Shown: positions 1 through 64,000 of the stretch, one piece after another
How the letters are laid out: each line of letters begins with the position of its first letter
How positions within the stretch are numbered: the first letter of the stretch is position 1
Assembly: GCA_964035575.1 (NCBI GenBank)
Contig: OZ037838.1
Coordinates: 806,001-870,000, forward strand
DNA: 64,000 nucleotides
Direction: 5' to 3'
From: Rhynchopus sp. YZ270_cl-10
Lineage: Eukaryota > Euglenozoa > Diplonemea > Diplonemida > Diplonemidae
Program-made: the position numbers and the translations under genes
The notes under the pieces: model-generated
What the model saw: only the letters and a program-made list of their open reading frames with translations
Database searches by the model: none
Told to the model about the DNA's origin: nothing

Positions 1-26
1 TGGCAATACCCTGACCGCGCTCCGGC

Positions 27-982
27 AGCATTCCAGCATGCTGTTTGACCCATATAGGGGTCAAGAAATGGCCAAAAACCCCCGAAAAAGGACCCTGGGA
101 GCCCAGATAGTTCCAAATTTCCACCACATCCCCACCCAAACACCGCAAAAACACGACAGAAAGTCGTCTTAAAAAACACACTTTTTTCAAAAAGGTCATT
201 ATGGAACCTGTCTGACGATAGCTATTTTTCAAGAAAAAACCAAAAAAACGGCTATTTTTTGACATCACAAAACCTCCTTTGGCACAAATATACCCCAAAA
301 GTGGCCCGTGAGTCCATTCCAACCTGTTTTGGACATATTTGACACTTTTGGAAGTGTTTTTTTGGTGTTTTTACATCAAAAAAAAAAAAATGGTATGGCA
401 ATGGTATGGCAGCGCTCCGGCAGCACTCCGGCATGCTGTTTGACCCATATAGGGGTCAAGAAATGGCCAAAAACCCCCGAAAAAGGACCCTGGGAGCCCA
501 GATAGTTCCAAATTTCCACCACATCCCCACCCAAACACCGCAAAAACACGACAGAAAATCGTCTTAAAAAACACACCTTTTTTCAAAAAGGTCATTATGG
601 AACCTGCCTGATTACCTTTTTGAAAAAAGTGTGTTTTTTAAGAGGATTTTCTGTCGTGTTTTTGCGGTGTTTGGGTGGGGATGTGGTGGAAATTTGGAAA
701 GATTGGGGTTCCGGGGGCCCTTTTTCGGGGGTTTTAAGCAAAAATATGGCCGAGAATGTGGTCGAGAAACGGTGGCAGTGCTGTCCCGGGGGCGGTCCGG
801 GGGTTTTATGGGGGTGTTTTTCAGTGTGAAAACACCAAAAAAACACTTCCAAAAGTGTCAAATATGTCCAAAACAGGTTGGAATGGACTCACAGGCCACT
901 TTTGGGGTATATTTGTGCCAAAGGAGGTTTTGTGATGTCAAAAAATAACCGTTTTTTTGGGTTTTTCTTGAAAAATCGCTAT
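27..982. repeat. Fold-back repeat complex at left edge
   Basis: A block of about 188 bp at 27-214 recurs directly at 419-607 and again inverted at about 608-740. A second block at 225-378 recurs inverted at 825-982. The order is therefore a, b, a', inverted a', inverted b, which could fold into a large hairpin centred near 608. No coding frame is convincing here. The window starts inside or next to the element, so its true left end is unknown. It resembles a fold-back or MITE-type element, and no target-site duplication could be identified. From 983 to 1390 I see only T-rich unique sequence. Confidence 0.75.
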
Positions 983-1390
983 TTTGCCCAACATGGCCAA
1001 AACCGTCAAAAAGCCGTTTTTTCACTATTTTTTTCCATTTTTTGGTATTCTGGGGTGGCTTCTGGGTCGTTTTTCGGCCCACAGGCCCTCTGTGACCCAC
1101 TCTGAGGGTGTTTTTCACCCGCAGTTGCCTTGGAAATGACCAGAAGTTTAATCATGAGTTTTTGGTACGAAATTTTATACACAAGTCTATTAGGAGTCGG
1201 ACCCCCTAACCCCCCCCTCTTCCCCTCCTCAAAAGACATGAAGGAAAAAAACGGATAACTAGGCGCAAGCAATAAATATAACAATATATGGGGTTTATAG
1301 GTTGAGGTGCGGTGCTATGCATCACTCCTCTTAAGACCAGGCGCAAGCTTAAGAGCGACTCTAATGTGGGACTTGTCTTACGGCCGATCG

Positions 1391-1538
1391 AATTGAGACG
1401 TGACTTTTTCTTAACGACCTCAGCAGTTGCAGATCTACGCACTGAACTTAAGCATATCACTCAGCGCAGGAAAAGAAAGCAACAGCGATGCTCCTAGTAA
1501 CGGCGAGAATTGAGACGCGACTTTTTCTTAACGACCTC
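1391..1538 (+). repeat. 31-bp direct repeat flanking rRNA fragment
   Basis: The 31 bp at 1391-1421 recurs with about two changes at 1508-1538. The two copies bracket the LSU rRNA piece. The repeated block looks like the ITS2/LSU boundary plus upstream sequence, so the arrangement may be the scar of a duplication or of an rDNA fragment insertion. Confidence 0.7.
1411..1507 (+). rRNA. 5' fragment of LSU (28S-type) rRNA, displaced
   Basis: The stretch at 1441-1506 matches the universal start of eukaryotic large-subunit rRNA. It has the CTGAACTTAAGCATATC core, then the AGGAAAAGAAA block, then CCTAGTAACGGCGAG. The GACCTCAG upstream matches the usual ITS2/LSU junction. The match stops at the GGCGAG and the 31-bp upstream block then repeats, so only about 90 nt of the gene is present. 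Several positions differ from the usual eukaryotic consensus, as expected for a divergent lineage or a decaying copy. It lies just upstream of the leader of the next gene and is most likely an rDNA-derived insertion, not a working rRNA gene. Confidence 0.8.
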
Positions 1539-1620
1539 CTCCCTCTCTCTCTCTCTCTCTTTAGCCTTTCCCCCTCCACTCCCACCCACCCCTTTTTCCA
1601 GAAACACCCCCTCAAAAACA
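1539..1620 (+). promoter_or_regulatory. Pyrimidine tract with putative splice acceptor
   Basis: A CT-dinucleotide run and a long pyrimidine tract end in CCTTTTTCCAG (AG at 1600-1601), 19 nt before the ATG at 1621. This is the context expected for a trans- or cis-splice acceptor. No donor or branch site was established. Confidence 0.45.
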
Positions 1621-2622
1621 ATGTACGGTGTTAGCGGGCGTTTCACCGAAGAGCGTATTAGGGTTCTCGTTGACGCGAAGTGGCCCAGCGCAGAGCTGGA
1701 AGCCTTTCGCAGTACAGGGCCGTCGTCGAGGCCTCCATCCCCCGGACGCAACAACGTTCTGCCGGTGCTTCCAAGCGAGCCAAGCAAGGAGCTGCATTTT
1801 TGTAGTAAGAAGGATGCATACGCTGACCCATGCCCCGAGGGTGTGTCTCGAGATATTGTGAGGATGTACAACAAAAGCCATGTGAGCACACCATTGATCT
1901 GGCATACTACCGAAATTGAAGGTACCTCGTGGGTACGCCGTGGGAACGTCGAAGGCGAGCCGTACGGATCGCTCTCCATCTTATCAGCGTCATTGGGAAC
2001 GGTGGTGGAGACCATGAGGATTGGAGCTGCTTCAGACGGTGCGCACGCAAAATGCCTGGCAAAACTGCTGGAATGTGTCAACGAAGGTCACTGGCTTGTC
2101 ATTATCGAGCAGTCCACCCCATCGCACAGTCTTTACCGTGAGCTAGGTAGGGTCCTCGCAACGTTGCTCCCTGATGCGATTAAGCATCCACAACGTGAGC
2201 TGTTTCGGCTTTGGGTGGTTCTTGAAACAGGGGCGGCGGAGAAGGTGAATCTAAACAAGCATGTGGACCCTGTGTTTCCGAGGATATTCTTGCAGAATGC
2301 GTTGATGTCAAGCAAAAGCTCGCGAAGCGGAAGGCGGCGGAAGATAGTGCGAATGCTGACAACAGATCCCTACGGGCACCCAGAGTTTCCTGACACTTTA
2401 GTGAACCAAGTGCAGAAGCATTGTACCCGGATTGCCAGCGGGCGTGACAGCGACTCAGAAAGCGACGATGACCAGTTGGACCAAGTGCACTGCCCGCTCG
2501 GTCCCGGGGCAAACTTTGTCCGTGCGCACGAGCTTGCATCTTCATCGACGCTGTATGGTGAGGCATTTGCTCCCGTTCCACCGCATATGTTGACAGATGG
2601 GGCAAACCTTATCAAGAATTAG
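1621..2622 (+). CDS. Dynein heavy chain D6-like protein
   Basis: This 333-residue protein starts at the first ATG after the pyrimidine tract. Residues about 119-245 resemble the AAA6/D6 region of dynein heavy chains. A SLG stretch at 124-126 is followed by the EGHW strand near 155-158, aligned with the usual KGHWVLLQN. Then come HP..LFRLW (189-198), matching HPDFRLWLTS, and FP..FLQNA (219-227), matching FP..ILQN. In full-length dynein this sits near the C-terminus of a chain of over 4,000 residues, with motor and stalk parts before it. Here it stands alone, with an unrelated N-terminal 90 residues and an acidic patch at 277-284. It may be a stand-alone paralogue, a cytoskeletal regulator or a gene relic under selection. 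The family call rests on motif spacing read by eye. Confidence 0.55.
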   Translation: MYGVSGRFTEERIRVLVDAKWPSAELEAFRSTGPSSRPPSPGRNNVLPVLPSEPSKELHFCSKKDAYADPCPEGVSRDIVRMYNKSHVSTPLIWHTTEIEGTSWVRRGNVEGEPYGSLSILSASLGTVVETMRIGAASDGAHAKCLAKLLECVNEGHWLVIIEQSTPSHSLYRELGRVLATLLPDAIKHPQRELFRLWVVLETGAAEKVNLNKHVDPVFPRIFLQNALMSSKSSRSGRRRKIVRMLTTDPYGHPEFPDTLVNQVQKHCTRIASGRDSDSESDDDQLDQVHCPLGPGANFVRAHELASSSTLYGEAFAPVPPHMLTDGANLIKN

Positions 2623-2639
2623 ATGATTGTGTGTTTTTT

Positions 2640-2835
2640 ATAGATGCAAACCACGAAATGGGTACACCGGTCATACCAAGGTCCACTGCCACGGGAGGGC
2701 TTTGTATTTCAACTCTACCTTTTTTTCCATATCAGCTGCAAACCACGAAATAGATGTAGTGGACTGCATGGTTGGGGGTCCACCCGGTACACCGGTCATG
2801 CACCAAGGAGGGCTGTTGTATTTCAAGTCAAACCC
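2640..2835 (+). repeat. Dispersed repeat family R-A, tandem pair
   Basis: Two partial units at 2644-2716 and 2738-2835 share GCAAACCACGAAAT, CACCGGTCAT and TTGTATTTCAA. Relatives lie at 10976-11105 and 60407-60550, with a weaker one near 37700-37790. In the longer copies the unit includes ACTGCATGGTTGGGG. It has no long coding frame and may be a short interspersed element. Confidence 0.65.
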
Positions 2836-3609
2836 TCCCCTTTTTTTTGGTGAGTTTTGTGAGGGGAAGCTTTTTGCAGAGAGAGTGTTTTACCTTTTTC
2901 TTCTTTTCAATTTGATCTACGAAAATGGGTTTTTTTTTTGCTATTTTGCAAACGAAACAACTATTGTATTCAATACTTTTCCTTATTATTTCTCTGTATA
3001 TTATAGGCGGTGACGAAGGGAAAACCCTGTCTCTGTGTGCATACCCTAGCCCTTTCGGGTGATATTTTGAGTACAGAACAACCATTTTAGCAGTTGATTG
3101 TTGACACAATAACAAAAAATGAAAATGGAGATCGCACAACCGAGGCAACACTAATCCAACAATTTATATTAAAAACAACAACAACAACAACAACACCAGC
3201 AAATAAGGGTTTCCCTGAGGGGGGTTTTTTTTTTGAACCAGCACTGTGCCTAAGTTCATCTCATCAGCTTTTGGGGCCGGAAGCAATATTGCTTGCTTTG
3301 CGAGGTGCGAATATTTATTACTTTTCCTTTTTTTTTGGTTGATGTTGCTCTTTTACAAGACACAACAACGCCAAAAACCACAGAGGGGGTTAGTGGGGAA
3401 GGGAGTCCCCTTTTGTCTTATCGCTGTCAGGTGAAGCCTTGGTTGGTTTTTTTTGTTTGTTCTCCTCTTTTGTTTCCCTTCCAGCAGTCGCCATTTTTCT
3501 ACAAAATCTGTCAGATATCTACCTTTTTTCTGGTGACATCTGGGTGGTAATAAACTCCACAGGCGAACTTTGTCAATTCAATGCAAAACAAAATACCAAT
3601 TTGGACTCC

Positions 3610-3640
<31 letters not shown>

Positions 3641-4490
3641 ACAACAAAAGAAACACTTCTTTGCAAAATTGAAACCGCACCCTACTTTTCCTTTTTATGT
3701 TTTTCCCCCACCCCCGAAAACAATAAAGCAATAAAGACAATAAAGACAAAAGGGAGAGGTTGTGGTGAAACGCACACACCTCGACCTGTCGGTGAAATGT
3801 GGCTCTACTCCAACCCGCCCCGGATTAGAAAAATGGAAAAAAGGATGGGAGTAGGGTATGGTGTTCAATTTCCTTTTAGCATTGCATGTAATCATACAAA
3901 AAAAAAGCGGGGTGGGGGTATGATCTCTTTCCTACACACACACCCTGTCTTCTGCATCTAAGCTCCCAACCCTCCTTAATGGGCAATACCCCACAGTAGG
4001 GCATTTTCCTCCAGAACTGATTCATACCAGACCCAGACCCTCCTCTGCTCTGTGTTCCTCTACGCAACGATAGCGTTGTTCCAGTTATTCAAGCAATGCT
4101 TGTGTGAGGACAGGACGGTGAGAGGCACATTTCACTTTTTGCAAAGTTTTCTTCGTGTACTGCTGTTCCTGGATGGGGAAGAGACCGATGAGAAGGGGAC
4201 TGAGCTGCCTTCGACACATTGCCATAAGTGAGGTGGGGTGCGGGGGGGAGGTGGGGAGGAGGAGGGTGGCATAGTTACACAATACGGTGTTGGGGTGCCG
4301 AAAGGTGCTGTTGGGTGGTCTTTAGTATGGGGTGTATGTGATGTAACAGAGTATGACACCCCAATGCATGTACACGTGTTCATCTCATTGGTTCGTGTTG
4401 CAAGATGGGTAGTTGGGATAGTGTAGGGGGGGTGGTGGTGTTTGTGTGACGTTGGGAGGTATGGGTGCTGGAGGTGGAGGTGCAGGTGAA
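2836..4490. other. Intergenic, low-complexity sequence
   Basis: No gene is supported here. It contains poly-T runs, a CAA microsatellite near 3173-3198 and an AAAAC microsatellite near 3606-3640. A block near 3126-3170 is related to a block near 55420-55480. Short open frames have no coding character. Confidence 0.5.
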
Positions 4491-4530
4491 GGGAGGGAAG
4501 GCGTGCAAGAGGGTGTTCGAAAGGAGTGTT

Positions 4531-4812
4531 TTCTGCTGGCAGGTGTCGTGTGGATGATGCAGGAGTGTGCATGCACGCAGCAGCGTGCCCCCTTCGCAGC
4601 CCAAAGGTCGTATCTTTCGACGTTTGCTGGCAGCCGAAGGTGTGCCTCTCTTTGCAGCATGGGGTGTGCCTGGTGGTTGGGTGGCTGGGTGGCTGGTGTG
4701 GATGCAGCCTTCTGACGTTGTGCTGCAGTCAGCTCAGGATCAGGTTTGTCGTTGCGGCAGGTCGCCACGGGGTGGGGTTGGGTGGATGGGATGACACCAC
4801 GTTGCTTGAAGC
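4531..4812 (+). repeat. Direct repeat, left copy (R-B)
   Basis: About 280 bp is nearly identical to 6847-7120. The left copy has an extra 8-bp GGGTGGCT-type unit. Each copy contains one hairpin repeat. The two copies flank the Ubl-WD40 gene at 5099. Confidence 0.85.
4591..4640 (+). repeat. Hairpin repeat copy 1
   Basis: This 50-nt block starts CCTTCGCAGCCCAAAGGTCG and ends GCAGCCGAAGG. The ends pair (CCTTCG with CGAAGG), CAAA pairs with TTTG, and the tip is closed by GTCG/CGAC around a short loop. It is one of five copies within 2.7 kb. It could be a structured RNA or a small hairpin element. Confidence 0.65.
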
Positions 4813-4949
4813 GTGCTGCAACGGGTGACGGGGGTTGAGGGGTCGGTTCCGGTTTCCTGACCAACCTCACTGGGCTATGGGGTAGATGCCTCTGACACGC
4901 TGTGTGATGGGTTGGGTTGTGTTCTCGTTAGCTTCTTTTCCCCTTTTTC

Positions 4950-5001
4950 CCTTCGCAGCTCAAAGGTCAAATCTTTTTTGACGTTTGCTGGCAGCCGAAG
5001 G
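4950..5001 (+). repeat. Hairpin repeat copy 2
   Basis: Same block as copy 1, but the tip stem reads GTCA/TGAC where copy 1 has GTCG/CGAC. The change is compensatory and keeps the pairing. The copy follows a strong pyrimidine tract and its CTTCGCAG would also serve as a 3' splice site. It ends about 98 nt before the ATG of the Ubl-WD40 gene at 5099. Confidence 0.65.
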
Positions 5002-5098
5002 ATGATCACTCTGGCCTTGGCCTTGCGCCACTTCCACTGGGTCGGGTTGGGTCGCTAGGTGTACACCCTCTCACACGACAGGCGGTGTCAGGGTGAGT

Positions 5099-6280
5099 AT
5101 GCAGGTAAGGGTAGAGGATACCACGGGGCAGACGTGCACGCTGGACATAGCACCCACGGACACTGCACACGACGTCTACGTCAAGGTGGCTTCTAGCAAC
5201 GTAGTAGCAGGCACCCCTGAGCTCTTCTACACGACAGGTGGCGCATCCGTCCGTCTTGTTGACAGCAACACCGCGCTGAAGGAAACGCTGCCAGCAGGCA
5301 CGCACCTCGTCGCCACCGCGCAGTGGACGTACCCAGCAAGCTACGCCGCCTTTGCAGACCTGCTGTCCCTCTCGCCTGGCGGGGTGCGGTGTGCAAGCGC
5401 ACACAGCCTCTCTCCACAGGAGGTGCGCATCACAGACCTTGCGACCGGCACGTTCTCGGTCGTGCCTGGGAAGGTATGCGTGCGTGCCATGGTCCTCACC
5501 AAAAGGCATCTTGTGTATGCATCTGGCAGCACCGTGCGCCTGCTGGAGGGCAGCTCCCTGTCGGTGTGCCACGAGCTCGTTTGCGACAGTGCTGTGCATG
5601 CGATCGCAGGGAGTGCTGATGGGCAGCATATTGTGGTGGGCTGTGCGGCTGGCCTGTATGTGTTCAGCACAGAGACAGGGGAGTGTGTGCGCAGGCGTAG
5701 TGGTGGTATCTTCCTGTCGTCGCTGTCGCCTTGCAGCAGATGGATTGCCAGCCGCTCTGGGCTGTACGCCTTTGCGACGCTGGCACCGCTGCACCGCTTC
5801 GACGTGAACGGGAGTCTCGACTGCGCACCAGCGTTCTCACCATGCTCCACCCTGGTCGCACTGCCCTCCGAACAGACGCACACTATCTGGATCTTTGCGA
5901 CAGAGGATGGCACCTGCATCCACACGCTGACCTGTGCACACGATCGGTACCTCACGTCGCTGCAGTTCGGCAGCTCTGGAGAGTTGTTCTCGAGTTCGCT
6001 GGACAAACGGATCATGAAATGGGACATGTCGGATGGCAGCGGTGTGTGCATATTGGAACATGCCTCAGCGGTGTACGCATGCCGGGTGGCATACGGGGCG
6101 GGTGGCTTTGTGTTCACAGACCTGCGCGGCATGCACACCCACACGCTGTTGGGAGGGGCGCGCCCAGCGACACCTGAAGGGATGGGTCCTGCATCTGCAT
6201 CTGCATCTGCTGTTGCGCCGCAACCACAAAAGAAGATGCGTCGCGAGAAGCAAGCGTCAGGTGGCTGCAAATGCTGCTGA
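5099..6280 (+). CDS. Divergent ubiquitin-like/WD40 protein with Cys tail
   Basis: This 393-residue protein starts at the ATG at 5099; the GTG just before it is not needed. Residues 1-75 read like ubiquitin: MQVRVEDTTGQTCTLDIAPT mirrors the [20 protein letters not shown] strand pair. The rest has WD40-type blades, including IWIFATEDGTCIHTL (near 263-277) and LFSSSLDKRIMKWDMSDGSG. After an Ala/Ser/Pro stretch, the C-terminus is basic (KKMRREK) and ends GGCKCC. Such an end suggests prenylation or palmitoylation and membrane anchoring, a feature absent from the other family members. The protein shares architecture but little sequence with the 12.6-50.5 kb array, so it may be an old outgroup. Hairpin repeats and a 280-bp direct repeat flank it. 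Confidence 0.8.
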   Translation: MQVRVEDTTGQTCTLDIAPTDTAHDVYVKVASSNVVAGTPELFYTTGGASVRLVDSNTALKETLPAGTHLVATAQWTYPASYAAFADLLSLSPGGVRCASAHSLSPQEVRITDLATGTFSVVPGKVCVRAMVLTKRHLVYASGSTVRLLEGSSLSVCHELVCDSAVHAIAGSADGQHIVVGCAAGLYVFSTETGECVRRRSGGIFLSSLSPCSRWIASRSGLYAFATLAPLHRFDVNGSLDCAPAFSPCSTLVALPSEQTHTIWIFATEDGTCIHTLTCAHDRYLTSLQFGSSGELFSSSLDKRIMKWDMSDGSGVCILEHASAVYACRVAYGAGGFVFTDLRGMHTHTLLGGARPATPEGMGPASASASAVAPQPQKKMRREKQASGGCKCC

Positions 6281-6846
6281 ACAACGTCACATTCTGCGAG
6301 CACACCTACGACGAGGTGAAGGTGACACAAGCAGAGTCATTACGTTCATCTGCCCAACTTTTCTTTGGGGTGTTTTTATTGGCCGTACCCAGGTTTCTGC
6401 ACCACTGCAGCTTCTTGGGACGTTTGATTGCGAGAGCGAACCTCACCAGCGTTGTGTCACTTCGTGCCACGGTGTGCGCCGTCAGTATGCACGCAGCACC
6501 CTCTTGCGGAGGGGGGAGGGGAGGGGAGGGTGTAAAGGATAAAGGGGATGGCCAGGGCAACAAAAAGAGTGCAGTGGAGGCACCCCGTTTCTTTGGATAG
6601 TTTTACGTGTGTTGCATGGGTAGCGTACCAAAAGATGAATGGGGGTTTATTATTTATGCAAGAGTAATAGGTCATCGTACGGCTGGTGCTTGTGTGAAAG
6701 GGGCGACGGAGCGGGGTGAAGGTCTGCTTCCTGCAGAAGCGTGCATGTGTTGCGGTGGTTGCGTTCTGAGGTTCGTCCTCCAGGGAACAGGGAAGCTGTG
6801 GGTTGGACTAGATTGAAGGGCAGGGAAGGCGTGCAGAGGGTAGTGT
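6281..6846. other. Intergenic
   Basis: No gene is supported. The stretch at 6823-6846 is related to 4494-4530 and leads into the right copy of the direct repeat. Confidence 0.45.
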
Positions 6847-7120
6847 TTCTGCTGGCAGGTGTCGTGTGGATGATGCAGGAGTGTGCATGCACGCAGCAGC
6901 GTGCCCCCTTCGCAGCCCAAAGGTCGTATCTTTCGACGTTTGCTGGCAGCCGAAGGTGTGCCTCTCTTTGCAGCATGGGGTGTGCCTGGTGGTTGGGTGG
7001 CTGGTGTGGATGCAGCCTTCTGACGTTGTGCTGCAGTCAGCTCAGGATCAGGTTTGTCGTTGCGGCAGGTCGCCACGGGGTGGGGTTGGGTGGATGGGAT
7101 GACACCACGTTGCTTGAAGC
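6847..7120 (+). repeat. Direct repeat, right copy (R-B)
   Basis: Near-identical to 4531-4812 but lacking one GGGTGGCT-type unit. It contains hairpin copy 3. Confidence 0.85.
6907..6956 (+). repeat. Hairpin repeat copy 3
   Basis: Identical in sequence to copy 1, inside the right copy of the 280-bp direct repeat. Confidence 0.65.
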
Positions 7121-7137
7121 TTCTTTGTGTATTTTTC

Positions 7138-7188
7138 CCTTCGCAGCTCAAAGGTCAAGTTTTTTTGACGTTTGCTGGCAGCCGAAGG
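7138..7188 (+). repeat. Hairpin repeat copy 4
   Basis: Carries the GTCA/TGAC tip stem, like copy 2, and also follows a pyrimidine tract (ATTTTTCCCTTCGCAG). Confidence 0.65.
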
Positions 7189-7257
7189 ATGATTTAGAGT
7201 TGTGTGTGTTGTGCAGACTGTTGAAGGACAGAGCGGGAGAGACGAAGTGCAGGGCAG

Positions 7258-7307
7258 CCTTCGCAGCCCAAAGGTCGTATTGTTCGACGTTTGCAGGCAG
7301 TCGATGG
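7258..7307 (+). repeat. Hairpin repeat copy 5
   Basis: The GTCG/CGAC tip is kept. The outer right arm has drifted (TCGATGG in place of CCGAAGG), which weakens the base of the stem. It is the most divergent of the five. Confidence 0.6.
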
Positions 7308-10300
7308 TGTGCCTCTGCAGGGATAGTACCTTGTGGGTTAAGGTCAAGAGCACAGTGTTCGCAGGCCTCGCGAGAGGACCGCCATCGCTTTGTCCGAGCG
7401 TAGATGTGTTTCCTTCGGGAGCTTTGGTACCCACACAGACAGGAGGCTGACGTGGTGGTGGGTATGGGTAGTCTGAGGAACCTCCCTACAGCACCCGAGG
7501 GAGACACCCGCCTGGGGGAGATGTGAAGAGATCAAGAGTACCGCGAACAGCGCCCCACAGAGGAATCAAACAACAACAAAAATGGGTCGGGGTTTGGGGG
7601 GAAAAGGAGCACCACTTTTGAACTTGAGAGCGTGGAGGACACGATGCAATGGCATTGCTGTTGGTTTCGAGGCAGAAACGACGCTAGAAGCGAGGGAGGA
7701 AGAGGTGACATCTGAGGTGCGAGGGTACTGTGAATATGCGAGTAGTGAGGACCCGGGGTGACAGGGAGAGGGGTGGAAGGGGATGGGGCTAGGGATGGGG
7801 GGGCCTCCTAACGAGACTGCGCTATGAGGGGTGCCGAAAGGGTGTGCCTTTGGATTACCATCAGAGAGGGGGGTTTTGGAGGTTCCTAATGTTTCTCTTT
7901 GTTTTGGTCATGGTATTGAAGGGACCACGGAGCGATGCTAGCTGGCATGGCCCAGATGCACCGTGATGCGGCCATTGAGGTATTCTTTGGTGCGAGGTAC
8001 GAGAGGGGGGTGTATTTTACGTCGTTTTTTATTTTTTGGGGGAAAAAAGCAAAAACCAAAGAAAGGGGTGGTTTGCGAAAGCTCCCGAAAGGTGTCGTCT
8101 TCTGTCCTGTTGTGTCTCTGTGACACCTTTGACTAGCTTTGGATGTCCGGTTAGCTCACTATGAGACCTCGTTCGATGTGTGGCTTGGGTTCTTGGGAGA
8201 ACCCACAGCAGTCAGTTCTTTGTTCAACTGAATGTGACCGTGCAGGTGCAGGTCACGTTGCCAGCCTTTCGTTCGTTAAGCCCCCATGGAGTGCCGCAGT
8301 CCGTGGTGTGTTGTTGGCCGTTTCCAGGTGCCCCTCAGGTGCCCTGTCCATCACATCATCGATGCATGGAAGCAGCTTGGGGCTGCCCAAATCACTGCAA
8401 TGCGATGTGTGCTTCGGTGGCATGCACACAAAACTGCACGAGAACTCACGGCGACAGAGCGGAAGCAACGAAGCAAGGTGGCCGTACGGTGCACCAACGC
8501 AGCTTGCCTCCGACGGCAGGCTGTCAAGATGCCCTCTTCTTCTGTGAAGGTTTGGCGGATCATCGTACCAGCGTTTCCTCTTCGTGCACAGTTCCCCCAG
8601 TGTGTGGGATGGAGAGGGAGGGTGGGTCTTATCGTACATACCAGCTTATGGCACTACCTTAGTGGTTGCTGCTAGGGCGATGCGGCTGTGCTTGTTGCAT
8701 GCACCAAGCTGGGTGTATCGTTTGAGCTGGTGTGTGTCAACCACACCCTGTCCCTGTTTGCACTGTTCCTGTCTCTCGTCAGTTGCAGGGAATCCCCCCT
8801 GTGTTGTCCCTGGGTTATTCCCACTCTGGCTGCCTGATGGTGCTGCCACCTTATGTCTGGTCAATGTGTACGCACCTCGGGTTGCATTCAGCCTTTGTTA
8901 GCCCTTCCATTGGACACTGCACTGTTCCGTTCAGTCCAAGAACGCTTTTGGTTACAACCGTATCTATTAATCTGCCTTGGAGTAGGGGCGGGGTACCACA
9001 GAATCGCTTCGTTGATTACACCAAAAGAAGGGTTTATGAAGAATCTCATTAAGACCTCATTGGTGGCGTTGTGTATAGCATATTTAGTGCAGACAGGGAT
9101 GGAGAGCGATTCTCGTGTAGGAGCACGGCGACAGCTCCGCCGAGTGGTGCAGGTGGGTTCGGGTCTGAGGCGGTGTGTCACGTCTTGACACGATCCGTAG
9201 TGTAGGTGATCACCTTCGCTGCCTTCAGTGCACTTTTGGTGCTGATTTGCGTCGCAGTGAGTCTGCTGCCGTATGTGCGATCGTCAGGCAAATGTAGTGT
9301 CTCATTTGGGTAGTGATCCGTTCATAACGTTGGCCTCGTTTTCCCTGTTCTTTTGTAGCCTTCGGGTGCTGGCAGTGTCGCTAGGTCGTCCGTCATGATG
9401 TTGAACAGCATGGTACAGGCATAGTGTTGTATGCAGTTGGCTCACTGTGGGTTGGTTTGTCAGTTCGTGCATGCGCCGCTTCACCAGCTTTCCCCAAACA
9501 CACTGCTGGTTTCACGGTTTCACAGTTTCACGGGAAGGTGGTGGCTGCTTTTGTGCACTTTGTCCAGGAGGGGTTGTGCTCTCTTCTTTCAGTGCTGTCA
9601 CCGAGGTGCTGTGGTTTGCCCTTCGTTGTGCCAGACGGGACAGCACTTCTTCGTGTGTGCGCACGATCCTTCTTACCAGGAAACCACTTTTGCTGTTTCT
9701 GGTTGTCGTGTTTGTCGGTGTTCACGCCTCTACTGATCCCGAGCCAGAGTGGGTCTCATTCGGGTCTGCACGCTTCGTTGTATTCACAGTGCTGTGCTGC
9801 ACCATGAGCACTGCACCCCCAGTAGGCCTTCTTCCAGACTCTCCTCATTGCAGTGTTTTGCCGCGGTTTGTCTTTTCCTTCCAGAATGGAGGCTTCAGCT
9901 AGGTACGGTAGTCTGAACCATCCCTTTGACAGGACAGCTTTGTTGCAACATGGACTCCTCGCAAAACACACTGACCCGATTGGGAAGCCCAGGAACCCCA
10001 AACCCGTGTGACTCAGCAGAGTGAACCCGACCCTGCCCCCGCCCCCGCCTCCCCCACCTCAGCACCTCTGCCATCAGCCCACCCATAGCGATGAGCTTTC
10101 ATTTGCTCTCTTGTTGGCCTCAAGGCACAGATTGAATGTTGTGCTGGAGTTGGCAAGCCTGCTGCTCAGCCTAAGGTAGTAGCCGTGTTGTGGTAATTAC
10201 CCATCATAATGCACATCACAATGCAAGCTGTATCTGTATGCTGATGGGTTAGCACAACACAGCCACCATCCCGGGGAGCCTCGAGGGAGCTATCCAATAC

Positions 10301-10904
10301 CACATCCTGGTAGCATACTGTTCGGCTCATGATGAAGAGGCCTGCTGGCAACTTCCGCCTATTCCGTCTTGCGAGAGGTTGCTAGGACTGCCCTGCCATC
10401 ACCATACCTTTCCTGTCAGTTCTGACCCCGCTGAGGTTATCTTGTCATGTCCATAGGGTGTTCTTGTGGTGTGTGTGTTGGACAGTGTACCTTTTGCAGA
10501 GGCTGGTACCGACCGCGTGGCTCGTGTTGAGTTCCTGTAGGCATAGTGTTGTGTTATGTATGAAGGCTGGGGAAGATCAGATACCGTCGTAGTCCTCGGT
10601 AAGAGAGGGCGAGGCCCCACTGTAGGTACAGCATGGGACGCCAAGAGAGAGATGCTGTGTTCCCCTGCTCTTCGTGCGTCAAGCGTTGGGTGCAGCGAAC
10701 GGGAGTACCTGGAAGCTCAACTTTTCAGCGGAAGGTGGGCCGCCGGCTTGCGAGCGGTTGTGTACCTTCCCCGTTCACACTACGGTACGGGCAAGTCACG
10801 GTTTCCTTTTACACCTTCTGTTCTAGGCCGCAGGGTACTTTGTGCTTTCATCCGGATGGCTGGCATCGTACGTGGGTGCCTGCTGCAATAACTATCCCTT
10901 TTTT
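7308..10904. other. Gene-poor region
   Basis: No gene can be supported. Several cysteine-rich open frames (8161-8675, 9424-9902) overlap each other on different frames and look like chance products of GT-rich DNA. At 10769-10840 there is an orphan relative of the leader used by the Ubl-WD40 array: CCTTCCCCGTTCACAC, then a CT-rich tract, then CCGCAGGGTA. A short piece near 10690 is related to 14060 and 27420. The remainder appears unique. Confidence 0.45.
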
Positions 10905-11105
10905 CGGGCAGAGGACCCCAACCGGACCCTACACCACAGGCCTGTTCGCAATGATCCCGTTCATCTGGCTGATGAGTGGAAGCGGGTGTAGCACATATCA
11001 TATGTAAACCTTGCACACATGGACTGCATGGTTGGGGCCCACCCCTGTACAGCCGGTCATGTACCAAGATGCACTGTCACGAGAGGGCTGTTGTATTTCA
11101 AAGCA
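10905..11105 (+). repeat. Dispersed repeat R-A, extended copy
   Basis: The stretch at 10911-11003 matches 59150-59223 joined to 60405-60430, which is the same repeat interrupted by a transposon-like element. The stretch at 11018-11105 carries the R-A core (ACTGCATGGTTGGGG, then CAGCCGGTCATGTACCAA, then TGTTGTATTTCAA). No coding capacity is evident. Confidence 0.7.
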
Positions 11106-12102
11106 GCTTTCTTCTTCTTCGTTGCAAACTTCTGCCCCATATGTCGCACCCGGTATGCGCAATACTGCCAAAAGAAATATATGAGGACCATTAGTGGACC
11201 TCTGCTGCAGTGCCAGAAGGCAGCTCTGTATGAAGAAAAGGCGCACAGCCTTCAGGCGCTTCCTCATGACGCACTTCCTCCAATGGACGTGGCAGGCGTT
11301 CTTGGTCACACCACGTGGCGGGTCCTATCTCCGCGTTTCTCCGTGCATTTCCTGCTCACTCTGCCTTTTAGTTGTGCAAATGGAGTGCGTACCAGTAGCG
11401 TGGCTTGTCTTGGTCTTGATTTATCTCTACTTTAGCAGCGAAAATCCTGCACTCCCTAGTCCCATCCTCCGGGCATAAAGCGTGCCCTGGCAGAAGTATC
11501 GTTTCGGTCCCGCAAACTACTGTGCCACAGTAGGTTCAACTGGTCACTTTATTCCCGATGTTCAGCAAGCCAAAAGCCGTGAATGAGGGACCGACAAATG
11601 AGCTTCCCACTTCGGCGCCCCTAAATAAGGGTAGCTGAAGGGGAAAATTTGAATTTTGATGAGCCCACTCTGACACCTCCTACTGCAAAGCGTGCTCCTT
11701 CTATTTGCTCTCTTTTAAGGATCCTGTGAAGAAAAACCGTGGCTATTATCTAGTGATAGTAGTCTATATTCAAACAAAATTTCCTCATTTCCCGGCATGG
11801 CGAGAACATTGTTGTAGCGAATCTAGCCCCGGTCCTTGTCTTTGTCGTCCTCCGGATTGTAGCGCGTCTTGTCCCCCGATCCATGGCACGCCTGGGATAT
11901 TCCCCTGGAGCAAGTGTTCACATGTCTGTCAGCAACTGCTGCGACAGGGTTGCCCCCTGATTTGCACCCAAATTTGGGCGAGTTTCTGAAAATCAGGGGT
12001 AGCGCGAGCTACTCGCCCAAAACGGCTCGCTCGCAAGGTATAACTAGCCCAGGGAGGGTTCCCGGCTTCCGGCGAAGTTTATTCCAATCCGTACCCCAGT
12101 GT
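11106..12102. other. Intergenic
   Basis: No gene is supported. A GC-rich hairpin-like stretch lies near 11612-11645 (CTTCGGCGCCCCT paired roughly with AAGGGTAGCTGAAG). It could be a structured RNA, but nothing else supports that. Confidence 0.35.
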
Positions 12103-12291
12103 CCTAGGCATAGTGTGCAGACGAACAAAATGTTCGTCGATGTTCGTCGATGTTCGTCGTTGTTCGTCGTGGGTTGCCCTTGTGGCAGGGACCTGTTCGT
12201 CGATGTTCGTCGACGAACATCGACGAACAAAACCGACGAACATTTTGTTCGTCGACGAACCAAAAATGTTCGTCTGCACACTATGCCTAGG
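12103..12291. mobile_element. Short palindromic TIR element with TGTTCGTCG arrays
   Basis: The ends are inverted repeats of more than 30 bp (CCTAGGCATAGTGTGCAGAC, continuing with GAACAAAATGTTCG). Between them are repeated TGTTCGTCGA units in one direction and TCGACGAACA units in the other, so most of the 189 bp can fold on itself. There is no coding capacity. It looks like a non-autonomous DNA element whose arrays may be transposase-binding sites. No clear target-site duplication was seen. Confidence 0.75.
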
Positions 12292-12429
12292 GGGGCCTCA
12301 TGGCTTCACTGCCTAGGGTTCCAGCAGGTCCTCCATGTGCCTGGTGCACGTCTGGTCGCCTATTGGTGCTGTGCCGCCCTGTGCACAGCCAGCGTTGCTG
12401 TGTCTTGGTCGGCTGCAGAAGAGGTCTTG

Positions 12430-12611
12430 CTTTTGTCGAGGCTTCTCATCTACAACCGACCAAGACCACAGCAAAGCTGCTCACACAAGTTTGATTGTGA
12501 TGTGGGATTCTTTGTTCCTCTGACACTGTGAGTACTGTCACAAACAGAACAACACCTCTCCCCCCACCTCATCATCACCCCCGTGAGCAGTGAAGCAAAG
12601 AAGAAGAAACA
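12430..12611 (+). promoter_or_regulatory. Type I leader of Ubl-WD40 copy 1
   Basis: About 180 bp shared with 14681-14866 and in part with 33099-33174. It contains a CT-rich tract (CACCTCTCCCCCCACCTC) and then GAGCAG roughly 20 nt before the ATG, which could be a splice acceptor. Confidence 0.55.
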
Positions 12612-13754
12612 ATGATGGATGTGACCTTTGTGCTGGAAGAGTCAGGCGTGACTGCGACAGTGGAGGTGCCGTGCGAGGCGGACGTTGCAGCGGCAAAGGA
12701 GGTTGCGTGCACGGCGCTTGCTGTCTCGCCTGCGTCTGTCGAGATGCGCATCGGCACGCAGGTGCTGGAGGGGACGTGCCGTCTGCAGGACACTGCGTTT
12801 GATGCAGGGGTGCAGGTTGTGCTTGCCTGTCCTCGCTTTGCCTACATCAAGTGTCCTGCTGAGTACACTGCAACTCATGTGCAAAGCTTGTCACTGTCGC
12901 GTTGTGGAACGCTGTGCGTCCATAGGGGGATGAGGAGTCGGTATGTTGACGGCTTCGACACAGAAACCTTCGACACTGTCTTTGAGTTCAAAATGGACAC
13001 TAACCTGAACACGGCACCGCCTGCGATCTCGCAGTGCAAGACACGTTGCTATCTGGCGTGTAATGATTACCTTCTCAAGGTTGCGCTTCCGGGTGGGGAG
13101 GTGGTCCGCAAAGTCGACGTCCCCTCGTACGCAGTGTTCGCGTGTGGCAATGTTGTTGTCTCGAAGGGCAAAGACGGCGTCTCTGTGTATGACGAAGACC
13201 TGACGTTGCTCCGCTCTCTCTCGCATGGCAGGCAACTAGGGTGCTGGAAGGTGGCAGTGTCTGACTGTGGTGGGTGGGTGATCACCTCCTCCTGGAAGGA
13301 GAAGAAGGCACGTCTGTGGGATGTGAACACAGGTGAAGCTGTGGCATGTGTGCCTGCGGATGAAAAGTGGGGTAGCGTGGCGCTTTCACGGTCTGCCTCT
13401 GTCTTTGCTGTAGGGTGCTTTGGCAACGTGCAGCTCTATGATTGGAGTGGTGTGGCTCTTCGCAGGATTGATATGGATGGGGATGGGGGTGTTGAGGTCA
13501 TACACTTCACCCCGTGTGGGAAGTACCTTGTGGTGGGGATACGTTTTGCAACGGAATCCGACGATGACGAAGCTTATGAGGATTACAATACACAACTGCA
13601 CCAGTATGATGTGGCGACCATGTCCCGTGTGCATGTGATACCGCAAACCTTTGGAGGGTACTTTGCGATATCGCCGTGTTCACGTGTTGGTGTGGCTATG
13701 CAATCAGATAGCGTCATTGTGATGAGACATCTGCACCCACACAACAGTGAGTGA
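12612..13754 (+). CDS. Ubl-WD40 array copy 1
   Basis: This 380-residue protein starts at the first of two adjacent ATGs. Residues 2-73 form a ubiquitin-like fold by pattern: two strands (DVTFVLEESGVTATVEVP), a helix (ADVAAAKEVACTAL), and a RIGTQVLEGTCRLQDTAF segment aligned with KQLEDGRTLSDYNI. There is no terminal Gly-Gly, so it is probably not cleaved or conjugated. About seven blades follow, beginning LSLSRCGTLC, AISQCKTRCYLAC, VFACGNVVVS, VAVSDCGGWVITSS, VALSRSASVFAV, IHFTPCGKYLVV and FAISPCSRV. Blade 4 has the canonical ARLWDVNTGEAV end. Blade 6 holds an acidic insert (ESDDDEAYEDY). Type I leader, alpha 3' flank. A protein-binding adaptor role is inferred; partners are unknown. Confidence 0.88.
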   Translation: MMDVTFVLEESGVTATVEVPCEADVAAAKEVACTALAVSPASVEMRIGTQVLEGTCRLQDTAFDAGVQVVLACPRFAYIKCPAEYTATHVQSLSLSRCGTLCVHRGMRSRYVDGFDTETFDTVFEFKMDTNLNTAPPAISQCKTRCYLACNDYLLKVALPGGEVVRKVDVPSYAVFACGNVVVSKGKDGVSVYDEDLTLLRSLSHGRQLGCWKVAVSDCGGWVITSSWKEKKARLWDVNTGEAVACVPADEKWGSVALSRSASVFAVGCFGNVQLYDWSGVALRRIDMDGDGGVEVIHFTPCGKYLVVGIRFATESDDDEAYEDYNTQLHQYDVATMSRVHVIPQTFGGYFAISPCSRVGVAMQSDSVIVMRHLHPHNSE

Positions 13755-14020
13755 TGTGTGACCAGGGGAGGGGAGGGGAGAGTAGTGATCAATAACCCAG
13801 GGTGCCAGCGAAAAAAAACCCAAGACCCTCAAAACACCCCAAGAAACACCCCTTTTAGCCCTGTTGCTGCTTTTCTCTTGTTTGCCTGCCACAGGTCGCC
13901 CACCTCACACGCTGCCCATGCGGTGCTCTGGTGTGGGTGACAGATCGCGATGCCGAGTGTTGCTTTCCATTCGTCACCTCTCAACGAGAACCCTGCCCTG
14001 TTGCAGGAATACGTATGATT
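13755..14020 (+). repeat. Alpha-type 3' flank of the array
   Basis: The sequence after the stop (TGTGACCAGGGGAGGGGAGG, then GATCAATA, then CCCAAGACCCTCAAAACACC) recurs after the copies ending at 16000, 18501, 20300, 35897, 39135 and 50530, with variable length. From about 13905 it overlaps a relative of the type II leader (ACGCTGCCCATGCGGTGCTC). Confidence 0.75.
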
Positions 14021-14290
14021 TAGCACCATGTGGATTGGCAAATGGTGTGGCAGCGAACGGAGTACCTGAAGCTCACAACTCTGCTGCCTTCATTGCCTCA
14101 AGTCACTTTCTTTTCGTTGTTTACCTAGCCTGTTCAAGAAAGCCATATCTGGGGGTTGGGCAGGGTAGCCTCTCGTTCTTGGAAAAAACATCAAAGTTCT
14201 GGATTTATGTTCTCATTCCCCCCCCTTTTTTTTTTGATGGGGTTTCGGGTTTTCCGAACTCGACCCTCACTGTAGTGGGGTCATTTTTTT
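14021..14290 (+). repeat. Duplicated segment R-C, copy 1
   Basis: About 260 bp nearly identical to 27381-27642, beginning CACCATGTGGATTGGCAAAT. The second copy lies directly upstream of the coatomer zeta gene. It has only short open frames. From 14291 to 14680 nothing gene-like is seen apart from a GC-rich hairpin near 14555-14600. Confidence 0.75.
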
Positions 14291-14680
14291 TTGGAAAAAT
14301 GGACAAGTTCTTGACTGTTACAAATTATGGTCATCATGTACCGTTTTTCCACCCACCTATCCGAACCGAACACAGCCCATTTGTCAATTCCGCCCAATTT
14401 TATTCAACTACACCCAATCACATGCACCACCAGCACAGCTCAGATTTTTTTGAGGAAGGCTTGCCACGGGGTGACCTGTTTTGCTTGCTCACACGGGAGG
14501 GGTAAGGGTCCAGCCTCTGAGCTGGAGTCAAACTGGAGACGCAACTAGAGGGTGTAACGATACCCGCTTTTCGGGTGTGTCACCCCTCGAAACGCGGGTG
14601 GCTGCATGAAAAAGAAGTGGCACACATTTTTTCCACTTGGTAACCCGGGGGAGGGACTGCATGCCTTCTTCTCACCTTTG

Positions 14681-14866
14681 CTTTTGTCGAGGCTTCTTAG
14701 CTACAACCGACCAAGACCACAGCAAAGCTTCTCACACAAGTTTGATTGTGATGTGGCGGGATTCTTTGTTCTCTGACACTGTGAGTACTGTCACAGACAG
14801 AACAACACCTCTCCCCACCCACCTCATCATCACCCCCGTTAGCAGTGGAGCAAAAAAGAAGAAACA
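14681..14866 (+). promoter_or_regulatory. Type I leader of Ubl-WD40 copy 2
   Basis: Matches 12430-12611 closely. The pyrimidine tract is followed by CCGTTAGCAG about 20 nt before the ATG. Confidence 0.55.
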
Positions 14867-16000
14867 ATGATGGATGTGACCTTTGTGCTGGAAGAGTCAG
14901 GCGTGACTGCGACAGTGGAGGTGCCGTGCGAGGCGGACGTTGCAGCGGCAAAGGAGGTTGCGTGCACGGCGCTTGCTGTCTCGCCTGCGTCTGTCGAGAT
15001 GCGCATCGGCACGCAGGTGCTGGAGGGGACGTACCGTCTGCAGGACACTGCCTTTGGTGCAGGAGTGCAGGTTGTGCTTGCCCACCCTCACTTGGCTGAC
15101 ATCAAGTGTCCTGCTGAGTGCAGTGTAGAGGTGCTAACTGGAACGCAGTGGATGTTTGTACATCGCTTTTCGCTGTCTCCTTGTGGAGCACTCTGCCTCT
15201 GTACACATAAGCAAGGCTCTGTCACCGGCCTCGATACAGAAACCTTCAGCCCTGCCTTCAAGTTCAAAGTAGACATTGTGATGTGCGGTGCGCCTGCCAT
15301 CTCGCAGTGCAAGACACGCTGCTACCTGGCGTGCAAGGAAGTCCTTCTCGGGGTTGCGCTTCCGGGTGGGGAGGTGGTCCGCAAAGTCGACGTCCCCTCG
15401 TACGAAGTGTTCGCGTGCGGCAGTGTTGTTGTCTCAAAAGGCAATGACGGCGTCTCTGTGTATGACGAAGACCTGATGTTGCTCCGCTCTCTCTCGCACG
15501 AAGAGTGTTGTAACGTGGCAGTGTCGGACTGTGGTGGGTGGGTGATCACCTCCTCTGAGAAGGAGAAGAACGTACGTCTGTGGGATGTGAACACAGGTGA
15601 AGCTGTGGCATGTGTGCCTGCGAGTGGGTGGTGTCTCGTGGCGCTTTCACGGTCTGCTTCTGTCTTTGCTGTGGCGGGGGTGGGAACCAGCGTGCACCTC
15701 TATGATTGGAGTGGTGCGGCTCTTCGCAGTATTGATGTGGACGGGTATGGCGACCGCATGCAGTTCGCCCCGTGTGGGAAGTACCTTCTGGTGCAGGTAT
15801 TTGATTCGGAAGATGAAGATGATAGTGATAACAATGCACGCCTGCAGCAGTATGATGTGGCGACCACGTCCTGTGTGCGTGTGCTGCTGGATACCTACGG
15901 TGAGTCATTTGCGATATCGCCATGTTCACGCGTTGTTGTGATTATGGAACCCTATGGCGTTATTGATACAAGACATCTGTACCCACACAACAGTGAGTGA
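14867..16000 (+). CDS. Ubl-WD40 array copy 2
   Basis: This 377-residue protein starts with two ATGs. The Ubl is as in copy 1 apart from GTYRLQDTAFGAGV and AHPHLADIK at its end. Blade 1 is the most unusual of the intact set: it reads FSLSPCGALCLCTHKQG where others have LSLSRCGTLCV, and the following strand is ETFSPAFKFKVD in place of ETFDTVFSFEVD. The blade 6 insert is strongly acidic (DSEDEDDSDNNA), and the 3' end of blade 6 reads VRVLLDTYGES. Type I leader and alpha 3' flank, as in its left neighbour, suggesting these two are a tandem pair. Confidence 0.88.
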   Translation: MMDVTFVLEESGVTATVEVPCEADVAAAKEVACTALAVSPASVEMRIGTQVLEGTYRLQDTAFGAGVQVVLAHPHLADIKCPAECSVEVLTGTQWMFVHRFSLSPCGALCLCTHKQGSVTGLDTETFSPAFKFKVDIVMCGAPAISQCKTRCYLACKEVLLGVALPGGEVVRKVDVPSYEVFACGSVVVSKGNDGVSVYDEDLMLLRSLSHEECCNVAVSDCGGWVITSSEKEKNVRLWDVNTGEAVACVPASGWCLVALSRSASVFAVAGVGTSVHLYDWSGAALRSIDVDGYGDRMQFAPCGKYLLVQVFDSEDEDDSDNNARLQQYDVATTSCVRVLLDTYGESFAISPCSRVVVIMEPYGVIDTRHLYPHNSE

Positions 16001-16569
16001 TGTGTGACCAGGGGAGGGGAGCAGACGTGAGGATAAGGTTTAGGGGTGCGGGTCTGGGGTGCGGGCTATTCTCTCGCGGGTGTGGGGTGGGAGTAAGGGG
16101 CTCGCGGTTTTTGGAGTGAACGACATGTTGGGTGTGGGGTGGGGGTGAGGGGATGTCTAAGTTGACTCCAACCTAGCTCAAAATTCACAAATGGGGCTTT
16201 CTCGTGTCTCCCTCCACGGTAAACGAGGGAGTAAATCAGTGCCGGGCAGGGTGCACAATGAACGTACCCAAAAAACACCGTTATTTGGATTTTCGGTGCC
16301 ACTACTGGGGATGAGGACTACACTGCGAATGACTTGTGTTTTCAAGCTTTTTTTCGTCGCCCAATTCACGTACCCGCGCTACACTATGCTCATGCTCGAA
16401 CACTACATCGTACGTGCCAACATTACGAACTCCCGCTAGGGAAATGGCATCAACCCTGACAACAAACTTGTGGGAACCCACGCAGCTGATGCTGCGCGAT
16501 AACGAATGTGTTCAAGGTGACTAAGCACAGAGAGGCTTAGGGTCATCTTACAAATCTTTCTCTTTTTTT
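16001..16569. other. Intergenic with alpha flank remnant
   Basis: The alpha flank is cut short after about 30 bp. The rest is mostly unique. The stretch near 16470-16550 (GATGCTGCGCGATAACGAATG, then GGTGACTAAGC) is related to 27680-27740, 30284-30325 and 55828-55860, a dispersed short repeat. Confidence 0.45.
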
Positions 16570-17330
16570 GTGTCTCGGGGTCACCCCTGAGTGAGGTGTC
16601 CCTGTGTGAAACGCAAAGACATTTTATTGCGATGCATTCATTGTCTATCCTTCGTAGGTTTGCACATCACTTTCAAGGTTTTCGTGCTTTGAGAACGAAG
16701 AAGATGTCGTTCACCCCATTCATTTGTGTGCCCATTATTCCCTTTCCCTTCGTTTGTGTGGTTTTCAGATTTTTATGTTGAGAGAAATGAGCAGGATTGG
16801 ACGCCTGTGGTCATGATAAAAGCCGTGACGCCATTGAGCGACTCACAGACACATCAGTGATAGACGTTGTCGCTGTGGTATCCCGCCTCGCAGAGGAAGG
16901 TGTTTTTTGACACAGCAACTTCGTGAGTCAGTTACCGGTCTGCGAAGCAAATTGAAAACGGCGTGTTTGCGCTTCATATCGCAGAGGATAGAGAAACTGA
17001 AAAGTCATGAAAATACAAAACTAATGCTGCCTCAGCAGGGCAAGAACCAAAGGATGGTGGCCACGTTCAAAAGCAAAGCACAGTGGAACACATCCACACT
17101 AATACAACCAAGCTTTCAAAGACAAAACAAGACCTCTCCCCGACCTGTTTGTTGTCTCTTGCACACCACACCCGCACTCCCTACCTCCCTTTTGATACCT
17201 GTCTACGCCCACAGAGAGACATCCCTCCCGTCCCATCACGCTGCCCATGCGGTGCTCTCGTGTGGGTGACAGATCGCGATGTTGAGTATCATTTTCCATT
17301 TGTCACCTCTCACAACGAGAACCACCACAA
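16570..17330 (+). repeat. Segmental duplication R-D, uninterrupted copy
   Basis: About 760 bp matches 50685-50854 joined to 52251-52790. The right-hand copy is split by a 1.4-kb element, so this copy shows the empty insertion site (GTTTGT at 16752-16757). It also has about 37 bp near 16978-17014 that the other copy lacks. The duplication leads into the leader of a Ubl-WD40 gene here and of the five-span membrane protein there. Confidence 0.85.
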
Positions 17331-17436
17331 CATGCAACACAGAACAACACCTCTCCCCCACCCACCTCATCACTCTCTCCGTTTGTGGTGGAGCAAACGT
17401 GCTGATTTGCACCTTCTCACGAAGCAACGGAACACA
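17237..17436 (+). promoter_or_regulatory. Type II leader of Ubl-WD40 copy 3
   Basis: Shared with 18964-19166. It contains GCTCTCGTGTGGGTGACAG, a pyrimidine-rich block (CACCTCTCCCCCACCCACCT) and TTCTCACGAAG 10-20 nt before the ATG. Its first part is also found upstream of the unrelated gene at 52996. Confidence 0.6.
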
Positions 17437-18501
17437 ATGGATGTGACCTTTGTGCTGGAAGAGTCAGGTGTGACTGCGACAGTGGAGGTGCCGTGCGAGG
17501 CGAAGGTTGCAGCGGCAAAGGAGGTTGCGTGCACGGCGCTTGCTGTCTCGCCTGCGTCTGTCGAGATGCGCATCGGCACGCAGGTGCTGGAGGGGACGTG
17601 CCGTCTGCAGGACACTGCGTTTGATACAGGGGTGCAGGTTGTGCTTGCCTGTCCTCGCTTTGCCGACATCAAGTGTCCTGCTGAGTACACAGCAACGCAT
17701 AAGGCAACCTTGTCGCTGTCGCGTTGTGGAACGCTCTGCGTCTATGTTTGTGATAGGAACGTTGTTGGCTTCGACACAGAAACCTTCGACACTGTCTTCT
17801 CGTTTGAAGTGGACACTATCGTGTTCGGTCTGCCTGCCATCTCGCAGTGCAAGACACGCTGCTACCTGGCGTGTGGGGATTACCTTCTTAAGGTTGCGCT
17901 TCCGGGTGGGGAGGTGCTCCGCAAAGTCGACTGCGCTTCGAGGTCGGTGTTCGCGTGTGGCGATGTTGTTGTCTCAAAGGTCCCAGACGGTGTCTCTGTG
18001 TATGACGAAGACCTGACGTTGCTCCGCTCTCTCTCGCACGAACAGTGTTATGACCTGGCAGTGTCAGACTGTGGTGAGTGGGCGATCACAGCCAGGCAGG
18101 ACAACGCACGTCTGTGGGATGTGAACACAGGAGAAGCTGTGGCATGTGTGCCTGCGGAGGGGTGGTGCGAAGGAGTGGCGCTTTCACGGTCTGCCTCTGT
18201 CTTTGCTGTGGGGAATTCTAGCAGTGTACGCCTCTATGATTGGAGTGGTGCGGCTCTTCGCAGTGTTGATGTGGGTGAGGATGTGGATGACATGCAGTTC
18301 ACCCCGTGTGCGAAGTACCTTGTGGTAAAGAATGTACGCGTGCTGCACCAGTATGATGTGGCGACCATGTCCTGTGTGCATGTGATACCGCAAACCTTAG
18401 CTGTGTCCTTTGTGATATCGCCGTGTTCACGTGTTGTTGTGGCCATGCAATCAAATGGCGTCATTGTGACGAGACATCTGTACCCACACAACAGTGAGTG
18501 A
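17437..18501 (+). CDS. Ubl-WD40 array copy 3
   Basis: This 354-residue protein starts at a single ATG (MDVTF); the open frame extends upstream but the leader is shared, non-coding sequence. The Ubl has EAKV where copies 1 and 2 have EADV. Blade 1 carries LCVYVCDRNVVGFD, a block shared with copy 9 (34806). Blade 6 lacks the acidic insert and goes straight from VVKNVR to VLHQYDV, as copy 15 does, making these the shortest members. Alpha 3' flank, interrupted at 18527 by a small element. Confidence 0.88.
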   Translation: MDVTFVLEESGVTATVEVPCEAKVAAAKEVACTALAVSPASVEMRIGTQVLEGTCRLQDTAFDTGVQVVLACPRFADIKCPAEYTATHKATLSLSRCGTLCVYVCDRNVVGFDTETFDTVFSFEVDTIVFGLPAISQCKTRCYLACGDYLLKVALPGGEVLRKVDCASRSVFACGDVVVSKVPDGVSVYDEDLTLLRSLSHEQCYDLAVSDCGEWAITARQDNARLWDVNTGEAVACVPAEGWCEGVALSRSASVFAVGNSSSVRLYDWSGAALRSVDVGEDVDDMQFTPCAKYLVVKNVRVLHQYDVATMSCVHVIPQTLAVSFVISPCSRVVVAMQSNGVIVTRHLYPHNSE

Positions 18502-18526
18502 TGTGTGACCAGGGGAGGGGAGGGGA

Positions 18527-18839
18527 GGGGGTCTCTTTAGGATAAAATATGGGGGGAAAGGTCTTTTTTGGTTAATAGCGCCGAAAAAACGGCAGCGAGG
18601 TATGTAGTCATGAGGGCGAGACTGGGGAAACACAACACAAAAATACTGATGAAGGTGGTGGTGAGATTTCCCCGTACCGTCCTCAACCAACCTTGCCGAA
18701 GCAAGTGGTAAGCAATAACAACAAAAGGGCACGTAGCAATAGATAAATGGTACGCGCAAAAAAAATATATCCATAGCGAAAAAGGGGGAGGGGGAAAAGA
18801 CTTTCTTATTCGCGACATATTTTATCCTAGAGACCCCCC
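18527..18839. mobile_element. MITE-like element in alpha flank
   Basis: The ends are inverted repeats: GGGGGTCTCTTTAGGATAAA at left, and GGGGGTCTCTAGGATAAAAT as the reverse complement at right. The element splits an alpha 3' flank that elsewhere runs on to GTGATCAATATA. There is no coding capacity. Target duplication is unclear because both sides are G-rich. Confidence 0.65.
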
Positions 18840-18963
18840 TGGCGTAGCAAAGCTACTTAAACAAGTTTACAGTATGAGGGGAGGGAGGGTGGTGATCAAT
18901 ATAACCCAGGGTACAAGCAAAACAACCCAAGACCCTCAAAACACCCAAGAAACTCCCCTGCCT

Positions 18964-19166
18964 CACACGCTGCCCATGCAGTGCTCTCGTGTGGGTGACA
19001 GATCGCGATGTTGAGTATCATTTTCCATTTGTCACCTCTCACAACGAGAACCACCACAAACATGCAACACAGAACAACACCTCTCCCCCACCCACCTCAT
19101 CACTCCCTCCGTTTGTGGTGGAGCAAACGTGCTGATTTGCACCTTCTCACGAAGCAACGGAACACA
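18964..19166 (+). promoter_or_regulatory. Type II leader of Ubl-WD40 copy 4
   Basis: Nearly identical to 17237-17436, showing that copies 3 and 4 share a whole leader-plus-Ubl block. Confidence 0.6.
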
Positions 19167-20300
19167 ATGGATGTGACCTTTGTGCTGGAAGAGTCAGGTG
19201 TGACTGCGACAGTGGAGGTGCCGTGCGAGGCGAAGGTTGCAGCGGCAAAGGAGGTTGCGTGCACGGCGCTTGCTGTCTCGCCTGCGTCTGTCGAGATGCG
19301 CATCGGCACGCAGGTGCTGGAGGGGACGTGCCGTCTGCAGGACACTGCGTTTGATGCAGGGGTGCAGGTTGTGCTTGCCTGTCCTCGCTTTGCCGACATC
19401 AAGTGTCCTGCTCAGTACAATTTGAAGTGGTCATCTATGAACGTAACGATCTCGCTGTCGCGTTGTGGAACGCTCTGCCTTGTTGGTGATGGTGGAAATA
19501 TTGTTGGCTTCGACACAGAAACCTTCGACACTGTCTTCTCGTTTGAAGTGGAAACTGACGGGAACACGGCTCCGCCTGCCATCTCGCGGTGCAAGACACG
19601 CTGCTACCTGGCGTGTTGGGAGGAAGGCCTTCTCGAGGTTGCGCTTCCGGGTGGGGAGGTGATCCGCAAAGTCGAGGGATTCTCGTACTCAGTGTTCGCG
19701 TGTGGCGGTGTTGTTGTCTCGAAGGGCACAGACTGCGCCTCTGTGTATGACGAAGACCTGACGTTGCTCCGCTCTCTCTCGCACGAAGGCTGCACGTGTG
19801 TGTCGGTGTCGGACTGTGGTGGGTGGGTGATCACCTCCTCCGAAGTCGACAGCAACGTACGTCTGTGGGATGTGAACACAGGTGAAGTTGTAGCATGTGT
19901 GCATGCGGGTTCGTGGTGTGCAATGAAGCTTTCACGGTCTGCCTCAGTCTTTGCTGTGGTCTTTGCTGAGGCGGGGAACGATACCGTGCAGCTCTATGAT
20001 TGGAGTGGTGCGGCTCTTCGCAGTGTTGATGTGGGTGGGGAAGTTGGGAGCATGCAGTTCACCCCATGTGGGAAGTACCTAGTGGTGGGGATACGTGTTG
20101 CGGAATCTGATGATGACGAAGATGGTATGTATTACAATACACACCTGCACCAGTATGATGTGGCGACCATGTCCCGTGTGCGTGTGATACCGCAATGCTC
20201 AGGTGCATTTGCGATATCGCCGTGTTCACGTGTTGTTGTGGCTCTGCAACGAGATACCTACATTGTGACGAGTCATCTGTACCCACACAACAGTGAGTGA
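19167..20300 (+). CDS. Ubl-WD40 array copy 4
   Basis: This 377-residue protein starts at a single ATG like copy 3, with EAKV in the Ubl helix. Blade 1 begins CPAQYNLKWSSMNVTISLSR, a private sequence. Blade 2 has YLACWEEGLLEV. Blade 5 contains a short duplication (SVFAVVFAEAGNDTVQLYD) compared with SVFAV in most copies; a related AVVFAEAGNN stretch is encoded in broken copy 13. The blade 6 insert is AESDDDEDGMYYN. Alpha 3' flank, short. Confidence 0.88.
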   Translation: MDVTFVLEESGVTATVEVPCEAKVAAAKEVACTALAVSPASVEMRIGTQVLEGTCRLQDTAFDAGVQVVLACPRFADIKCPAQYNLKWSSMNVTISLSRCGTLCLVGDGGNIVGFDTETFDTVFSFEVETDGNTAPPAISRCKTRCYLACWEEGLLEVALPGGEVIRKVEGFSYSVFACGGVVVSKGTDCASVYDEDLTLLRSLSHEGCTCVSVSDCGGWVITSSEVDSNVRLWDVNTGEVVACVHAGSWCAMKLSRSASVFAVVFAEAGNDTVQLYDWSGAALRSVDVGGEVGSMQFTPCGKYLVVGIRVAESDDDEDGMYYNTHLHQYDVATMSRVRVIPQCSGAFAISPCSRVVVALQRDTYIVTSHLYPHNSE

Positions 20301-20399
20301 TGTGTGACCAGGGGAGGGCCAGGGTACAAGCAAAACAACCCAAGACTCTACCCAACACCCTCAAAAAACCCCTTCTAGCCCTATTGCAAGAACACGCAC

Positions 20400-20472
20400 T
20401 CATCCTTCTTATTTGTCATTACGAAGTGACACCACCAACCATCACATCAAACACAACAGACCCCTTAACAAT
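20400..20472 (+). promoter_or_regulatory. Type III leader, truncated, of copy 5
   Basis: Only the last 70 nt of the type III leader is present (TTCTTATTTGTCATTACGAA, then ACCACCAACCATCACATCAA, then TTAACAATATG). The upstream acceptor-like segment of the full leader is missing. Confidence 0.5.
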
Positions 20473-21618
20473 ATGATGGATGTGACCTTTGTGCTGGAAG
20501 AGTCAGGCGTGACTGCGACAGTGGAGGTGCCGTGCGAGGCGAAGGTTGCAGCGGCAAAGGAGGTTGCGTGCACGGCGCTTGCTGTCTCGCCTGCGTCTGT
20601 CGAGATGCGCATCGGCACGCAGGTGCTGGAGGGGACGCGCCGTCTGCAGGACACTGCGTTTGATGCAGGGGTGCAGGTTGTGCTTGCCCGCCGCTTTGCC
20701 TACATCAAGTGTCCTGCTGACCATAGCGTGCGTGCAGACAACTTGTCACTGTCGCGTTGTGGAACGCTCTGCGTCTATATACGCGGGAGTGGGCATGTTG
20801 GTGGCTTCGACACAGAAACCTTCGACACTGTCTTCTCGTTTGAAGTGGACACTGATGTGTGCGGTCGGCCTGCCATCTCGCAGTGCAAGACACGCTGCTA
20901 CCTGGAGTGTTGGGATTGCCTTCTTAAGGTTGCGCTTCCGGGTGGGGAGGTGCTCCGCAAAGTCGAGGGCACCTCGCACGCAGTATTCGCGTGTGGTGGT
21001 GTTGTTGTCTCCCAAGGCACAGACGGCGTCTCTGTGTATGACGAAGACCTGACGTTGCTCCGCTCTCTCTCGCATGAGCAGTGCAGGAAGATGGCAGTGT
21101 CGGACTGTGGTGGGTGGGTGATCACCTCCTCCGAAACAGAGTTGAAGGCACGTCTGTGGGATGTGAACACAGGAGAAGCTGTGGCATGTGTGCCTGCGGA
21201 TGACACAGAGTGGTGTGCAGTTGCGCTTTCACGGTCTGCCTCTGTCTTTGCTGAGGCGGGGAACAACACCGTGCACCTCTATGATTGGAGTGGTGCGGCT
21301 CTTCGCAGTGTTGGCGTGGGTGGGGATGTTGAGGACATGCAGTTCACTCCGTGTGGGAAGTACTTTGTGGTCAAGTTGCATGTTCCGGAATGCATATATG
21401 ATGCAGATGATGACGAAAAAATGATGGCTGCTGGCTACAATGTGCAACTCCACCAGTATGATGTGGCGACCATGTCCTGTGTGTGTGTGATCCCGCAAAG
21501 CTCAGATGGGAGATTTGCGATAGCACCATGTTCACGTGTGGTTGTGTTAGGGTGTGACGAAAGCAACACAACAAGCGGCATTGCAACAAAGCATCTGTAC
21601 CCACACAACAGTGAGTGA
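20473..21618 (+). CDS. Ubl-WD40 array copy 5
   Basis: This 381-residue protein is the longest array member and starts with ATGATG. The Ubl ends ARRFAYIKCPAD, so it lacks the Pro of the PRF variant. Blade 1 reads VYIRGSGHVGGFD. The blade 4 entry HEQCRKMAVSDC is nearly the same as in broken copy 13, and so is the blade 6 stretch KLHVPECIYD. The acidic insert is DADDDEKMMAAGYN. The last blade has LGCDESNTTSGIATKH, a longer loop typical of copies with the beta 3' flank. It is the first beta-type copy in the array. Confidence 0.88.
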   Translation: MMDVTFVLEESGVTATVEVPCEAKVAAAKEVACTALAVSPASVEMRIGTQVLEGTRRLQDTAFDAGVQVVLARRFAYIKCPADHSVRADNLSLSRCGTLCVYIRGSGHVGGFDTETFDTVFSFEVDTDVCGRPAISQCKTRCYLECWDCLLKVALPGGEVLRKVEGTSHAVFACGGVVVSQGTDGVSVYDEDLTLLRSLSHEQCRKMAVSDCGGWVITSSETELKARLWDVNTGEAVACVPADDTEWCAVALSRSASVFAEAGNNTVHLYDWSGAALRSVGVGGDVEDMQFTPCGKYFVVKLHVPECIYDADDDEKMMAAGYNVQLHQYDVATMSCVCVIPQSSDGRFAIAPCSRVVVLGCDESNTTSGIATKHLYPHNSE

Positions 21619-22200
21619 TGTTTCGCGAGGGGTGGGAGGGTGGTGACTGTATTCTGACAGAAGGGGACAGTGCAAGTGTCTGCAGAGGGTATACCACACC
21701 GTCAATCTGGCTCAAGCGGACGGCTTTTCACACATCACACACAAAGACTTCGAGTTGTTGTGATTCTTTTTCATATTGGTATCGTTTCTTGTTGACTCTT
21801 TATTTGTGAAGATGTGCGTGCACGAGAGTCATATGCATGTTTCAGGTTTTATTTGCTTACTTTTCCATGAGGTTGCAATCCGTTAAACGGAAACACAAAC
21901 ATCGGTTGTGTGGTTTATGATCGTACTCTTAACGTTCAAAAGAAATCAAACAAAATCAAAAGGGGAGAAAATGTGGGAGGAATCTGTTTTCAATTGGCAC
22001 TGTTAGTGCGGAAGGTACGTGCGGGGAGGGACGAGAGTGGGGAACGGGAAAAGGCGAAAATGATTTTTTCTGCTGAATGTGGTGATTATTTGTTTCTCCC
22101 AGCCCCAGTTCCTACCCTGCCGAAGCAGGAGGTAAAAAGAAATAGCAGCCCGACTCCCTCCTTTTTTGTTTAGAGTACTCTCAAACCCCACACAACGCAC
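21619..22200 (+). repeat. Beta-type 3' flank of the array, long copy
   Basis: The sequence after the stop (TGTTTCGCGAGGGGTGGGAG, later GCAAGTGTCTGCAGAGGGTA and GATGTGCGTGCACGAGAGTC) recurs after the copies ending at 25351, 34305, 42760, 46696 and 48655. Long forms, here and at 25352 and 46697, extend to a GCAGGAGGTAAAAAGAAATA block; short forms stop near AACGGAAACACAAA. Confidence 0.8.
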
Positions 22201-22457
22201 TTTCAGTGCCTTGCGGTGCTGTGAAAAAGAAAACCGACTTTTATTGGAAACTGTTTTCTTCTTCGCCAATACACAAAAACACTTGACAGAAAAAAAAATT
22301 TCACACAAACGTTTTTTGCTTCCTAACTCTCTGCTTTTTCATCTTTTTCAAAAATCCCACCATCCCACCCTTGATTCATTAAGTTGAAGCTTGTTGTTGT
22401 TTTTATCTAGTACCGTTTTGTGCATTTTTTGTTTTCGTTGTGTGTGAAGTCATATCG

Positions 22458-23153
22458 TGGTAGTAGTGCGACCTGGGTCGACTGGGCAGTGTGCAGGAGC
22501 GATCCGACACGCAACTCTTGATGTGCCTCATCGGTAGTAGTGCGACTGGGGTTCGACTACGCGAGATGATGATGGCAGTGGGTTTCGTGCTTTACACTCC
22601 AATCTCGCCGATGTGTACCAACCCCCTTAAAAGCCAAAGGGGGTGTAGTGCGTCACAGGTACGACTACAATAGGTTGTGGAAATTAGCAGATTAGGAATT
22701 ACTATCTGACAGGCAACCTAGGGTGGCATACGTTAGCTGTATGTCAAGCATTTTTCTGTTCTCTTCTTCTTTGTTGCATGGGTCTGCTTTTTCATTAAAG
22801 CTGCAACGGGAGCAATCTGGCTCGGGTCAATGTTTTTTATCATCTAATTTTTGTTTTTACCTATGTAACACCGTAGTGTTCTTTTAAATTCGTGTGGTAT
22901 GTCGCCAATGCGTCATCGGGAGCAGGGCGACTCAGGTCGACTGCGAGAGATCTGTTGATAGTGTGCGGGCACAGCCGACACGCAATCTCTGTTAGGACCG
23001 TGCGCATGGTTTAGCGTATTATTGTCTTGCTTGTAGCTTGGTTTATTTTTCTGCTTGTGTTTTGTCGCCAATGTGTCATCGGGAGCAGTGCGACTCGGGT
23101 CGACTGCGAGAGGTTTGTTAATAGTGTGCGGGCACAGCCGACACGCAATCTCT
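22458..23153 (+). repeat. Three-copy repeat with GTGCGACTCGGGTCGACT core
   Basis: Units lie at about 22458-22522 (with a half unit to 22565), 22901-22990 and 23063-23153. The last two are 162 bp apart. They share GTCATCGGGAGCAG, GACTCGGGTCGACTGCGAGA and GCGGGCACAGCCGACACGCA. The core is nearly self-complementary. No gene is seen in 22201-23460. Confidence 0.65.
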
Positions 23154-23463
23154 GATGTGCGTCAAACATGTAGATGCTATTTTTTGTTTCTTCCGTGGGG
23201 ATGTTTCTCCCCCCCCCGGATACCTTTGAACTATTATTGACTTACCTCCCCCCAATAATTAAAGGCTTTTACAAAATTTTATCAGGTGGAAAACCCTAAG
23301 ACGTCAAGTCTCATCTCAGGTAACAAAAATTAAAATTATTCTGCCTACACAGCGACCTCTCTTTTATTTTCTGGTGTACTTTTACTTTTACTTTGACTTT
23401 TGCTGAACGGAAGTTAGCTTACCAGGTAGCTAGGTAACTTAGCTTACCAACTAAAATATGAAA

Positions 23464-24158
23464 CTAGCTAACGCGCCTTGGCCGTTGCAATCGCTGCCGC
23501 AGTGTGTTTGCGTGCCCCGCATGTGGCTCTTTCTTCAGTTTTTTACCACCCGCCGCCAGGACACTTCGTGCAACATCAACTGTCAAAGAGGTCCACGTGA
23601 ATCCTGTCACCTGACTTGTACTGGTACAGCTCCGGCCCCAAGCCGCCGCAGGGGCCGCGGGGACCACGCTGCACGTTGCCGTCCTTATCGTACAGCTTCT
23701 TGTCGTTGGTGGCAGGCATGTATCGCCGGGCTCGTTCCAGAAAAACCTTCCCGTTCTTAACCACTTGTCTGCCTCGGAGGTCCAGCCCTGTCGCAGCACT
23801 GGCTTGGCAACGCCTGCAATAACCATGGTTTGAGGCGGGTGCTTCTTGGTCCCGAGGGTTTTGTACTGCTCCTCGTCCTCTGCGTCCGAGTCGGGGTGGT
23901 ACCTCACCTTCCACTTATGCCCGGTATCACGAAGTACTTTTCGCCCACCTTGCATCGGTTGTGCTCACGGTCTGCTACGTCCAGCAGCACACGTGCACAC
24001 TCACGCCTCTCCTCTTCACATGCAGCAGAGATAGACGGCCGCACCTTGACACTGTGCCCCACGTAATGCTCCTCCCGTTTCATCTTCCGCACAGTTCCCT
24101 CTCCTACATGCGCCTTTTTATTCCCTCGGTAACGCCCACCACCAGTTGTTCCGCTCAC
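23464..24158 (-). pseudogene. Decayed transposase-like coding remnant
   Basis: The minus strand holds coding-like stretches in three overlapping frames: 23904-24158, 23464-23955 and 23576-23914. One frame has KKHPPQTMVIAGVAKP, which resembles the KHPP.VMVWG segment of Tc1/mariner-type DDE transposases. The frame before it has VGEKYFV, resembling the (S)DEKYF motif but with Gly at the Asp position. No complete frame or terminal repeats were found. It is the only convincing minus-strand coding signal in the window. Identification is by eye and modest; another DDE family is possible. Confidence 0.4.
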
Positions 24159-24189
24159 TTGCAGGGCCAGCAGCTCAGCAGATAAGCGA

Positions 24190-24229
24190 CGGCAACCATC
24201 ACATCAAACACAACAGACCTCTTAACAAT
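24190..24229 (+). promoter_or_regulatory. Type III leader remnant of copy 6
   Basis: Only about 40 nt of the type III leader (CAACCATCACATCAAACACA onward) remains upstream of the ATG. It abuts the transposase remnant, so the leader was cut by insertion or recombination. Confidence 0.5.
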
Positions 24230-25351
24230 ATGATGGATGTGATCTTTGTGCTGGAAGAGTCAGGCGTGACTGCGACAGTGGAGGTGCCGTGCGAGGCGGA
24301 CGTTGCAGCGGCAAAGGAGGTTGCGTGCACGGCGCTTGCTGTCTCGCCTGCGTCTGTCGAGATGCGCATCGGCACGCAGGTGCTGAAGGGGACGTGCCGT
24401 CTGCAGGACACTGCGTTTGATTCAGGGGTGCAGGTTGTGCTTGCCTGTCCTCGCTTTGCCGACATCAAGTGTCCTGCTGAGTATAGTGGGTTTGCAGAAT
24501 ACTTATCACTGTCGCGTTGTGGAACGCTCTGCGTCTATAGTAGCAGGGGTGGGGGTGTTGGCAGTTTCGATACAGAAACCTTCAAGACTGCCTTCGCATT
24601 CACAATGGACCTTCGTGTGTACGGTCGGCCTGCCATCTCGCAGTGCAAGACACGCTGCTACCTGGCGTGCAGGAATAATGGCCTTCTCGAGGTTGCGCTT
24701 CCGGGTGGGGAGGTGCTCCGCAAAGTCGACGGCCCTTCGTACGCAGTGTTCCCCAGTGGCAATGTTGTTGTCTCGAAGGGAAACGACGGCGTCTCTGTGT
24801 ATGACGAAGACCTGACGTTGCTCCGCTCTCTCTCGCACAAAGGGTGCTGGGACGTAGCAGTGTCGGACTGTGGTGGGTGGGTGATCACCTCCTCCAACAG
24901 TGAGAAGGAAGCACGTCTGTGGGATGTGAACACAGGTGAAGCTGTGGCATGTGTGCCTGCGGATGAGTGGCGTGCAGTGGCGCTTTCACGGTCTGCCTCA
25001 GTCTTTGCTGGAAACGACTCTTACCACCACGTACACCTCTATGATTGGAGTGGTGCGGCTCTTCGCAGTGTTGATGTGGATGGGGGTGTCGACGTCTTGC
25101 GCATGCAGTTCACCCCGTGTGGGAAGTACCTTGTGTTGGGGATACGGGTTGTGGCACCTGATTGCAGGGCATACTGGTGCCTGCGCCAGTACGATGTGGC
25201 GACCATGTCCTGTGTGCATGTGATCCCGCAAACCTATGGTGGGCCATTTGCGATATCACCGTGTTCACGTGTGGTTGTGTTAGGGTGTGACGAGAGAGGT
25301 ACAACAAGCGGCATTGTAACAAGGCATCTGTACCCACACAACAGTGAGTGA
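24230..25351 (+). CDS. Ubl-WD40 array copy 6
   Basis: This 373-residue protein starts with ATGATG. The Ubl has two private changes, DVIFVLEE and VLKGTC. Blade 1 begins AEYSGFAEYLSLSRCGTLCV, identical in protein to copy 11 (41630), then diverges to YSSRGGGVGSFD. Blade 3 has VFPSGNVVVS in place of VFACG. In blade 6 the acidic insert is replaced by RVVAPDCRAYWCLRQYDV, with almost no acidic residues. Beta 3' flank. With most of its upstream leader missing, expression may differ from its siblings. Confidence 0.87.
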   Translation: MMDVIFVLEESGVTATVEVPCEADVAAAKEVACTALAVSPASVEMRIGTQVLKGTCRLQDTAFDSGVQVVLACPRFADIKCPAEYSGFAEYLSLSRCGTLCVYSSRGGGVGSFDTETFKTAFAFTMDLRVYGRPAISQCKTRCYLACRNNGLLEVALPGGEVLRKVDGPSYAVFPSGNVVVSKGNDGVSVYDEDLTLLRSLSHKGCWDVAVSDCGGWVITSSNSEKEARLWDVNTGEAVACVPADEWRAVALSRSASVFAGNDSYHHVHLYDWSGAALRSVDVDGGVDVLRMQFTPCGKYLVLGIRVVAPDCRAYWCLRQYDVATMSCVHVIPQTYGGPFAISPCSRVVVLGCDERGTTSGIVTRHLYPHNSE

Positions 25352-26060
25352 TGTTTCGCGAGGGGTGGGAGGGTGGTGACAGTATTCTGACAGAAGGGGA
25401 CAGTGCAAGTGTCTGCAGAGGGTATACCATCAACTGCATAGGCCGCACCGTCAATCTAGCTCAAGCTTACAGCTTTTCAAACATCACACACAAAGACTTC
25501 GAGTTGTTGTGATTCTTTTTCATATTGGTATCGTTTCTTGTTGACTCTTTATTTGTGAAGATGTGCGTGCACGAGAGTCTTATTCATGTTTCAGGTTTTA
25601 TTTGCTTTTTTTCCCATGAGGTTACAATCCGTTAAACGGAAACACAACCAGCGGTTGTGTGGTTTATGATCGTACTCTTAACGTTCAAAAGAAATCAAAC
25701 AAAACCAAAAGGGGAGAAAATGTGGGAGGAATCTGTTTTCAATTGGCACTGTTAGTGCGGAAGGTACATGCGGGGAGGGACGAGAGTGGGGAACGGAAGA
25801 AGGCGAAAAATGATTTTTTCTGCTGAATGTGGTGATTATTTGTTTGGGGTTCGATAACCCGCGAAGTGTCAGTGCCTGCGTCCCCGAGGCGTTTGCACCA
25901 TCAACTTCACTTTGTTTCTCCCCAGCCCCGGTTCCTACCCTGCCAAAGCAGGAGGTAAAAAGAAATAGCATCCCTCCTTTTTGTTTAGAGTACTCTCAAA
26001 CCCCACACAGCGCACTTTCAGTGCTGCTAAATGTGGTGACCTTCCCCGTTCACACCACAG
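25352..26060 (+). repeat. Beta-type 3' flank with internal insertion
   Basis: Long beta flank matching 21619-22200 and 46697-47290, but split at 25846 by a 65-bp insertion. Confidence 0.8.
25846..25910 (+). mobile_element. 65-bp insertion with 7-bp target duplication
   Basis: The insert begins GGGGTTCGATAACCCGCGAA and ends CACCATCAACTTCAC. It is flanked by TTTGTTT at 25839-25845 and 25911-25917. The two uninterrupted paralogous flanks (near 22085 and 47180) have the site once. The sequence can form two small hairpins, GGGTT/AACCC and GTGCCT/AGGC...GCAC. Related, diverged copies lie near 30663-30755, 32557-32601 and 55111-55185, usually followed by a T run. It may be a retroposed small structured RNA or a very small element. 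Confidence 0.65.
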
Positions 26061-26236
26061 AAAGGGCAAGTCGTGAGGTTTCTTTTCACATCTCGTGTGT
26101 GTTTGCCGGAGGGTATCTTCAAATTGCTTGACTTGTCAGAGTTTGTTGAAACACACATTTAACCCACCCTTCTTATTTGTCGTTGCGAAGTGACACCACC
26201 AACCATCACATCAAACACAACAGAGCCCTTAACAAT
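26061..26236 (+). promoter_or_regulatory. Type III leader of broken copy 7
   Basis: Full-length type III leader with the acceptor-like core altered (TTTGCCGGAGGGTA where siblings have TTTGCAGGGTA). Confidence 0.5.
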
Positions 26237-27369
26237 ATGATGGATGTGACCTTTGTGCTGGAAGAGTCAGGCGTGACTGCGACAGTGGAGGTGCCGTGCG
26301 AGGCGAAGGTTGCAGCGGCAAAGGAGGTTGCGTGCACGGCGCTTGCTGTCTCGCCTGCGTCTGTCGAGATGCGCATCGGCACGCAGGTGCTGGAGGGGAC
26401 GTGCCGTCTGCAGGACACTGCGTTTGATGCAGGGGTGCAGGTTGTGCTTGCCTGTCCTCGCTTTGCCGACATCAAGTGTCCTGCTGAGTACAGTCTGCAG
26501 CAGCAAGCAGACAGCTTGTCGCTGTCGCGTTGTGGAACGCTGTGCGTCCATAAGGGGATTAGCAGTGCGCGTGTTGTTGGCTTCGACACAGAAACCTTCG
26601 ACACTGTCTTCTCGTTCGAAGTAGACACTAACGTGAGCACGGCTCCGCCTGCCATCTCGCAGAGCAAGACACGCTGCTACCTGCCGTGTTGGGAGGAAGG
26701 CCTTCTCGAGGTTGCGCTTCCGGGTGGGGAGGTGGTCCGCAAAGTAGACGGCCACTCGGGGTCAGTGTTCGCGTGTGGCAATGTTGTAAGGGCAAAGACG
26801 GTGTCTCTGTGTATGACGAAGACCTGACGTTGCTCCGCTCTCTCTCGCACGAAGGGTGCACGTGTGTGTCGGTGTCGGACTGTGGTGGGTGGGTGATCAC
26901 CTCCTCCTACAAGGAGAACAACGCACGTCTGTGGGATGTGAACACAGGTGAAGCTGTGGCATGTGTGCCTGCGGATGACACGGCCTGGCGAGAGTATGTG
27001 GCGCTTTCACGGTCTGCCTCTGTCTTTGCTGTGGAGGGCTCTGACAACGTGCAGCTCTTTGATTGGAGTGGAGCGGCTCTTGGCAGGATTGATGTGGGTG
27101 GGAGTGTGGAGGTGGCTGTGCAGTTCACCCCGTGTGGGAAGTACCTTGTGGTGGGCGTGGGAGTTGCGGAAGATGAACGTTACGACGATGAGGATGCTGG
27201 CAATCTTAAGCTGCACCAGTATGATGTGGCGACGATGGCCTGTGTACTTGTGATCCCGGACTTCACCGGTCTGTCATTTGCGATATCGCCGTGTTCGAGT
27301 GTGGTCGTGTTTGCGTTGTACGGCAGCACCAACATTGTAACAAGACATCTGTACCCCCACAACGAGTGA
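26237..27369 (+). pseudogene. Ubl-WD40 array copy 7, frameshifted
   Basis: The frame opens at ATGATG and is normal through the Ubl and blades 1-2 (QQQADSLSLSRCGTLCVHKG, then AISQSKTRCYLPCWEEG). Near 26776, after GTGGCAATGTTGT, 7 bp present in siblings (TGTCTCG) are missing. The frame shifts and stops at 26827. Downstream of the break the normal frame continues undamaged to HLYPHNE at 27369, so the loss looks recent. The last codons lack the usual Ser. The 3' side is neither alpha nor beta but joins segment R-C directly. Confidence 0.85.
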
Positions 27370-27380
27370 TGTTCATGCTT

Positions 27381-27642
27381 TGGCACCATGTGGATTGGCA
27401 AATGGTGTGGCAGCGAACGGAGTACCTGAAGCTCACAACTCTGCTGCCTTCATTGCCTCAAGTCACTTTCTTTTCGTTGTTTACCTAGCCTGTTCAAGAA
27501 AGCCATATCTGGGGGTTGGGCAGGGTAGCCTCTCGTTCTTGGAAAAAAACAGCAAAATTCTGGATTTATGTTCTCATTTCCCCCCTTTTTTTTGATGGGG
27601 TTTCGGGTTTTCCGAACTCACCCTCACTGTAGTGGGGTCATT
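27381..27642 (+). repeat. Duplicated segment R-C, copy 2
   Basis: Nearly identical to 14021-14290. It lies between broken copy 7 and the coatomer gene and may supply upstream sequence for the latter. Confidence 0.75.
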
Positions 27643-27699
27643 TTGTCACATCGTCCCCACTGACAACTCCCTTACGCAACACCGCGATGCTACGCGACA

Positions 27700-27814
27700 A
27701 CGAATGTAATCATGGTGACTACACACACGGCTTCGGGTCTCATAATTTTTCCCCAAGACCCCACATCCACCCCCCCCCCCCCTTTTCAAGAACTACACAA
27801 AAAAAAGACAAACC
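27700..27814 (+). promoter_or_regulatory. Pyrimidine tract upstream of coatomer zeta
   Basis: A run of C residues followed by TTTTCAAG lies about 25 nt before the ATG, compatible with a splice acceptor. Confidence 0.4.
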
Positions 27815-28354
27815 ATGGCCGATCTGATGCACCGGGTGGAGGGAGTGATCATTCTCGACAGCGAAGGCAAGCGCATTTTCTGCAAATACTATGGGGAAGC
27901 GTTCGAAGGTAAGCAGGACAAGCAGGCCAAGTTTGAGGAGAAGCTGTACGAGAAGACCCACGTCAAGACCGGACCTGAGTCGCCAAAGGAGGGCGGGGAC
28001 ATTACGCTGATCGACAGCCATACGGTGGTCTTCAGGTTGGACCCTGAGGTCTACTTCTACGTGATAGGCAGCCTGAATGAGAACGAGGTCATCATTTCGG
28101 ACGCCCTGTGCACCGTGTACGAGGCGATCTCTACGCTCCTCCGCTCCCCCTGTGCAGTAGTTGAGAAACGTCAGCTTCTCGAAAACTTCGACCTTCTTGT
28201 CCTCGTGATTGACGAAACCTTCCACGATGGGCTGCTTCTCCAAAACAGTGCAGCAGATGTTCTGGACCTTGTGTATGAACACGCCGATTCGCAAGACCCC
28301 ATGGCTAAGATCAAACAAGCATTGAAAAACCAAGCGAGCCACGCAAAGTACTGA
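27815..28354 (+). CDS. COPZ: Coatomer subunit zeta (COPI)
   Basis: This 179-residue protein matches the usual 175-210 residue length of zeta-COP. The longin-type fold is recognisable: VEGVIILDSEGKRIFCKYY (8-26) forms the first strands, and EKLYEKTHVKTG follows. Then come the HTVVFRLDPEVYFYVIGS core and LLENFDLLVLVIDETFHDGL (126-145), a hallmark of the family. Zeta pairs with gamma-COP in the F-subcomplex of the coat on Golgi vesicles. The start has a good context (ACCATGGCC). It is a single-copy housekeeping gene embedded in the Ubl-WD40 array, on the same strand, with no intron. Confidence 0.95.
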   Translation: MADLMHRVEGVIILDSEGKRIFCKYYGEAFEGKQDKQAKFEEKLYEKTHVKTGPESPKEGGDITLIDSHTVVFRLDPEVYFYVIGSLNENEVIISDALCTVYEAISTLLRSPCAVVEKRQLLENFDLLVLVIDETFHDGLLLQNSAADVLDLVYEHADSQDPMAKIKQALKNQASHAKY

Positions 28355-28559
28355 TTTTAAAGAGGTGACGGGAAAAAAAAAACAAAAAACAAACAAAAAA
28401 AAAATCAGAAAATTGAGGCTTGGCCGTGCCAGAATTTTTACCTGGGTTGGGGAGTAAAGGGGTTGTTGATTTTTTTTTAAAAGGTGTTTTGGTTCAAAAG
28501 AAAAAGAAGAAAAAAACAAAACAAAAATACAAAAAGCAGGGGAGACAATAGGGGCAGGG
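28355..28559. other. A-rich 3' flank of coatomer gene
   Basis: Long A and T runs with no gene, ending in a G-rich stretch used as target by the next element. Confidence 0.5.
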
Positions 28560-28568
28560 GGTAGGGGT

Positions 28569-29749
28569 CAGCGTTCAAAAATACGTACTGATTCGTATTA
28601 ATACGTACGCGTATTAATACGTACGCGTATTAACATACAATGCAACGAGGCCGGGTACGCCTGAAAATACTCGTATCTGGAAAATATATCTGAGGCGTGC
28701 CTGAGGCGTACTCGGGATTAGTTACGTTTAAGTACGCCTCAGGCACGCCTGAGTATATATCAACGCATACTTGCGTTTCAGGCGCCTGGTGTGTATTTTC
28801 CCCCCGCAAAAAGGGCCTCTGATGCATTTCCGGAGCGATCTGAAAAAATTCCGGGGTCGGACAATTTTTTTAGCAAAAAATGCGTGACTTTAAGTTTGTA
28901 CCAAAAACCAGGGGAAAGTATACCCGGTTTCATATTTCTGCTGATATATAAAATTATTATGCACAGGTCATCACGTTTCTAAGGCATGCCATGTATTTCC
29001 TCCGCCCCCTGAAATGTGCTGAAATAAAATTTCGGTGTCCTGCTGAGAAAATTGCGGGGTCGCAAGATATTTTTAGTGGAAAAATATCATGGTTACTGCT
29101 TACAGTAAACTGCCTCCTAAAAAGAGGCTTCGCAGAAGATGAGTCATACCTCGGGTATGTATAAAAAAGTCCTTTGCTCACCCCATAGTTGTACTAAAAA
29201 TAGAGCTGTGGTCTGTGGATCAAGGAGGCCTGTGTAAAATTCTGGGATCTCGATGGGATCTCTCTAGTGTTAGAGGATCCAGCCTTGTATGAGCCTCTTC
29301 CGTCTTGCATCAAGTTGGGCCCCGAAGATCCCCAGTCGAAAGCATCCCCGAGATTTGTTTTCCAATGAAGTACCGAATGTGCCACCAAAATATATATCAT
29401 CAGCACCAAGGCTTAGCGAACCCTTTTCATTTTTTCGACTCGATCGGCCCACAGGTACATTTTTCATCGTGCGACCCCGCATTTGAAAGATTTTGCTACC
29501 TCTGAATCGAAAGCCACAAAATTTGGGGGTAAATACTTTTTTGTTCATGACCAAAATGCTGGTAGAAATATAAATATACTCAGGCGTGCCTGAGGCGTAC
29601 TTAAACGTAACTAATCCCGAGTACGCCTCAGGCACGCCTGAGTATTTATTTTCAGGCCTTGGCGAGGCCGACTCGGCCTCGTTGCATTGTATGTATTAAT
29701 ACGTATTAATAGAATACGTGGGGGGTATGTCACGTATTTTAGAACACTG
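28569..29749. mobile_element. Long-TIR DNA element with 9-bp target duplication
   Basis: The ends begin CAGCGTTCAAAAATACG and CAGTGTTCTAAAATACG (reverse complement of the right end). They continue as inverted arms of roughly 170-190 bp that share ACAATGCAACGAGGCCG and repeated CGCCTCAGGCACGCCTGAG palindromes. The 9-bp flanks GGTAGGGGT (28560-28568) and GGTAGGGAT (29750-29758) differ at one base. Long arms with a 9-bp duplication suggest a Mutator-like (MULE) origin, while the CAG ends would also fit hAT. There is no transposase, so it is non-autonomous. Two short similar blocks (GGGGTCG near 28854 and 29054) lie inside. Confidence 0.75.
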
Positions 29750-29758
29750 GGTAGGGAT

Positions 29759-30797
29759 AGGGGTTGGGGTGGGGCTAAGAGATAGATGTTATCACCTAGA
29801 GTGATTCAACTATTTCAGCAAAAAAAAGAAAAAAGAAAAAGAAAAAGAAAAAGGAGTACCTGGCATTCACATAGACACGTGTAATATGGTGGAGTGCATC
29901 CTTGGATACCTGCACTGACACAACTAAGCTTTTTAAGAAAAAAAGGTGATTGCCAACAGTGACTCGACACAATAACAATAAAGGGATTAAAGGTAAGAGA
30001 AAGGGGAGGAGGGAGTGGATAGGGTGTTGGGGTGTGTGTGTGTGTGTGGTAAGCCGAAGTAAACAAAACAGCACCATGTTTTTCTTTTTTAAAGATGTGT
30101 GTTGCAGTCATCTAAAAAAAATAGAAAAAAAAATCGGCCAACTTTGAGTACAGAACTTTGTTCCACTTTTCTTTCTTTTTTTGGAGCGAAGTGATTGTCG
30201 ACACAACAAATAATATGGTGGCACGTATCCTAGCCTCCGGGTGACATTGGTTAGGGGTTCTGTTTTAATTTTTTTTTTTTCGGTGACTAAGTGCGAGATG
30301 CTTAGGACCATCCGAATTTTTTTCAAAAGTTGATATTAGTGTTAGGCACCGAAGGATGAGCACCTTTTAATTTTTCTTCTTTTTTTACTTACCCCTTCGA
30401 GAAAACAAGCGCGAGAACGGTAGTGAGCAAGATGTGTGCGCACGAGAGGCACCATGCATCTTTCAAGGTTTCTTTTACTTACCTTCGAGAAACAAAACAA
30501 AAAATGTATAGTGGAGCACACTCTAGGGTGGCTACACTACTACAGCCAAGTTTTTAAAAAAAAACAAAAACAAAAACAAAAAACCCACTCTTCGGGGTTG
30601 AGAGGTGTCGTGTGCTGTACAGCAATGATTATGCAACCGCACATATGCCAAGGATACGCTCTCTGGCGTTTCGACAACCCGCGGGGAAGCAGTGCCCTGC
30701 GTCCGCCCGATGAAAAAACGGTGAGGTGTTTTGCACTTTCAACTTCTCTTTTTTTTTTTTTCATTTTTTTCCCCCCTCCCCCTTCTCCCCCCTGGTT
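29759..30797. other. Intergenic with dispersed short repeats
   Basis: No gene is supported. It contains poly-A and poly-T runs and a diverged relative of the 65-bp insertion (30663-30755). The block near 30503-30560 (TAGTGGAGCACACTCTAGGG) recurs at 62571-62630 and more weakly at 60927, 17078 and 52547. Another block near 30433-30490 is related to part of the beta flank. Confidence 0.5.
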
Positions 30798-30976
30798 CAC
30801 GACGCGGTCCAGGACCAATTTCACTTGTCATTGTGACAAGTGAAATGACAAGTGAAATTCATGACAAGTGAATGACAAATAAATCACTTGTCATGACAAG
30901 TGATTTACATGTCATTTCACTTGTCACTTTTATGACAAGTGATTTCACTTGTCAGGTCCCTCTGGACCGTGTCGTG
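30798..30976. mobile_element. Short TIR element with TGACAAGTGA arrays
   Basis: The ends are CACGACGCGGTCCAGGACC at left and CACGACACGGTCCAGAGGGA as the reverse complement at right. The interior is almost wholly ACTTGTCA/TGACAAGT units in both orientations, able to fold into many hairpins. The first six bases match the end of the element at 56132, whose interior uses a similar motif, so the two may be one family. No clear target duplication was seen. Confidence 0.7.
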
Positions 30977-31489
30977 TTGGAAACCAAACCAATGGTTCAG
31001 TACCCCCCTCTCCACCACCACCGCCACCACCACCGCCACTCACTCCTAAAAAAAAGCAAGCAATACAAACGTGCAGAAAAAGGTTTACCAACATTTCCTC
31101 TCTTGCCTTACACTCCTTTGGCACCCTTTTTTAAAAGTAGCTCTATTACTACTACGGATGCCACCTCCTACTGCAAAACGTACTCCTTCTATTTGCTCTC
31201 TTTGAAGGATTCTGTGAAAAGCTTCTGTCTAATCGTCTGTACTCAACATACTGTGGGTGTTATAACGGTATCGATAACATTATACCACCAATACGACTCA
31301 AAAATCTTTTAAAAGTTCTTTCTAATTATATCACTCTACAGTATTAGCTTGCTCTCTTTTGAGGATTTCTAATAGCTTCTAAAAGTAGTCAAAACCCAAA
31401 ACAAAAATTTAAAGCAATTCTATCACTCTACAGTATTATCTTTCCCCTCCTTCCTCCATTTTTATCCCCCCTTCCAAAAAAAAAAAAAA
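30977..31489. other. Upstream region of AMMECR1 gene
   Basis: No gene is supported. A related pair of T-rich stretches (31325-31355 and 31415-31440) shares TCTATCACTCTACAGTATTA. A long pyrimidine tract ends about 15 nt before the ATG and is followed by an A run with no AG, unlike other genes here. Confidence 0.45.
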
Positions 31490-32104
31490 ATGGATATTTT
31501 TAAAGGAGTGAGAGCGAACAGAGCAATGGCGGCGTATGCGTTCCATGCTTTAGAGGCTAGATTGTCCAATGTGGAGCATAACACAGAGGTGAACGATGCG
31601 GATTTGCCTCTCCTCGCTGACGTCCCTGGGATGTTCGTGACATATGAAAAATTGAATGGGAACCTTCGTGGCTGCATTGGGACGTTTAGCAGCTGCAAAC
31701 TGGGTGATACCTTAGCGAAATATTCAATTATTAGCGCGCTGCAGGACTCTCGGTTCAGCCCGGTGGTGAAGAGTGAGGTTCCGGGGTTGAAGTGCTCGAT
31801 TACGATTCTGTCCGATATGGTTCCTACCACACCGTGGAACAATTGGGTGATCGGGCAGCACGGGGTTTACGTAACGTACACCGAGGCAGGCAGGAGTTAC
31901 AACGCCACGTTCCTCCCCTCCGTGATCCCGGAGCAAGGCTGGGGGCATCGTGAAACCCTCGAACACCTGCTCTCAAAAGGGGGCTACCGTGGGCGCGTTA
32001 CCGATGCGGTGCTAGCACAGTGCGAGGTGCAGACCTATGAAGGATCCAAGAGCAGTCTCACCCACCCTGAATACCTTGCGGAGTACCGAGGACAGTGGGT
32101 GTGA
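31490..32104 (+). CDS. AMMECR1 domain protein
   Basis: This 204-residue protein is close to the size of the AMMECR1 domain alone. It carries the family hallmark LRGCIGTF at 59-66. The expected context follows: LAKYSIISALQDSRFSPV, then LKCSITILSDM, WVIGQHGVYV, YNATFLPSVIPEQGW and HLLSKGGYRG. The family is widespread in all domains; its biochemical role is not firmly established, though structural work suggests a nucleic-acid or metabolic function. The start follows an A run directly after a pyrimidine tract. Single copy, same strand as its neighbours, no intron. Confidence 0.95.
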   Translation: MDIFKGVRANRAMAAYAFHALEARLSNVEHNTEVNDADLPLLADVPGMFVTYEKLNGNLRGCIGTFSSCKLGDTLAKYSIISALQDSRFSPVVKSEVPGLKCSITILSDMVPTTPWNNWVIGQHGVYVTYTEAGRSYNATFLPSVIPEQGWGHRETLEHLLSKGGYRGRVTDAVLAQCEVQTYEGSKSSLTHPEYLAEYRGQWV

Positions 32105-33098
32105 AGTGCGAGAGAGAGAGAGAGAGAGAGAGATTCGGAGGGAGGCGTTTGCGAATTGAGATATGATGTGCCCTTCGGGTCCCCGGGCTCCCACGGTAGC
32201 GTGCAGTTTTTGGCCGTTATAAAAAGGCTGGGGTATAAAGAGGTCGCGTGATTCGCCGAGCGGTTGTGAACCGCCTCCGTACCGTAAGAGACACTCATGT
32301 CCTGCCCTTTGCATATGTATGAGCTTGACTGATAATCGTTTTAGCACGTTTCAACTATTTCTTTTTTTAATTTTTTTTACGACCAATACATTTTAAATGG
32401 GGTTTGAGTGTTCTCGGGGGGGTCGGTGGCTGTGATTTCTCTTCCTTCTTTCATATGTGCCTGAGAGGCTGCGTCATTTTTTTAACGTTTCTACGACCAT
32501 GGTGGGGGCAAAAGCCAGGGGAAGCGGGGGAAAGAGAGGTGGGGGGTTTTTTTTTTGTGTCAGTGCCTGCGTCCCAGAGGCGTTTGCACTATCAACTTCA
32601 CTTTTTTATGTGTGTACTGTTTTTGCTCCCCTCCGTTGTGCAAGGTGTGTGGAGGGGTGTTTTGTGATAAAAAAAAATTGCTGGGGGTAGTTACCCTGAG
32701 TGAGAATGCCAGACCTGACCTGACGTGGCATCGTATGCTGAACACTTCGTTGTGGTTCATTGTCGATGCAACATAAATTAATTGTGCCAAAACTACATAA
32801 GTAACCTGCCCATCTCTGTATACCATTTATAACAAGCCACCCTTCACCTATTGCTGTCCCTTTGTCCAGCGGAAATGATTCGCAGTCCAGTATTGAATGT
32901 TCTTGAGCGAAAGTTCTTCCACAATTTTTCGGATTGTTCGTATCGCCCCCCCTTCCCTGCAAAAATAGCAACTCTCAGTGAAAACTGGCAACACCTTTTG
33001 TTGTCTAAAACCATTTAGAGGTGGTCGCATCGCGCAGTAGAGGTAGTTGTCCAAATGTTCTCTATGTGTGATTCGCAGCGAATACCATTATAAAGATG
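32105..33098. other. Intergenic
   Basis: A GA microsatellite lies at about 32110-32132. A diverged relative of the 65-bp insertion is at 32557-32601. No gene is supported. Confidence 0.5.
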
Positions 33099-33174
33099 CA
33101 GAACAACACCTCTCCCCCACCCACCTCATCATCACCCCCGTTAGCAGTGGAACAAAGAAGAAGAAGAAGAAACA
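33099..33174 (+). promoter_or_regulatory. Type I leader (short) of copy 8
   Basis: Only the last 75 nt of the type I leader is present, including the pyrimidine tract and CCGTTAGCAG. The sequence upstream is unique. Confidence 0.5.
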
Positions 33175-34305
33175 ATGATGGATGTGACCTTTGTGCTGGA
33201 AGAGTCAGGCGTGACTGCGACAGTGGAGGTGCCGTGCGAGGCGAAGGTTGCAGCGGCAAAGGAGGTTGCGTGCACGGCGCTTGCTGTCTCGCCTGCGTCT
33301 GTCGAGATGCGCATCGGCACGCAGGTGCTGGAGGGGACGTGCCGTCTGCAGGACACTGCGTTTGATGCAGGGGTGCAGGTTGTGCTTGCTCGCCGCTTTG
33401 CCGACATCAAGTGTCCTGCTGAGTACACAGCAACTCATGTGGAAAACTTGTCACTGTCGCGTTGTGGAACGCTGTGCCTCGTTAGTGATGATGCAACTGT
33501 TGTTGGTTTCGACACAGAAACTTTTGACACTGTCTTCTCGTTCACGTCGAATGCTTCACTACGCGCTGCACCTGCCATCTCGCAGTGCAAGACACGCTGC
33601 TACCTGCGGTGTTGGCAGGAAGGCCTTCTCGAGGTTGCGCTTCCGGGTGGGGAGGTGCTCCGCAAAGTCGACGACACCTCAGTGTCAGTGTTCGCGTGTG
33701 GCAGTGTTGTTGTCACGGAGGGTATTGACGGCGTCTCTGTGTATGACGAAGACCTGACGTTGCTCCGCTTTCTCTCGCATGAACGGTGTATGAAATTTGC
33801 AATATCGGACTGTGGTGGGTGGGTGATCACCTCCTCCAACAGTGAGAAGAACGCACGTCTGTGGGATGTGAACACAGGAGAAGCTGTGGCATGTGTTCCG
33901 ACGAGAGTGGGGTGTTGCGTGGCGCTTTCACGGCCTGCCTCTGTCTTTGCTGTGTCGGACTCTGGCACTGTGGACGATGGGTATGCGTGGGGGAACAACG
34001 TGCACCTCTACGATTGGAGTGGTGTGGCTCTTCGCAGTGTTGATGTGGAGGGTCGTGTCGAGCGCATGCAGTTCGCCCCGTGTGGGAAGTACCTTGTGTC
34101 CCACGAAGAATATGATGAAGACAATGTAGACCTGCACCAGTTCGATGTGGCAACCATGTTCTGTGTGCATGTGATACCGCTAACCTATGGTGGGCCATTT
34201 GCCATATCACCGTGTTCACGTGTCGTTGTGTTACGGTATGAGGACGAAAGCGGTACAACAAGCGGCATTGTAACAAGGCATCTGTACCCACACAACAGTG
34301 AGTGA
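33175..34305 (+). CDS. Ubl-WD40 array copy 8
   Basis: This 376-residue protein starts with ATGATG. It combines a type I leader with a beta 3' flank, a pairing seen in no other intact copy. The Ubl has EAKV and ARRFADIK. After blade 1 the strand FSFTSNASLRAAPAIS is private. Blade 3 contains VVVTEGIDGVS. Blade 5 has a longer loop (AVSDSGTVDDGYAWGNNVHL). Blades 6-7 (HQFDVATMFCVHVIPLTYGG, then RYEDESGTTSGIVTRH) are nearly the same as in copy 11. The acidic insert is HEEYDEDNVD. Confidence 0.88.
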   Translation: MMDVTFVLEESGVTATVEVPCEAKVAAAKEVACTALAVSPASVEMRIGTQVLEGTCRLQDTAFDAGVQVVLARRFADIKCPAEYTATHVENLSLSRCGTLCLVSDDATVVGFDTETFDTVFSFTSNASLRAAPAISQCKTRCYLRCWQEGLLEVALPGGEVLRKVDDTSVSVFACGSVVVTEGIDGVSVYDEDLTLLRFLSHERCMKFAISDCGGWVITSSNSEKNARLWDVNTGEAVACVPTRVGCCVALSRPASVFAVSDSGTVDDGYAWGNNVHLYDWSGVALRSVDVEGRVERMQFAPCGKYLVSHEEYDEDNVDLHQFDVATMFCVHVIPLTYGGPFAISPCSRVVVLRYEDESGTTSGIVTRHLYPHNSE

Positions 34306-34629
34306 TGTTTCGCGAGGGGTGGGAGGGTGGTGACTGTATTCTGACAGAAGGGGACAGTGCAAGTGTCTGCAGAGGGTATACCATCAACTGCATAGGCCAC
34401 ACCGTCAATCTAGCTCAAGCGGACGGCTTTTCACACATCACACACAAAGACTTCGTTGTGGTGATTCTTTTTCATATTGGTATCGTTTCTTGTTGACTCT
34501 TTATTTGTGAAGATGTGCGTGCACGAGAGTCATATTCATGTTTCAGGTTTTATTTGCTTTCTTTTCCATGAGGATCCAATCCGTTAAACGGAAACACAAA
34601 CCGGGTGACGAGCGGCTATGTGGTGACAG
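34306..34629 (+). repeat. Beta-type 3' flank, short copy
   Basis: Matches the first 300 bp of 21619-22200, then joins the next type III leader. Confidence 0.8.
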
Positions 34630-34805
34630 TACGGGCAAGCCATGAGGTTTCTTTTCACATCTCCTGTGTGTTTGCAGGGTATCTTCAAAGTGCTTTCTTT
34701 ATCAGAGTTTGTTGAAACACGTATTTAACCCACCAACCTTCTTATTTGTCGTTGCGAAGTGACACCACCAACCATCACATCAACCACAACAGAGCCCTTA
34801 ACAAT
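34630..34805 (+). promoter_or_regulatory. Type III leader of copy 9
   Basis: Contains AGGTTTCTTTTCACATCTCC, then TGTGTGTTTGCAG with AG at 34676-34677, then 128 nt to the ATG. This fits a 3' splice site followed by a fixed-length 5' UTR. Confidence 0.6.
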
Positions 34806-35897
34806 ATGATGGATGTGACCTTTGTGCTGGAAGAGTCAGGTGTGACTGCGACAGTGGAGGTGCCGTGCGAGGCGGACGTTGCAGCGGCAAAGGAGGTTGC
34901 GTGCACGGCGCTTGCTGTCTCGCCTGCGTCTGTCGAGATGCGCATCGGCACGCAGGTGCTGGAGGGGACGTGCCGTCTGCAGGACACTGCGTTTGATGCA
35001 GGGGTGCAGGTTGTGCTTGCCCGCCGCTTTGCCGACATCCAGTGTCCTGCTGAGTACACTGCCCGTGTAGAAGGATTGTCGCTGTCGCGTTGTGGCACGC
35101 TCTGTGTCTATGTTTGTGATAGGAATGTAGCTGGCTTCGACACAGAAACCTTCGACACTGTCTTCTCGTTCGAAATGTGGACTAAAGTGTACGGTCGGCC
35201 TGCCATCTCGCAGTGCAAGACACGCTGCTACCTGGCGTGTTGGAGTAAAGGCCTTCTCGAGGTTGCGCTTCCGGGTGGGGAGGTGGTCCGCAAAGTCGAC
35301 GACACCTCCAAAGCAGTGTTCGCCTGTGGCGGTGTTGTTGTCTCAAAGAGCACAGACGGCGTCTCTGTGTATGACGAAGACCTGACGTTGCTCCGCTCTC
35401 TCTCGCACGAAAGGTGTTGGGACATGTCAGTGTCTGACTGTGGTGGGTGGGTGATCACCTCCTCCATGAGGGAGAGCAACGTACGTCTGTGGGATGTGAA
35501 CACAGGTGAAGCTGTGGCATGTGTGCCTGCTGATGGGTGGTGTTGCGTGGCGCTTTCACGATCTGCTTCTGTGTTTGCTGTGAGCTGTTTTGGCAACGTG
35601 CAGATCTATGATTGGAGTGGTGCGGCTCTTCGCAGCGTTGGTATGGGTGGGGATGTCAAGTGCATGCAGTTCACCCCGTGTGGGAAGTACTTTGTAGTCT
35701 GGGTAGATGACGATGACACAGAGGACGATTACAGTACACCCCTGCACCAGTATGATGTGGCGACCATGTCCCGTGTGCGTGTGATGTTGCAATGTTCAGG
35801 TGCATTTGCGATATCGCCGTGTTCACGTGTTGTTGTGCTATTGGAAGAAGGTACCGTCATTGTGACGAGACATCTGTACCCACACAACAGTGAGTGA
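34806..35897 (+). CDS. Ubl-WD40 array copy 9
   Basis: This 363-residue protein starts with ATGATG. The Ubl has EADV and ends ARRFADIQ. The blade 1 block LCVYVCDRNVAGFDTETF matches copy 3 except for one residue. The strand after it, FSFEMWTKVYGRPAIS, is private. Blade 2 has ACWSKGLLEVALPGGEVVRK, shared in part with broken copy 13. Blade 5 has SCFGNVQIYDWSG. The blade 6 insert is DDDDTEDDYSTP. Type III leader with alpha 3' flank, so leader and flank types are not linked. Confidence 0.88.
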   Translation: MMDVTFVLEESGVTATVEVPCEADVAAAKEVACTALAVSPASVEMRIGTQVLEGTCRLQDTAFDAGVQVVLARRFADIQCPAEYTARVEGLSLSRCGTLCVYVCDRNVAGFDTETFDTVFSFEMWTKVYGRPAISQCKTRCYLACWSKGLLEVALPGGEVVRKVDDTSKAVFACGGVVVSKSTDGVSVYDEDLTLLRSLSHERCWDMSVSDCGGWVITSSMRESNVRLWDVNTGEAVACVPADGWCCVALSRSASVFAVSCFGNVQIYDWSGAALRSVGMGGDVKCMQFTPCGKYFVVWVDDDDTEDDYSTPLHQYDVATMSRVRVMLQCSGAFAISPCSRVVVLLEEGTVIVTRHLYPHNSE

Positions 35898-35985
35898 TGT
35901 GTGACCAGGGGAGGGGAGGGAGAGTGGTGATCAATATACCCCATGGTACCAGCAAAACAACCCAAGACCCTCAAAACACCCCCAT

Positions 35986-36024
35986 TCGTGTTGAGACATC
36001 GGTACCCACACAACAGTGAGCGAT
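35986..36024 (+). pseudogene. Orphan 3' end of a Ubl-WD40 copy
   Basis: After the alpha flank of copy 9, a stretch encoding the family's last residues (RHRYPHNSE-like) recurs, ending AGCGATG in place of AGTGATG. An equivalent relic is at 39220-39256. Both precede a shared leader for a non-family gene. Confidence 0.65.
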
Positions 36025-36269
36025 GTTTTTCTTTGTAAAGACCCCTTTGCTTTGCGACGTTGCCCTGTGGTGCGGCCTCATGGGGAGGGAATGAGTGTCG
36101 CGTTTGCTTCTTGTTGGGTGGGCATTTGAATGTTTCGGCTTCCCCCACTCCCACCCCGCCACCCCTGATCGTTTCATCGACCTGAACTCTTCCCTCACAC
36201 CCACTTCTTTGACTGTTGTTTTGCCTCTGGGCTTTTCCCTTTACATTCCCACAGCTTACACTACATGCC
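36010..36269 (+). promoter_or_regulatory. Shared leader of TPR-like gene (R-E copy 1)
   Basis: About 250 bp is nearly identical to 39246-39508 upstream of the LRR gene. It ends GGGCTTTTCCCTTTACATTC, then CCACAG with AG at 36253-36254, a strong acceptor-like site 15 nt before the ATG. An out-of-frame ATG at 36265 overlaps the start. Confidence 0.6.
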
Positions 36270-37190
36270 ATGCCTCTTGACGAGACAGGCACTCTCTTGA
36301 AGGAGGTGGAGGAGCACTGTGCGGATGGGTTTCGCCATGTTGCTTGTGGCGCCGCAGGTGTTTGTGGTGCGGGACATGCATTGAAGCGACATAGGCAGCG
36401 TAATGTATTTTCTGCAGCACTGCTGTGCGCCGAGCGTGCTGCGCAGACGCTTGCATGCGTGCACGACACAGACGTCTGCCCTGAGGAACGTGCCACACTG
36501 CGCACCACACGCACCACACTATCAGGACAGATCACAACCATTCGCGTGCTTGCACAACGTGGCATGAGGAAGGACCGTCTGGTTGCAGCAATGCTGCCTC
36601 AGGGGCTGCCAGACGACGCGCCCTACGCTGCACACCTGGCGCATAGTGTGTCACTCAATAGGATTGGGCGACGGAGAGACGCGCTGCGCCTTTTGCAGGC
36701 ACTTCTCCTCCGCATCCGTGGTGAGCGTGCACGCAGCGCCCACCTTGCAACCGTCGCTGCTGCAGCAGGGCTCCCTATACCCCCACCAGACACACAGCTT
36801 GCTCGATACGAGGTGATGGCACAACACAACCTGGGAACGATCCTCCAGACACACAACACTGCGTCTGCACAGCAACACTTTGCCGCTGCCTTGGAAACTG
36901 CGTCGCATATCGGTGATGCCTCGATGGTGGAAGCACTCCGCACGGCAGCAGCCACGTGTGGTGCTAGCAGAACAGCCACGCAACGCAGAGCAAAAGTCGC
37001 CCATGTGGTGGACGAAGCCTGCTCGTACTTCGATGTGTCAGGAGCAGGTAGTGGTGCTGGTGGACCCTTTGCCCCAGCCCCACCCCTACGGCCTGCACCG
37101 CCCGCAACAAAGCAGCTTCTCGCATTCCGAAGGGCCTCCAGCAGGATGGCCACAGCACATAAGCGTGCACCAGTACCGTGCCAGGCTTGA
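36270..37190 (+). CDS. TPR-like helical-repeat protein, unknown function
   Basis: This 306-residue protein starts at the ATG at 36270, just after the acceptor-like CCACAG. Residues about 185-225 (YEVMAQHNLGTILQTHNTAS, then AQQHFAAALETASHIGD) have the spacing of a tetratricopeptide repeat pair. Other Ala- and Leu-rich helices at 120-155 may be further degenerate repeats. The C-terminal 60 residues are Gly/Pro/Ala-rich and probably disordered. There is no signal peptide or membrane span. An upstream ATG five bases earlier in another frame could reduce translation. Its leader is a duplicate of the one before the LRR gene. A scaffold role is a guess from the fold. Confidence 0.65.
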   Translation: MPLDETGTLLKEVEEHCADGFRHVACGAAGVCGAGHALKRHRQRNVFSAALLCAERAAQTLACVHDTDVCPEERATLRTTRTTLSGQITTIRVLAQRGMRKDRLVAAMLPQGLPDDAPYAAHLAHSVSLNRIGRRRDALRLLQALLLRIRGERARSAHLATVAAAAGLPIPPPDTQLARYEVMAQHNLGTILQTHNTASAQQHFAAALETASHIGDASMVEALRTAAATCGASRTATQRRAKVAHVVDEACSYFDVSGAGSGAGGPFAPAPPLRPAPPATKQLLAFRRASSRMATAHKRAPVPCQA

Positions 37191-37860
37191 GAAATGGGAG
37201 CACCATTTGAAGAGCGAATATGCCAGAAAGAAAATCCGAAAAGAGGGGGGAAAACACTTACACAAATTGGCATAAAGGGAGGGGGAGGAGGGGGGGAGAT
37301 TATGTTTTGGTGTTTCATGAGGCTTAGGTACGTTGTGCTTTCATCCGGGGATGGCATCGTATGTGGGTCAGTCGGAGGTGTGCTTGCATCAACTACAGTT
37401 TTTTTCTTGACGCCATCAATTTTATCTTTTCTTAGACGCCTTGCGAGTTAAGTTAATTCCAAAATGATAGCACCCCTGAAGCCCCCTATTGTTGTATGCT
37501 GCATATTCGAATTGTCTCTCTAAAAAAGGGAGTCTAGGCATTGTGATGCTCTGCTCCCAGGGGCTGTCCACACCGCTTTGCAAACAGAACACCCATCACT
37601 TTATTTATTTTTTAAAACACCCCCAAGAAACCCCTTTTAGCTTTCCCCCCGAATGCGAAGAAGAATGCAAAGAAAACTCTTCGCACGCCATCTATGTCTA
37701 GGGGGATCAGCCGCGGGTCCACCCACGGTGTTCTGGTCACGCACCAAAAGGTACACTGCCAGGGCAAGGCATTGTGTCTCGAGTCACTTCTTTTTACACT
37801 TTCTCTTCTTTTCGCCTGAGCTATTCCACACCACGATCTTTGGCAAACCACAATGACTGC
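37191..37860. other. Intergenic
   Basis: No gene is supported. The stretch at 37700-37790 is a weak relative of dispersed repeat R-A (GGGTCCACCC, then GGTCACGCACCAA). Confidence 0.45.
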
Positions 37861-38001
37861 GTGTTTGCCGCAGGGTATCTTCAAATTGCTTGCTTTGTCA
37901 GAGTTTGTTGAAACACGTATTTAACCCACCAACCTTCTTATTTGTCGTTGCGAAGTGACACCACCAAGCATCACATCAAACACAACAGACCCCTTAACAA
38001 T
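37861..38001 (+). promoter_or_regulatory. Type III leader of copy 10
   Basis: TTTGCCGCAGGGTATC places AG at 37872-37873, 128 nt before the ATG as in its siblings. The upstream CT tract differs from that of other type III leaders. Confidence 0.55.
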
Positions 38002-39135
38002 ATGATGGATGTGACCTTTGTGCTGGAAGAGTCAGGCGTGACTGCGACAGTGGAGGTGCCGTGCGAGGCGGACGTTGCAGCGGCAAAGGAGGTTGCGTGC
38101 ACGGCGCTTGCTGTCTCGCCTGCGTCTGTCGAGATGCGCATCGGCACGCAGGTGCTGGAGGGGACGTGCCGTCTGCAGGACACTGCGTTTGATGCAGGGG
38201 TGCAGATCGTGCTTGCGTGCCCTCGCTTTGCCGACATCAAGTGTCCTGCTGAGTACGATGTACAGGACATTTTAAAGATGACCGCGAGGTCGTTGAGGCT
38301 GTCGCGTTGTGGAAAGCTCTGCGTCTATAGTAATGGAAGTAGTCATGTTGGCGGCTTCGACACAGAAACCTTCGACACTGTCTTCTCATTTGAAGTGGAC
38401 AATGATGTGTGCGGTCGGCCTGCCATCTCTCGGTGCAAGACACGCTGCTACCTGGCGTGTTTGGACCACGTTCTCGAGGTTGCGCTTCCGGGTGGGGAGG
38501 TGCTCCGCAAAGTCGAGGGCTACTCGTACTCAGTGTTTGCGTGTGGTGGTGTTGTTGTCTCGAAGGGCAGAGACGGGTTCTCTGTGTATGACGAAGACCT
38601 GACGTTGCTCCGCTCTCTCTCGCACGAAGAGTGTTATAACGTGATGGTGTCGGACTGTGGTGGGTGGGTGATCACCTCCTCCACGAGGGAGAAGAACGCA
38701 CGTCTGTGGGATGTGAACACAGGAGAAGCTGTGGCATGTGTGCCTGCGGGTAGGTGGGGTAGAGTGGCGCTTTCACGGTCTGGCTCTGTCTTTGCTGTGG
38801 TGGGGGAGACAAGCAACGTGCACCTCTATGATTGGAGTGGTGCGGCTCTTCGCAGTGTTGATGTGGGTGGGGAAGTTGGGAGCATGCAGTTCACCCTGTG
38901 TGGGAAGTACCTTGTGGTGGGGATACATGTTCCGAAATCTGATACCGAATGCACAGATGCTGAATATTACAATACACCCCTGCACCAGTATGATGTGGCG
39001 ACCATGTCCTGTGTGCGTGTGATACCGCAAAGCTCAGGTGCATTTGCGATATCGCCGTGTTCACGTGTTGTTGTGGTATTGGAATATGATGGAGACATTG
39101 TAACAAAGCATCTGTACCCACACAACAGTGAGTGA
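38002..39135 (+). CDS. Ubl-WD40 array copy 10
   Basis: This 377-residue protein starts with ATGATG. The Ubl has EADV and VQIVLACPRF. Blade 1 has the distinctive block YDVQDILKMTARSLRLSRCG followed by LCVYSNGSSHVGGFD. This block is identical at DNA level over about 120 bp (38251-38372) to copy 15 (49691-49812), although the sequence on either side differs. The insert in blade 6 is PKSDTECTDAEYYNTP. Blade 5 has VVGETSNVHLYD. Alpha 3' flank followed by the second orphan 3' end. Confidence 0.88.
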   Translation: MMDVTFVLEESGVTATVEVPCEADVAAAKEVACTALAVSPASVEMRIGTQVLEGTCRLQDTAFDAGVQIVLACPRFADIKCPAEYDVQDILKMTARSLRLSRCGKLCVYSNGSSHVGGFDTETFDTVFSFEVDNDVCGRPAISRCKTRCYLACLDHVLEVALPGGEVLRKVEGYSYSVFACGGVVVSKGRDGFSVYDEDLTLLRSLSHEECYNVMVSDCGGWVITSSTREKNARLWDVNTGEAVACVPAGRWGRVALSRSGSVFAVVGETSNVHLYDWSGAALRSVDVGGEVGSMQFTLCGKYLVVGIHVPKSDTECTDAEYYNTPLHQYDVATMSCVRVIPQSSGAFAISPCSRVVVVLEYDGDIVTKHLYPHNSE

Positions 39136-39219
39136 TGTGTGACCAGGGGAGGGGAGGGAGGGTGGTAATAAATATACCCCAGGGTACCAGCAAAACAACC
39201 CAAGACCTTCAAAACCCAT

Positions 39220-39256
39220 TGTTGAGACATCTGTACCCACACAACAGTGAGCGATG
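39220..39256 (+). pseudogene. Orphan 3' end of a Ubl-WD40 copy
   Basis: Encodes a RHLYPHNSE-like end, followed by AGCGATG. It is the duplicate of 35986-36024 and marks a 390-bp segmental duplication carrying alpha flank, relic and leader R-E. Confidence 0.65.
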
Positions 39257-39508
39257 TTTTTCTTTGTAAAGACCCCTTTGCTTTGCGACGTTGCCCTGTG
39301 GTGCGGCCTCATGGGGAGGGAATGAGTGTCGCGTTTGCTTCTTGTTGGGTGGGCATTTGAATGTTTCGGCTTCCCCCACTCCCACCCCGCCACCCCTGAT
39401 CGTTTCATCGACCTGAACGCTTCCCTCACACCCACTTTTTGACTGTTGTTTTGCCTCTGGGCTTTTCCCTTTACACATTCCCACAGCTTACACTACATGC
39501 TATGTGGA
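39246..39508 (+). promoter_or_regulatory. Shared leader upstream of LRR gene (R-E copy 2)
   Basis: Near-identical to 36010-36264, including the TTCCCACAG acceptor-like site. Here the site lies about 255 nt before the LRR start. A second pyrimidine tract (TTTTTTTCTCTTTTCTTTTC at about 39714-39733) lies next to the ATG. Confidence 0.6.
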
Positions 39509-39746
39509 CATATCCTGAATGTTCCGATATTATTCGAAATTATCTCTCCAAAAAAAGAGCACATCACCATGCTACGACCTTAGGGGCTGTCCACACCTGC
39601 TTTTCAAGCACACACACACACACACCGCCCACTTTATGTATTTTCCTCCCCAAAACTTTTCCTCCCAGAATTTCTACACAAAAAAACTGCTTGGTTTCCA
39701 CCAATCTGTCGTTTTTTTTCTCTTTTCTTTTCATCTATACCCCACA

Positions 39747-41045
39747 ATGTCAAACCCCGGAACACCACGTTCAGTGAGGACACCACCTCGAACACCTCTG
39801 AGTGGTGCCTCTGCCGCAATGCGTGTTACAGAGTTGGTGGAGGCAGGGGCGACGGCGAAAGACGCGGAGCGTGTTCTGATGGGGCAGACGGCGCTTGCGG
39901 AGATATGCTTGACACGCGAAGAGGTGGAGGCTGTGGCTGCAGAAGCGTGGCTGGAAGTGGGGAGCGCAGTGACGTGCAGTACGCTGGCTGCGCGCGGACG
40001 AGAGAGGATGGGATTCCACATTGTGGATGTGCGTGAGACGGGTCGTGTACCCGAGGTGCCACTTCGCAGAGAGTATGAGCAGCACCACGACCACGGAGCG
40101 GTGCGTCGTGCCCTCCGCCTAGCACCACGTGAACAGCATACGCGCTTTGAGCATACGCTCCGCATGCTGCACACCCCGCAGCGTGCCCAGCGCTGGCGTG
40201 CGCACCACCGCCACACCCCATCTGCCACCCTCCGCAAGCCGCCCAAGACCCTCTTCTACGTCTCGCTTGCGAACATCCCCCTCACAGCAGCGCGCACCTT
40301 GCTCCTCGCAGAGGGGGTGGCGGCGTGCCCCTTTCTGGGCTTCCTGTCGCTGGCAGGGTGCGGCATTGGGGAAGGGGAGGGGTTCGCGCCACTGTGCGAC
40401 GTGCTTGCGCAGCATAAAAGCATCGCAAGGCTGGATGTGTCTGGGAACAGATTGCGTGCTTCTGGTGCGGAGACGGTGTCGCGTGTGGTGCGTGCCGTGG
40501 CGCTGACGCATCTGGATGTTAGTCTGAATGGAATTGGCGATGTGGGTGTGGGTGCGCTGTGCACAGCTGTGCTAGGGTGTGCAGGGTCGGTGTTGTGTTC
40601 GTTGAACCTATCTTGCAATGCGATTGGTGCGAAGGGGGGGTGGCATTTGTCACGCCTAGTGCGCGACCACGCACCGCTACGCACGCTGCTCTGCTGGAGG
40701 AACAACCTTGCCGTCCGTCCACGCCGTCTGGCGCACTCAGGGGCGCGCTATCTCTTTGAGACCGTGCCCGGTTCAGCCCTGCAGGAGCTCAACCTCGCAC
40801 ACAACAGCATCACGCAGGAGGACGTCTCGCTTCTTCTCGACGCCTTCCGTGCGCACCGTACGCAGCACGGCCACAGCAGCACCGGTCGCTGCCACGTAGT
40901 CCTAAGCGGCGGGAACAGCCTCCCACAAACACAGCTTGCGGAGCTCGCACAGTACTGCACACCGATCGCCCCAGCAGCAGATACAGCGCTTATCAGCAGA
41001 CTGCACGCTGCAGGGACGTTCTGGTGTGAAGAGGAGTGTGGGTAA
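39747..41045 (+). CDS. Leucine-rich repeat protein (RI-like)
   Basis: This 432-residue protein starts at MSNPGTPRSV, directly after a pyrimidine tract; the open frame upstream is leader. The N-terminus has a Thr-Pro-rich segment (RTPPRTPLSG), a possible kinase target. Residues about 168-400 carry ribonuclease-inhibitor-type LRRs. The units are FLSLAGCGIGEGEGFAPLCD (199-218), ARLDVSGNRLRASGAETVSR, THLDVSLNGIGDVGVGALC, CSLNLSCNAIGAKGGWHLSR, LRTLLCWRNNL and ELNLAHNSITQEDVSLLLDA. There is no signal peptide or transmembrane span, so it is likely an intracellular protein-binding scaffold. Helices at 27-75 are of unknown type. Single copy here; codon use is GC-rich like the array. Confidence 0.88.
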   Translation: MSNPGTPRSVRTPPRTPLSGASAAMRVTELVEAGATAKDAERVLMGQTALAEICLTREEVEAVAAEAWLEVGSAVTCSTLAARGRERMGFHIVDVRETGRVPEVPLRREYEQHHDHGAVRRALRLAPREQHTRFEHTLRMLHTPQRAQRWRAHHRHTPSATLRKPPKTLFYVSLANIPLTAARTLLLAEGVAACPFLGFLSLAGCGIGEGEGFAPLCDVLAQHKSIARLDVSGNRLRASGAETVSRVVRAVALTHLDVSLNGIGDVGVGALCTAVLGCAGSVLCSLNLSCNAIGAKGGWHLSRLVRDHAPLRTLLCWRNNLAVRPRRLAHSGARYLFETVPGSALQELNLAHNSITQEDVSLLLDAFRAHRTQHGHSSTGRCHVVLSGGNSLPQTQLAELAQYCTPIAPAADTALISRLHAAGTFWCEEECG

Positions 41046-41469
41046 TGGGTAGGGAAGTGCAAAAAGAGGAGCGAGGGAGGGGGAGGGCATTTAGTGGTGT
41101 GTGGAGTCTGGTAGCATGCGGCCGTTCCCATCGGTGTGTGCTGTTTCGCTGAAGCACGGCAAGTGCATTGTGTACTGTGTCGGTATGATGGAGTGACTAT
41201 GTCCTGTGTGTGCTGACGGATGCAGCCGGCTGCTCATTGGCGATATCATATTCACATATGGTGTTTGTGTGTCCCAATGGTAGCGTTGTCACGTTCGTCT
41301 GTTGCACACAAGGAAGAAGAAAAATTCCAGATGCCATTGACGTTTGTTTCTCAAGAGTTTGTGTGTTGTTTTGCTCTTGTGGGTTGCTGTTTAACGGAAA
41401 CACAAATCAGCCGACAAGCGGTTATGTGGGGATCTCCCCCGTTCGCACTACAGTATGGGCCAGCCACGA
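41046..41469. other. Intergenic
   Basis: No gene is supported. The stretch near 41281-41400 is related to 57498-57615 (GTTGTCACGTTCGTCTGTTG, then TTGTGGGTTGCTGTT), another dispersed repeat pair. Confidence 0.5.
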
Positions 41470-41629
41470 GGTTTCTTTTCACGTCGCCTGTGTGTTTGCA
41501 GGGTATCTTCACATCGCTTGTTTTGTCAGAGTTTGTTGAAACACGTATTTAACCCACCAACCTTCTTATTTGTCGTTGCGAAGTGACACCACCAACCATC
41601 ACATCAAACACAACAGAGCCCTTAACAAT
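41470..41629 (+). promoter_or_regulatory. Type III leader of copy 11
   Basis: GGTTTCTTTTCACGTCGCCT, then TGTGTTTGCAG with AG at 41500-41501, then exactly 128 nt to the ATG. Confidence 0.6.
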
Positions 41630-42760
41630 ATGATGGATGTGACCTTTGTGCTGGAAGAGTCAGGCGTGACTGCGACAGTGGAGGTGCCGTGCGAGGCGGA
41701 CGTTGCAGCGGCAAAGGAGGTTGCGTGCACGGCGCTTGCTGTCTCGCCTGCGTCTGTCGAGATGCGCATCGGCACGCAGGTGCTGGAGGGGACGTGCCGT
41801 CTGCAGGACACTGCGTTTGGTGCAAGGGTGCAGGTTGTGCTTGCCCGCCCTCGCTTTGCCGACATCAAGTGTCCTGCTGAGTATAGTGGGTTTGCAGAAT
41901 ACTTATCACTGTCGCGTTGTGGAACGCTCTGCGTTTTTTCGGACTTGACTGGGGAGTTAGGTGGCTTCGACACAGAAACATTCGACACCGTCTTCTCGTT
42001 TGTAATATATAATGGTGTGTGCGGTCCGCCTGCCATCTCGCAGTGCAAGACACGCTGCTACCTGGCGTGTTGGGATTGCCTTGTCGAGGTTGCGCTTCCG
42101 GGTGGGGAGGTGCTCCGCAAAGTCGACGGCTACTCGTACGCAGTGTTCGCGTGTGGCAGTGTTGTTATCTCCCAGGGCACAGGCGGCGTCTCTGTGTATG
42201 ACGAAGACCTGACGTTGCTCCGCTCTCTCTCGCACGAAGGCTGCACCTGTGTGTCGGTGTCGGACTGTGGTGGGTGGGTGATCACCTCCTCCTACAGTGA
42301 GCATAACGCACGTCTGTGGGATGTGAACACAGGTGAAGCTGTGGCATGTGTGCCCGTGTCAGGGGTCAATGTGGCGCTTTCACGGTCTGTCTCGGTCTTT
42401 GCTGTGGCAGGGAACAACACCGTGCACCTCTATGATTGGAGTGGTGCGGCTCTTCGCAGTTTTGATGTGGGTGGGGATATTGAGAGCATGCAGTTCACCC
42501 CGTGTGGGAAGTACCTTGTGGTAATGATGCGTGTTGCGGACTGCATACATGATACAGATGATGAAGAATATGATGGTTACAATGTACACCTGCACCAGTT
42601 CGATGTGGCAACCATGTCCTGTGTGCATGTGATACCGCTAACCTATGGGAAATTTGCGATATCACCATGTTCACGTGTCGTTGTGTTACGGTATGAGGAC
42701 GAAAGCGGTACAACAAGCGGCATTATAACAAGGCATCTGTACCCACACAACAGTGAGTGA
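41630..42760 (+). CDS. Ubl-WD40 array copy 11
   Basis: This 376-residue protein starts with ATGATG. The Ubl ends GARVQVVLARPRF, with a private Arg. It is a clear mosaic. EYSGFAEYLSLSRCGTLCV is shared with copy 6. FSDLTGELGGFDTETFDTVF is shared with broken copy 14. The end (HQFDVATM, then VIPLTYG, then RYEDESGTTSGI) is shared with copy 8. Private parts are FVIYNGVCGPPAIS and, in blade 5, ALSRSVSVFAVAGNN. The acidic insert is DTDDEEYDGYN. Type III leader, beta 3' flank. Confidence 0.88.
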   Translation: MMDVTFVLEESGVTATVEVPCEADVAAAKEVACTALAVSPASVEMRIGTQVLEGTCRLQDTAFGARVQVVLARPRFADIKCPAEYSGFAEYLSLSRCGTLCVFSDLTGELGGFDTETFDTVFSFVIYNGVCGPPAISQCKTRCYLACWDCLVEVALPGGEVLRKVDGYSYAVFACGSVVISQGTGGVSVYDEDLTLLRSLSHEGCTCVSVSDCGGWVITSSYSEHNARLWDVNTGEAVACVPVSGVNVALSRSVSVFAVAGNNTVHLYDWSGAALRSFDVGGDIESMQFTPCGKYLVVMMRVADCIHDTDDEEYDGYNVHLHQFDVATMSCVHVIPLTYGKFAISPCSRVVVLRYEDESGTTSGIITRHLYPHNSE

Positions 42761-43090
42761 TGTTTCGCGAGGGGTGGGAGGGTGGTGACTGTATTCTGAC
42801 AGAAGGGGACAGTGCAAGTGTCTGCAGAGGGTATACCATCAACTGCTTAGGCCACACCGTCAATCTAGCTCAAGCGGACGGCTTTTCACACATAACACAC
42901 AAAGACTTCGTTGTTGTGATTCTTTTCATATTGGTATCGTTTCTTGTTGACTCTTTATTTGTGAAGATGTGCGTGCACGAGAGTCATATTCATGTTTCAG
43001 GTTTTATTTGCTTACTTTTCCATGAGGTTACAATCCGTTTAACGGAAACACAAACGGTGACAATCGGTTGTATATCTTCCCCGTTCACAC
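42761..43090 (+). repeat. Beta-type 3' flank, short copy
   Basis: Same type as at 34306-34629, running to AACGGAAACACAAA before the next type III leader. Confidence 0.8.
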
Positions 43091-43099
43091 AGTACGGGC

Positions 43100-43268
43100 G
43101 AGCAATGAGGTTTATTTTCACATCTCCTGTGTGTTTGCAGGGTATCTTCAAATTGCTTGCTTTGTCAGAGTTTGTTGAAACACGTATTTAACCCACCAAC
43201 CTTCTTATTTGTCGTTGCGAAGTGACACCACCAACCATCACATCAAACACAACAGAGCCCTTAACAAT
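43100..43268 (+). promoter_or_regulatory. Type III leader of copy 12
   Basis: ACATCTCCTGTGTGTTTGCAG with AG at 43139-43140, 128 nt before the ATG. Confidence 0.6.
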
Positions 43269-44372
43269 ATGATGGATGTGACCTTTGTGCTGGAAGAGTC
43301 AGGCGTGACTGCGACAGTGGAGGTGCCGTGCGAGGCGGACGTTGCAGCGGCAAAGGAGGTTGCGTGCACGGCGCTTGCTGTCTCGCCTGCGTCTGTCGAG
43401 ATGCGCATCGGCACGCAGGTGCTGGAGGGGACGTGCCGTCTGCAGGACACTGCGTTTGATGCAGGGGTGCAGGTTGTGCTTGCCCGCCGCTTTGCTGACA
43501 TCAAGTGTCCTGCTGAGTACAGTATCCAGGGCATTGTTCAAAGTTTCTCACTGTCGCGTTGTGGCACGCTCTGCCTCATCGTGACTGAAGATGTGGGTAT
43601 TGCTGGCGTCGGATTCGATACAGTAACCTTCAACACCGCCTTCTCGTTTAAACCTGTTTGCCTCACAGCACCGCCCATCTCACGGTGCAAGACACGCTGC
43701 TACCTCGCGTCTGGGGGTGATGTACGCATGGTTGCGCTTCCGGGTGGGGAGGTACTTCGCAAAGTTACAGGACGCTCGACAACAGTGTTCGCGTGTGGTG
43801 GTGTTATTCTCTCCCAAGGCACAGACGGCGTCTCTGTGTATGACGAAGACCTGACGTTGCTCCGCTCTCTCTCACACAAGGGGTGCAGTAGGGTGGCAGC
43901 GTCGGACTGTGGTGGGTGGGTGATCAGCTACTCCTGGGTGGAGAAGAAGGCACGTCTGTGGGATGTGAACACAGGTGAAGCTGTGGCATGTGTGGAAAGC
44001 ATGCCTCCCACGGCGTGGGAGGTAAGGCTAGCGCTCTCGCGGCCTGCCTCTGTCTTTGCTGTGGGTTGCTCTCAAGAAGTGCAGCTCTATGACTGGAGTG
44101 GTGTGGCTCTTGGCAGCATTAAAAAGGAGGATTACCATGTCTATGGCGTGCAGTTCACTCCCTGTGGGAAGTATGTCGTCGTTAATTTTACGTGTGCATC
44201 AAGGCGTGAGGACCCTGCACTCCTGCACCAGTACGATATGTCTACCATGTCCTGTGTGCGTGTTATACCAAAATGCTGCGGTGAGTTTGCGATATCACCG
44301 TGTTCGCGTGTGGTTATGTTTGAGTCAGCAGAAAGTGCCTTCCTTGTGACAAGGCATCTGTACCCCTACTGA
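43269..44372 (+). CDS. Ubl-WD40 array copy 12, most divergent
   Basis: This 367-residue protein starts with ATGATG. The Ubl is standard, yet the propeller has drifted most. Examples are FSLSRCGTLCLIVTEDVGIA, FSFKPVCLTAPPISRCKTRC, YLASGGDVRMVALPGGEV, VACVESMPPTAWEVRLALSR and SIKKEDYHVYGVQFTP. The blade 6 insert is not acidic (TCASRREDPALL). The C-terminus is HLYPY, lacking HNSE. The 3' flank is neither alpha nor beta. A normal Ubl joined to an old propeller supports homogenisation of the 5' part by conversion. Confidence 0.87.
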   Translation: MMDVTFVLEESGVTATVEVPCEADVAAAKEVACTALAVSPASVEMRIGTQVLEGTCRLQDTAFDAGVQVVLARRFADIKCPAEYSIQGIVQSFSLSRCGTLCLIVTEDVGIAGVGFDTVTFNTAFSFKPVCLTAPPISRCKTRCYLASGGDVRMVALPGGEVLRKVTGRSTTVFACGGVILSQGTDGVSVYDEDLTLLRSLSHKGCSRVAASDCGGWVISYSWVEKKARLWDVNTGEAVACVESMPPTAWEVRLALSRPASVFAVGCSQEVQLYDWSGVALGSIKKEDYHVYGVQFTPCGKYVVVNFTCASRREDPALLHQYDMSTMSCVRVIPKCCGEFAISPCSRVVMFESAESAFLVTRHLYPY

Positions 44373-44519
44373 GTACTGCGGTGTGTTGCTATCGTGCGTT
44401 GCATCAGTATTTGCGTTGCACCCTCGACCTACTAGCTTGTGAGGAAATATATTGAGACATTTTGTGGATAACGACCACACCACCCTTTACCTCTTTTTCA
44501 CTTGTGCCTTGTTAAAACA

Positions 44520-44624
44520 CTCTTCTGTTGGTGCGAACCACCGACACAATAAAAATATCGCAAACACAAACAACCCACACCTCATCTCCTCCCAACAGAG
44601 GTGGAACAAGAAGAAGACAAAACA
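44520..44624 (+). promoter_or_regulatory. Leader of broken copy 13
   Basis: Related to type I in layout (pyrimidine tract CACACCTCATCTCCTCCCAACAG, then a purine stretch) but diverged over most of its length. AG lies about 25 nt before the ATG. Nothing gene-like is seen at 44373-44519. Confidence 0.45.
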
Positions 44625-46696
44625 ATGGATGTGACCTTTGTGCTGGAAGAGTCAGGCGTGACTGCGACAGTGGAGGTGCCGTGCGAGGCGGACGTTGCAG
44701 CGGCAAAGGAGGTTGCGTGCACGGCGCTTGCTGTCTCGCCTGCGTCTGTCGAGATGCGCATCGTCACGCAGGTGCTGGAGGGGACGTGCCGTCTGCAGGA
44801 CACTGCGTTTTGTGCAGGGGTGCAGATCGTGCTTGCCCGCCCTCGCTTTGCCGACATCAAGTGTCCTGCTGAGTACACTGCACAGATGTGATGATCTTAT
44901 CGCTGTCGCATTGTGGAACACTCTGCATCTATTATGACTGGAGTGGGCATGTTGGCGGCTTCGACACAGAAACCTTTGACACTGTCTTCTCGTTCGAAGT
45001 GGACAATGAGGTGCACGGTGCGCCTGCCATCTCGCAGTGCAAGACACGCTGCTACCTGGCGTGTTGGAGTAAAGGCCTTCTCGAGGTTGCGCTTCCGGGT
45101 GGGGAGGTGCTCCGCAAAGTCGATGGCACTCCGCACGCAGTGTTCGCGTGTGGCGGTGTTATTCTCTCCCAAGGCACAGACGGCGTCTCTGTGTATGACG
45201 ATGACCTGACGTTGCTCCGCTCTCTCTCGCACAAGCAGTGCAGGAAGATGGCAGTGTCGGACTGTGGTGGGTGGGTGATCACCTCCTCCGAAGGGAAAGA
45301 GGCACGTCTGTGGGATGTGAACACAGGTGAAGTTGTGGCATGTGTGCCTGCGGAGGGGTGGTGCGCAGTAGTGGCACTTTGCAGACTATTGTGCAGCGAA
45401 GCTTTCACGGTCTGCTTCTGTCTTTGCTGTGGTCTTTGCTGAGGCGGGGAACAACAACGTGCACCTCTATGATTGGAGTGGTGCGGCTCTTCGCAGTGTT
45501 GATGTGGGTGGGATTGTCGAGAGCATGCAGTTCACCCCATGTGGGAAGTACTTTGTAGCCAAGCTGCATGTTCCGGAATGCATATGGGTCGATGCGTAAA
45601 ACCCCCCCTCCCCGGGTTTTGGGGCTGTAAGTGAAATTAAGGCAAAATATTACACCAACAATACATTTTTTTATTGCACAACGGGGCACTTTTATTTCAC
45701 AACCCGGGGGTCTGCTAAACGCTTAGTTCTCAAGGCTTACGTTCATCGTATCAACTTCCCTTTGGTGTTGGGGTTATCTTCATTCAAATTTTTCTCTTTT
45801 CGAAATATCTTTATCTCCTGTATCACAACCTTGCAGAGTTGCTGATGTCCGACCTAAACACCATTGAGGCAGATGGAGTGGCCACTCCACAGGCAGCACT
45901 GTTCCCGTAGGTGGGCACACCCCACCCCCACCAGCCGCATCCGCATCCATCTAAGGTGAAACACGTGAAAAAATCCCTCAGATGGTCAAAATACCCAAAT
46001 TTTGCGTTTTTTTGCATTTTTCGGTACCCCAAGACCCCACCCAGGAGTCGAAATTTTCCGGGGAAAAAATTTTTTTTTTCCCCGATTTTTCGGATTTTTG
46101 CTAAGGCGCTGGCCCATACAAACCGGTTTTTTGTACAGAAAATGACCGGGGAATAAATATGTGATGCTCAAAACATCAAAATTCTTGCTTTATTTGCATT
46201 TTTGGGTCCATCTGAGCCCAAAAAAAAATTTTTTTTTCGGCTGAAAATTTTGTCTTTGCGAAAAAAAAAAAAAAAATCGAGCAGTGAAATAAAGAGTGAA
46301 ATAAAGAGTGAAATAAAGAAATAAAGCCTTTTTTATTTCACTGCCGTTTTTATTTTTCTACAGGAATTTGTTAGGGGAGTGAAATTAAAGTGCCCCGACG
46401 TGCAATAAAAAAAAATCAAAAATCGTAGTGAAATTTAGGGGAGGGGGGGTTTTACGCATTCACCCATATATGATACAGATGATGACGAAGAAATGATTGC
46501 TAGTGGCTACAATGTGCAACTCCACCAGTATGATGTGGCGACCATGTCTTGTGTGCGTGTGATCCCGCAAAGCTCAGATGGGACATTTACGATATCACCA
46601 TGTTCGCGTGTGATTGTGTTAGTAGGGGATGAGGACGAAAGCGGTACAACAAGCGGCATTGTAACAAGGCATCTGTACCCACACAACAGTGAGTGA
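44625..46696 (+). pseudogene. Ubl-WD40 array copy 13, broken and transposon-split
   Basis: Starts at a single ATG with a normal Ubl (private changes: RIVTQVLEG and FCAGVQIV). The frame is lost near 44880 just after the Ubl; the blade frame resumes at about 44888 and is lost again near 45370-45440 in blade 5. Blade 6 is split by an 880-bp DNA element at 45586-46465. The rest (YDTDDDEEMIASGYN onward to HLYPHNSE) is intact downstream. Over its surviving parts it is closest to copy 5. Several breaks plus an insertion mark it as the oldest pseudogene of the array. Beta 3' flank. Confidence 0.85.
45586..46465. mobile_element. Non-autonomous TIR element, ATAT target duplication
   Basis: The ends are GGGTCGATGCGTAAAACCCC and GGGTGAATGCGTAAAACCCC (reverse complement of the right end), matching over 28 bp with two differences. 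ATAT flanks both sides (45582-45585 and 46466-46469). Copy 5 shows the uninterrupted GCATATATGAT site. Subterminal inverted blocks share TTATTGCAC and CGGGGCACTTT with TTTCAC. Near 46287-46325 GAGTGAAATAAA repeats three times. There is no transposase frame, so it is a passenger element that landed in an already related gene copy. Confidence 0.82.
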
Positions 46697-47339
46697 TGTT
46701 TCGCGAGGGGTGGGAGGGTGGTGACTGTATTCTGACAGAAGGGGACAGTGCAAGTGTCTGCAGAGGGTATACCATCAACTGCATAGGCCACACCGTCAAT
46801 CTAGCTCAAGCGGACCGCTTTTCACACATAACACACAAAGACTTCGTTGTGTATTTTTTTTCATATTGGTATCGTTTCTTGTTGACTCTTTATTTGTGAA
46901 GATGTGCGTGCACGAGAGTCATATTCATGTTTCAGGTTTTATTTGCTTACTTTTCCATGAGGATCCAATCCGTTAAACGGAAACACAACCAGCGGTTGTG
47001 TGGTTTATGATCGTACTCTTAACGTTCAAAAGAAATCAAACAAAATCAAAAGGGGAGAAAATGTGGGAGGAATCTGTTTTCAATTGGCACTGTTAGTGCG
47101 GAAGGTACGTGCGGGGAGGGACGAGAGTGGGGAACGGGAAAAGGCGAAACTGTTTTTTTCCCTGCTGAATATGGTGATTGTTTGTTTCTCCCCAGCCCCA
47201 GTTCCTACCCTGCCAAAGCAGGAGGTAAAAAGAAATAGCATCCCTCCTTTTTTGTTTAGAGTATACTCTCAAACCCCACACAACGCACTTTCAGTGCCTT
47301 ACGGTGCTGCTAAATGTGGTGACCTTCCCCGTTCACACC
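46697..47339 (+). repeat. Beta-type 3' flank, long copy
   Basis: Long form matching 21619-22200 and, without the 65-bp insert, 25352-26060. Confidence 0.8.
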
Positions 47340-47519
47340 ACAGTGAAGGCAAGTCGTGAGGTTTCTTTTCACATCTCGTGTGTGTTTGCAGGGTATCTTC
47401 AAGTTGCTTGTTTGTTCAGAGTTTGTTGAAACACGTATTCAACCCACCAACCTTCTTATTTGTCGTTGCGAAGTGACACCACCAACCATCACATCAAACA
47501 CAACAGACCCCTTAACAAT
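47340..47519 (+). promoter_or_regulatory. Type III leader of broken copy 14
   Basis: AG of TTTGCAG at 47390-47391, 128 nt before the ATG. Confidence 0.6.
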
Positions 47520-48655
47520 ATGATGGATGTGACCTTTGTGCTGGAAGAGTCAGGCGTGACTGCGACAGTGGAGGTGCCGTGCGAGGCGGACGTTGCAGCG
47601 GCAAAGGAGGTTGCGTGCACGGCGCTTGCTGTCTCGCCTGCGTCTGTCGAGATGCGCATCGGCACGCAGGTGCTGGAGGGGACGTGCCGTCTGCAGGACA
47701 CTGCGTTTCGTGCAGGGGTGCAGGTTGTGCTTGCCCGCCGCTTTGCCAACATCAAGTGTCCTGCTGAGTATAGTGAGCAGAATACTTGTCGCTGTCGCGT
47801 TGTGGAACGCTCTGTGTTTTTTCGGACTTGACTGGGGAGTTAGGTGGCTTCGACACAGAAACCTTCGACACTGTCTTCTCGTTTTTATTGGATAATGATG
47901 CGTGCGGTCCGCCTGCCATCTCGCAGTGCAAGACACGCTGCTACCTGCCGTGTTGGAAAGACTTACGCAAGGTTGCGCTTCCGGGTGGGGAGGTGGTCCG
48001 CAAAGTCGAGGGCACCTCAGACTCAGTGTTCGCGTGTGGCGGTGTTGTTGTCTCGAAGGGCAAAGACGGCGTCTCTGTGTATGACAAAGACCTGACGTTG
48101 CTCCGCTCTCTCTCGCACGAAGGGTGCTGGGGTATGGCAGTGTCGGACTGTGGTGGGTGGGTGATCACCTCCTCCTCCATTGAGAACACGCGTCTGTGGG
48201 ATGTGAACACAGGAGAAGCTGTGGCATGTGTGCCTGCGGATGCCACAGACTGGTGTTGCGTGGCGCTTTCACGGTCTGCCTCTGTCTTTGCTGTGGAGGG
48301 CTCTGGCAACGTGCACCTCTTTGATTGGAGTGGTGCGGCTCTTCGCAGTGTTGATGTGGGTGGGGATGTCACGGGCATGCAGTTCACCCCATGTGGGAAG
48401 TACCTTGTGGTCAAGGTGATTGTTGCGGAAGACATATCTGATACATATGATGAAGAATCTGAAGAATATGATGGTTACAATGCACATCTCCACCAGTATG
48501 ATGTGGCAACCATGTCCCGTGTGCATGTGATCCCGCAAACCTGTGGTGGGACATTTGCGATATCACCATGTTCACGTGTGGTTGTGTTAGGGTGTGACGA
48601 AAGTACAACAAGCGGCATCGTAACAAGGCATCTGTACCCACACAACAGTGAGTGA
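47520..48655 (+). pseudogene. Ubl-WD40 array copy 14, frameshifted after Ubl
   Basis: Starts with ATGATG and a normal Ubl (private FRAGVQ and ARRFANIK). At about 47771, where copies 6 and 11 read GTGGGTTTGCAGAATAC, this copy has a net loss of four bases and the frame stops at 47831. The blade frame is otherwise open from 47786 to HLYPHNSE at 48655. It contains FSDLTGELGGFD (as copy 11), FLLDNDACGPPAIS and YLPCWKDLRKVALPGG (as copy 15), and the longest acidic insert (AEDISDTYDEESEEYDGYN). As the rest is intact the lesion looks recent. A downstream start within blade 1 would give a propeller without Ubl, which cannot be excluded. Confidence 0.82.
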
Positions 48656-49260
48656 TGTTTCGCGAGGGGTGTGAGGGTGGTGACTTTTTTCTGACACACG
48701 AGTCATATTCATGTTTCAGGTTTTATTTGCTTACTTTTCCATGAGGATCCAATCCGTTAAACTGAAACACAAACCGGCCGACAAGCGGTTGTGTACCTTC
48801 CCCGTTCACAGTACGGGCAAGCCGCGAGGTTTCTTTTCACATCTCCTGTGTATTTGCAGGGTATCGTCATTGTTTGTATCGTTTTTTGTTGACTCTTTTT
48901 TTGTGAAAGATGTGTTGGACGATCTATGAACCGTGAGAGATGTTTTTACTAGCTCTCAGTAGCGTCTCACAGGTTCTCACTAACTCTCCCTAAGTTATGA
49001 GGTGTCTTTTTTTACTTTGTCGTGTGCCTGTAAGCTCTTGTGTCTCCACAGATGTCCACATTTATTTTTTTTTTGGAGAGTAAAAATTTATTTGGAGACA
49101 TGCCTTTGCCAAAACACATCTCTTTTTGTTGTAAAATAGACAATGTATATTATGTGGTGGTCAAAAATGCAAAGCTCCTTCGCCAATGGATTTATTGGGT
49201 GTGTGTTATACCGGGACAAGTGGTCAGATCACTTAGGTGTTTTCAACCTTCCCCCTTCAC
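48656..49260 (+). repeat. Truncated beta flank and orphan type III leader
   Basis: The beta flank is shortened (internal loss after GTGGTGACTTTTTTCTGACA). An orphan leader core with TATTTGCAGGGTATCG (AG at 48858-48859) lies without a Ubl start downstream. The stretch at 48900-49230 appears unique and holds no supported gene. Confidence 0.6.
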
Positions 49261-49441
49261 CACAGTACGGGCAAGCCGCGAGGTTTCTTTTCACATCTCC
49301 TGTGTATTTGCAGGGTATCTTCAAATTGCTCGCTTGTTCAGAGTTTTTTGAAACACGTAATTAACCCACCAACCTTCTTATTTGTCATTGCGAAGTGACA
49401 CCACCAACCATCACATCAAACACAACAGACCCCTTAACAAT
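49261..49441 (+). promoter_or_regulatory. Type III leader of copy 15
   Basis: TGTGTATTTGCAG with AG at 49312-49313, 128 nt before the ATG. Confidence 0.6.
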
Positions 49442-50530
49442 ATGATGGATGTGACCTTTGTGCTGGAAGAGTCAGGCGTGACTGCGACAGTGGAGGTGCC
49501 GTGCGAGGCGGACGTTGCAGCGGCAAAGGAGGTTGCGTGCACGGCGCTTGCTGTCTCGCCTGTGTCTGTCGAGATGCGCATCGGCACGCAGGTGCTGGAG
49601 GGGACGTGCCGTCTGCAGGACACTGCGTTTGATTCAGGAGTGCAGGTTGTGCTTGCCCGCCCTCGCTTGGCCGACATCAAGTGTCCTGCTGAGTACGATG
49701 TACAGGACATTTTAAAGATGACCGCGAGGTCGTTGAGGCTGTCGCGTTGTGGAAAGCTCTGCGTCTATAGTAATGGAAGTAGTCATGTTGGCGGCTTCGA
49801 CACAGAAACCTTCTACACTGTTTTCTCGTTTTTATTGGATACTGGTGTGTGCGGTCCGCCTGCCATCTCGCAGTGCAAGACACGCTGCTACCTGCCGTGT
49901 TGGAAAGACTTACACAAGGTTGCGCTTCCTGGTGGGGAGGTGCTCCGCAAAGTCGACGGCCCCTCGTACGCAGTGTTCGCGTGTGGCAGTGTTGTTGTCT
50001 CACGAGGCGATGAAGGCGTCTCTGTGTATGACGAAGACCTGACGTTGCTCCGCATTCTCTCGCATGAGCAGTGCAGGAATGTGGCAGTATCGGACTGTGG
50101 TGGGTGGGTGATCACCTCCTCCAACAAGGAGAAGAACGCACGTCTGTGGGATGTGAACACAGATGTTGATGTGGCATGTGTGCCTGTTGAGGGGTGGTGT
50201 TGCATGGAGCTTTCACGATCTGCCTCTGTCTTTGCTGTGGTGGGCTCTGGCAACGTGCACCTCTATGATTGGAGTGGTGTGGCTCTTCGCTCTCTGGGCA
50301 GGGATGGGGATGTCGAGTGCATGCAGTTCACCCCGTGTGGGAAGTACCTTGTGGTAAAGGGAACCCACGTGCTCCACCAGTATGATGTGGCAACCATGTC
50401 CTGTGTGCGTTGGGTCCCGCAAGCCTATGATACGTCATTTGTGATATCGCCGTGTTCACGTGTTCTTGTGGCTACGCAACCAAATGGCGCCATTGCGACA
50501 AAGCATCTGTACCCACACAACAGTGAGTGA
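49442..50530 (+). CDS. Ubl-WD40 array copy 15
   Basis: This 362-residue protein starts with ATGATG. The Ubl has private SPVSVEMRI and FDSGVQ and ends ARPRLADIK. Blade 1 carries the YDVQDILKMTARSLRLSRCG block identical to copy 10. It switches, just after GGFDTETF, to FLLDTGVCGPPAIS and YLPCWKDLHKVALPGG as in copy 14. Blade 4 ends NARLWDVNTDVDVACVP, losing the GEA of the canonical strand. Blade 5 has SLGRDGDVECMQFTP. The acidic insert is absent (VVKGTHVLHQYDV), as in copy 3. Type III leader, alpha flank. It is the clearest recombinant of the family. Confidence 0.88.
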   Translation: MMDVTFVLEESGVTATVEVPCEADVAAAKEVACTALAVSPVSVEMRIGTQVLEGTCRLQDTAFDSGVQVVLARPRLADIKCPAEYDVQDILKMTARSLRLSRCGKLCVYSNGSSHVGGFDTETFYTVFSFLLDTGVCGPPAISQCKTRCYLPCWKDLHKVALPGGEVLRKVDGPSYAVFACGSVVVSRGDEGVSVYDEDLTLLRILSHEQCRNVAVSDCGGWVITSSNKEKNARLWDVNTDVDVACVPVEGWCCMELSRSASVFAVVGSGNVHLYDWSGVALRSLGRDGDVECMQFTPCGKYLVVKGTHVLHQYDVATMSCVRWVPQAYDTSFVISPCSRVLVATQPNGAIATKHLYPHNSE

Positions 50531-50854
50531 TATGTGACCAGGGGTGGGGAGGGTGGGTGGGTGGTGATGAATATAACTTAGGGTTCCGGGAAAAAAACCC
50601 AAGACCCTCAAAACATAAAGTACGACAGTCTATCTAGTAGGCTAGATAAAGTACGAGGGGATTTTTATAAACCTTCATTTTTGTGTCTCGGGGTCACCCC
50701 TGAGTGAAACGCAAAGACATTTTATTGCGATGCATTCATTGTCTATCCTTCGTAGGTTTGCACATCACTTTCAAGGTTTTCGTGTTTGAGAACGAAGAAG
50801 ATGTCGTTCACCCCATTCATTTGTGTGCCCATTATTCCCTTTCCCTTCGTTTGT
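50531..50854 (+). repeat. Alpha flank remnant and left part of R-D copy 2
   Basis: A short alpha flank runs to about 50610. From 50685 the sequence matches 16570-16757 until the insertion at 50855. Confidence 0.75.
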
Positions 50855-52250
50855 CATACTTGGACCGCCCGAAATATATTTCGGGCGAATTCGGGCGGAT
50901 TTTTCGGGCGCAGATCCCGAGCGCCCGAAATGTGCCCGAAATATATTTCGGGCGTTTTAAAGGGAATTTATACGTAATTCGGGCGAATTCGGGCGCATTT
51001 CGGGCGAATTTGGGCACATTTCGGGCGAATTCGGGCGATTTCGGGCAGATTCGGGCGAATTCGGGCGCACAACCAGTATCTTATGTGTGCTGGGAAGCAT
51101 GCTATCAGTGTAAAAATCTAACGCTTTATTTGAAAGATTGGCACAAAATTTGTTCAAAGAAAAAAAAATTGAGCAAAAATTCCTAGTAGAACCCAACTTA
51201 TATGAGTGCAGCTCTGTTAGCAGCCACGTATAAAACCGATTTCCCTAACAATTTACACTAAAATACTACTAATAACGTAAAAAGGCGATTTTTCACGTTA
51301 TTGGGCATCTCCAGAGCAACTACAGGCCCGAAACACCCCGAGAATGGGTCAGAACCACCCTGTGACCCGAAAATTCACAAAAATTCACCCTGAAATACGA
51401 AAAAATAGTGAAAACCCGGTTGATAGTGTGTTTTGGGGAGGAATAAGCAAATGATAGTCAGAAAACCCGTCATTTGGTGGTGATTCTCACGGGCCTCCAA
51501 AGTGCACTCAGGTGTACAAAAGTTTTCGATTCTTTGGTGCTTCCCGGGGGGTGTGCATTTCACAAATTTTCACAAAATGTGACAAGTTTTCACAAATTTT
51601 CACCACACGAAAACTGCTACAAAATTGTGAAGGCTGGCGAAAAGTGGTGAAAAGTTGTGAAAAAATGTGAAAAGTTGTGAATAGTTGTGAAAAGTTGTGA
51701 ATTGATTTTTTTTTTGTGAGTGCTTTTTTTTTGGGCGGGTGGTGACCCACCCATTGAGGGGCACGCTGGGATTCACAAGATAGAACGTGATGTGGTGTAC
51801 CTGTGTACCTGTGTACTGTGTGATGTGCGGAAATGACGAGAACTTGTCCATTTCGGCAAATTGACCCCACCACTGGCCGGACGGATTCCGGAAATGCAAA
51901 TGCCGGCGTTTAAAAGCTTCACCAACGAGAGAAAAAAGGGTAGTGAAAAGTTGTGAATAGTTGTGAAAAGTTGTGAATTGAATTGAAAATTTGTGAAATG
52001 CATACCCCCCGGGAAGCACCATTCTTGCTTATTTTGACAGATTTGACATCAAATATTTCCAAATATAAAAAGTTTTTTGCAAAAATGAGTAGAACCCTAC
52101 CTAGTCGGTTTTCACTACGGAAAAAGCGCCCGAATTCGCCCGAAATCTGCATTTCGGGCGATTTCGGGCGTTTTCGGGCGACTTCGGGCGCACAAAATCG
52201 CCCGAAATCGCCCGAAATGCCCGAAATATATTTCGGGCGGTCCAAGTATG
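50855..52250. mobile_element. TIR element with TTCGGGCGA arrays and empty paralogous site
   Basis: The perfect ends are CATACTTGGACCGCCCGAAA and its inverse (CGGTCCAAGTATG). GTTTGT flanks both sides (50849-50854 and 52251-52256), and the duplicate segment at 16752-16757 holds GTTTGT once with no insert. Subterminal zones (50869-51070 and 52125-52240) are packed with TTCGGGCGA-type units in both orientations. A second inverted-repeat element is nested at 51536-52020. No transposase frame was found. With a clean target duplication and an empty copy in the same window, this insertion is one of the best defined here. Confidence 0.87.
51536..52020. mobile_element. Nested TIR element with TTGTGAA arrays
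   Basis: The ends are GGTGCTTCCCGGGGGGTGTG at left and GGTGCTTCCCGGGGGGTATG as the reverse complement at right, followed by inverted CATTTCACAAATTTTCA. ATTCTT (or TTCTT) borders both sides. The inside carries repeated GTGAAAAGTTGTGAA units and their inverse. The stretch near 51850-51900 shares GACCCCACCACTG and AAATGCAAAT with 56470-56515, so the 56-kb element may be a relative. Confidence 0.7.
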
Positions 52251-52995
52251 GTTTGTGTGGTTTTCAGATTTTTATGATGTTGAGAGAAATGAGCAGGATT
52301 GGACGCCTGTGGTCATGATAAAAGCCGTGACGCCATTGAGCGACTCACAGACACATCAGTGATAGACGTTGTCGCTGTGGTATCCCGCCTCGCAGAGGAA
52401 GGTGTTTTTTGACACAGCAACTTCGTGAGTCAGTTACCGGTGTGCGAATCAAATTGAAAACGGCGTGTTTGCGCTTCATACAAAACTAATGCTGCCTGAG
52501 CAGGGCAAGAACCAAAGGATGGTGGCCACGTTCAAAAGCAAAGCACAGTGGAGCACATCCACACTAATACAACCAAGCTTTCAAAAACAAAACAAGACCT
52601 CTCCCCGACCTGTTTGTTGTCTCTTGCACACCACACCCGCACTCCCTACCTCCCTTTTGATACCTGTCTACGCCCACAGAGAGACATCCCTCCCGTCCCA
52701 TCACGCTGCCCATGCGGTGCTCTCGTGTGGGTGACAGATCGCGATGCTGAGTATCATTTTCCATTTGTCACCTCTCAACGAGAACCACCACATACACACC
52801 ACAGCAGCTTCATGGAGAGGGATGGCCGCACTTGCTTCTTGTTTGGGCGTATGTATGGGCAGACTTCACCAAGTTGACGCAGTGGCTCGGGTGATAGGAC
52901 TACATCTGGTGCCGTACCATTGTATCTTTCTTCCTTTCTCCCACCTCTCTGCCACCTACCTCATCACTTCAAAGGGTCTAACACATCAATACACA
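52251..52995 (+). promoter_or_regulatory. Duplicated upstream region of five-span protein gene
   Basis: The stretch at 52251-52790 matches 16752-17330, including the start of the type II Ubl-WD40 leader (GCTCTCGTGTGGGTGACAG). Beyond that the sequence is unique, with a pyrimidine-rich run (CTTCCTTTCTCCCACCTCTC) and TTCAAAG about 22 nt before the ATG. Two unrelated genes thus share an upstream segment. Confidence 0.6.
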
Positions 52996-54564
52996 ATGCA
53001 TCCACGCACTTTGCTTGCTTTGAGTGTGCTGCGTGGGGTGTCTGCAGGGGTAGACTCGAGCTTTGCAAGCACGGCGCGTGACAAGCTGGTGTATGGCTGT
53101 CTGACTGGGGGGGCGAACACAACGGACTCAGAACCGTGCAGGCTGTGGGTGGAGGAGATGGCGAACGACGCGTGGCCTGCGGTGTTTCTTTTTGTGTTGC
53201 TCATCGGTATTGCGATCTGGCGCTGTGCGCGGTGCTGTTGCAAATGCTGTGGGTCTTCCGTGCCTTCTGGTGGTTGCTGTGGCGGGCAGTCTGCTCTTGA
53301 ATGCGACGACAACAGCGTGCAGGACCCTAACCGAAAGCCCTTCACCGGCTACGGCAGCTGCTCACGTCTCATCTTCCGTGTCACGCTGATTCTCACCTTT
53401 GCTGGCGCGGTCGCGATCATCGGCCCAGGCCTCGCACTGAACACTCAGGTGACGGATGGTGTCGTAAGAATAGGCAACAACATCGACCGCATGATCGAAG
53501 ACGTCGCTGATGCGCTTGCCTTTGTTAACAAATCTGTGGTCAGCCTACCGGACGTCAAAGCAGCGGACCGCGCAATGATATCAACCCAGACACGCCAAGT
53601 CAACGACGCACTCGAGGAAATGGAGAACTTCAAGCAGGACTACCTCTACCGCTACAACCACGTCGAGACCGGCTACAGCAGAGAGGACGCGACCGTCATC
53701 TTTGGCGCGGTTGTGCTCTTCATGTTCCTCCTCATCGCTTTGGTGGGGCTGCTGGGGTGCCATCGGTGCTGTCTGCCGGGGGTGGTGTTCTGCTTTATGG
53801 TTTTGGTTATGCTGATCATGATGGTGGTCACACTCATCCATCACTTCTTGGGAATGGCTACAGTCGACGTCTGCGGCAACTACGACAGTCTCATGGCAGA
53901 GCTGGTACGCAAGGTGGAGGATCAATTGGGGTGCCGTCCGTGGTCGACCGACCGGCTTGCACAGATCAACCAGATTGTGGACACTGTGAAGGCAGACGTG
54001 ATGCAGCGGATGTGCACCGACCTCTTGACGCAGGGTGGGATGCCGGATGTGTTTGGCTACTCGGTGCCTTCTCTGTGCGGTGGGGGCATCACGATACAAG
54101 CCTTCTTCAGAGGGCTCCTTGCTTCAACCGTCGTCACAGACGGAACAGGGTCGATCCAGGTCTACAACAACGTTGTCCTCCAAAGCTGCACCGCTCCGTG
54201 CGATATGAGGAAATGTGCTGAGTCGTGCCCATCCCCACTCCGCGAGCTGACCCGCGAGATCGTAACCACCTGGGGCATCTACGACCCGGTGATCACAACA
54301 TACGAATTAGAGGTGCTCCCGATCAGTACGTGCCTGACGCTTGGACAGCTTGTAGGACGCGTTAAGAACCCCTTCTGCAATGACATAAAAGAGCCGGTTC
54401 TCAGCCTGTTCTTCATCTGCATCTTCTCCATGTGTCTTGCAGTTGTCGCAGCTGTGCTCATGACATTGGGCACGAAAAGGTTCATCCCTGGTGCTCGTGC
54501 AGGGATGGTAGTCTGCACCGGTACAACGCAGGCGCAAAGGCATCAAAGCAAAGGTGAGGTGTGA
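52996..54564 (+). CDS. Five-span Cys-rich membrane protein, prominin/tweety-like
   Basis: This 522-residue protein starts at MHPRTLLALSVLRGVSAG, a plausible signal peptide; the frame is open further upstream but that is shared leader. Predicted spans lie at about 60-77, 127-147, 233-254, 262-286 and 466-491. Right after span 1 is a cysteine cluster (CARCCCKCCGSS, then GGCCGG). Two larger loops follow, at 148-232 and 287-465, the second with many cysteines. Five spans, a Cys-rich first cytoplasmic loop and two large outside loops match the layout of prominins and also of tweety proteins. Length is nearer to tweety. No residue-level match was established, so the family call is by topology. Likely plasma membrane or flagellar membrane, by analogy only. 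Confidence 0.7.
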   Translation: MHPRTLLALSVLRGVSAGVDSSFASTARDKLVYGCLTGGANTTDSEPCRLWVEEMANDAWPAVFLFVLLIGIAIWRCARCCCKCCGSSVPSGGCCGGQSALECDDNSVQDPNRKPFTGYGSCSRLIFRVTLILTFAGAVAIIGPGLALNTQVTDGVVRIGNNIDRMIEDVADALAFVNKSVVSLPDVKAADRAMISTQTRQVNDALEEMENFKQDYLYRYNHVETGYSREDATVIFGAVVLFMFLLIALVGLLGCHRCCLPGVVFCFMVLVMLIMMVVTLIHHFLGMATVDVCGNYDSLMAELVRKVEDQLGCRPWSTDRLAQINQIVDTVKADVMQRMCTDLLTQGGMPDVFGYSVPSLCGGGITIQAFFRGLLASTVVTDGTGSIQVYNNVVLQSCTAPCDMRKCAESCPSPLRELTREIVTTWGIYDPVITTYELEVLPISTCLTLGQLVGRVKNPFCNDIKEPVLSLFFICIFSMCLAVVAAVLMTLGTKRFIPGARAGMVVCTGTTQAQRHQSKGEV

Positions 54565-54590
54565 TACGGAGGTTGAGGAAAAGTGTTTTA

Positions 54591-54688
54591 CAGTAAGACA
54601 ACCGGTGGGGTAAAAAACTAAGGTGGGTTTTTTGGATTTTAAAAACTCTGAGGGAGGGTTTTTACCCCACCGATGTTGTCTTACTGTA
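54591..54688. mobile_element. 98-bp TIR element with TA flanks
   Basis: Inverted ends CAGTAAGACAAC, continuing with CGGTGGGGTAAAAAC on both arms. TA lies on each side (54589-54590 and 54689-54690). It sits 24 nt after the stop of the membrane protein gene and would form a hairpin in its 3' UTR. Confidence 0.65.
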
Positions 54689-56031
54689 ATTTTGAAAATT
54701 TTGAAGTGGTGTGGGGTAAATAAAGTGTAGAGAGGTCTGTCTGATAAGTCTGTCCGATAAAAAAACCCCCCCAGACAAAGAGTGCTAACTTTTATCGGGG
54801 GGGTTCTCTTGCCCAAACAATCAGGGGAAATAAATTTGTTTTTTGGTATTTTTTCCCCCCCCTCAAAACCGAGTTAGTGTGCGGAAAAGGCATCTTCTTG
54901 TTGGGGGTTTTTTTTGTGGGGGTTTTTTTTTCGTTTCAAAAAAAAAAAAAAAATACATTGTGAAGACTCGAGAGTTGTTTGCTGCTTTTTATTATTTTAT
55001 TGTTTGGAAAAATACCGATGTGGGGACATAAGGAACAAAAAAAAAACCCCTGGGCAGAGTGTTTCATGTTTGTTTGATGTTGCTGCATTTTATTTTTTAC
55101 ATTTTATTTCACAGTGCCTGCGTCCGCCGATGAACAGTGGGGCGTATTTTTTTTTTTTTTTTTGCACTTCCAACTTCTCTTTTATTTGCACCGTCCGGGA
55201 CGTCTTCTGGCGTGTCTCGGGACACGTGTCAAAACTCCACATCGCATGTAAAGCAAAAGTATGTGATACGGAACATAAAAAAAAAAGTTGGGGAAAAAAA
55301 GTTGTGCGTACGGATGGCAGAAACCATCCGAGTTTTCCCCCCCAAGGTTACTGAGCACACGAGACCTTTGTTTCATTTGATGAAGTTCTCATTATTTCCT
55401 CCTGAAAAAAAGAGGAAAGTGGAGATTGCACAAACTGTGGCAACACAACCGAGGCAACTGCACTACTCCAACAATTTTATCAAAAAAAGGGCGGGTCACG
55501 TGAATTGCCCTTTCGCGGGGGTACACGTCGTAAAAGTTTTCAACAGCAAAAAAAAAAGAAAATAGCGTGCCACACATCACACATCGCTGTGGCTGTGTCC
55601 AGGTGTATGATCACCCACCACACCCTTCGTTGTGGACACAACTCATACACAAAGTTCTGCACGTCGCTTGGGTCAGTGTATCTAGAAATGCAAAGGGCGC
55701 GTCTTGACCTATTAGGACTAGCAAAGATGTACGCAAGAAGCATTCATGTTACATTTATTTCTTTTTCTTCTTTTTTTCCTTTTTTTTTTGATACGTTCCG
55801 TCATTTGTCATTTGTTATTTGTTTCCCGGTGACTAAGCAGGAGAGGCTTACAGTATGAGTATACGCTTTCCTTTTTTCTCCATTTTCCCATTTTCCCATT
55901 TTCCCTTCCATTTGCGAGACCTGCCGCCCAATCCTCTCACAACGGGCAGGTTGTGTATATTGACAGAGAGACACCAGTTCTATTCCTTCAACCCCACTCC
56001 TTTTTATAGAGAAGTGTTTGGTCACGTGATC
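54689..56031. other. Intergenic, low complexity
   Basis: No gene is supported. It contains poly-A/T and poly-G/C runs and a diverged relative of the 65-bp insertion (55111-55185). The block near 55420-55480 is related to 3126-3170, and the short block at 55828-55860 recurs at 16520 and 30284. Confidence 0.45.
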
Positions 56032-56873
56032 TTTTCAACCTACCTTCCTTCACCCCCCCTGTAAGGGCAACCGTAGGTGAAGTAAGGTATAGTATTGAAA
56101 TCGATGTGGGGGGGGGGAAGGGTCAATTTTACACGACGGTGAAGTAACGGGTGTTACAAGTGGAGTTACAAGTGAGTTACATGTAACTTTTGTTACATGT
56201 AACTCACTTGTAACTCACTTGTAACCACCAGTTACAACCTGATTTTGCCTGTAATTCATGTATCCCACTTGTAACTCACTTGTAACTCACTTGTAACGGT
56301 TTTTCACTTGTAACGTTACATGTAACTTCACTTGTAATGTACTATACTTCACCGTCGTGTACAAAACCAGATTTTGAGGAAAATTTTGGCCAAAAATGGG
56401 TCCCACGTATAAGGAACCGGGCTCATATTTCTCAAAATTTAAGTGGTCAAAAAATTGTCCAATTTTCGAGATTGACCCCACCACTGCACGGGCGGAGCCC
56501 AAAAATGCAAATAAGGACCCTTTTTCAACCTACCTTCCTTCACCCCCCCTGTAAGGGCAACCGTAGGTGAAGTAAGGTATAGTATTGAAATCGATGTGGG
56601 GGGGGGAAAGGGTCAATTTTACAAAACCAGATTTTGAGGAAAATTTTGGCCAAAAATGGGTCCCACGTATAAGGAACCGGGCTCATATTTCTCAAAATTT
56701 AAGTGGTCAAAAAATTGTCCAATTTTCGAGATTGACCCCACCACTGCACGGGCGGAGCCCAAAAATGCAAATAAGGACCCTTTTTAATTTGTTCTCTTGA
56801 AATATGTAATTTCATATTTTTGCGAAAAAAAATAAGACTGATCCCACAAGGGTTGAAGGAAGGTGGTTGAAAA
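56032..56873. mobile_element. TIR element with internal tandem duplication
   Basis: The ends are TTTTCAACCTACCTTCCTTC at left and TTTTCAACCACCTTCCTTCA as the reverse complement at right. Inside, a unit of about 260 bp occurs twice in tandem (56032-56521 and 56522-56785). The first unit is interrupted by the element at 56132. Each unit includes a hairpin around CCTTCCTTCACC and GGTGAAGTAAGG. There is no coding frame. Confidence 0.65.
56132..56359. mobile_element. TA-flanked MITE with GTTACAAGTGA arrays
   Basis: The ends are CACGACGGTGAAGTA and its inverse, flanked by TA (56130-56131 and 56360-56361). The second tandem unit at 56611-56640 shows the site without the insert and with a single TA. 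The interior is made of GTTACAAGTGA-like units in both directions. A TA duplication points to the Tc1/mariner superfamily. The first six bases of the ends match the element at 30798. Confidence 0.85.
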
Positions 56874-56890
56874 TTACAATAACAACAAGA

Positions 56891-57377
56891 ACAAGTAATT
56901 GCTAAGAAAAAAAACGGGGTGTGCTGTGGAAAACTCCGCGCGATTTTCGAAACCACCATAGCATCCTAGCGATTTGCTGGAGGTGCTGATGTGACTGGTG
57001 TGACCGACGTGTTGTCGTCTGTGCATTCTGTGCTTCTTCCACACTGCTCCAACGACTAAACTGCGTGGGACCCTGTGGACAAAAACGAGCTGGAACACGC
57101 CGAGCCTGCCGAGCCTACTTCCAACAACGCTATCGATCAGATGGTGCTGGATGAAGAGGACAGCCCCCTTCTTGAACGTTTCATCAGATGCAGGCGTCCA
57201 GTGGGTCTGGCAGCGTACGAAGAGCGTTAACATACCTGCAGAAGAGCAGAGTGCTGGGTGTTTGAATAAAAGTTGTTGTTTTTTGCTTGAGCAGAGTGCT
57301 GGGTGTGTTGTAGATAATTTCTATAGGGTGGAGTTCCACAGCACACCCCGTTTTTTTTTCCGATAGCAATTACTTGT
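56891..57377. mobile_element. TIR element carrying a short coding-like segment
   Basis: Inverted ends share ACAAGTAATTGCTA, then an A run, then CGGGGTGTGCTGTGGAA; the left arm continues AACTCC and the right ACTCC. The interior is more GC-rich than the surroundings and holds a coding-like frame (57060-57230). A GCAGAGTGCTGGGTGT block is repeated at 57247 and 57292. No target duplication was identified. Confidence 0.65.
57060..57230 (+). pseudogene. Short coding-like fragment inside TIR element
   Basis: A 56-codon open stretch after a TAA, with no ATG at its start, reads TAWDPVDKNELEHAEPAEPT and ends ERFIRCRRPVGLAAYEER. Its amino-acid make-up is protein-like and acidic, unlike the low-complexity frames around it. 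It could be the tail of a captured host gene or of a lost transposase. No family is recognised. Confidence 0.35.
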
Positions 57378-59223
57378 TTTTTTTAAACTTTATAGGGTGG
57401 TTTTTTTGGGATCGTTGTTGACTCTTTGTTTGTTTTCTTTATGAAGAATCCCCTTCAGTGAACCGTATGTGACCCTGCTCTATCTAGACAAGTCGTGGTT
57501 AGCGTTGTCACGTTCGTCTGTTGCACACAAGTAATAAGAGAGATTCCAGGTCTCATTGACGTCTGTTTTTCAAGAGTGTGTGTGTTGTTCTGCTCTTGTG
57601 GGTTGCTGTTCCATAGAAGCGCCTCCCCATTTGGGGTATTTTTTTGAAATACTGTGTTCAAGGTCTGGAGGCTGAGGATTGTGGGGCTTTTTTTTTTTTT
57701 GCGCGATTTCTTCTCGCAAAAAACTCCTGACATTTCAATGTCAGATGCACAACAGAAGCGTGTTAAGGAGCATTGTACACCCCTTTTCTTTTTTTTTGCT
57801 TCTTTTTGCTTCTTTTTTTTGCCGCCATTTTACTATATTCTTCCTCTCAAGGCGTGTTTTTGTGCCATCACGCACGTCTGTTCTTCTTGCCCCCTCTTTT
57901 TCCCCCTCTTTTCCCCCCCAACAACATGCACACCTGGTGGTCGACATGCAGAAGAGTATTTAGTATGAAGTTTGTGCCCGCAGAGATGTCCGCACCCTAT
58001 GACCGTTAGTTACCCTGTCTCTTGTGTTGTGCTGTCACCAACGGGCTAGCCAGGGGGTACTGCATAGTGGAACTGAGTCGTTAACGACTAGTTGATAACT
58101 CTACTGAGGCTATCATAAAAGTAGTTGTAAACAGTGTACTGTAGTAGTCCCCCCTGACTTAGTCTGCTGTGTGTACACCTCCACCCCCCCCCAACCCCCT
58201 CCGAAGTGGGATTGGTGTTACCGCTGGACTAAGGTAACACTGTCATGGGGATTTTGTATTTCAAGTCAAAAAAAAAAAAATTTTTTTTTTGGCAAAGAGG
58301 TTTCCTCTTCACTGTCCAGGTAGTGGGAGCGTATTGCAGTAATAAAAAAATATCACCACAGAATATTTATTCCACACTTTACGCACAAAACAAAACCCTC
58401 TCCGTAGCGATTGCTCTGCCTTTTTTTTTTTTTTTTTTGCGAAGTTGCACAAAAAGACTCTGCCCCAATAGCGGTTCGGGTCCTAGCACCAAGTTTTTTT
58501 TTTTTTTTTTTGTCTGTGCACGGTGGCCTACCAGACTCGGGGTCCGGCCAGGCGGACTCAGGGGTCCGTCCTTTAGTCCGGCCAAAAGGGTCCAGCCATT
58601 TTGGTCAGACTCCACCGTGTGAGGTTGAATGGCAGCAGCCCCTCAACTAGAACTCATTGAATCATAGAACGAAAGGTAGGGTATCTCTGCACGCCACGTA
58701 CCTCATCCAATCCGTGAAAATGAGGATTATTTTTTTTTCCAGACCGAAATCTCCAGGGGATTTTGGTGTTTTGTAAGACTGCGTGATATTCCATTATTCC
58801 CCATTGAAGTGAACGAAGTACGTACGAGATGCAGTTTCGTCACCAACTTTTTCTCTTATTTTTGGTGATGTTGGTTGTGCAAATTTCTGCAGGGGGGTTG
58901 AGTTCAAAATAGTATGCCAAGGATTTTGTAAAGGAAAAACCATGACTACTGTCATATAATGGTAGTAACATCAAACAGCAAAGTTTTTGCAGGGGTTGAG
59001 CACATAAAAACAGAGCCGCAGGAATTTTTCCAGAATCCTGAGTCTTTTGCTCCCCCCCTTTTTTAATGATTATGTGTGCCTCATTCATGTACCAAGCTTC
59101 CTTTTCTTTCCCTTTTATTTTATTTTTCTCCCACACTGCAGAGAGCAGAGGACCCCCCCCCAACCGGACCCTACATCACACAGGATTGTCCCTGTGTTTG
59201 CAATAATTTCCGTTCATCTGATA
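57378..59223. other. Intergenic with dispersed repeats
   Basis: The stretch at 57498-57615 is related to 41281-41400. From 59150 to 59223 it is the left part of a dispersed repeat interrupted by the next element. The rest is T-rich with no supported gene. Confidence 0.5.
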
Positions 59224-60404
59224 CCGTGTAAAGATGTTGGGCCGTAAAAAAGGTGAAACGTAAATATGGGAGCGTCCGCGAAAGACCCCCCCCTAAAGCT
59301 AACATCCATGCTTATTGGTATTTCACTAATTAAAATTTTGGTATTTTATAAGATTTTTTTTTTAAATGAACTCAGAGTTAAGTTTCTGAGTTCATTAAAA
59401 AAAAAATCGGTGAAAAATTCCGAGTAGGTATTAATTTAGATAGGAAAAGCTATGTCAACAGCTATGTGTCCCCTTATTTTACCTGTAAATACTAAGGATA
59501 TAGGAAGGAATTCACTAATATCTGTCTCTAAACCCATTATCAAAAAGGGGGTAGGAAAGGGGGGTGGAGGCTTGTCGTCCCCTCCGAACACTCTAAATAG
59601 AGCGCGAAAGAGCTTCACGCTCCGGGTCGTCTGCGGCGACGTCGACTTTCTCGCAGAAAACCCCCTTTTTTGAGTGACCCTATTGACCTCAGTGATGAGT
59701 CTCTCCAAGAGTTACAGACAATTGTCCGCCTGTTCCTCCTCTTCCTCCTCCGTCTCGCTGTCACTGTCCTCCTGAGGGTGTCGCTGATGCAACTACAGGA
59801 GTAGTAAACGGCGGACGCCCCTTTTCTCCTGGTGGTTGTCTTCTGCATATGGAGGGACATATGCTTCGAGCTACACACCTCGCGCATCCAGCTCCTCGCG
59901 CCCCACCCTTTGCCCCCCTGCCAGTGAACCCCTGCATACACCTGCAGCTCGGCGAAGTTTTTTAGGCCTCGGAAAGGCCGGGTTTTCAGCTCCTGAGCGA
60001 ATGCTTTGGCTGCTGATTACATTTCCCCCTGTTGTGTTGTTCTATGGGTGGTTATATGGGTGTTTGTGAGGATTTCCTTGTATATCCTTAGTATTTACAG
60101 GTAAAATAAGGGGACACATAGCTGTTGACATAGCTTTTCCTATCTAAATTAATACCTACTCGGAATTTTTCACCGATTTTTTTTTTAATGAACTCAGAAA
60201 CTTAACTCTGAGTTCATTGTAAAAAAAAATCTTATAAAATACCAAAATTTTAATTAGTGAAATACCAATAAGCATGGATGTTAGCTTTAGGGGGGGGTCT
60301 TTCGCGGACGCTGCCATATGTTAGACCGTAATAATGTTGGGACGAGCGAGCCTTTTTTTGGGCTGTCCCAAAATTTTTACGGTCCAACATATTTACAGGT
60401 ACGG
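59224..60404. mobile_element. Long-TIR element inside a dispersed repeat
   Basis: TA at 59222-59223 and 60405-60406 flanks ends that share CCGT, TGTAAA, ATGTTGG and CCGTAAAAA. Inside these, inverted arms of about 232 bp lie at 59271-59502 and 60081-60312 (AGCGTCCGCGAAAGACCCCC and its inverse). The right side has an extra palindromic segment (60313-60390). The dispersed repeat at 10911-11003 shows the same flanking sequence without the element. Between the arms a GC-richer core (59503-60080) has short frames, one ending in a hydrophobic stretch (MLWLLITFPPVVLFYGWLYG), but no recognisable transposase. Confidence 0.75.
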
Positions 60405-60550
60405 TAAATGGAAGCGGGAGTAGCGCATATCAGCTGTAAACCACGAAAATGGATTGTAGGACTGCATGGTTGGGGTATCCACCCCTGTACAGCCGGTCAT
60501 TTGTACCAAGGTACACTGTTTCACGAGAGGGCTGTTGTATTTCAAGTCAA
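60405..60550 (+). repeat. Dispersed repeat R-A, right part of interrupted copy
   Basis: Matches 10976-11105 (GGAAGCGGG, then GTAGCGCATATCA, then ACTGCATGGTTGGGG, then TGTTGTATTTCAAG). Together with 59150-59223 it forms one repeat split by the element between them. Confidence 0.7.
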
Positions 60551-61098
60551 GTTTTATTTTTGTCACCTCATGAAGGAGGAAATAGAAACAACGCACTTTG
60601 AACACACTTTTGCGGTTCTAGGGACGAACCGCGCTGCAGAGACACTCCTCACCAAACAGGTCGAGGTTGTGTGCGTTTCACCACAACCTCTCCCATGGGT
60701 TTTATCGTGTGATGAGTGTTAAGTTTCTATTTCGGCGATAACAAGAGATAGAGGGAGGACACTGTTAGGGTCCAGAAGAGAATCACCCGCCCTGAAAGAA
60801 AAGCGAAAAGCAAAGTAAAATCTTACCACCCCCCATTTCCCCTCCCTCTCCCCCTCTCCCCCTCCCTCTTCCCTTTTGAAAAAGTTTTAAAAAGAAAATT
60901 CTGTTTCCTTTCAACACCATAAAAATGTATAGTGAATCTCATCCTCGGGTGTCTACACTAAATATCAAACCAAATTTTTCAACAAAAAAAACAAAAAAAC
61001 AAAAAAAACGCCCTGCTGGTTAAACAAACACAACAAAACAAAACAAAAAAAAACAAAGCAAAACCTCCTTGGTGTGATTCAGGGGGTGCGGAGAACCC
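60551..61098. other. Intergenic, A-rich
   Basis: No gene is supported. A-rich microsatellites lie near 60980-61060. The block near 60927-60985 is a weak relative of 30503-30560. Confidence 0.45.
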
Positions 61099-62260
61099 AC
61101 GGAAGAACCACGGAGGAACCTCGGAGAACTGCTAGGGGGTATACTTTTTTTTTGTTGTTCTCAGTTTCTGTCACAAGGAGAAAATGACCACAAATTTGAC
61201 TGAGAGAGGTCACCACGGGTTTGTATTGGTTGAAACGTGCCAAAAATGGCATTCGCGCGAAAAAATAACGGCGAGGAAAAAATCCCTTGAAAAAAAATGA
61301 ACCGCCCGTGTGTAGTGTGTACTGTACCGTACTGTACTGTACTGTACTGTACTGTACTGTACTGTACTGTACTGTACTGTACTGTACTGTACTGTACTGT
61401 ACTGTACTGTACTGTACTGTACTGTACTGTACTGTACTGTACTGTACTGTACTGTACTGTACTGTACTGTACTGTACTGTACTGTACTGTACTGTACTGT
61501 ACTGTACTGTACTGTACTGTACTGTACTGTACTGTACTGTACTGTACTGTACTGTACTGTACTGTACTGTACTGTACTGTACTGTACTGTACTGTACTGT
61601 ACTGTACTGTACTGTACTGTACTGTACTGTACTGTACTGTACTGTACTGTACTGTACTGTACTGTACTGTACTGTACTGTACTGTACTGTACTGTACTGT
61701 ACTGTACTGTACTGTACTGTACTGTACTGTACTGTACTGTACTGTACTGTACTGTACTGTACTGTACTGTACTGTACTGTACTGTACTGTACTGTACTGT
61801 ACTGTACTGTACTGTACTGTACTGTACTGTACTGTACTGTACTGTACTGTACTGTACTGTACTGTACTGTACTGTACTGTACTGTACTGTACTGTACTGT
61901 ACTGTACTGTACTGTACTGTACTGTACTGTACTGTACTGTACTGTACTGTACTGTACTGTACTGTACTGTACTGTACTGTACTGTACTGTACTGTACTGT
62001 ACTGTACTGTACTGTACTGTACTGTACTGTACTGTACTGTACTGTACTGTACTGTACTGTACTGTACTGTACTGTGTGTAATACGCAACTATATATGCCA
62101 TGACCGCCTTGGAGGCTTTCCCAGTCTGGATGTTTGTGGCACCCGCGTGCAGATGGTGGTCTCGAAGCCCCCCGGGTGGCGAAAACCGAAAACAACAAAA
62201 AAAAAGTATACCCCCCTTACCGGAGTACCTACGGAAGAACCACGGAAGAACCTCGGAGAA
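61099..62260. repeat. Inverted arms and 30-bp direct repeats around satellite
   Basis: A 30-bp block (ACGGAAGAACCACGGAGGAA, then CCTCGGAGAA) at 61099-61128 recurs with one change at 62231-62260. Just inside, inverted arms lie at 61134-61170 and 62181-62218 (GGGGGTATAC, T run, GTTGTT). The arrangement resembles an inverted-repeat element bearing a satellite, but 30 bp is long for a target duplication. Confidence 0.55.
61331..62075 (+). repeat. Pure (ACTGT)149 satellite
   Basis: The pentamer ACTGT is repeated 149 times without a single change over 745 bp, preceded by one variant unit (ACTGTACCGT). No frame on either strand contains a stop, so very long artificial open frames arise; none should be read as a gene. 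Confidence 0.97.
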
Positions 62261-62390
62261 TCGGTTTGGGTGGTCACACCAAGACTCCTACTTTTTTTTT
62301 TCTCCCCCTCCCCCTCCCCCCTGAGCCTCTCCTCTCTTCTCCCCCTTCCCCTCCTCCCCTCTTCTTCCACTACCTATAAACAAACAAATA

Positions 62391-62563
62391 CCGTGGTGTC
62401 TCTTATTTTCGAACAAAAAAAACGACCCAAATTCGAGAACGAAAGTTATAATACTGTACGGACATTTTACTTTATTAACCAAAACCTTAAACGAAAATAA
62501 GCTTTCAGACGAAAGTTCATTATTAGACGAACATTCATTGCTCGAAAATAAGAGACACCACGG
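62391..62563. mobile_element. 173-bp TA-flanked MITE
   Basis: Inverted ends CCGTGGTGTCTCTTATTTTC with TA on both sides (62389-62390 and 62564-62565). CGAAAATAAG also recurs inside near 62493. There is no coding capacity. The ends and TA duplication suggest a Tc1/mariner-type passenger. Confidence 0.75.
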
Positions 62564-62570
62564 TAACATA

Positions 62571-62630
62571 TAGTGGAGCACACTCTAGGTGGCTACATTA
62601 ATACAACCAAGTTTTCAAATAACAAGGACA
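62571..62630 (+). repeat. Dispersed short repeat (TAGTGGAGCACACTCTAGG)
   Basis: Close copy of 30503-30560, with GGCTACA and CAACCAAGTTTT also shared. It directly follows the MITE. From 62631 to 62830 no gene is seen. Confidence 0.6.
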
Positions 62631-62830
62631 TTTGACAGTGGCTGAGAAAGAGGATAAGTCGTAATCTCAATACAAAGTAACGCGCCCTTCCTCTCCAACC
62701 CCCACGTCTACAAAACTATCAAAGCAAAATTAAACAGAGCACAAAGCGCTTTCAAAATATACATTTTTTTTTTTCAAATCCCCCTCCTACCCTCCTCCCC
62801 TCCTCCCCTCTTCCACTACCTTCCAGGGGG

Positions 62831-62897
62831 GTCTTTTTTTTTTTGGGGGTCTTCCCCCCTCATTCCCCTCATTCCCCATATTTCCCCCCCAAAAAAA
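62831..62897 (+). promoter_or_regulatory. Pyrimidine tract upstream of FHIP-like gene
   Basis: Long T and C runs (CATTCCCCTCATTCCCCATA, then TTTCCCCCCC) are followed by an A run directly before the ATG. A CTTCCAG lies near 62820-62826. Confidence 0.4.
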
Positions 62898-64000
62898 ATG
62901 TCAAAAAAATTCTTAAATTTCCTTCTCCCAAAGAAGAAGTATAAGGAGAATGCAGGGCATACACCGTCCCCTCCGCCACGTCCTGGGGGTACTGGGGGGC
63001 TGCAGAGAAGGGGGTCGGTGATTGCGGGGCGGCGCATCACCCCGCAGGAGGAGTCCATCCGGCTGGCGAGAAAACTCCGTTTTGGGGAGTTGTGGAGCAG
63101 TGTCTGGGCTTTGCTTATGAATAATAGAGAAGATTTGAAGGTAGGTGGCGGGGCCGCCCTCCGATACAACGCCGGCGCCCTTTCATACATCTCAAAAGGA
63201 TTAAGCGAACTCTGCACCATCCTCCACAATGAAGCCAGAGACACCCTCTGCGGGGAAGCACCCCCATGCTACGAACTTCTCCTCAACCGCGACGTCGTCA
63301 AACTTATGTGCGAATACTGCAACCCTTCTTCAGATCCTCGAGTAACCGCATCTCCAATCTACGTTCAGCTCCTTGCCTTTATTTCTGATATCGTAATATT
63401 TGCTGGTGGGTCCGAAGAACGACCTTTGTTGGGACAGCACAAACAGATTATTTCCCCCTTGGTTCGATTGTTAAATGCGTTATCAGAATTTGCGGATGCG
63501 CCTCCATCAGAAAATCCAGTCGCCGCCCCGCAGATGTTGAAGGTGAGGTATTCGTTGCTATACATAATGTACGGTATTGCACATCAACTGCAAAAATTTC
63601 CGCATTGCTTGATATTCTTTTTAGAGGAACCACAGTCTCCTGGTGCGAAGGGGACATCAGGGTTGCTCTTGGCGAAGCTTTGCCAAGGGTATATCGGGAG
63701 TGATGATTATGTGTTTGCAGAAATATTTTTTGCGGAGGAGCAGCGGGCCAACCCCAACTACGATTTGATAACGCGAGACAAACGGAACACCGCAGACCGT
63801 CTTGCAAGCTCGCAACGTACAAAGCCACCGCGGGGTGCAGACCCGCTTAGCAGTAGCATGCGATCGGCGTCTCCAATGGGAGAAGGTTTGAAGCGGTCTG
63901 CCTCTTATTCGCACGGCGCTGCTCTTGGTGTGTCACCCCCTTCGCCACAGCGGGTAGGAAGGTCGCCGACACATGAAACCCATCTGCACGATGAAGTTGC
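62898..64000 (+). CDS. FHIP (FTS-Hook-interacting) family protein, partial
   Basis: The frame is open from ATG 62898 to the window edge, giving 367 codons without a stop, so the C-terminus is missing. After a Lys/Pro-rich N-terminus, residues about 60-280 form a helical-repeat region. Landmarks are SELCTILHNE (102-111), CYELLLNRDVVKLMCEYCNP (123-142), YVQLLAFISDIV (154-165), PLVRLLNAL (186-194) and QKFPHCLIFFLEE (231-243). The pattern of a conserved 'LE(Y/F)LL..(I/V)...LC' segment followed by 'QLLAF.S' resembles the FHIP/FAM160 family. Those proteins link Hook and FTS to cargo for dynein. Beyond 300 the chain is Ser/Pro-rich and likely disordered. Family assignment is from motif pattern by eye. 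Confidence 0.65.
   Translation, partial: MSKKFLNFLLPKKKYKENAGHTPSPPPRPGGTGGLQRRGSVIAGRRITPQEESIRLARKLRFGELWSSVWALLMNNREDLKVGGGAALRYNAGALSYISKGLSELCTILHNEARDTLCGEAPPCYELLLNRDVVKLMCEYCNPSSDPRVTASPIYVQLLAFISDIVIFAGGSEERPLLGQHKQIISPLVRLLNALSEFADAPPSENPVAAPQMLKVRYSLLYIMYGIAHQLQKFPHCLIFFLEEPQSPGAKGTSGLLLAKLCQGYIGSDDYVFAEIFFAEEQRANPNYDLITRDKRNTADRLASSQRTKPPRGADPLSSSMRSASPMGEGLKRSASYSHGAALGVSPPSPQRVGRSPTHETHLHDEV

Follow-up and report, generated by a model that had tools for sequence, protein, structure and literature searches.

A tandem array of ubiquitin-like/WD40 genes in Rhynchopus sp. YZ270 whose predicted propellers combine one variable with one constant face

Large, diversified recognition repertoires are known in animals, plants and fungi. 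Those closest to the genes described here include the NWD/HNWD proteins of Podospora anserina (HET-D, HET-E), which are NACHT-WD40 NLRs with a role in non-self recognition (PMC1805685, PMC12222747), and the zebrafish NLR-B30.2 family, whose nearly 400 genes lie for the most part on a single chromosome arm and in which gene conversion differs between the constant and the recognition domain (PMC4852459). Nematode F-box/MATH adaptors are greatly expanded, contain sites under positive selection in their substrate domains and have been linked to pathogen response (PMC5392922, citing Thomas 2006), and WDR48/UAF1, a ubiquitin-system protein, combines a WD40 propeller with a SUMO-like domain (PMC5735123). 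Among the papers listed by searches of the open-access journal literature, there was neither a described family joining a ubiquitin-like domain (Ubl) to WD40 blades nor a protist WD40 expansion or hypervariable propellers, and the genome papers listed for candidate groups included no such family either.

The stretch of 64,000 nucleotides analyzed here (the window) contains 15 head-to-tail copies of such a gene, all in the same orientation, 12 of them intact and three broken (Table 1). This is the copy count already given in a preliminary description of the DNA. Three of the 15 are broken, so the array is maintained only in part. The genome's 68 tubulin matches mark it as eukaryotic. A prokaryotic promoter scan near copy 1 was discarded as not meaningful in a eukaryote.

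Table 1 Features of the array and of a divergent relative in the window.
Feature	Position	Strand	Remarks
Divergent relative	5099..6280	+	Ubl-like N-terminus, WD40 propeller, C-terminus ...GGCKCC
Intact copy 1	12612..13754	+	380 aa
Copy 1 Ubl	12612-12836	+	residues 1-75
Copy 1 propeller	12858-13730	+	residues 83-373
Intact copy 2	14867..16000	+	377 aa
Intact copy 3	17437..18501	+	354 aa; mechanical ORF start 17083
Intact copy 4	19167..20300	+	377 aa; mechanical ORF start 19008
Intact copy 5	20473..21618	+	381 aa
Intact copy 6	24230..25351	+	373 aa
Broken copy	26237..27369	+	frameshift inside propeller
Intact copy 7	33175..34305	+	376 aa
Intact copy 8	34806..35897	+	363 aa
Intact copy 9	38002..39135	+	377 aa
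Intact copy 10	41630..42760	+	376 aa
Intact copy 11	43269..44372	+	367 aa; usual HNSE tail missing
Broken copy	44625..46696	+	more than one frame change; end estimated by repeat register; roughly 0.8-0.9 kb of unrelated DNA ahead of 3' end
Broken copy	47520..48655	+	frame change near propeller start
Intact copy 12	49442..50530	+	362 aa

The 15 copies are a small sample of a family of several hundred copies, not all of them intact. A 40-nt stretch taken from the N-terminal domain has matches at 467 places across the 152-Mb genome (control: 0), and the window's contig (C6) accounts for 103 of 110 scored protein matches. The preliminary description recognized the array but missed the size of the family, with hundreds of members and the bulk of them on a single contig, as well as the divergent Ubl-WD40 relatives, which occur dispersed through the genome and in most of the cases read end in a Cys-rich tail (CxCC/CxCS). 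Copy 1 finds 415 database proteins at E ≤ 0.01, and the best 120 of these 415 are all without a name. A superfamily profile returned 44 proteins, of which 16, including the product of the gene at 5099, match over most of their length and sit on long contigs fitting this organism; the other 28 resemble generic WD40 proteins. Used as a single-sequence query, the 5099 gene finds itself and one generic protein. Database protein P0123 has a 100% identical counterpart in this genome, and for 51 of the 62 genome copies there is an identical database entry; the 120 database proteins therefore do not amount to an independent sample. The DNA statistics given below were calculated for 62 distinct coding sequences out of about 467 places, mostly the best-scoring matches to copy 1, with a possible bias to intact, similar genes.

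Judged by sequence, residues 1-75 are a divergent ubiquitin-like domain, supported via profiles of relatives, the structure model being of low confidence. A profile of nine family N-termini, array included, returned 331 rows, and the best 60 of these 331 were all of the ubiquitin type, comprising only ubiquitin, ubiquitin fusions and variants, ISG15 and two affilins, which are engineered ubiquitins. With a profile of ten relatives that excluded the array, the array N-terminus was found at E 7.4e-8 and ubiquitin at 1.3e-5 (best shuffle 0.023), one of the ten (L004) having joined the profile after its likeness to the array had been noticed; with a profile of only seven relatives, the array N-terminus did not rise above shuffles. 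A test of the ubiquitin relation with hhalign gave a probability of 22% (E 0.00095), the score of a direct array-ubiquitin alignment was reached by 232 of 2000 shuffles, and Pfam returned no Ubl match. In the model, secondary-structure elements follow the order E2-8, E14-19, H25-35, E43-47, E50-54, E69-72, with a pLDDT of only 29-53 in this block, and in a first model residues 1-70 had a pLDDT of 41-46 and the helix was absent. The N-terminal beta-grasp on which the preliminary description wished to be judged thus appears as a topology of low confidence, with the profiles in its favour. The translations bear out its statement that the Ubl ends without Gly-Gly: the domain passes into the propeller and does not have the end of a conjugated modifier. 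Its reading as a fixed docking module stands at this level, docking itself being what we infer. By inspection, neither a signal peptide nor a membrane anchor is apparent at the N-terminus, where the predicted first Ubl strand begins directly.

Residues 83-373 gave a confident structure model of a seven-bladed WD40 propeller with four-stranded blades, whose ring is closed by an N-terminal velcro strand. The proposed order of a Ubl followed by about seven WD40 blades holds at the level of sequence, and the closed propeller put forward earlier as a test is borne out by the model. In three intact copies, the Pfam WD40 repeat (PF00400) reached at best 16.6 bits against a cut-off of 27, whole-propeller models matched weakly and all below their cut-offs, F-box, BTB and SOCS were absent among Pfam matches up to E 1, and no NACHT domain was found by Pfam. 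Elsewhere in the genome, NACHT matches are present, as are dozens of further WD40 frames of roughly 400 aa.

In the 62 genes, all 14 top loops (D-A and B-C) have a mean entropy of 1.29-2.85 bits, while all 13 bottom loops (A-B and C-D) range from 0.06 to 0.86 bits (top versus bottom, p 4e-21); the Ubl is nearly invariant, like the bottom loops. Within the strands, entropy drops from 1.64 to 0.42 bits over the six residues nearest the top. The polarity was found again with the 120 database proteins, which are largely the same genes, and with shifted loop borders. A predicted seven-bladed WD40 propeller carries a constant Ubl and a constant bottom face, and on the opposite face every D-A and B-C loop of the seven blades differs between the examined copies, a division that had escaped the preliminary description. 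As control for loop variability, blades 2-4 of a second array located elsewhere were used in place of an ordinary WD40 family. In this second array, the top loops of the four adjacent blades 5, 6, 7 and 1 average 1.44 bits, those on blades 2-4 0.34 bits and the bottom loops 0.23 bits. As the top loops of blades 2-4 are nearly invariant there, the fold alone does not make top loops variable.

The best reading of these proteins, and in our view the probable one, is a germline-encoded, diversified repertoire of intracellular recognition proteins. The same anatomy of constant Ubl and variable face would also suit substrate receptors for the regulated turnover of self proteins, in which the Ubl recruits the proteasome or a ligase and defence plays no part. 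WD40 propellers are common substrate receptors, and the dozens of other WD40 frames of similar length in the genome fit such a function. Fixed self-targets should however favour conserved specificities, yet the set of 14 loops is distinct in each of the 120 proteins and no two share it; moreover, the loops outrun the 3' flanks (see below), and the three intact copies revealed none of the F-box, BTB or SOCS domains. We consider a role in self-protein turnover rather unlikely.

Divergence rates bear on whether the loops are simply unconstrained. In 35 pairs picked for a flank identity of at least 90%, top loops differ at 35.4% of positions as opposed to 6.6% for the 3' flank, which is presumed non-coding, 4.8% for bottom loops and 2.2% for the Ubl, and loops exceed the 3' flank in 35 of 35 pairs, about six-fold. 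The median loop divergence of 40% is about 3.5-fold above the mean of 11.5% for all 110 alignable 3' flanks, flanks diverged further being omitted by BLAST. Inside the top loops, dN/dS is 1.11 (computed on the 50 of 73 loop columns left by the gap filter), a value held down by silent differences, which are likewise high in the loops; it was dismissed as an argument for selection. The excess of the loops over neutral divergence rests on the comparison with framework and flanks. Silent diversity amounts to 0.01-0.04 in the Ubl versus 0.05-0.21 in the propeller and declines with distance from the hypervariable columns. Nothing calls for a special mutator in the loops, an idea that was rejected, because their silent ts/tv of 2.07 is ordinary and close to that of strands (2.16) and bottom loops (2.45); the Ubl has 4.97. 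This ordinary ratio, a loop dN/dS near 1 and similar diversity at all three codon positions in the loops are what neutral amplification would leave behind, that is, a rapidly multiplied repeat with loops free to drift and a framework held by folding. We nevertheless regard it as improbable, given the excess of loop divergence over the flanks in both comparisons, the 12 of 15 copies that stay open and the near invariance of the same face on blades 2-4 of the second array.

Two results favour exchange between copies. Types of 5' and 3' flanks are not associated (55 pairs observed versus 59.7 expected), in a test of low power because 20 of 35 genes fall into one 5' class and 29 of 35 into one 3' class. 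Divergence is unrelated to genomic distance, neighbours being no more alike than far copies. Linkage (r2) is near background beyond 15 bp. Its decay was rejected as proof of gene conversion, since a four-gamete permutation test for recombination (66 sites) gave no significant result and the pattern might equally arise from a star-like radiation. Apparent exchange between copies, one dominant array contig, head-to-tail order and broken copies would all be expected if the array were a sequence store for contingency or variant switching, from which only one copy or a few would be expressed at once. This we hold to be very improbable: the N-terminus lacks, by inspection, an apparent signal peptide or membrane anchor, and the 5' flank class shared by 20 of 35 copies suits parallel expression.

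In a recognition repertoire, the variable face would bind many different protein ligands, and through the constant Ubl all members would connect to one common partner. The simplest candidate is a proteasome/ubiquitin-system receptor for ubiquitin-like domains, by way of which the bound targets might be degraded or reported. Gene conversion along the chromosome could swap sequence between copies and keep handle and frame uniform, while selection would keep the loops different. The targets would most likely be non-self proteins, namely those of pathogens, prey, symbionts or mating/clonal types, given that families elsewhere with the same pattern have a non-self role. A more far-reaching version is possible but doubtful: an anticipatory, antibody-like germline repertoire of some 470 copies, its whole binding face diversified by selection and very short-tract exchange and its Ubl handle passing the bound target to a common effector, with the second array, which has four variable blades and a CxCC tail resembling a lipidation signal, as a membrane-tethered branch.

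How does this locus compare with the systems named at the outset? In WDR48/UAF1 the SUMO-like domain follows the propeller and in the array proteins the Ubl precedes it; we know of no hypervariable face in WDR48/UAF1. That protein is a conserved regulator of deubiquitinases, which binds and activates USP deubiquitinases, and what it has in common with the array proteins is its domain content. The nematode F-box/MATH adaptors share the combination of a constant domain docking to the ubiquitin system, presumed here, with a diversified binding domain (PMC5392922), but they have other substrate domains and reach cullins via F-box or MATH-BTB type proteins, whereas the presumed docking domain here is the Ubl. 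Zebrafish NLR-B30.2 genes resemble the array family in size, concentration on one chromosome arm or contig and diversity in the recognition module; they are metazoan, combine NACHT with B30.2, recognize by B30.2 and not by WD40, and in the abstract and outline of that source no Ubl is described (PMC4852459). With the Podospora NWD genes the family has in common a WD40 propeller as sensor, a framework evolving in concert and diversifying positions on the interaction surface (PMC1805685, PMC12222747), with all 14 top loops hypervariable here, presumably under selection. Podospora has 10 NWD genes and not hundreds, with near-identical repeats within a gene, in each of which four codons are under strong positive selection, and NWD/HNWD proteins carry NACHT and HET domains where only a Ubl is found here; unlike them, the array proteins have seven non-identical blades with variable top loops throughout. 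If our reading is true, a recognition repertoire has been built on a different chassis, Ubl plus WD40, with an unusually clean split of a single domain into a constant and a variable face; as variable face, constant handle and many natural variants are defined, what the cells recognize is directly testable in a family comparable in gene number to zebrafish NLR-B30.2.

Fifteen copies of one gene lie head-to-tail on the plus strand between 12.6 and 50.5 kb of the window, with a start-to-start spacing of 1.3 to 6.9 kb; 15 copies of a 300-nt 5' part were located, and 15 starts were likewise counted. Twelve of the 15 are open over their full length and three are broken. The preliminary description, which had announced a tandem array of 15 paralogues (12 intact, three broken), is correct, and it is an understatement. 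When the genome (152.4 Mb, 126 contigs) was searched with the protein of copy 1, the first intact copy, and 108 of 861 candidates were scored, 110 matches were obtained, including four halves that represent two copies. As many as 103 reside on C6, the 2.05-Mb contig containing the window (at 806001-870000), where the matches listed span 196 kb to 1.96 Mb, all on the minus strand below 663 kb and all on the plus strand above 729 kb. A 40-nt pattern from the ubiquitin-like (Ubl) part, which fits all 62 examined copies with at most one mismatch, matches the genome 467 times at up to three mismatches, intact and broken copies taken together, while the reversed control yielded none. Unrelated genes, e.g., for an AMMECR1 homologue and a leucine-rich repeat protein (Pfam), are interspersed among the array copies. 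As a separate observation, 68 tubulin matches, many with identical scores, are spread over many contigs of the genome; 64 of them span the greater part of the domain, each within one open frame of at least 451 aa.

Features in and around the array, in window coordinates
Feature	Position	Observation	Evidence
Divergent Ubl-WD40 relative	5099-6280		
Near-identical blocks	16770-17312 and 52272-52777	98-99% identical, 35 kb apart; the first directly upstream of an array copy	
AMMECR1 homologue	31490-32104	single open frame inside array region	Pfam, E 2e-40
Leucine-rich repeat protein	39519-41045	between array copies	Pfam
Unrelated DNA, possibly an insertion element	~45650-46480	~0.8 kb within a broken copy	
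606-aa open frame	52744-54564	several hydrophobic membrane-like stretches, Cys clusters	no Pfam match
TGTAC pentanucleotide	61318-62075	~152 repeats at 99%; hence long open frames on both strands, probably spurious	

The N-terminus gave no informative match in Pfam or in a single-sequence PDB search. A profile of nine N-termini, from the array gene and relatives in the same genome, matched only ubiquitin, its fusions and variants, ISG15 and two affilins, which are engineered ubiquitins (best 60 of 331 rows); single ubiquitins were matched with E values of 2e-5 to 8e-4, mostly across the first 31-40 positions. Against circularity, the array sequence was excluded from the later profiles. A profile of seven relatives found ubiquitin at 24 bits and the array N-terminus at 10.7 bits, not above shuffled controls (2 of 2000 shuffles scored higher). 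Three more relatives were then added, L004 having been chosen after its likeness to the array was noticed. The resulting ten-relative profile matched array residues 2-71 with an E value of 7.4e-8 and ubiquitin with 1.3e-5, the best shuffle reaching 0.023. L004 alone scored 86 against the array N-terminus, compared with 51 for the best of 2000 shuffles. The direct array-ubiquitin score was attained by 232 of 2000 shuffles, and hhalign gave a probability of 22%. The domain is taken as ubiquitin-like, its fold being putative.

The two faces of the propeller, assigned from the strand order in the predicted model and WD40 convention (top as in WD40 usage), differ sharply. In 62 distinct genes, all 14 top loops (D-A and B-C) have mean entropies of 1.29-2.85 bits and all 13 bottom loops (A-B and C-D) of 0.06-0.86 bits, such that the faces are fully separated (p 4e-21, Mann-Whitney test across residues); mean entropy in the Ubl is 0.10. 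The split was unchanged when loop borders were moved by one residue, and likewise for 120 database proteins, which for the most part represent these genes again (51 of the 62 genome copies are identical to one). Strand entropy drops from 1.64 to 0.42 bits across six residues counted inward from the top end, with 0.70, 0.21 and 0.25 bits in deeper steps of three or four residues each. The combination of 14 loops differs in every one of the 120 proteins, and single loops occur in 74 to 118 distinct forms.

A second array provides a comparison. The Ubl-WD40 architecture recurs in relatives on C43, C91 and C14 (23 matches that span the greater part of the length with at least 70% identity, plus one fragment), and all 18 aligned carry a CxCC tail. 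The WD40 pattern was used to assign their blades by eye. In these 18, mean top-loop entropy is 1.44 bits for blades 5, 6, 7 and 1, which are ring neighbours, and 0.34 for blades 2-4; the bottom loops average 0.23, and the D-A loop preceding blade 2 has 0.44. Top loops of blades 2-4 being near-constant, top-loop variability is not inherent to the fold. It is placed, and the second array is a natural control.

With regard to relaxed constraint, dN/dS is 1.11 for the top loops (dN 0.62, dS 0.56; 50 of 73 columns retained after gap filtering), 0.30 for the bottom loops, 0.71 for strands and 0.63 for the Ubl. Given a loop dS of 0.56 and a dN/dS of only 1.11, silent sites in the loops are therefore also unusually divergent. 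DNA directly 3' of the stop codon, presumed non-coding, served as the yardstick. In all 35 pairs selected to have a flank of 200 nt or longer with at least 90% identity, the loops diverge more than the flank (mean 35.4% vs 6.6%), with 2.2% for the Ubl, 4.8% for bottom loops and 14.4% for strands. Without the 90% selection, 110 flanks average 11.5%, compared with a median of 40% for the loops (47 C6 genes), both flank averages covering alignable flanks only.

Silent diversity at conserved codons is lower in the Ubl (0.01-0.04) than in the propeller (0.05-0.21). It declines with distance from hypervariable columns, from 0.25 at one codon to about 0.06 at six to eight codons (Spearman -0.38, p 8e-6), and there is almost no correlation between sites separated by more than 15 bp. 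Divergence is independent of distance along C6 (Spearman -0.03 and 0.01, 47 genes). Upstream and downstream flank types were not associated, both being shared in 55 of 595 pairs (59.7 expected), in a test of low power because 20 of 35 genes fall into one upstream and 29 of 35 into one downstream class. Taken together, the patterns fit frequent short exchange plus selection on the loops: exchanges between copies would spread the Ubl handle and the propeller frame, and selection would meanwhile keep the loops different. A permutation test of local incompatibility, an indicator of recombination, was not significant, and a star-like duplication burst with recurrent mutation could yield part of the diversity pattern.

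More Ubl-WD40 genes are found on C3, C8, C23, C44, C45, C58, C73, C88 and elsewhere. In the majority of those read, the C-terminus is CxCC or CxCS, resembling lipid-attachment tails; the genes on C45 and C73 lack such an ending, as does the array family, which usually ends in HNSE. C21, C5, C3 and others carry many long frames, mostly 1,550-2,000 aa in length, in which WD40 repeats are strong, and contigs other than these encode NACHT matches in seven long frames. NLR-like sensors, possibly a repertoire, may thus exist alongside the array.

A constant N-terminal domain, a constant bottom face, a hypervariable top face and hundreds of copies are established features. The top face would bind ligands differing from copy to copy, and the Ubl would dock every member to one common partner. 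The array most likely represents a diversified repertoire of recognition proteins built on a Ubl-WD40 chassis, which as a kind of system would be a new variant; among the papers listed, the literature searched contained no description of such a Ubl-WD40 repertoire. Pfam detected no NACHT, B30.2/SPRY, F-box or BTB domain in the three intact copies scanned. Codons of the WD40 interaction surface are under diversifying selection in fungal NWD genes (PMC1805685; PMC12222747). Zebrafish NLR-B30.2 comprises nearly 400 genes, mostly on one chromosome arm, and gene conversion acts differently on their recognition domains and their constant ones (PMC4852459). In nematodes, F-box and MATH adaptors show positive selection in substrate-binding domains (PMC5392922). 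All three have the same division of labor between constant and variable parts as the array, which, by its anatomy, most likely works like them while being a member of none.
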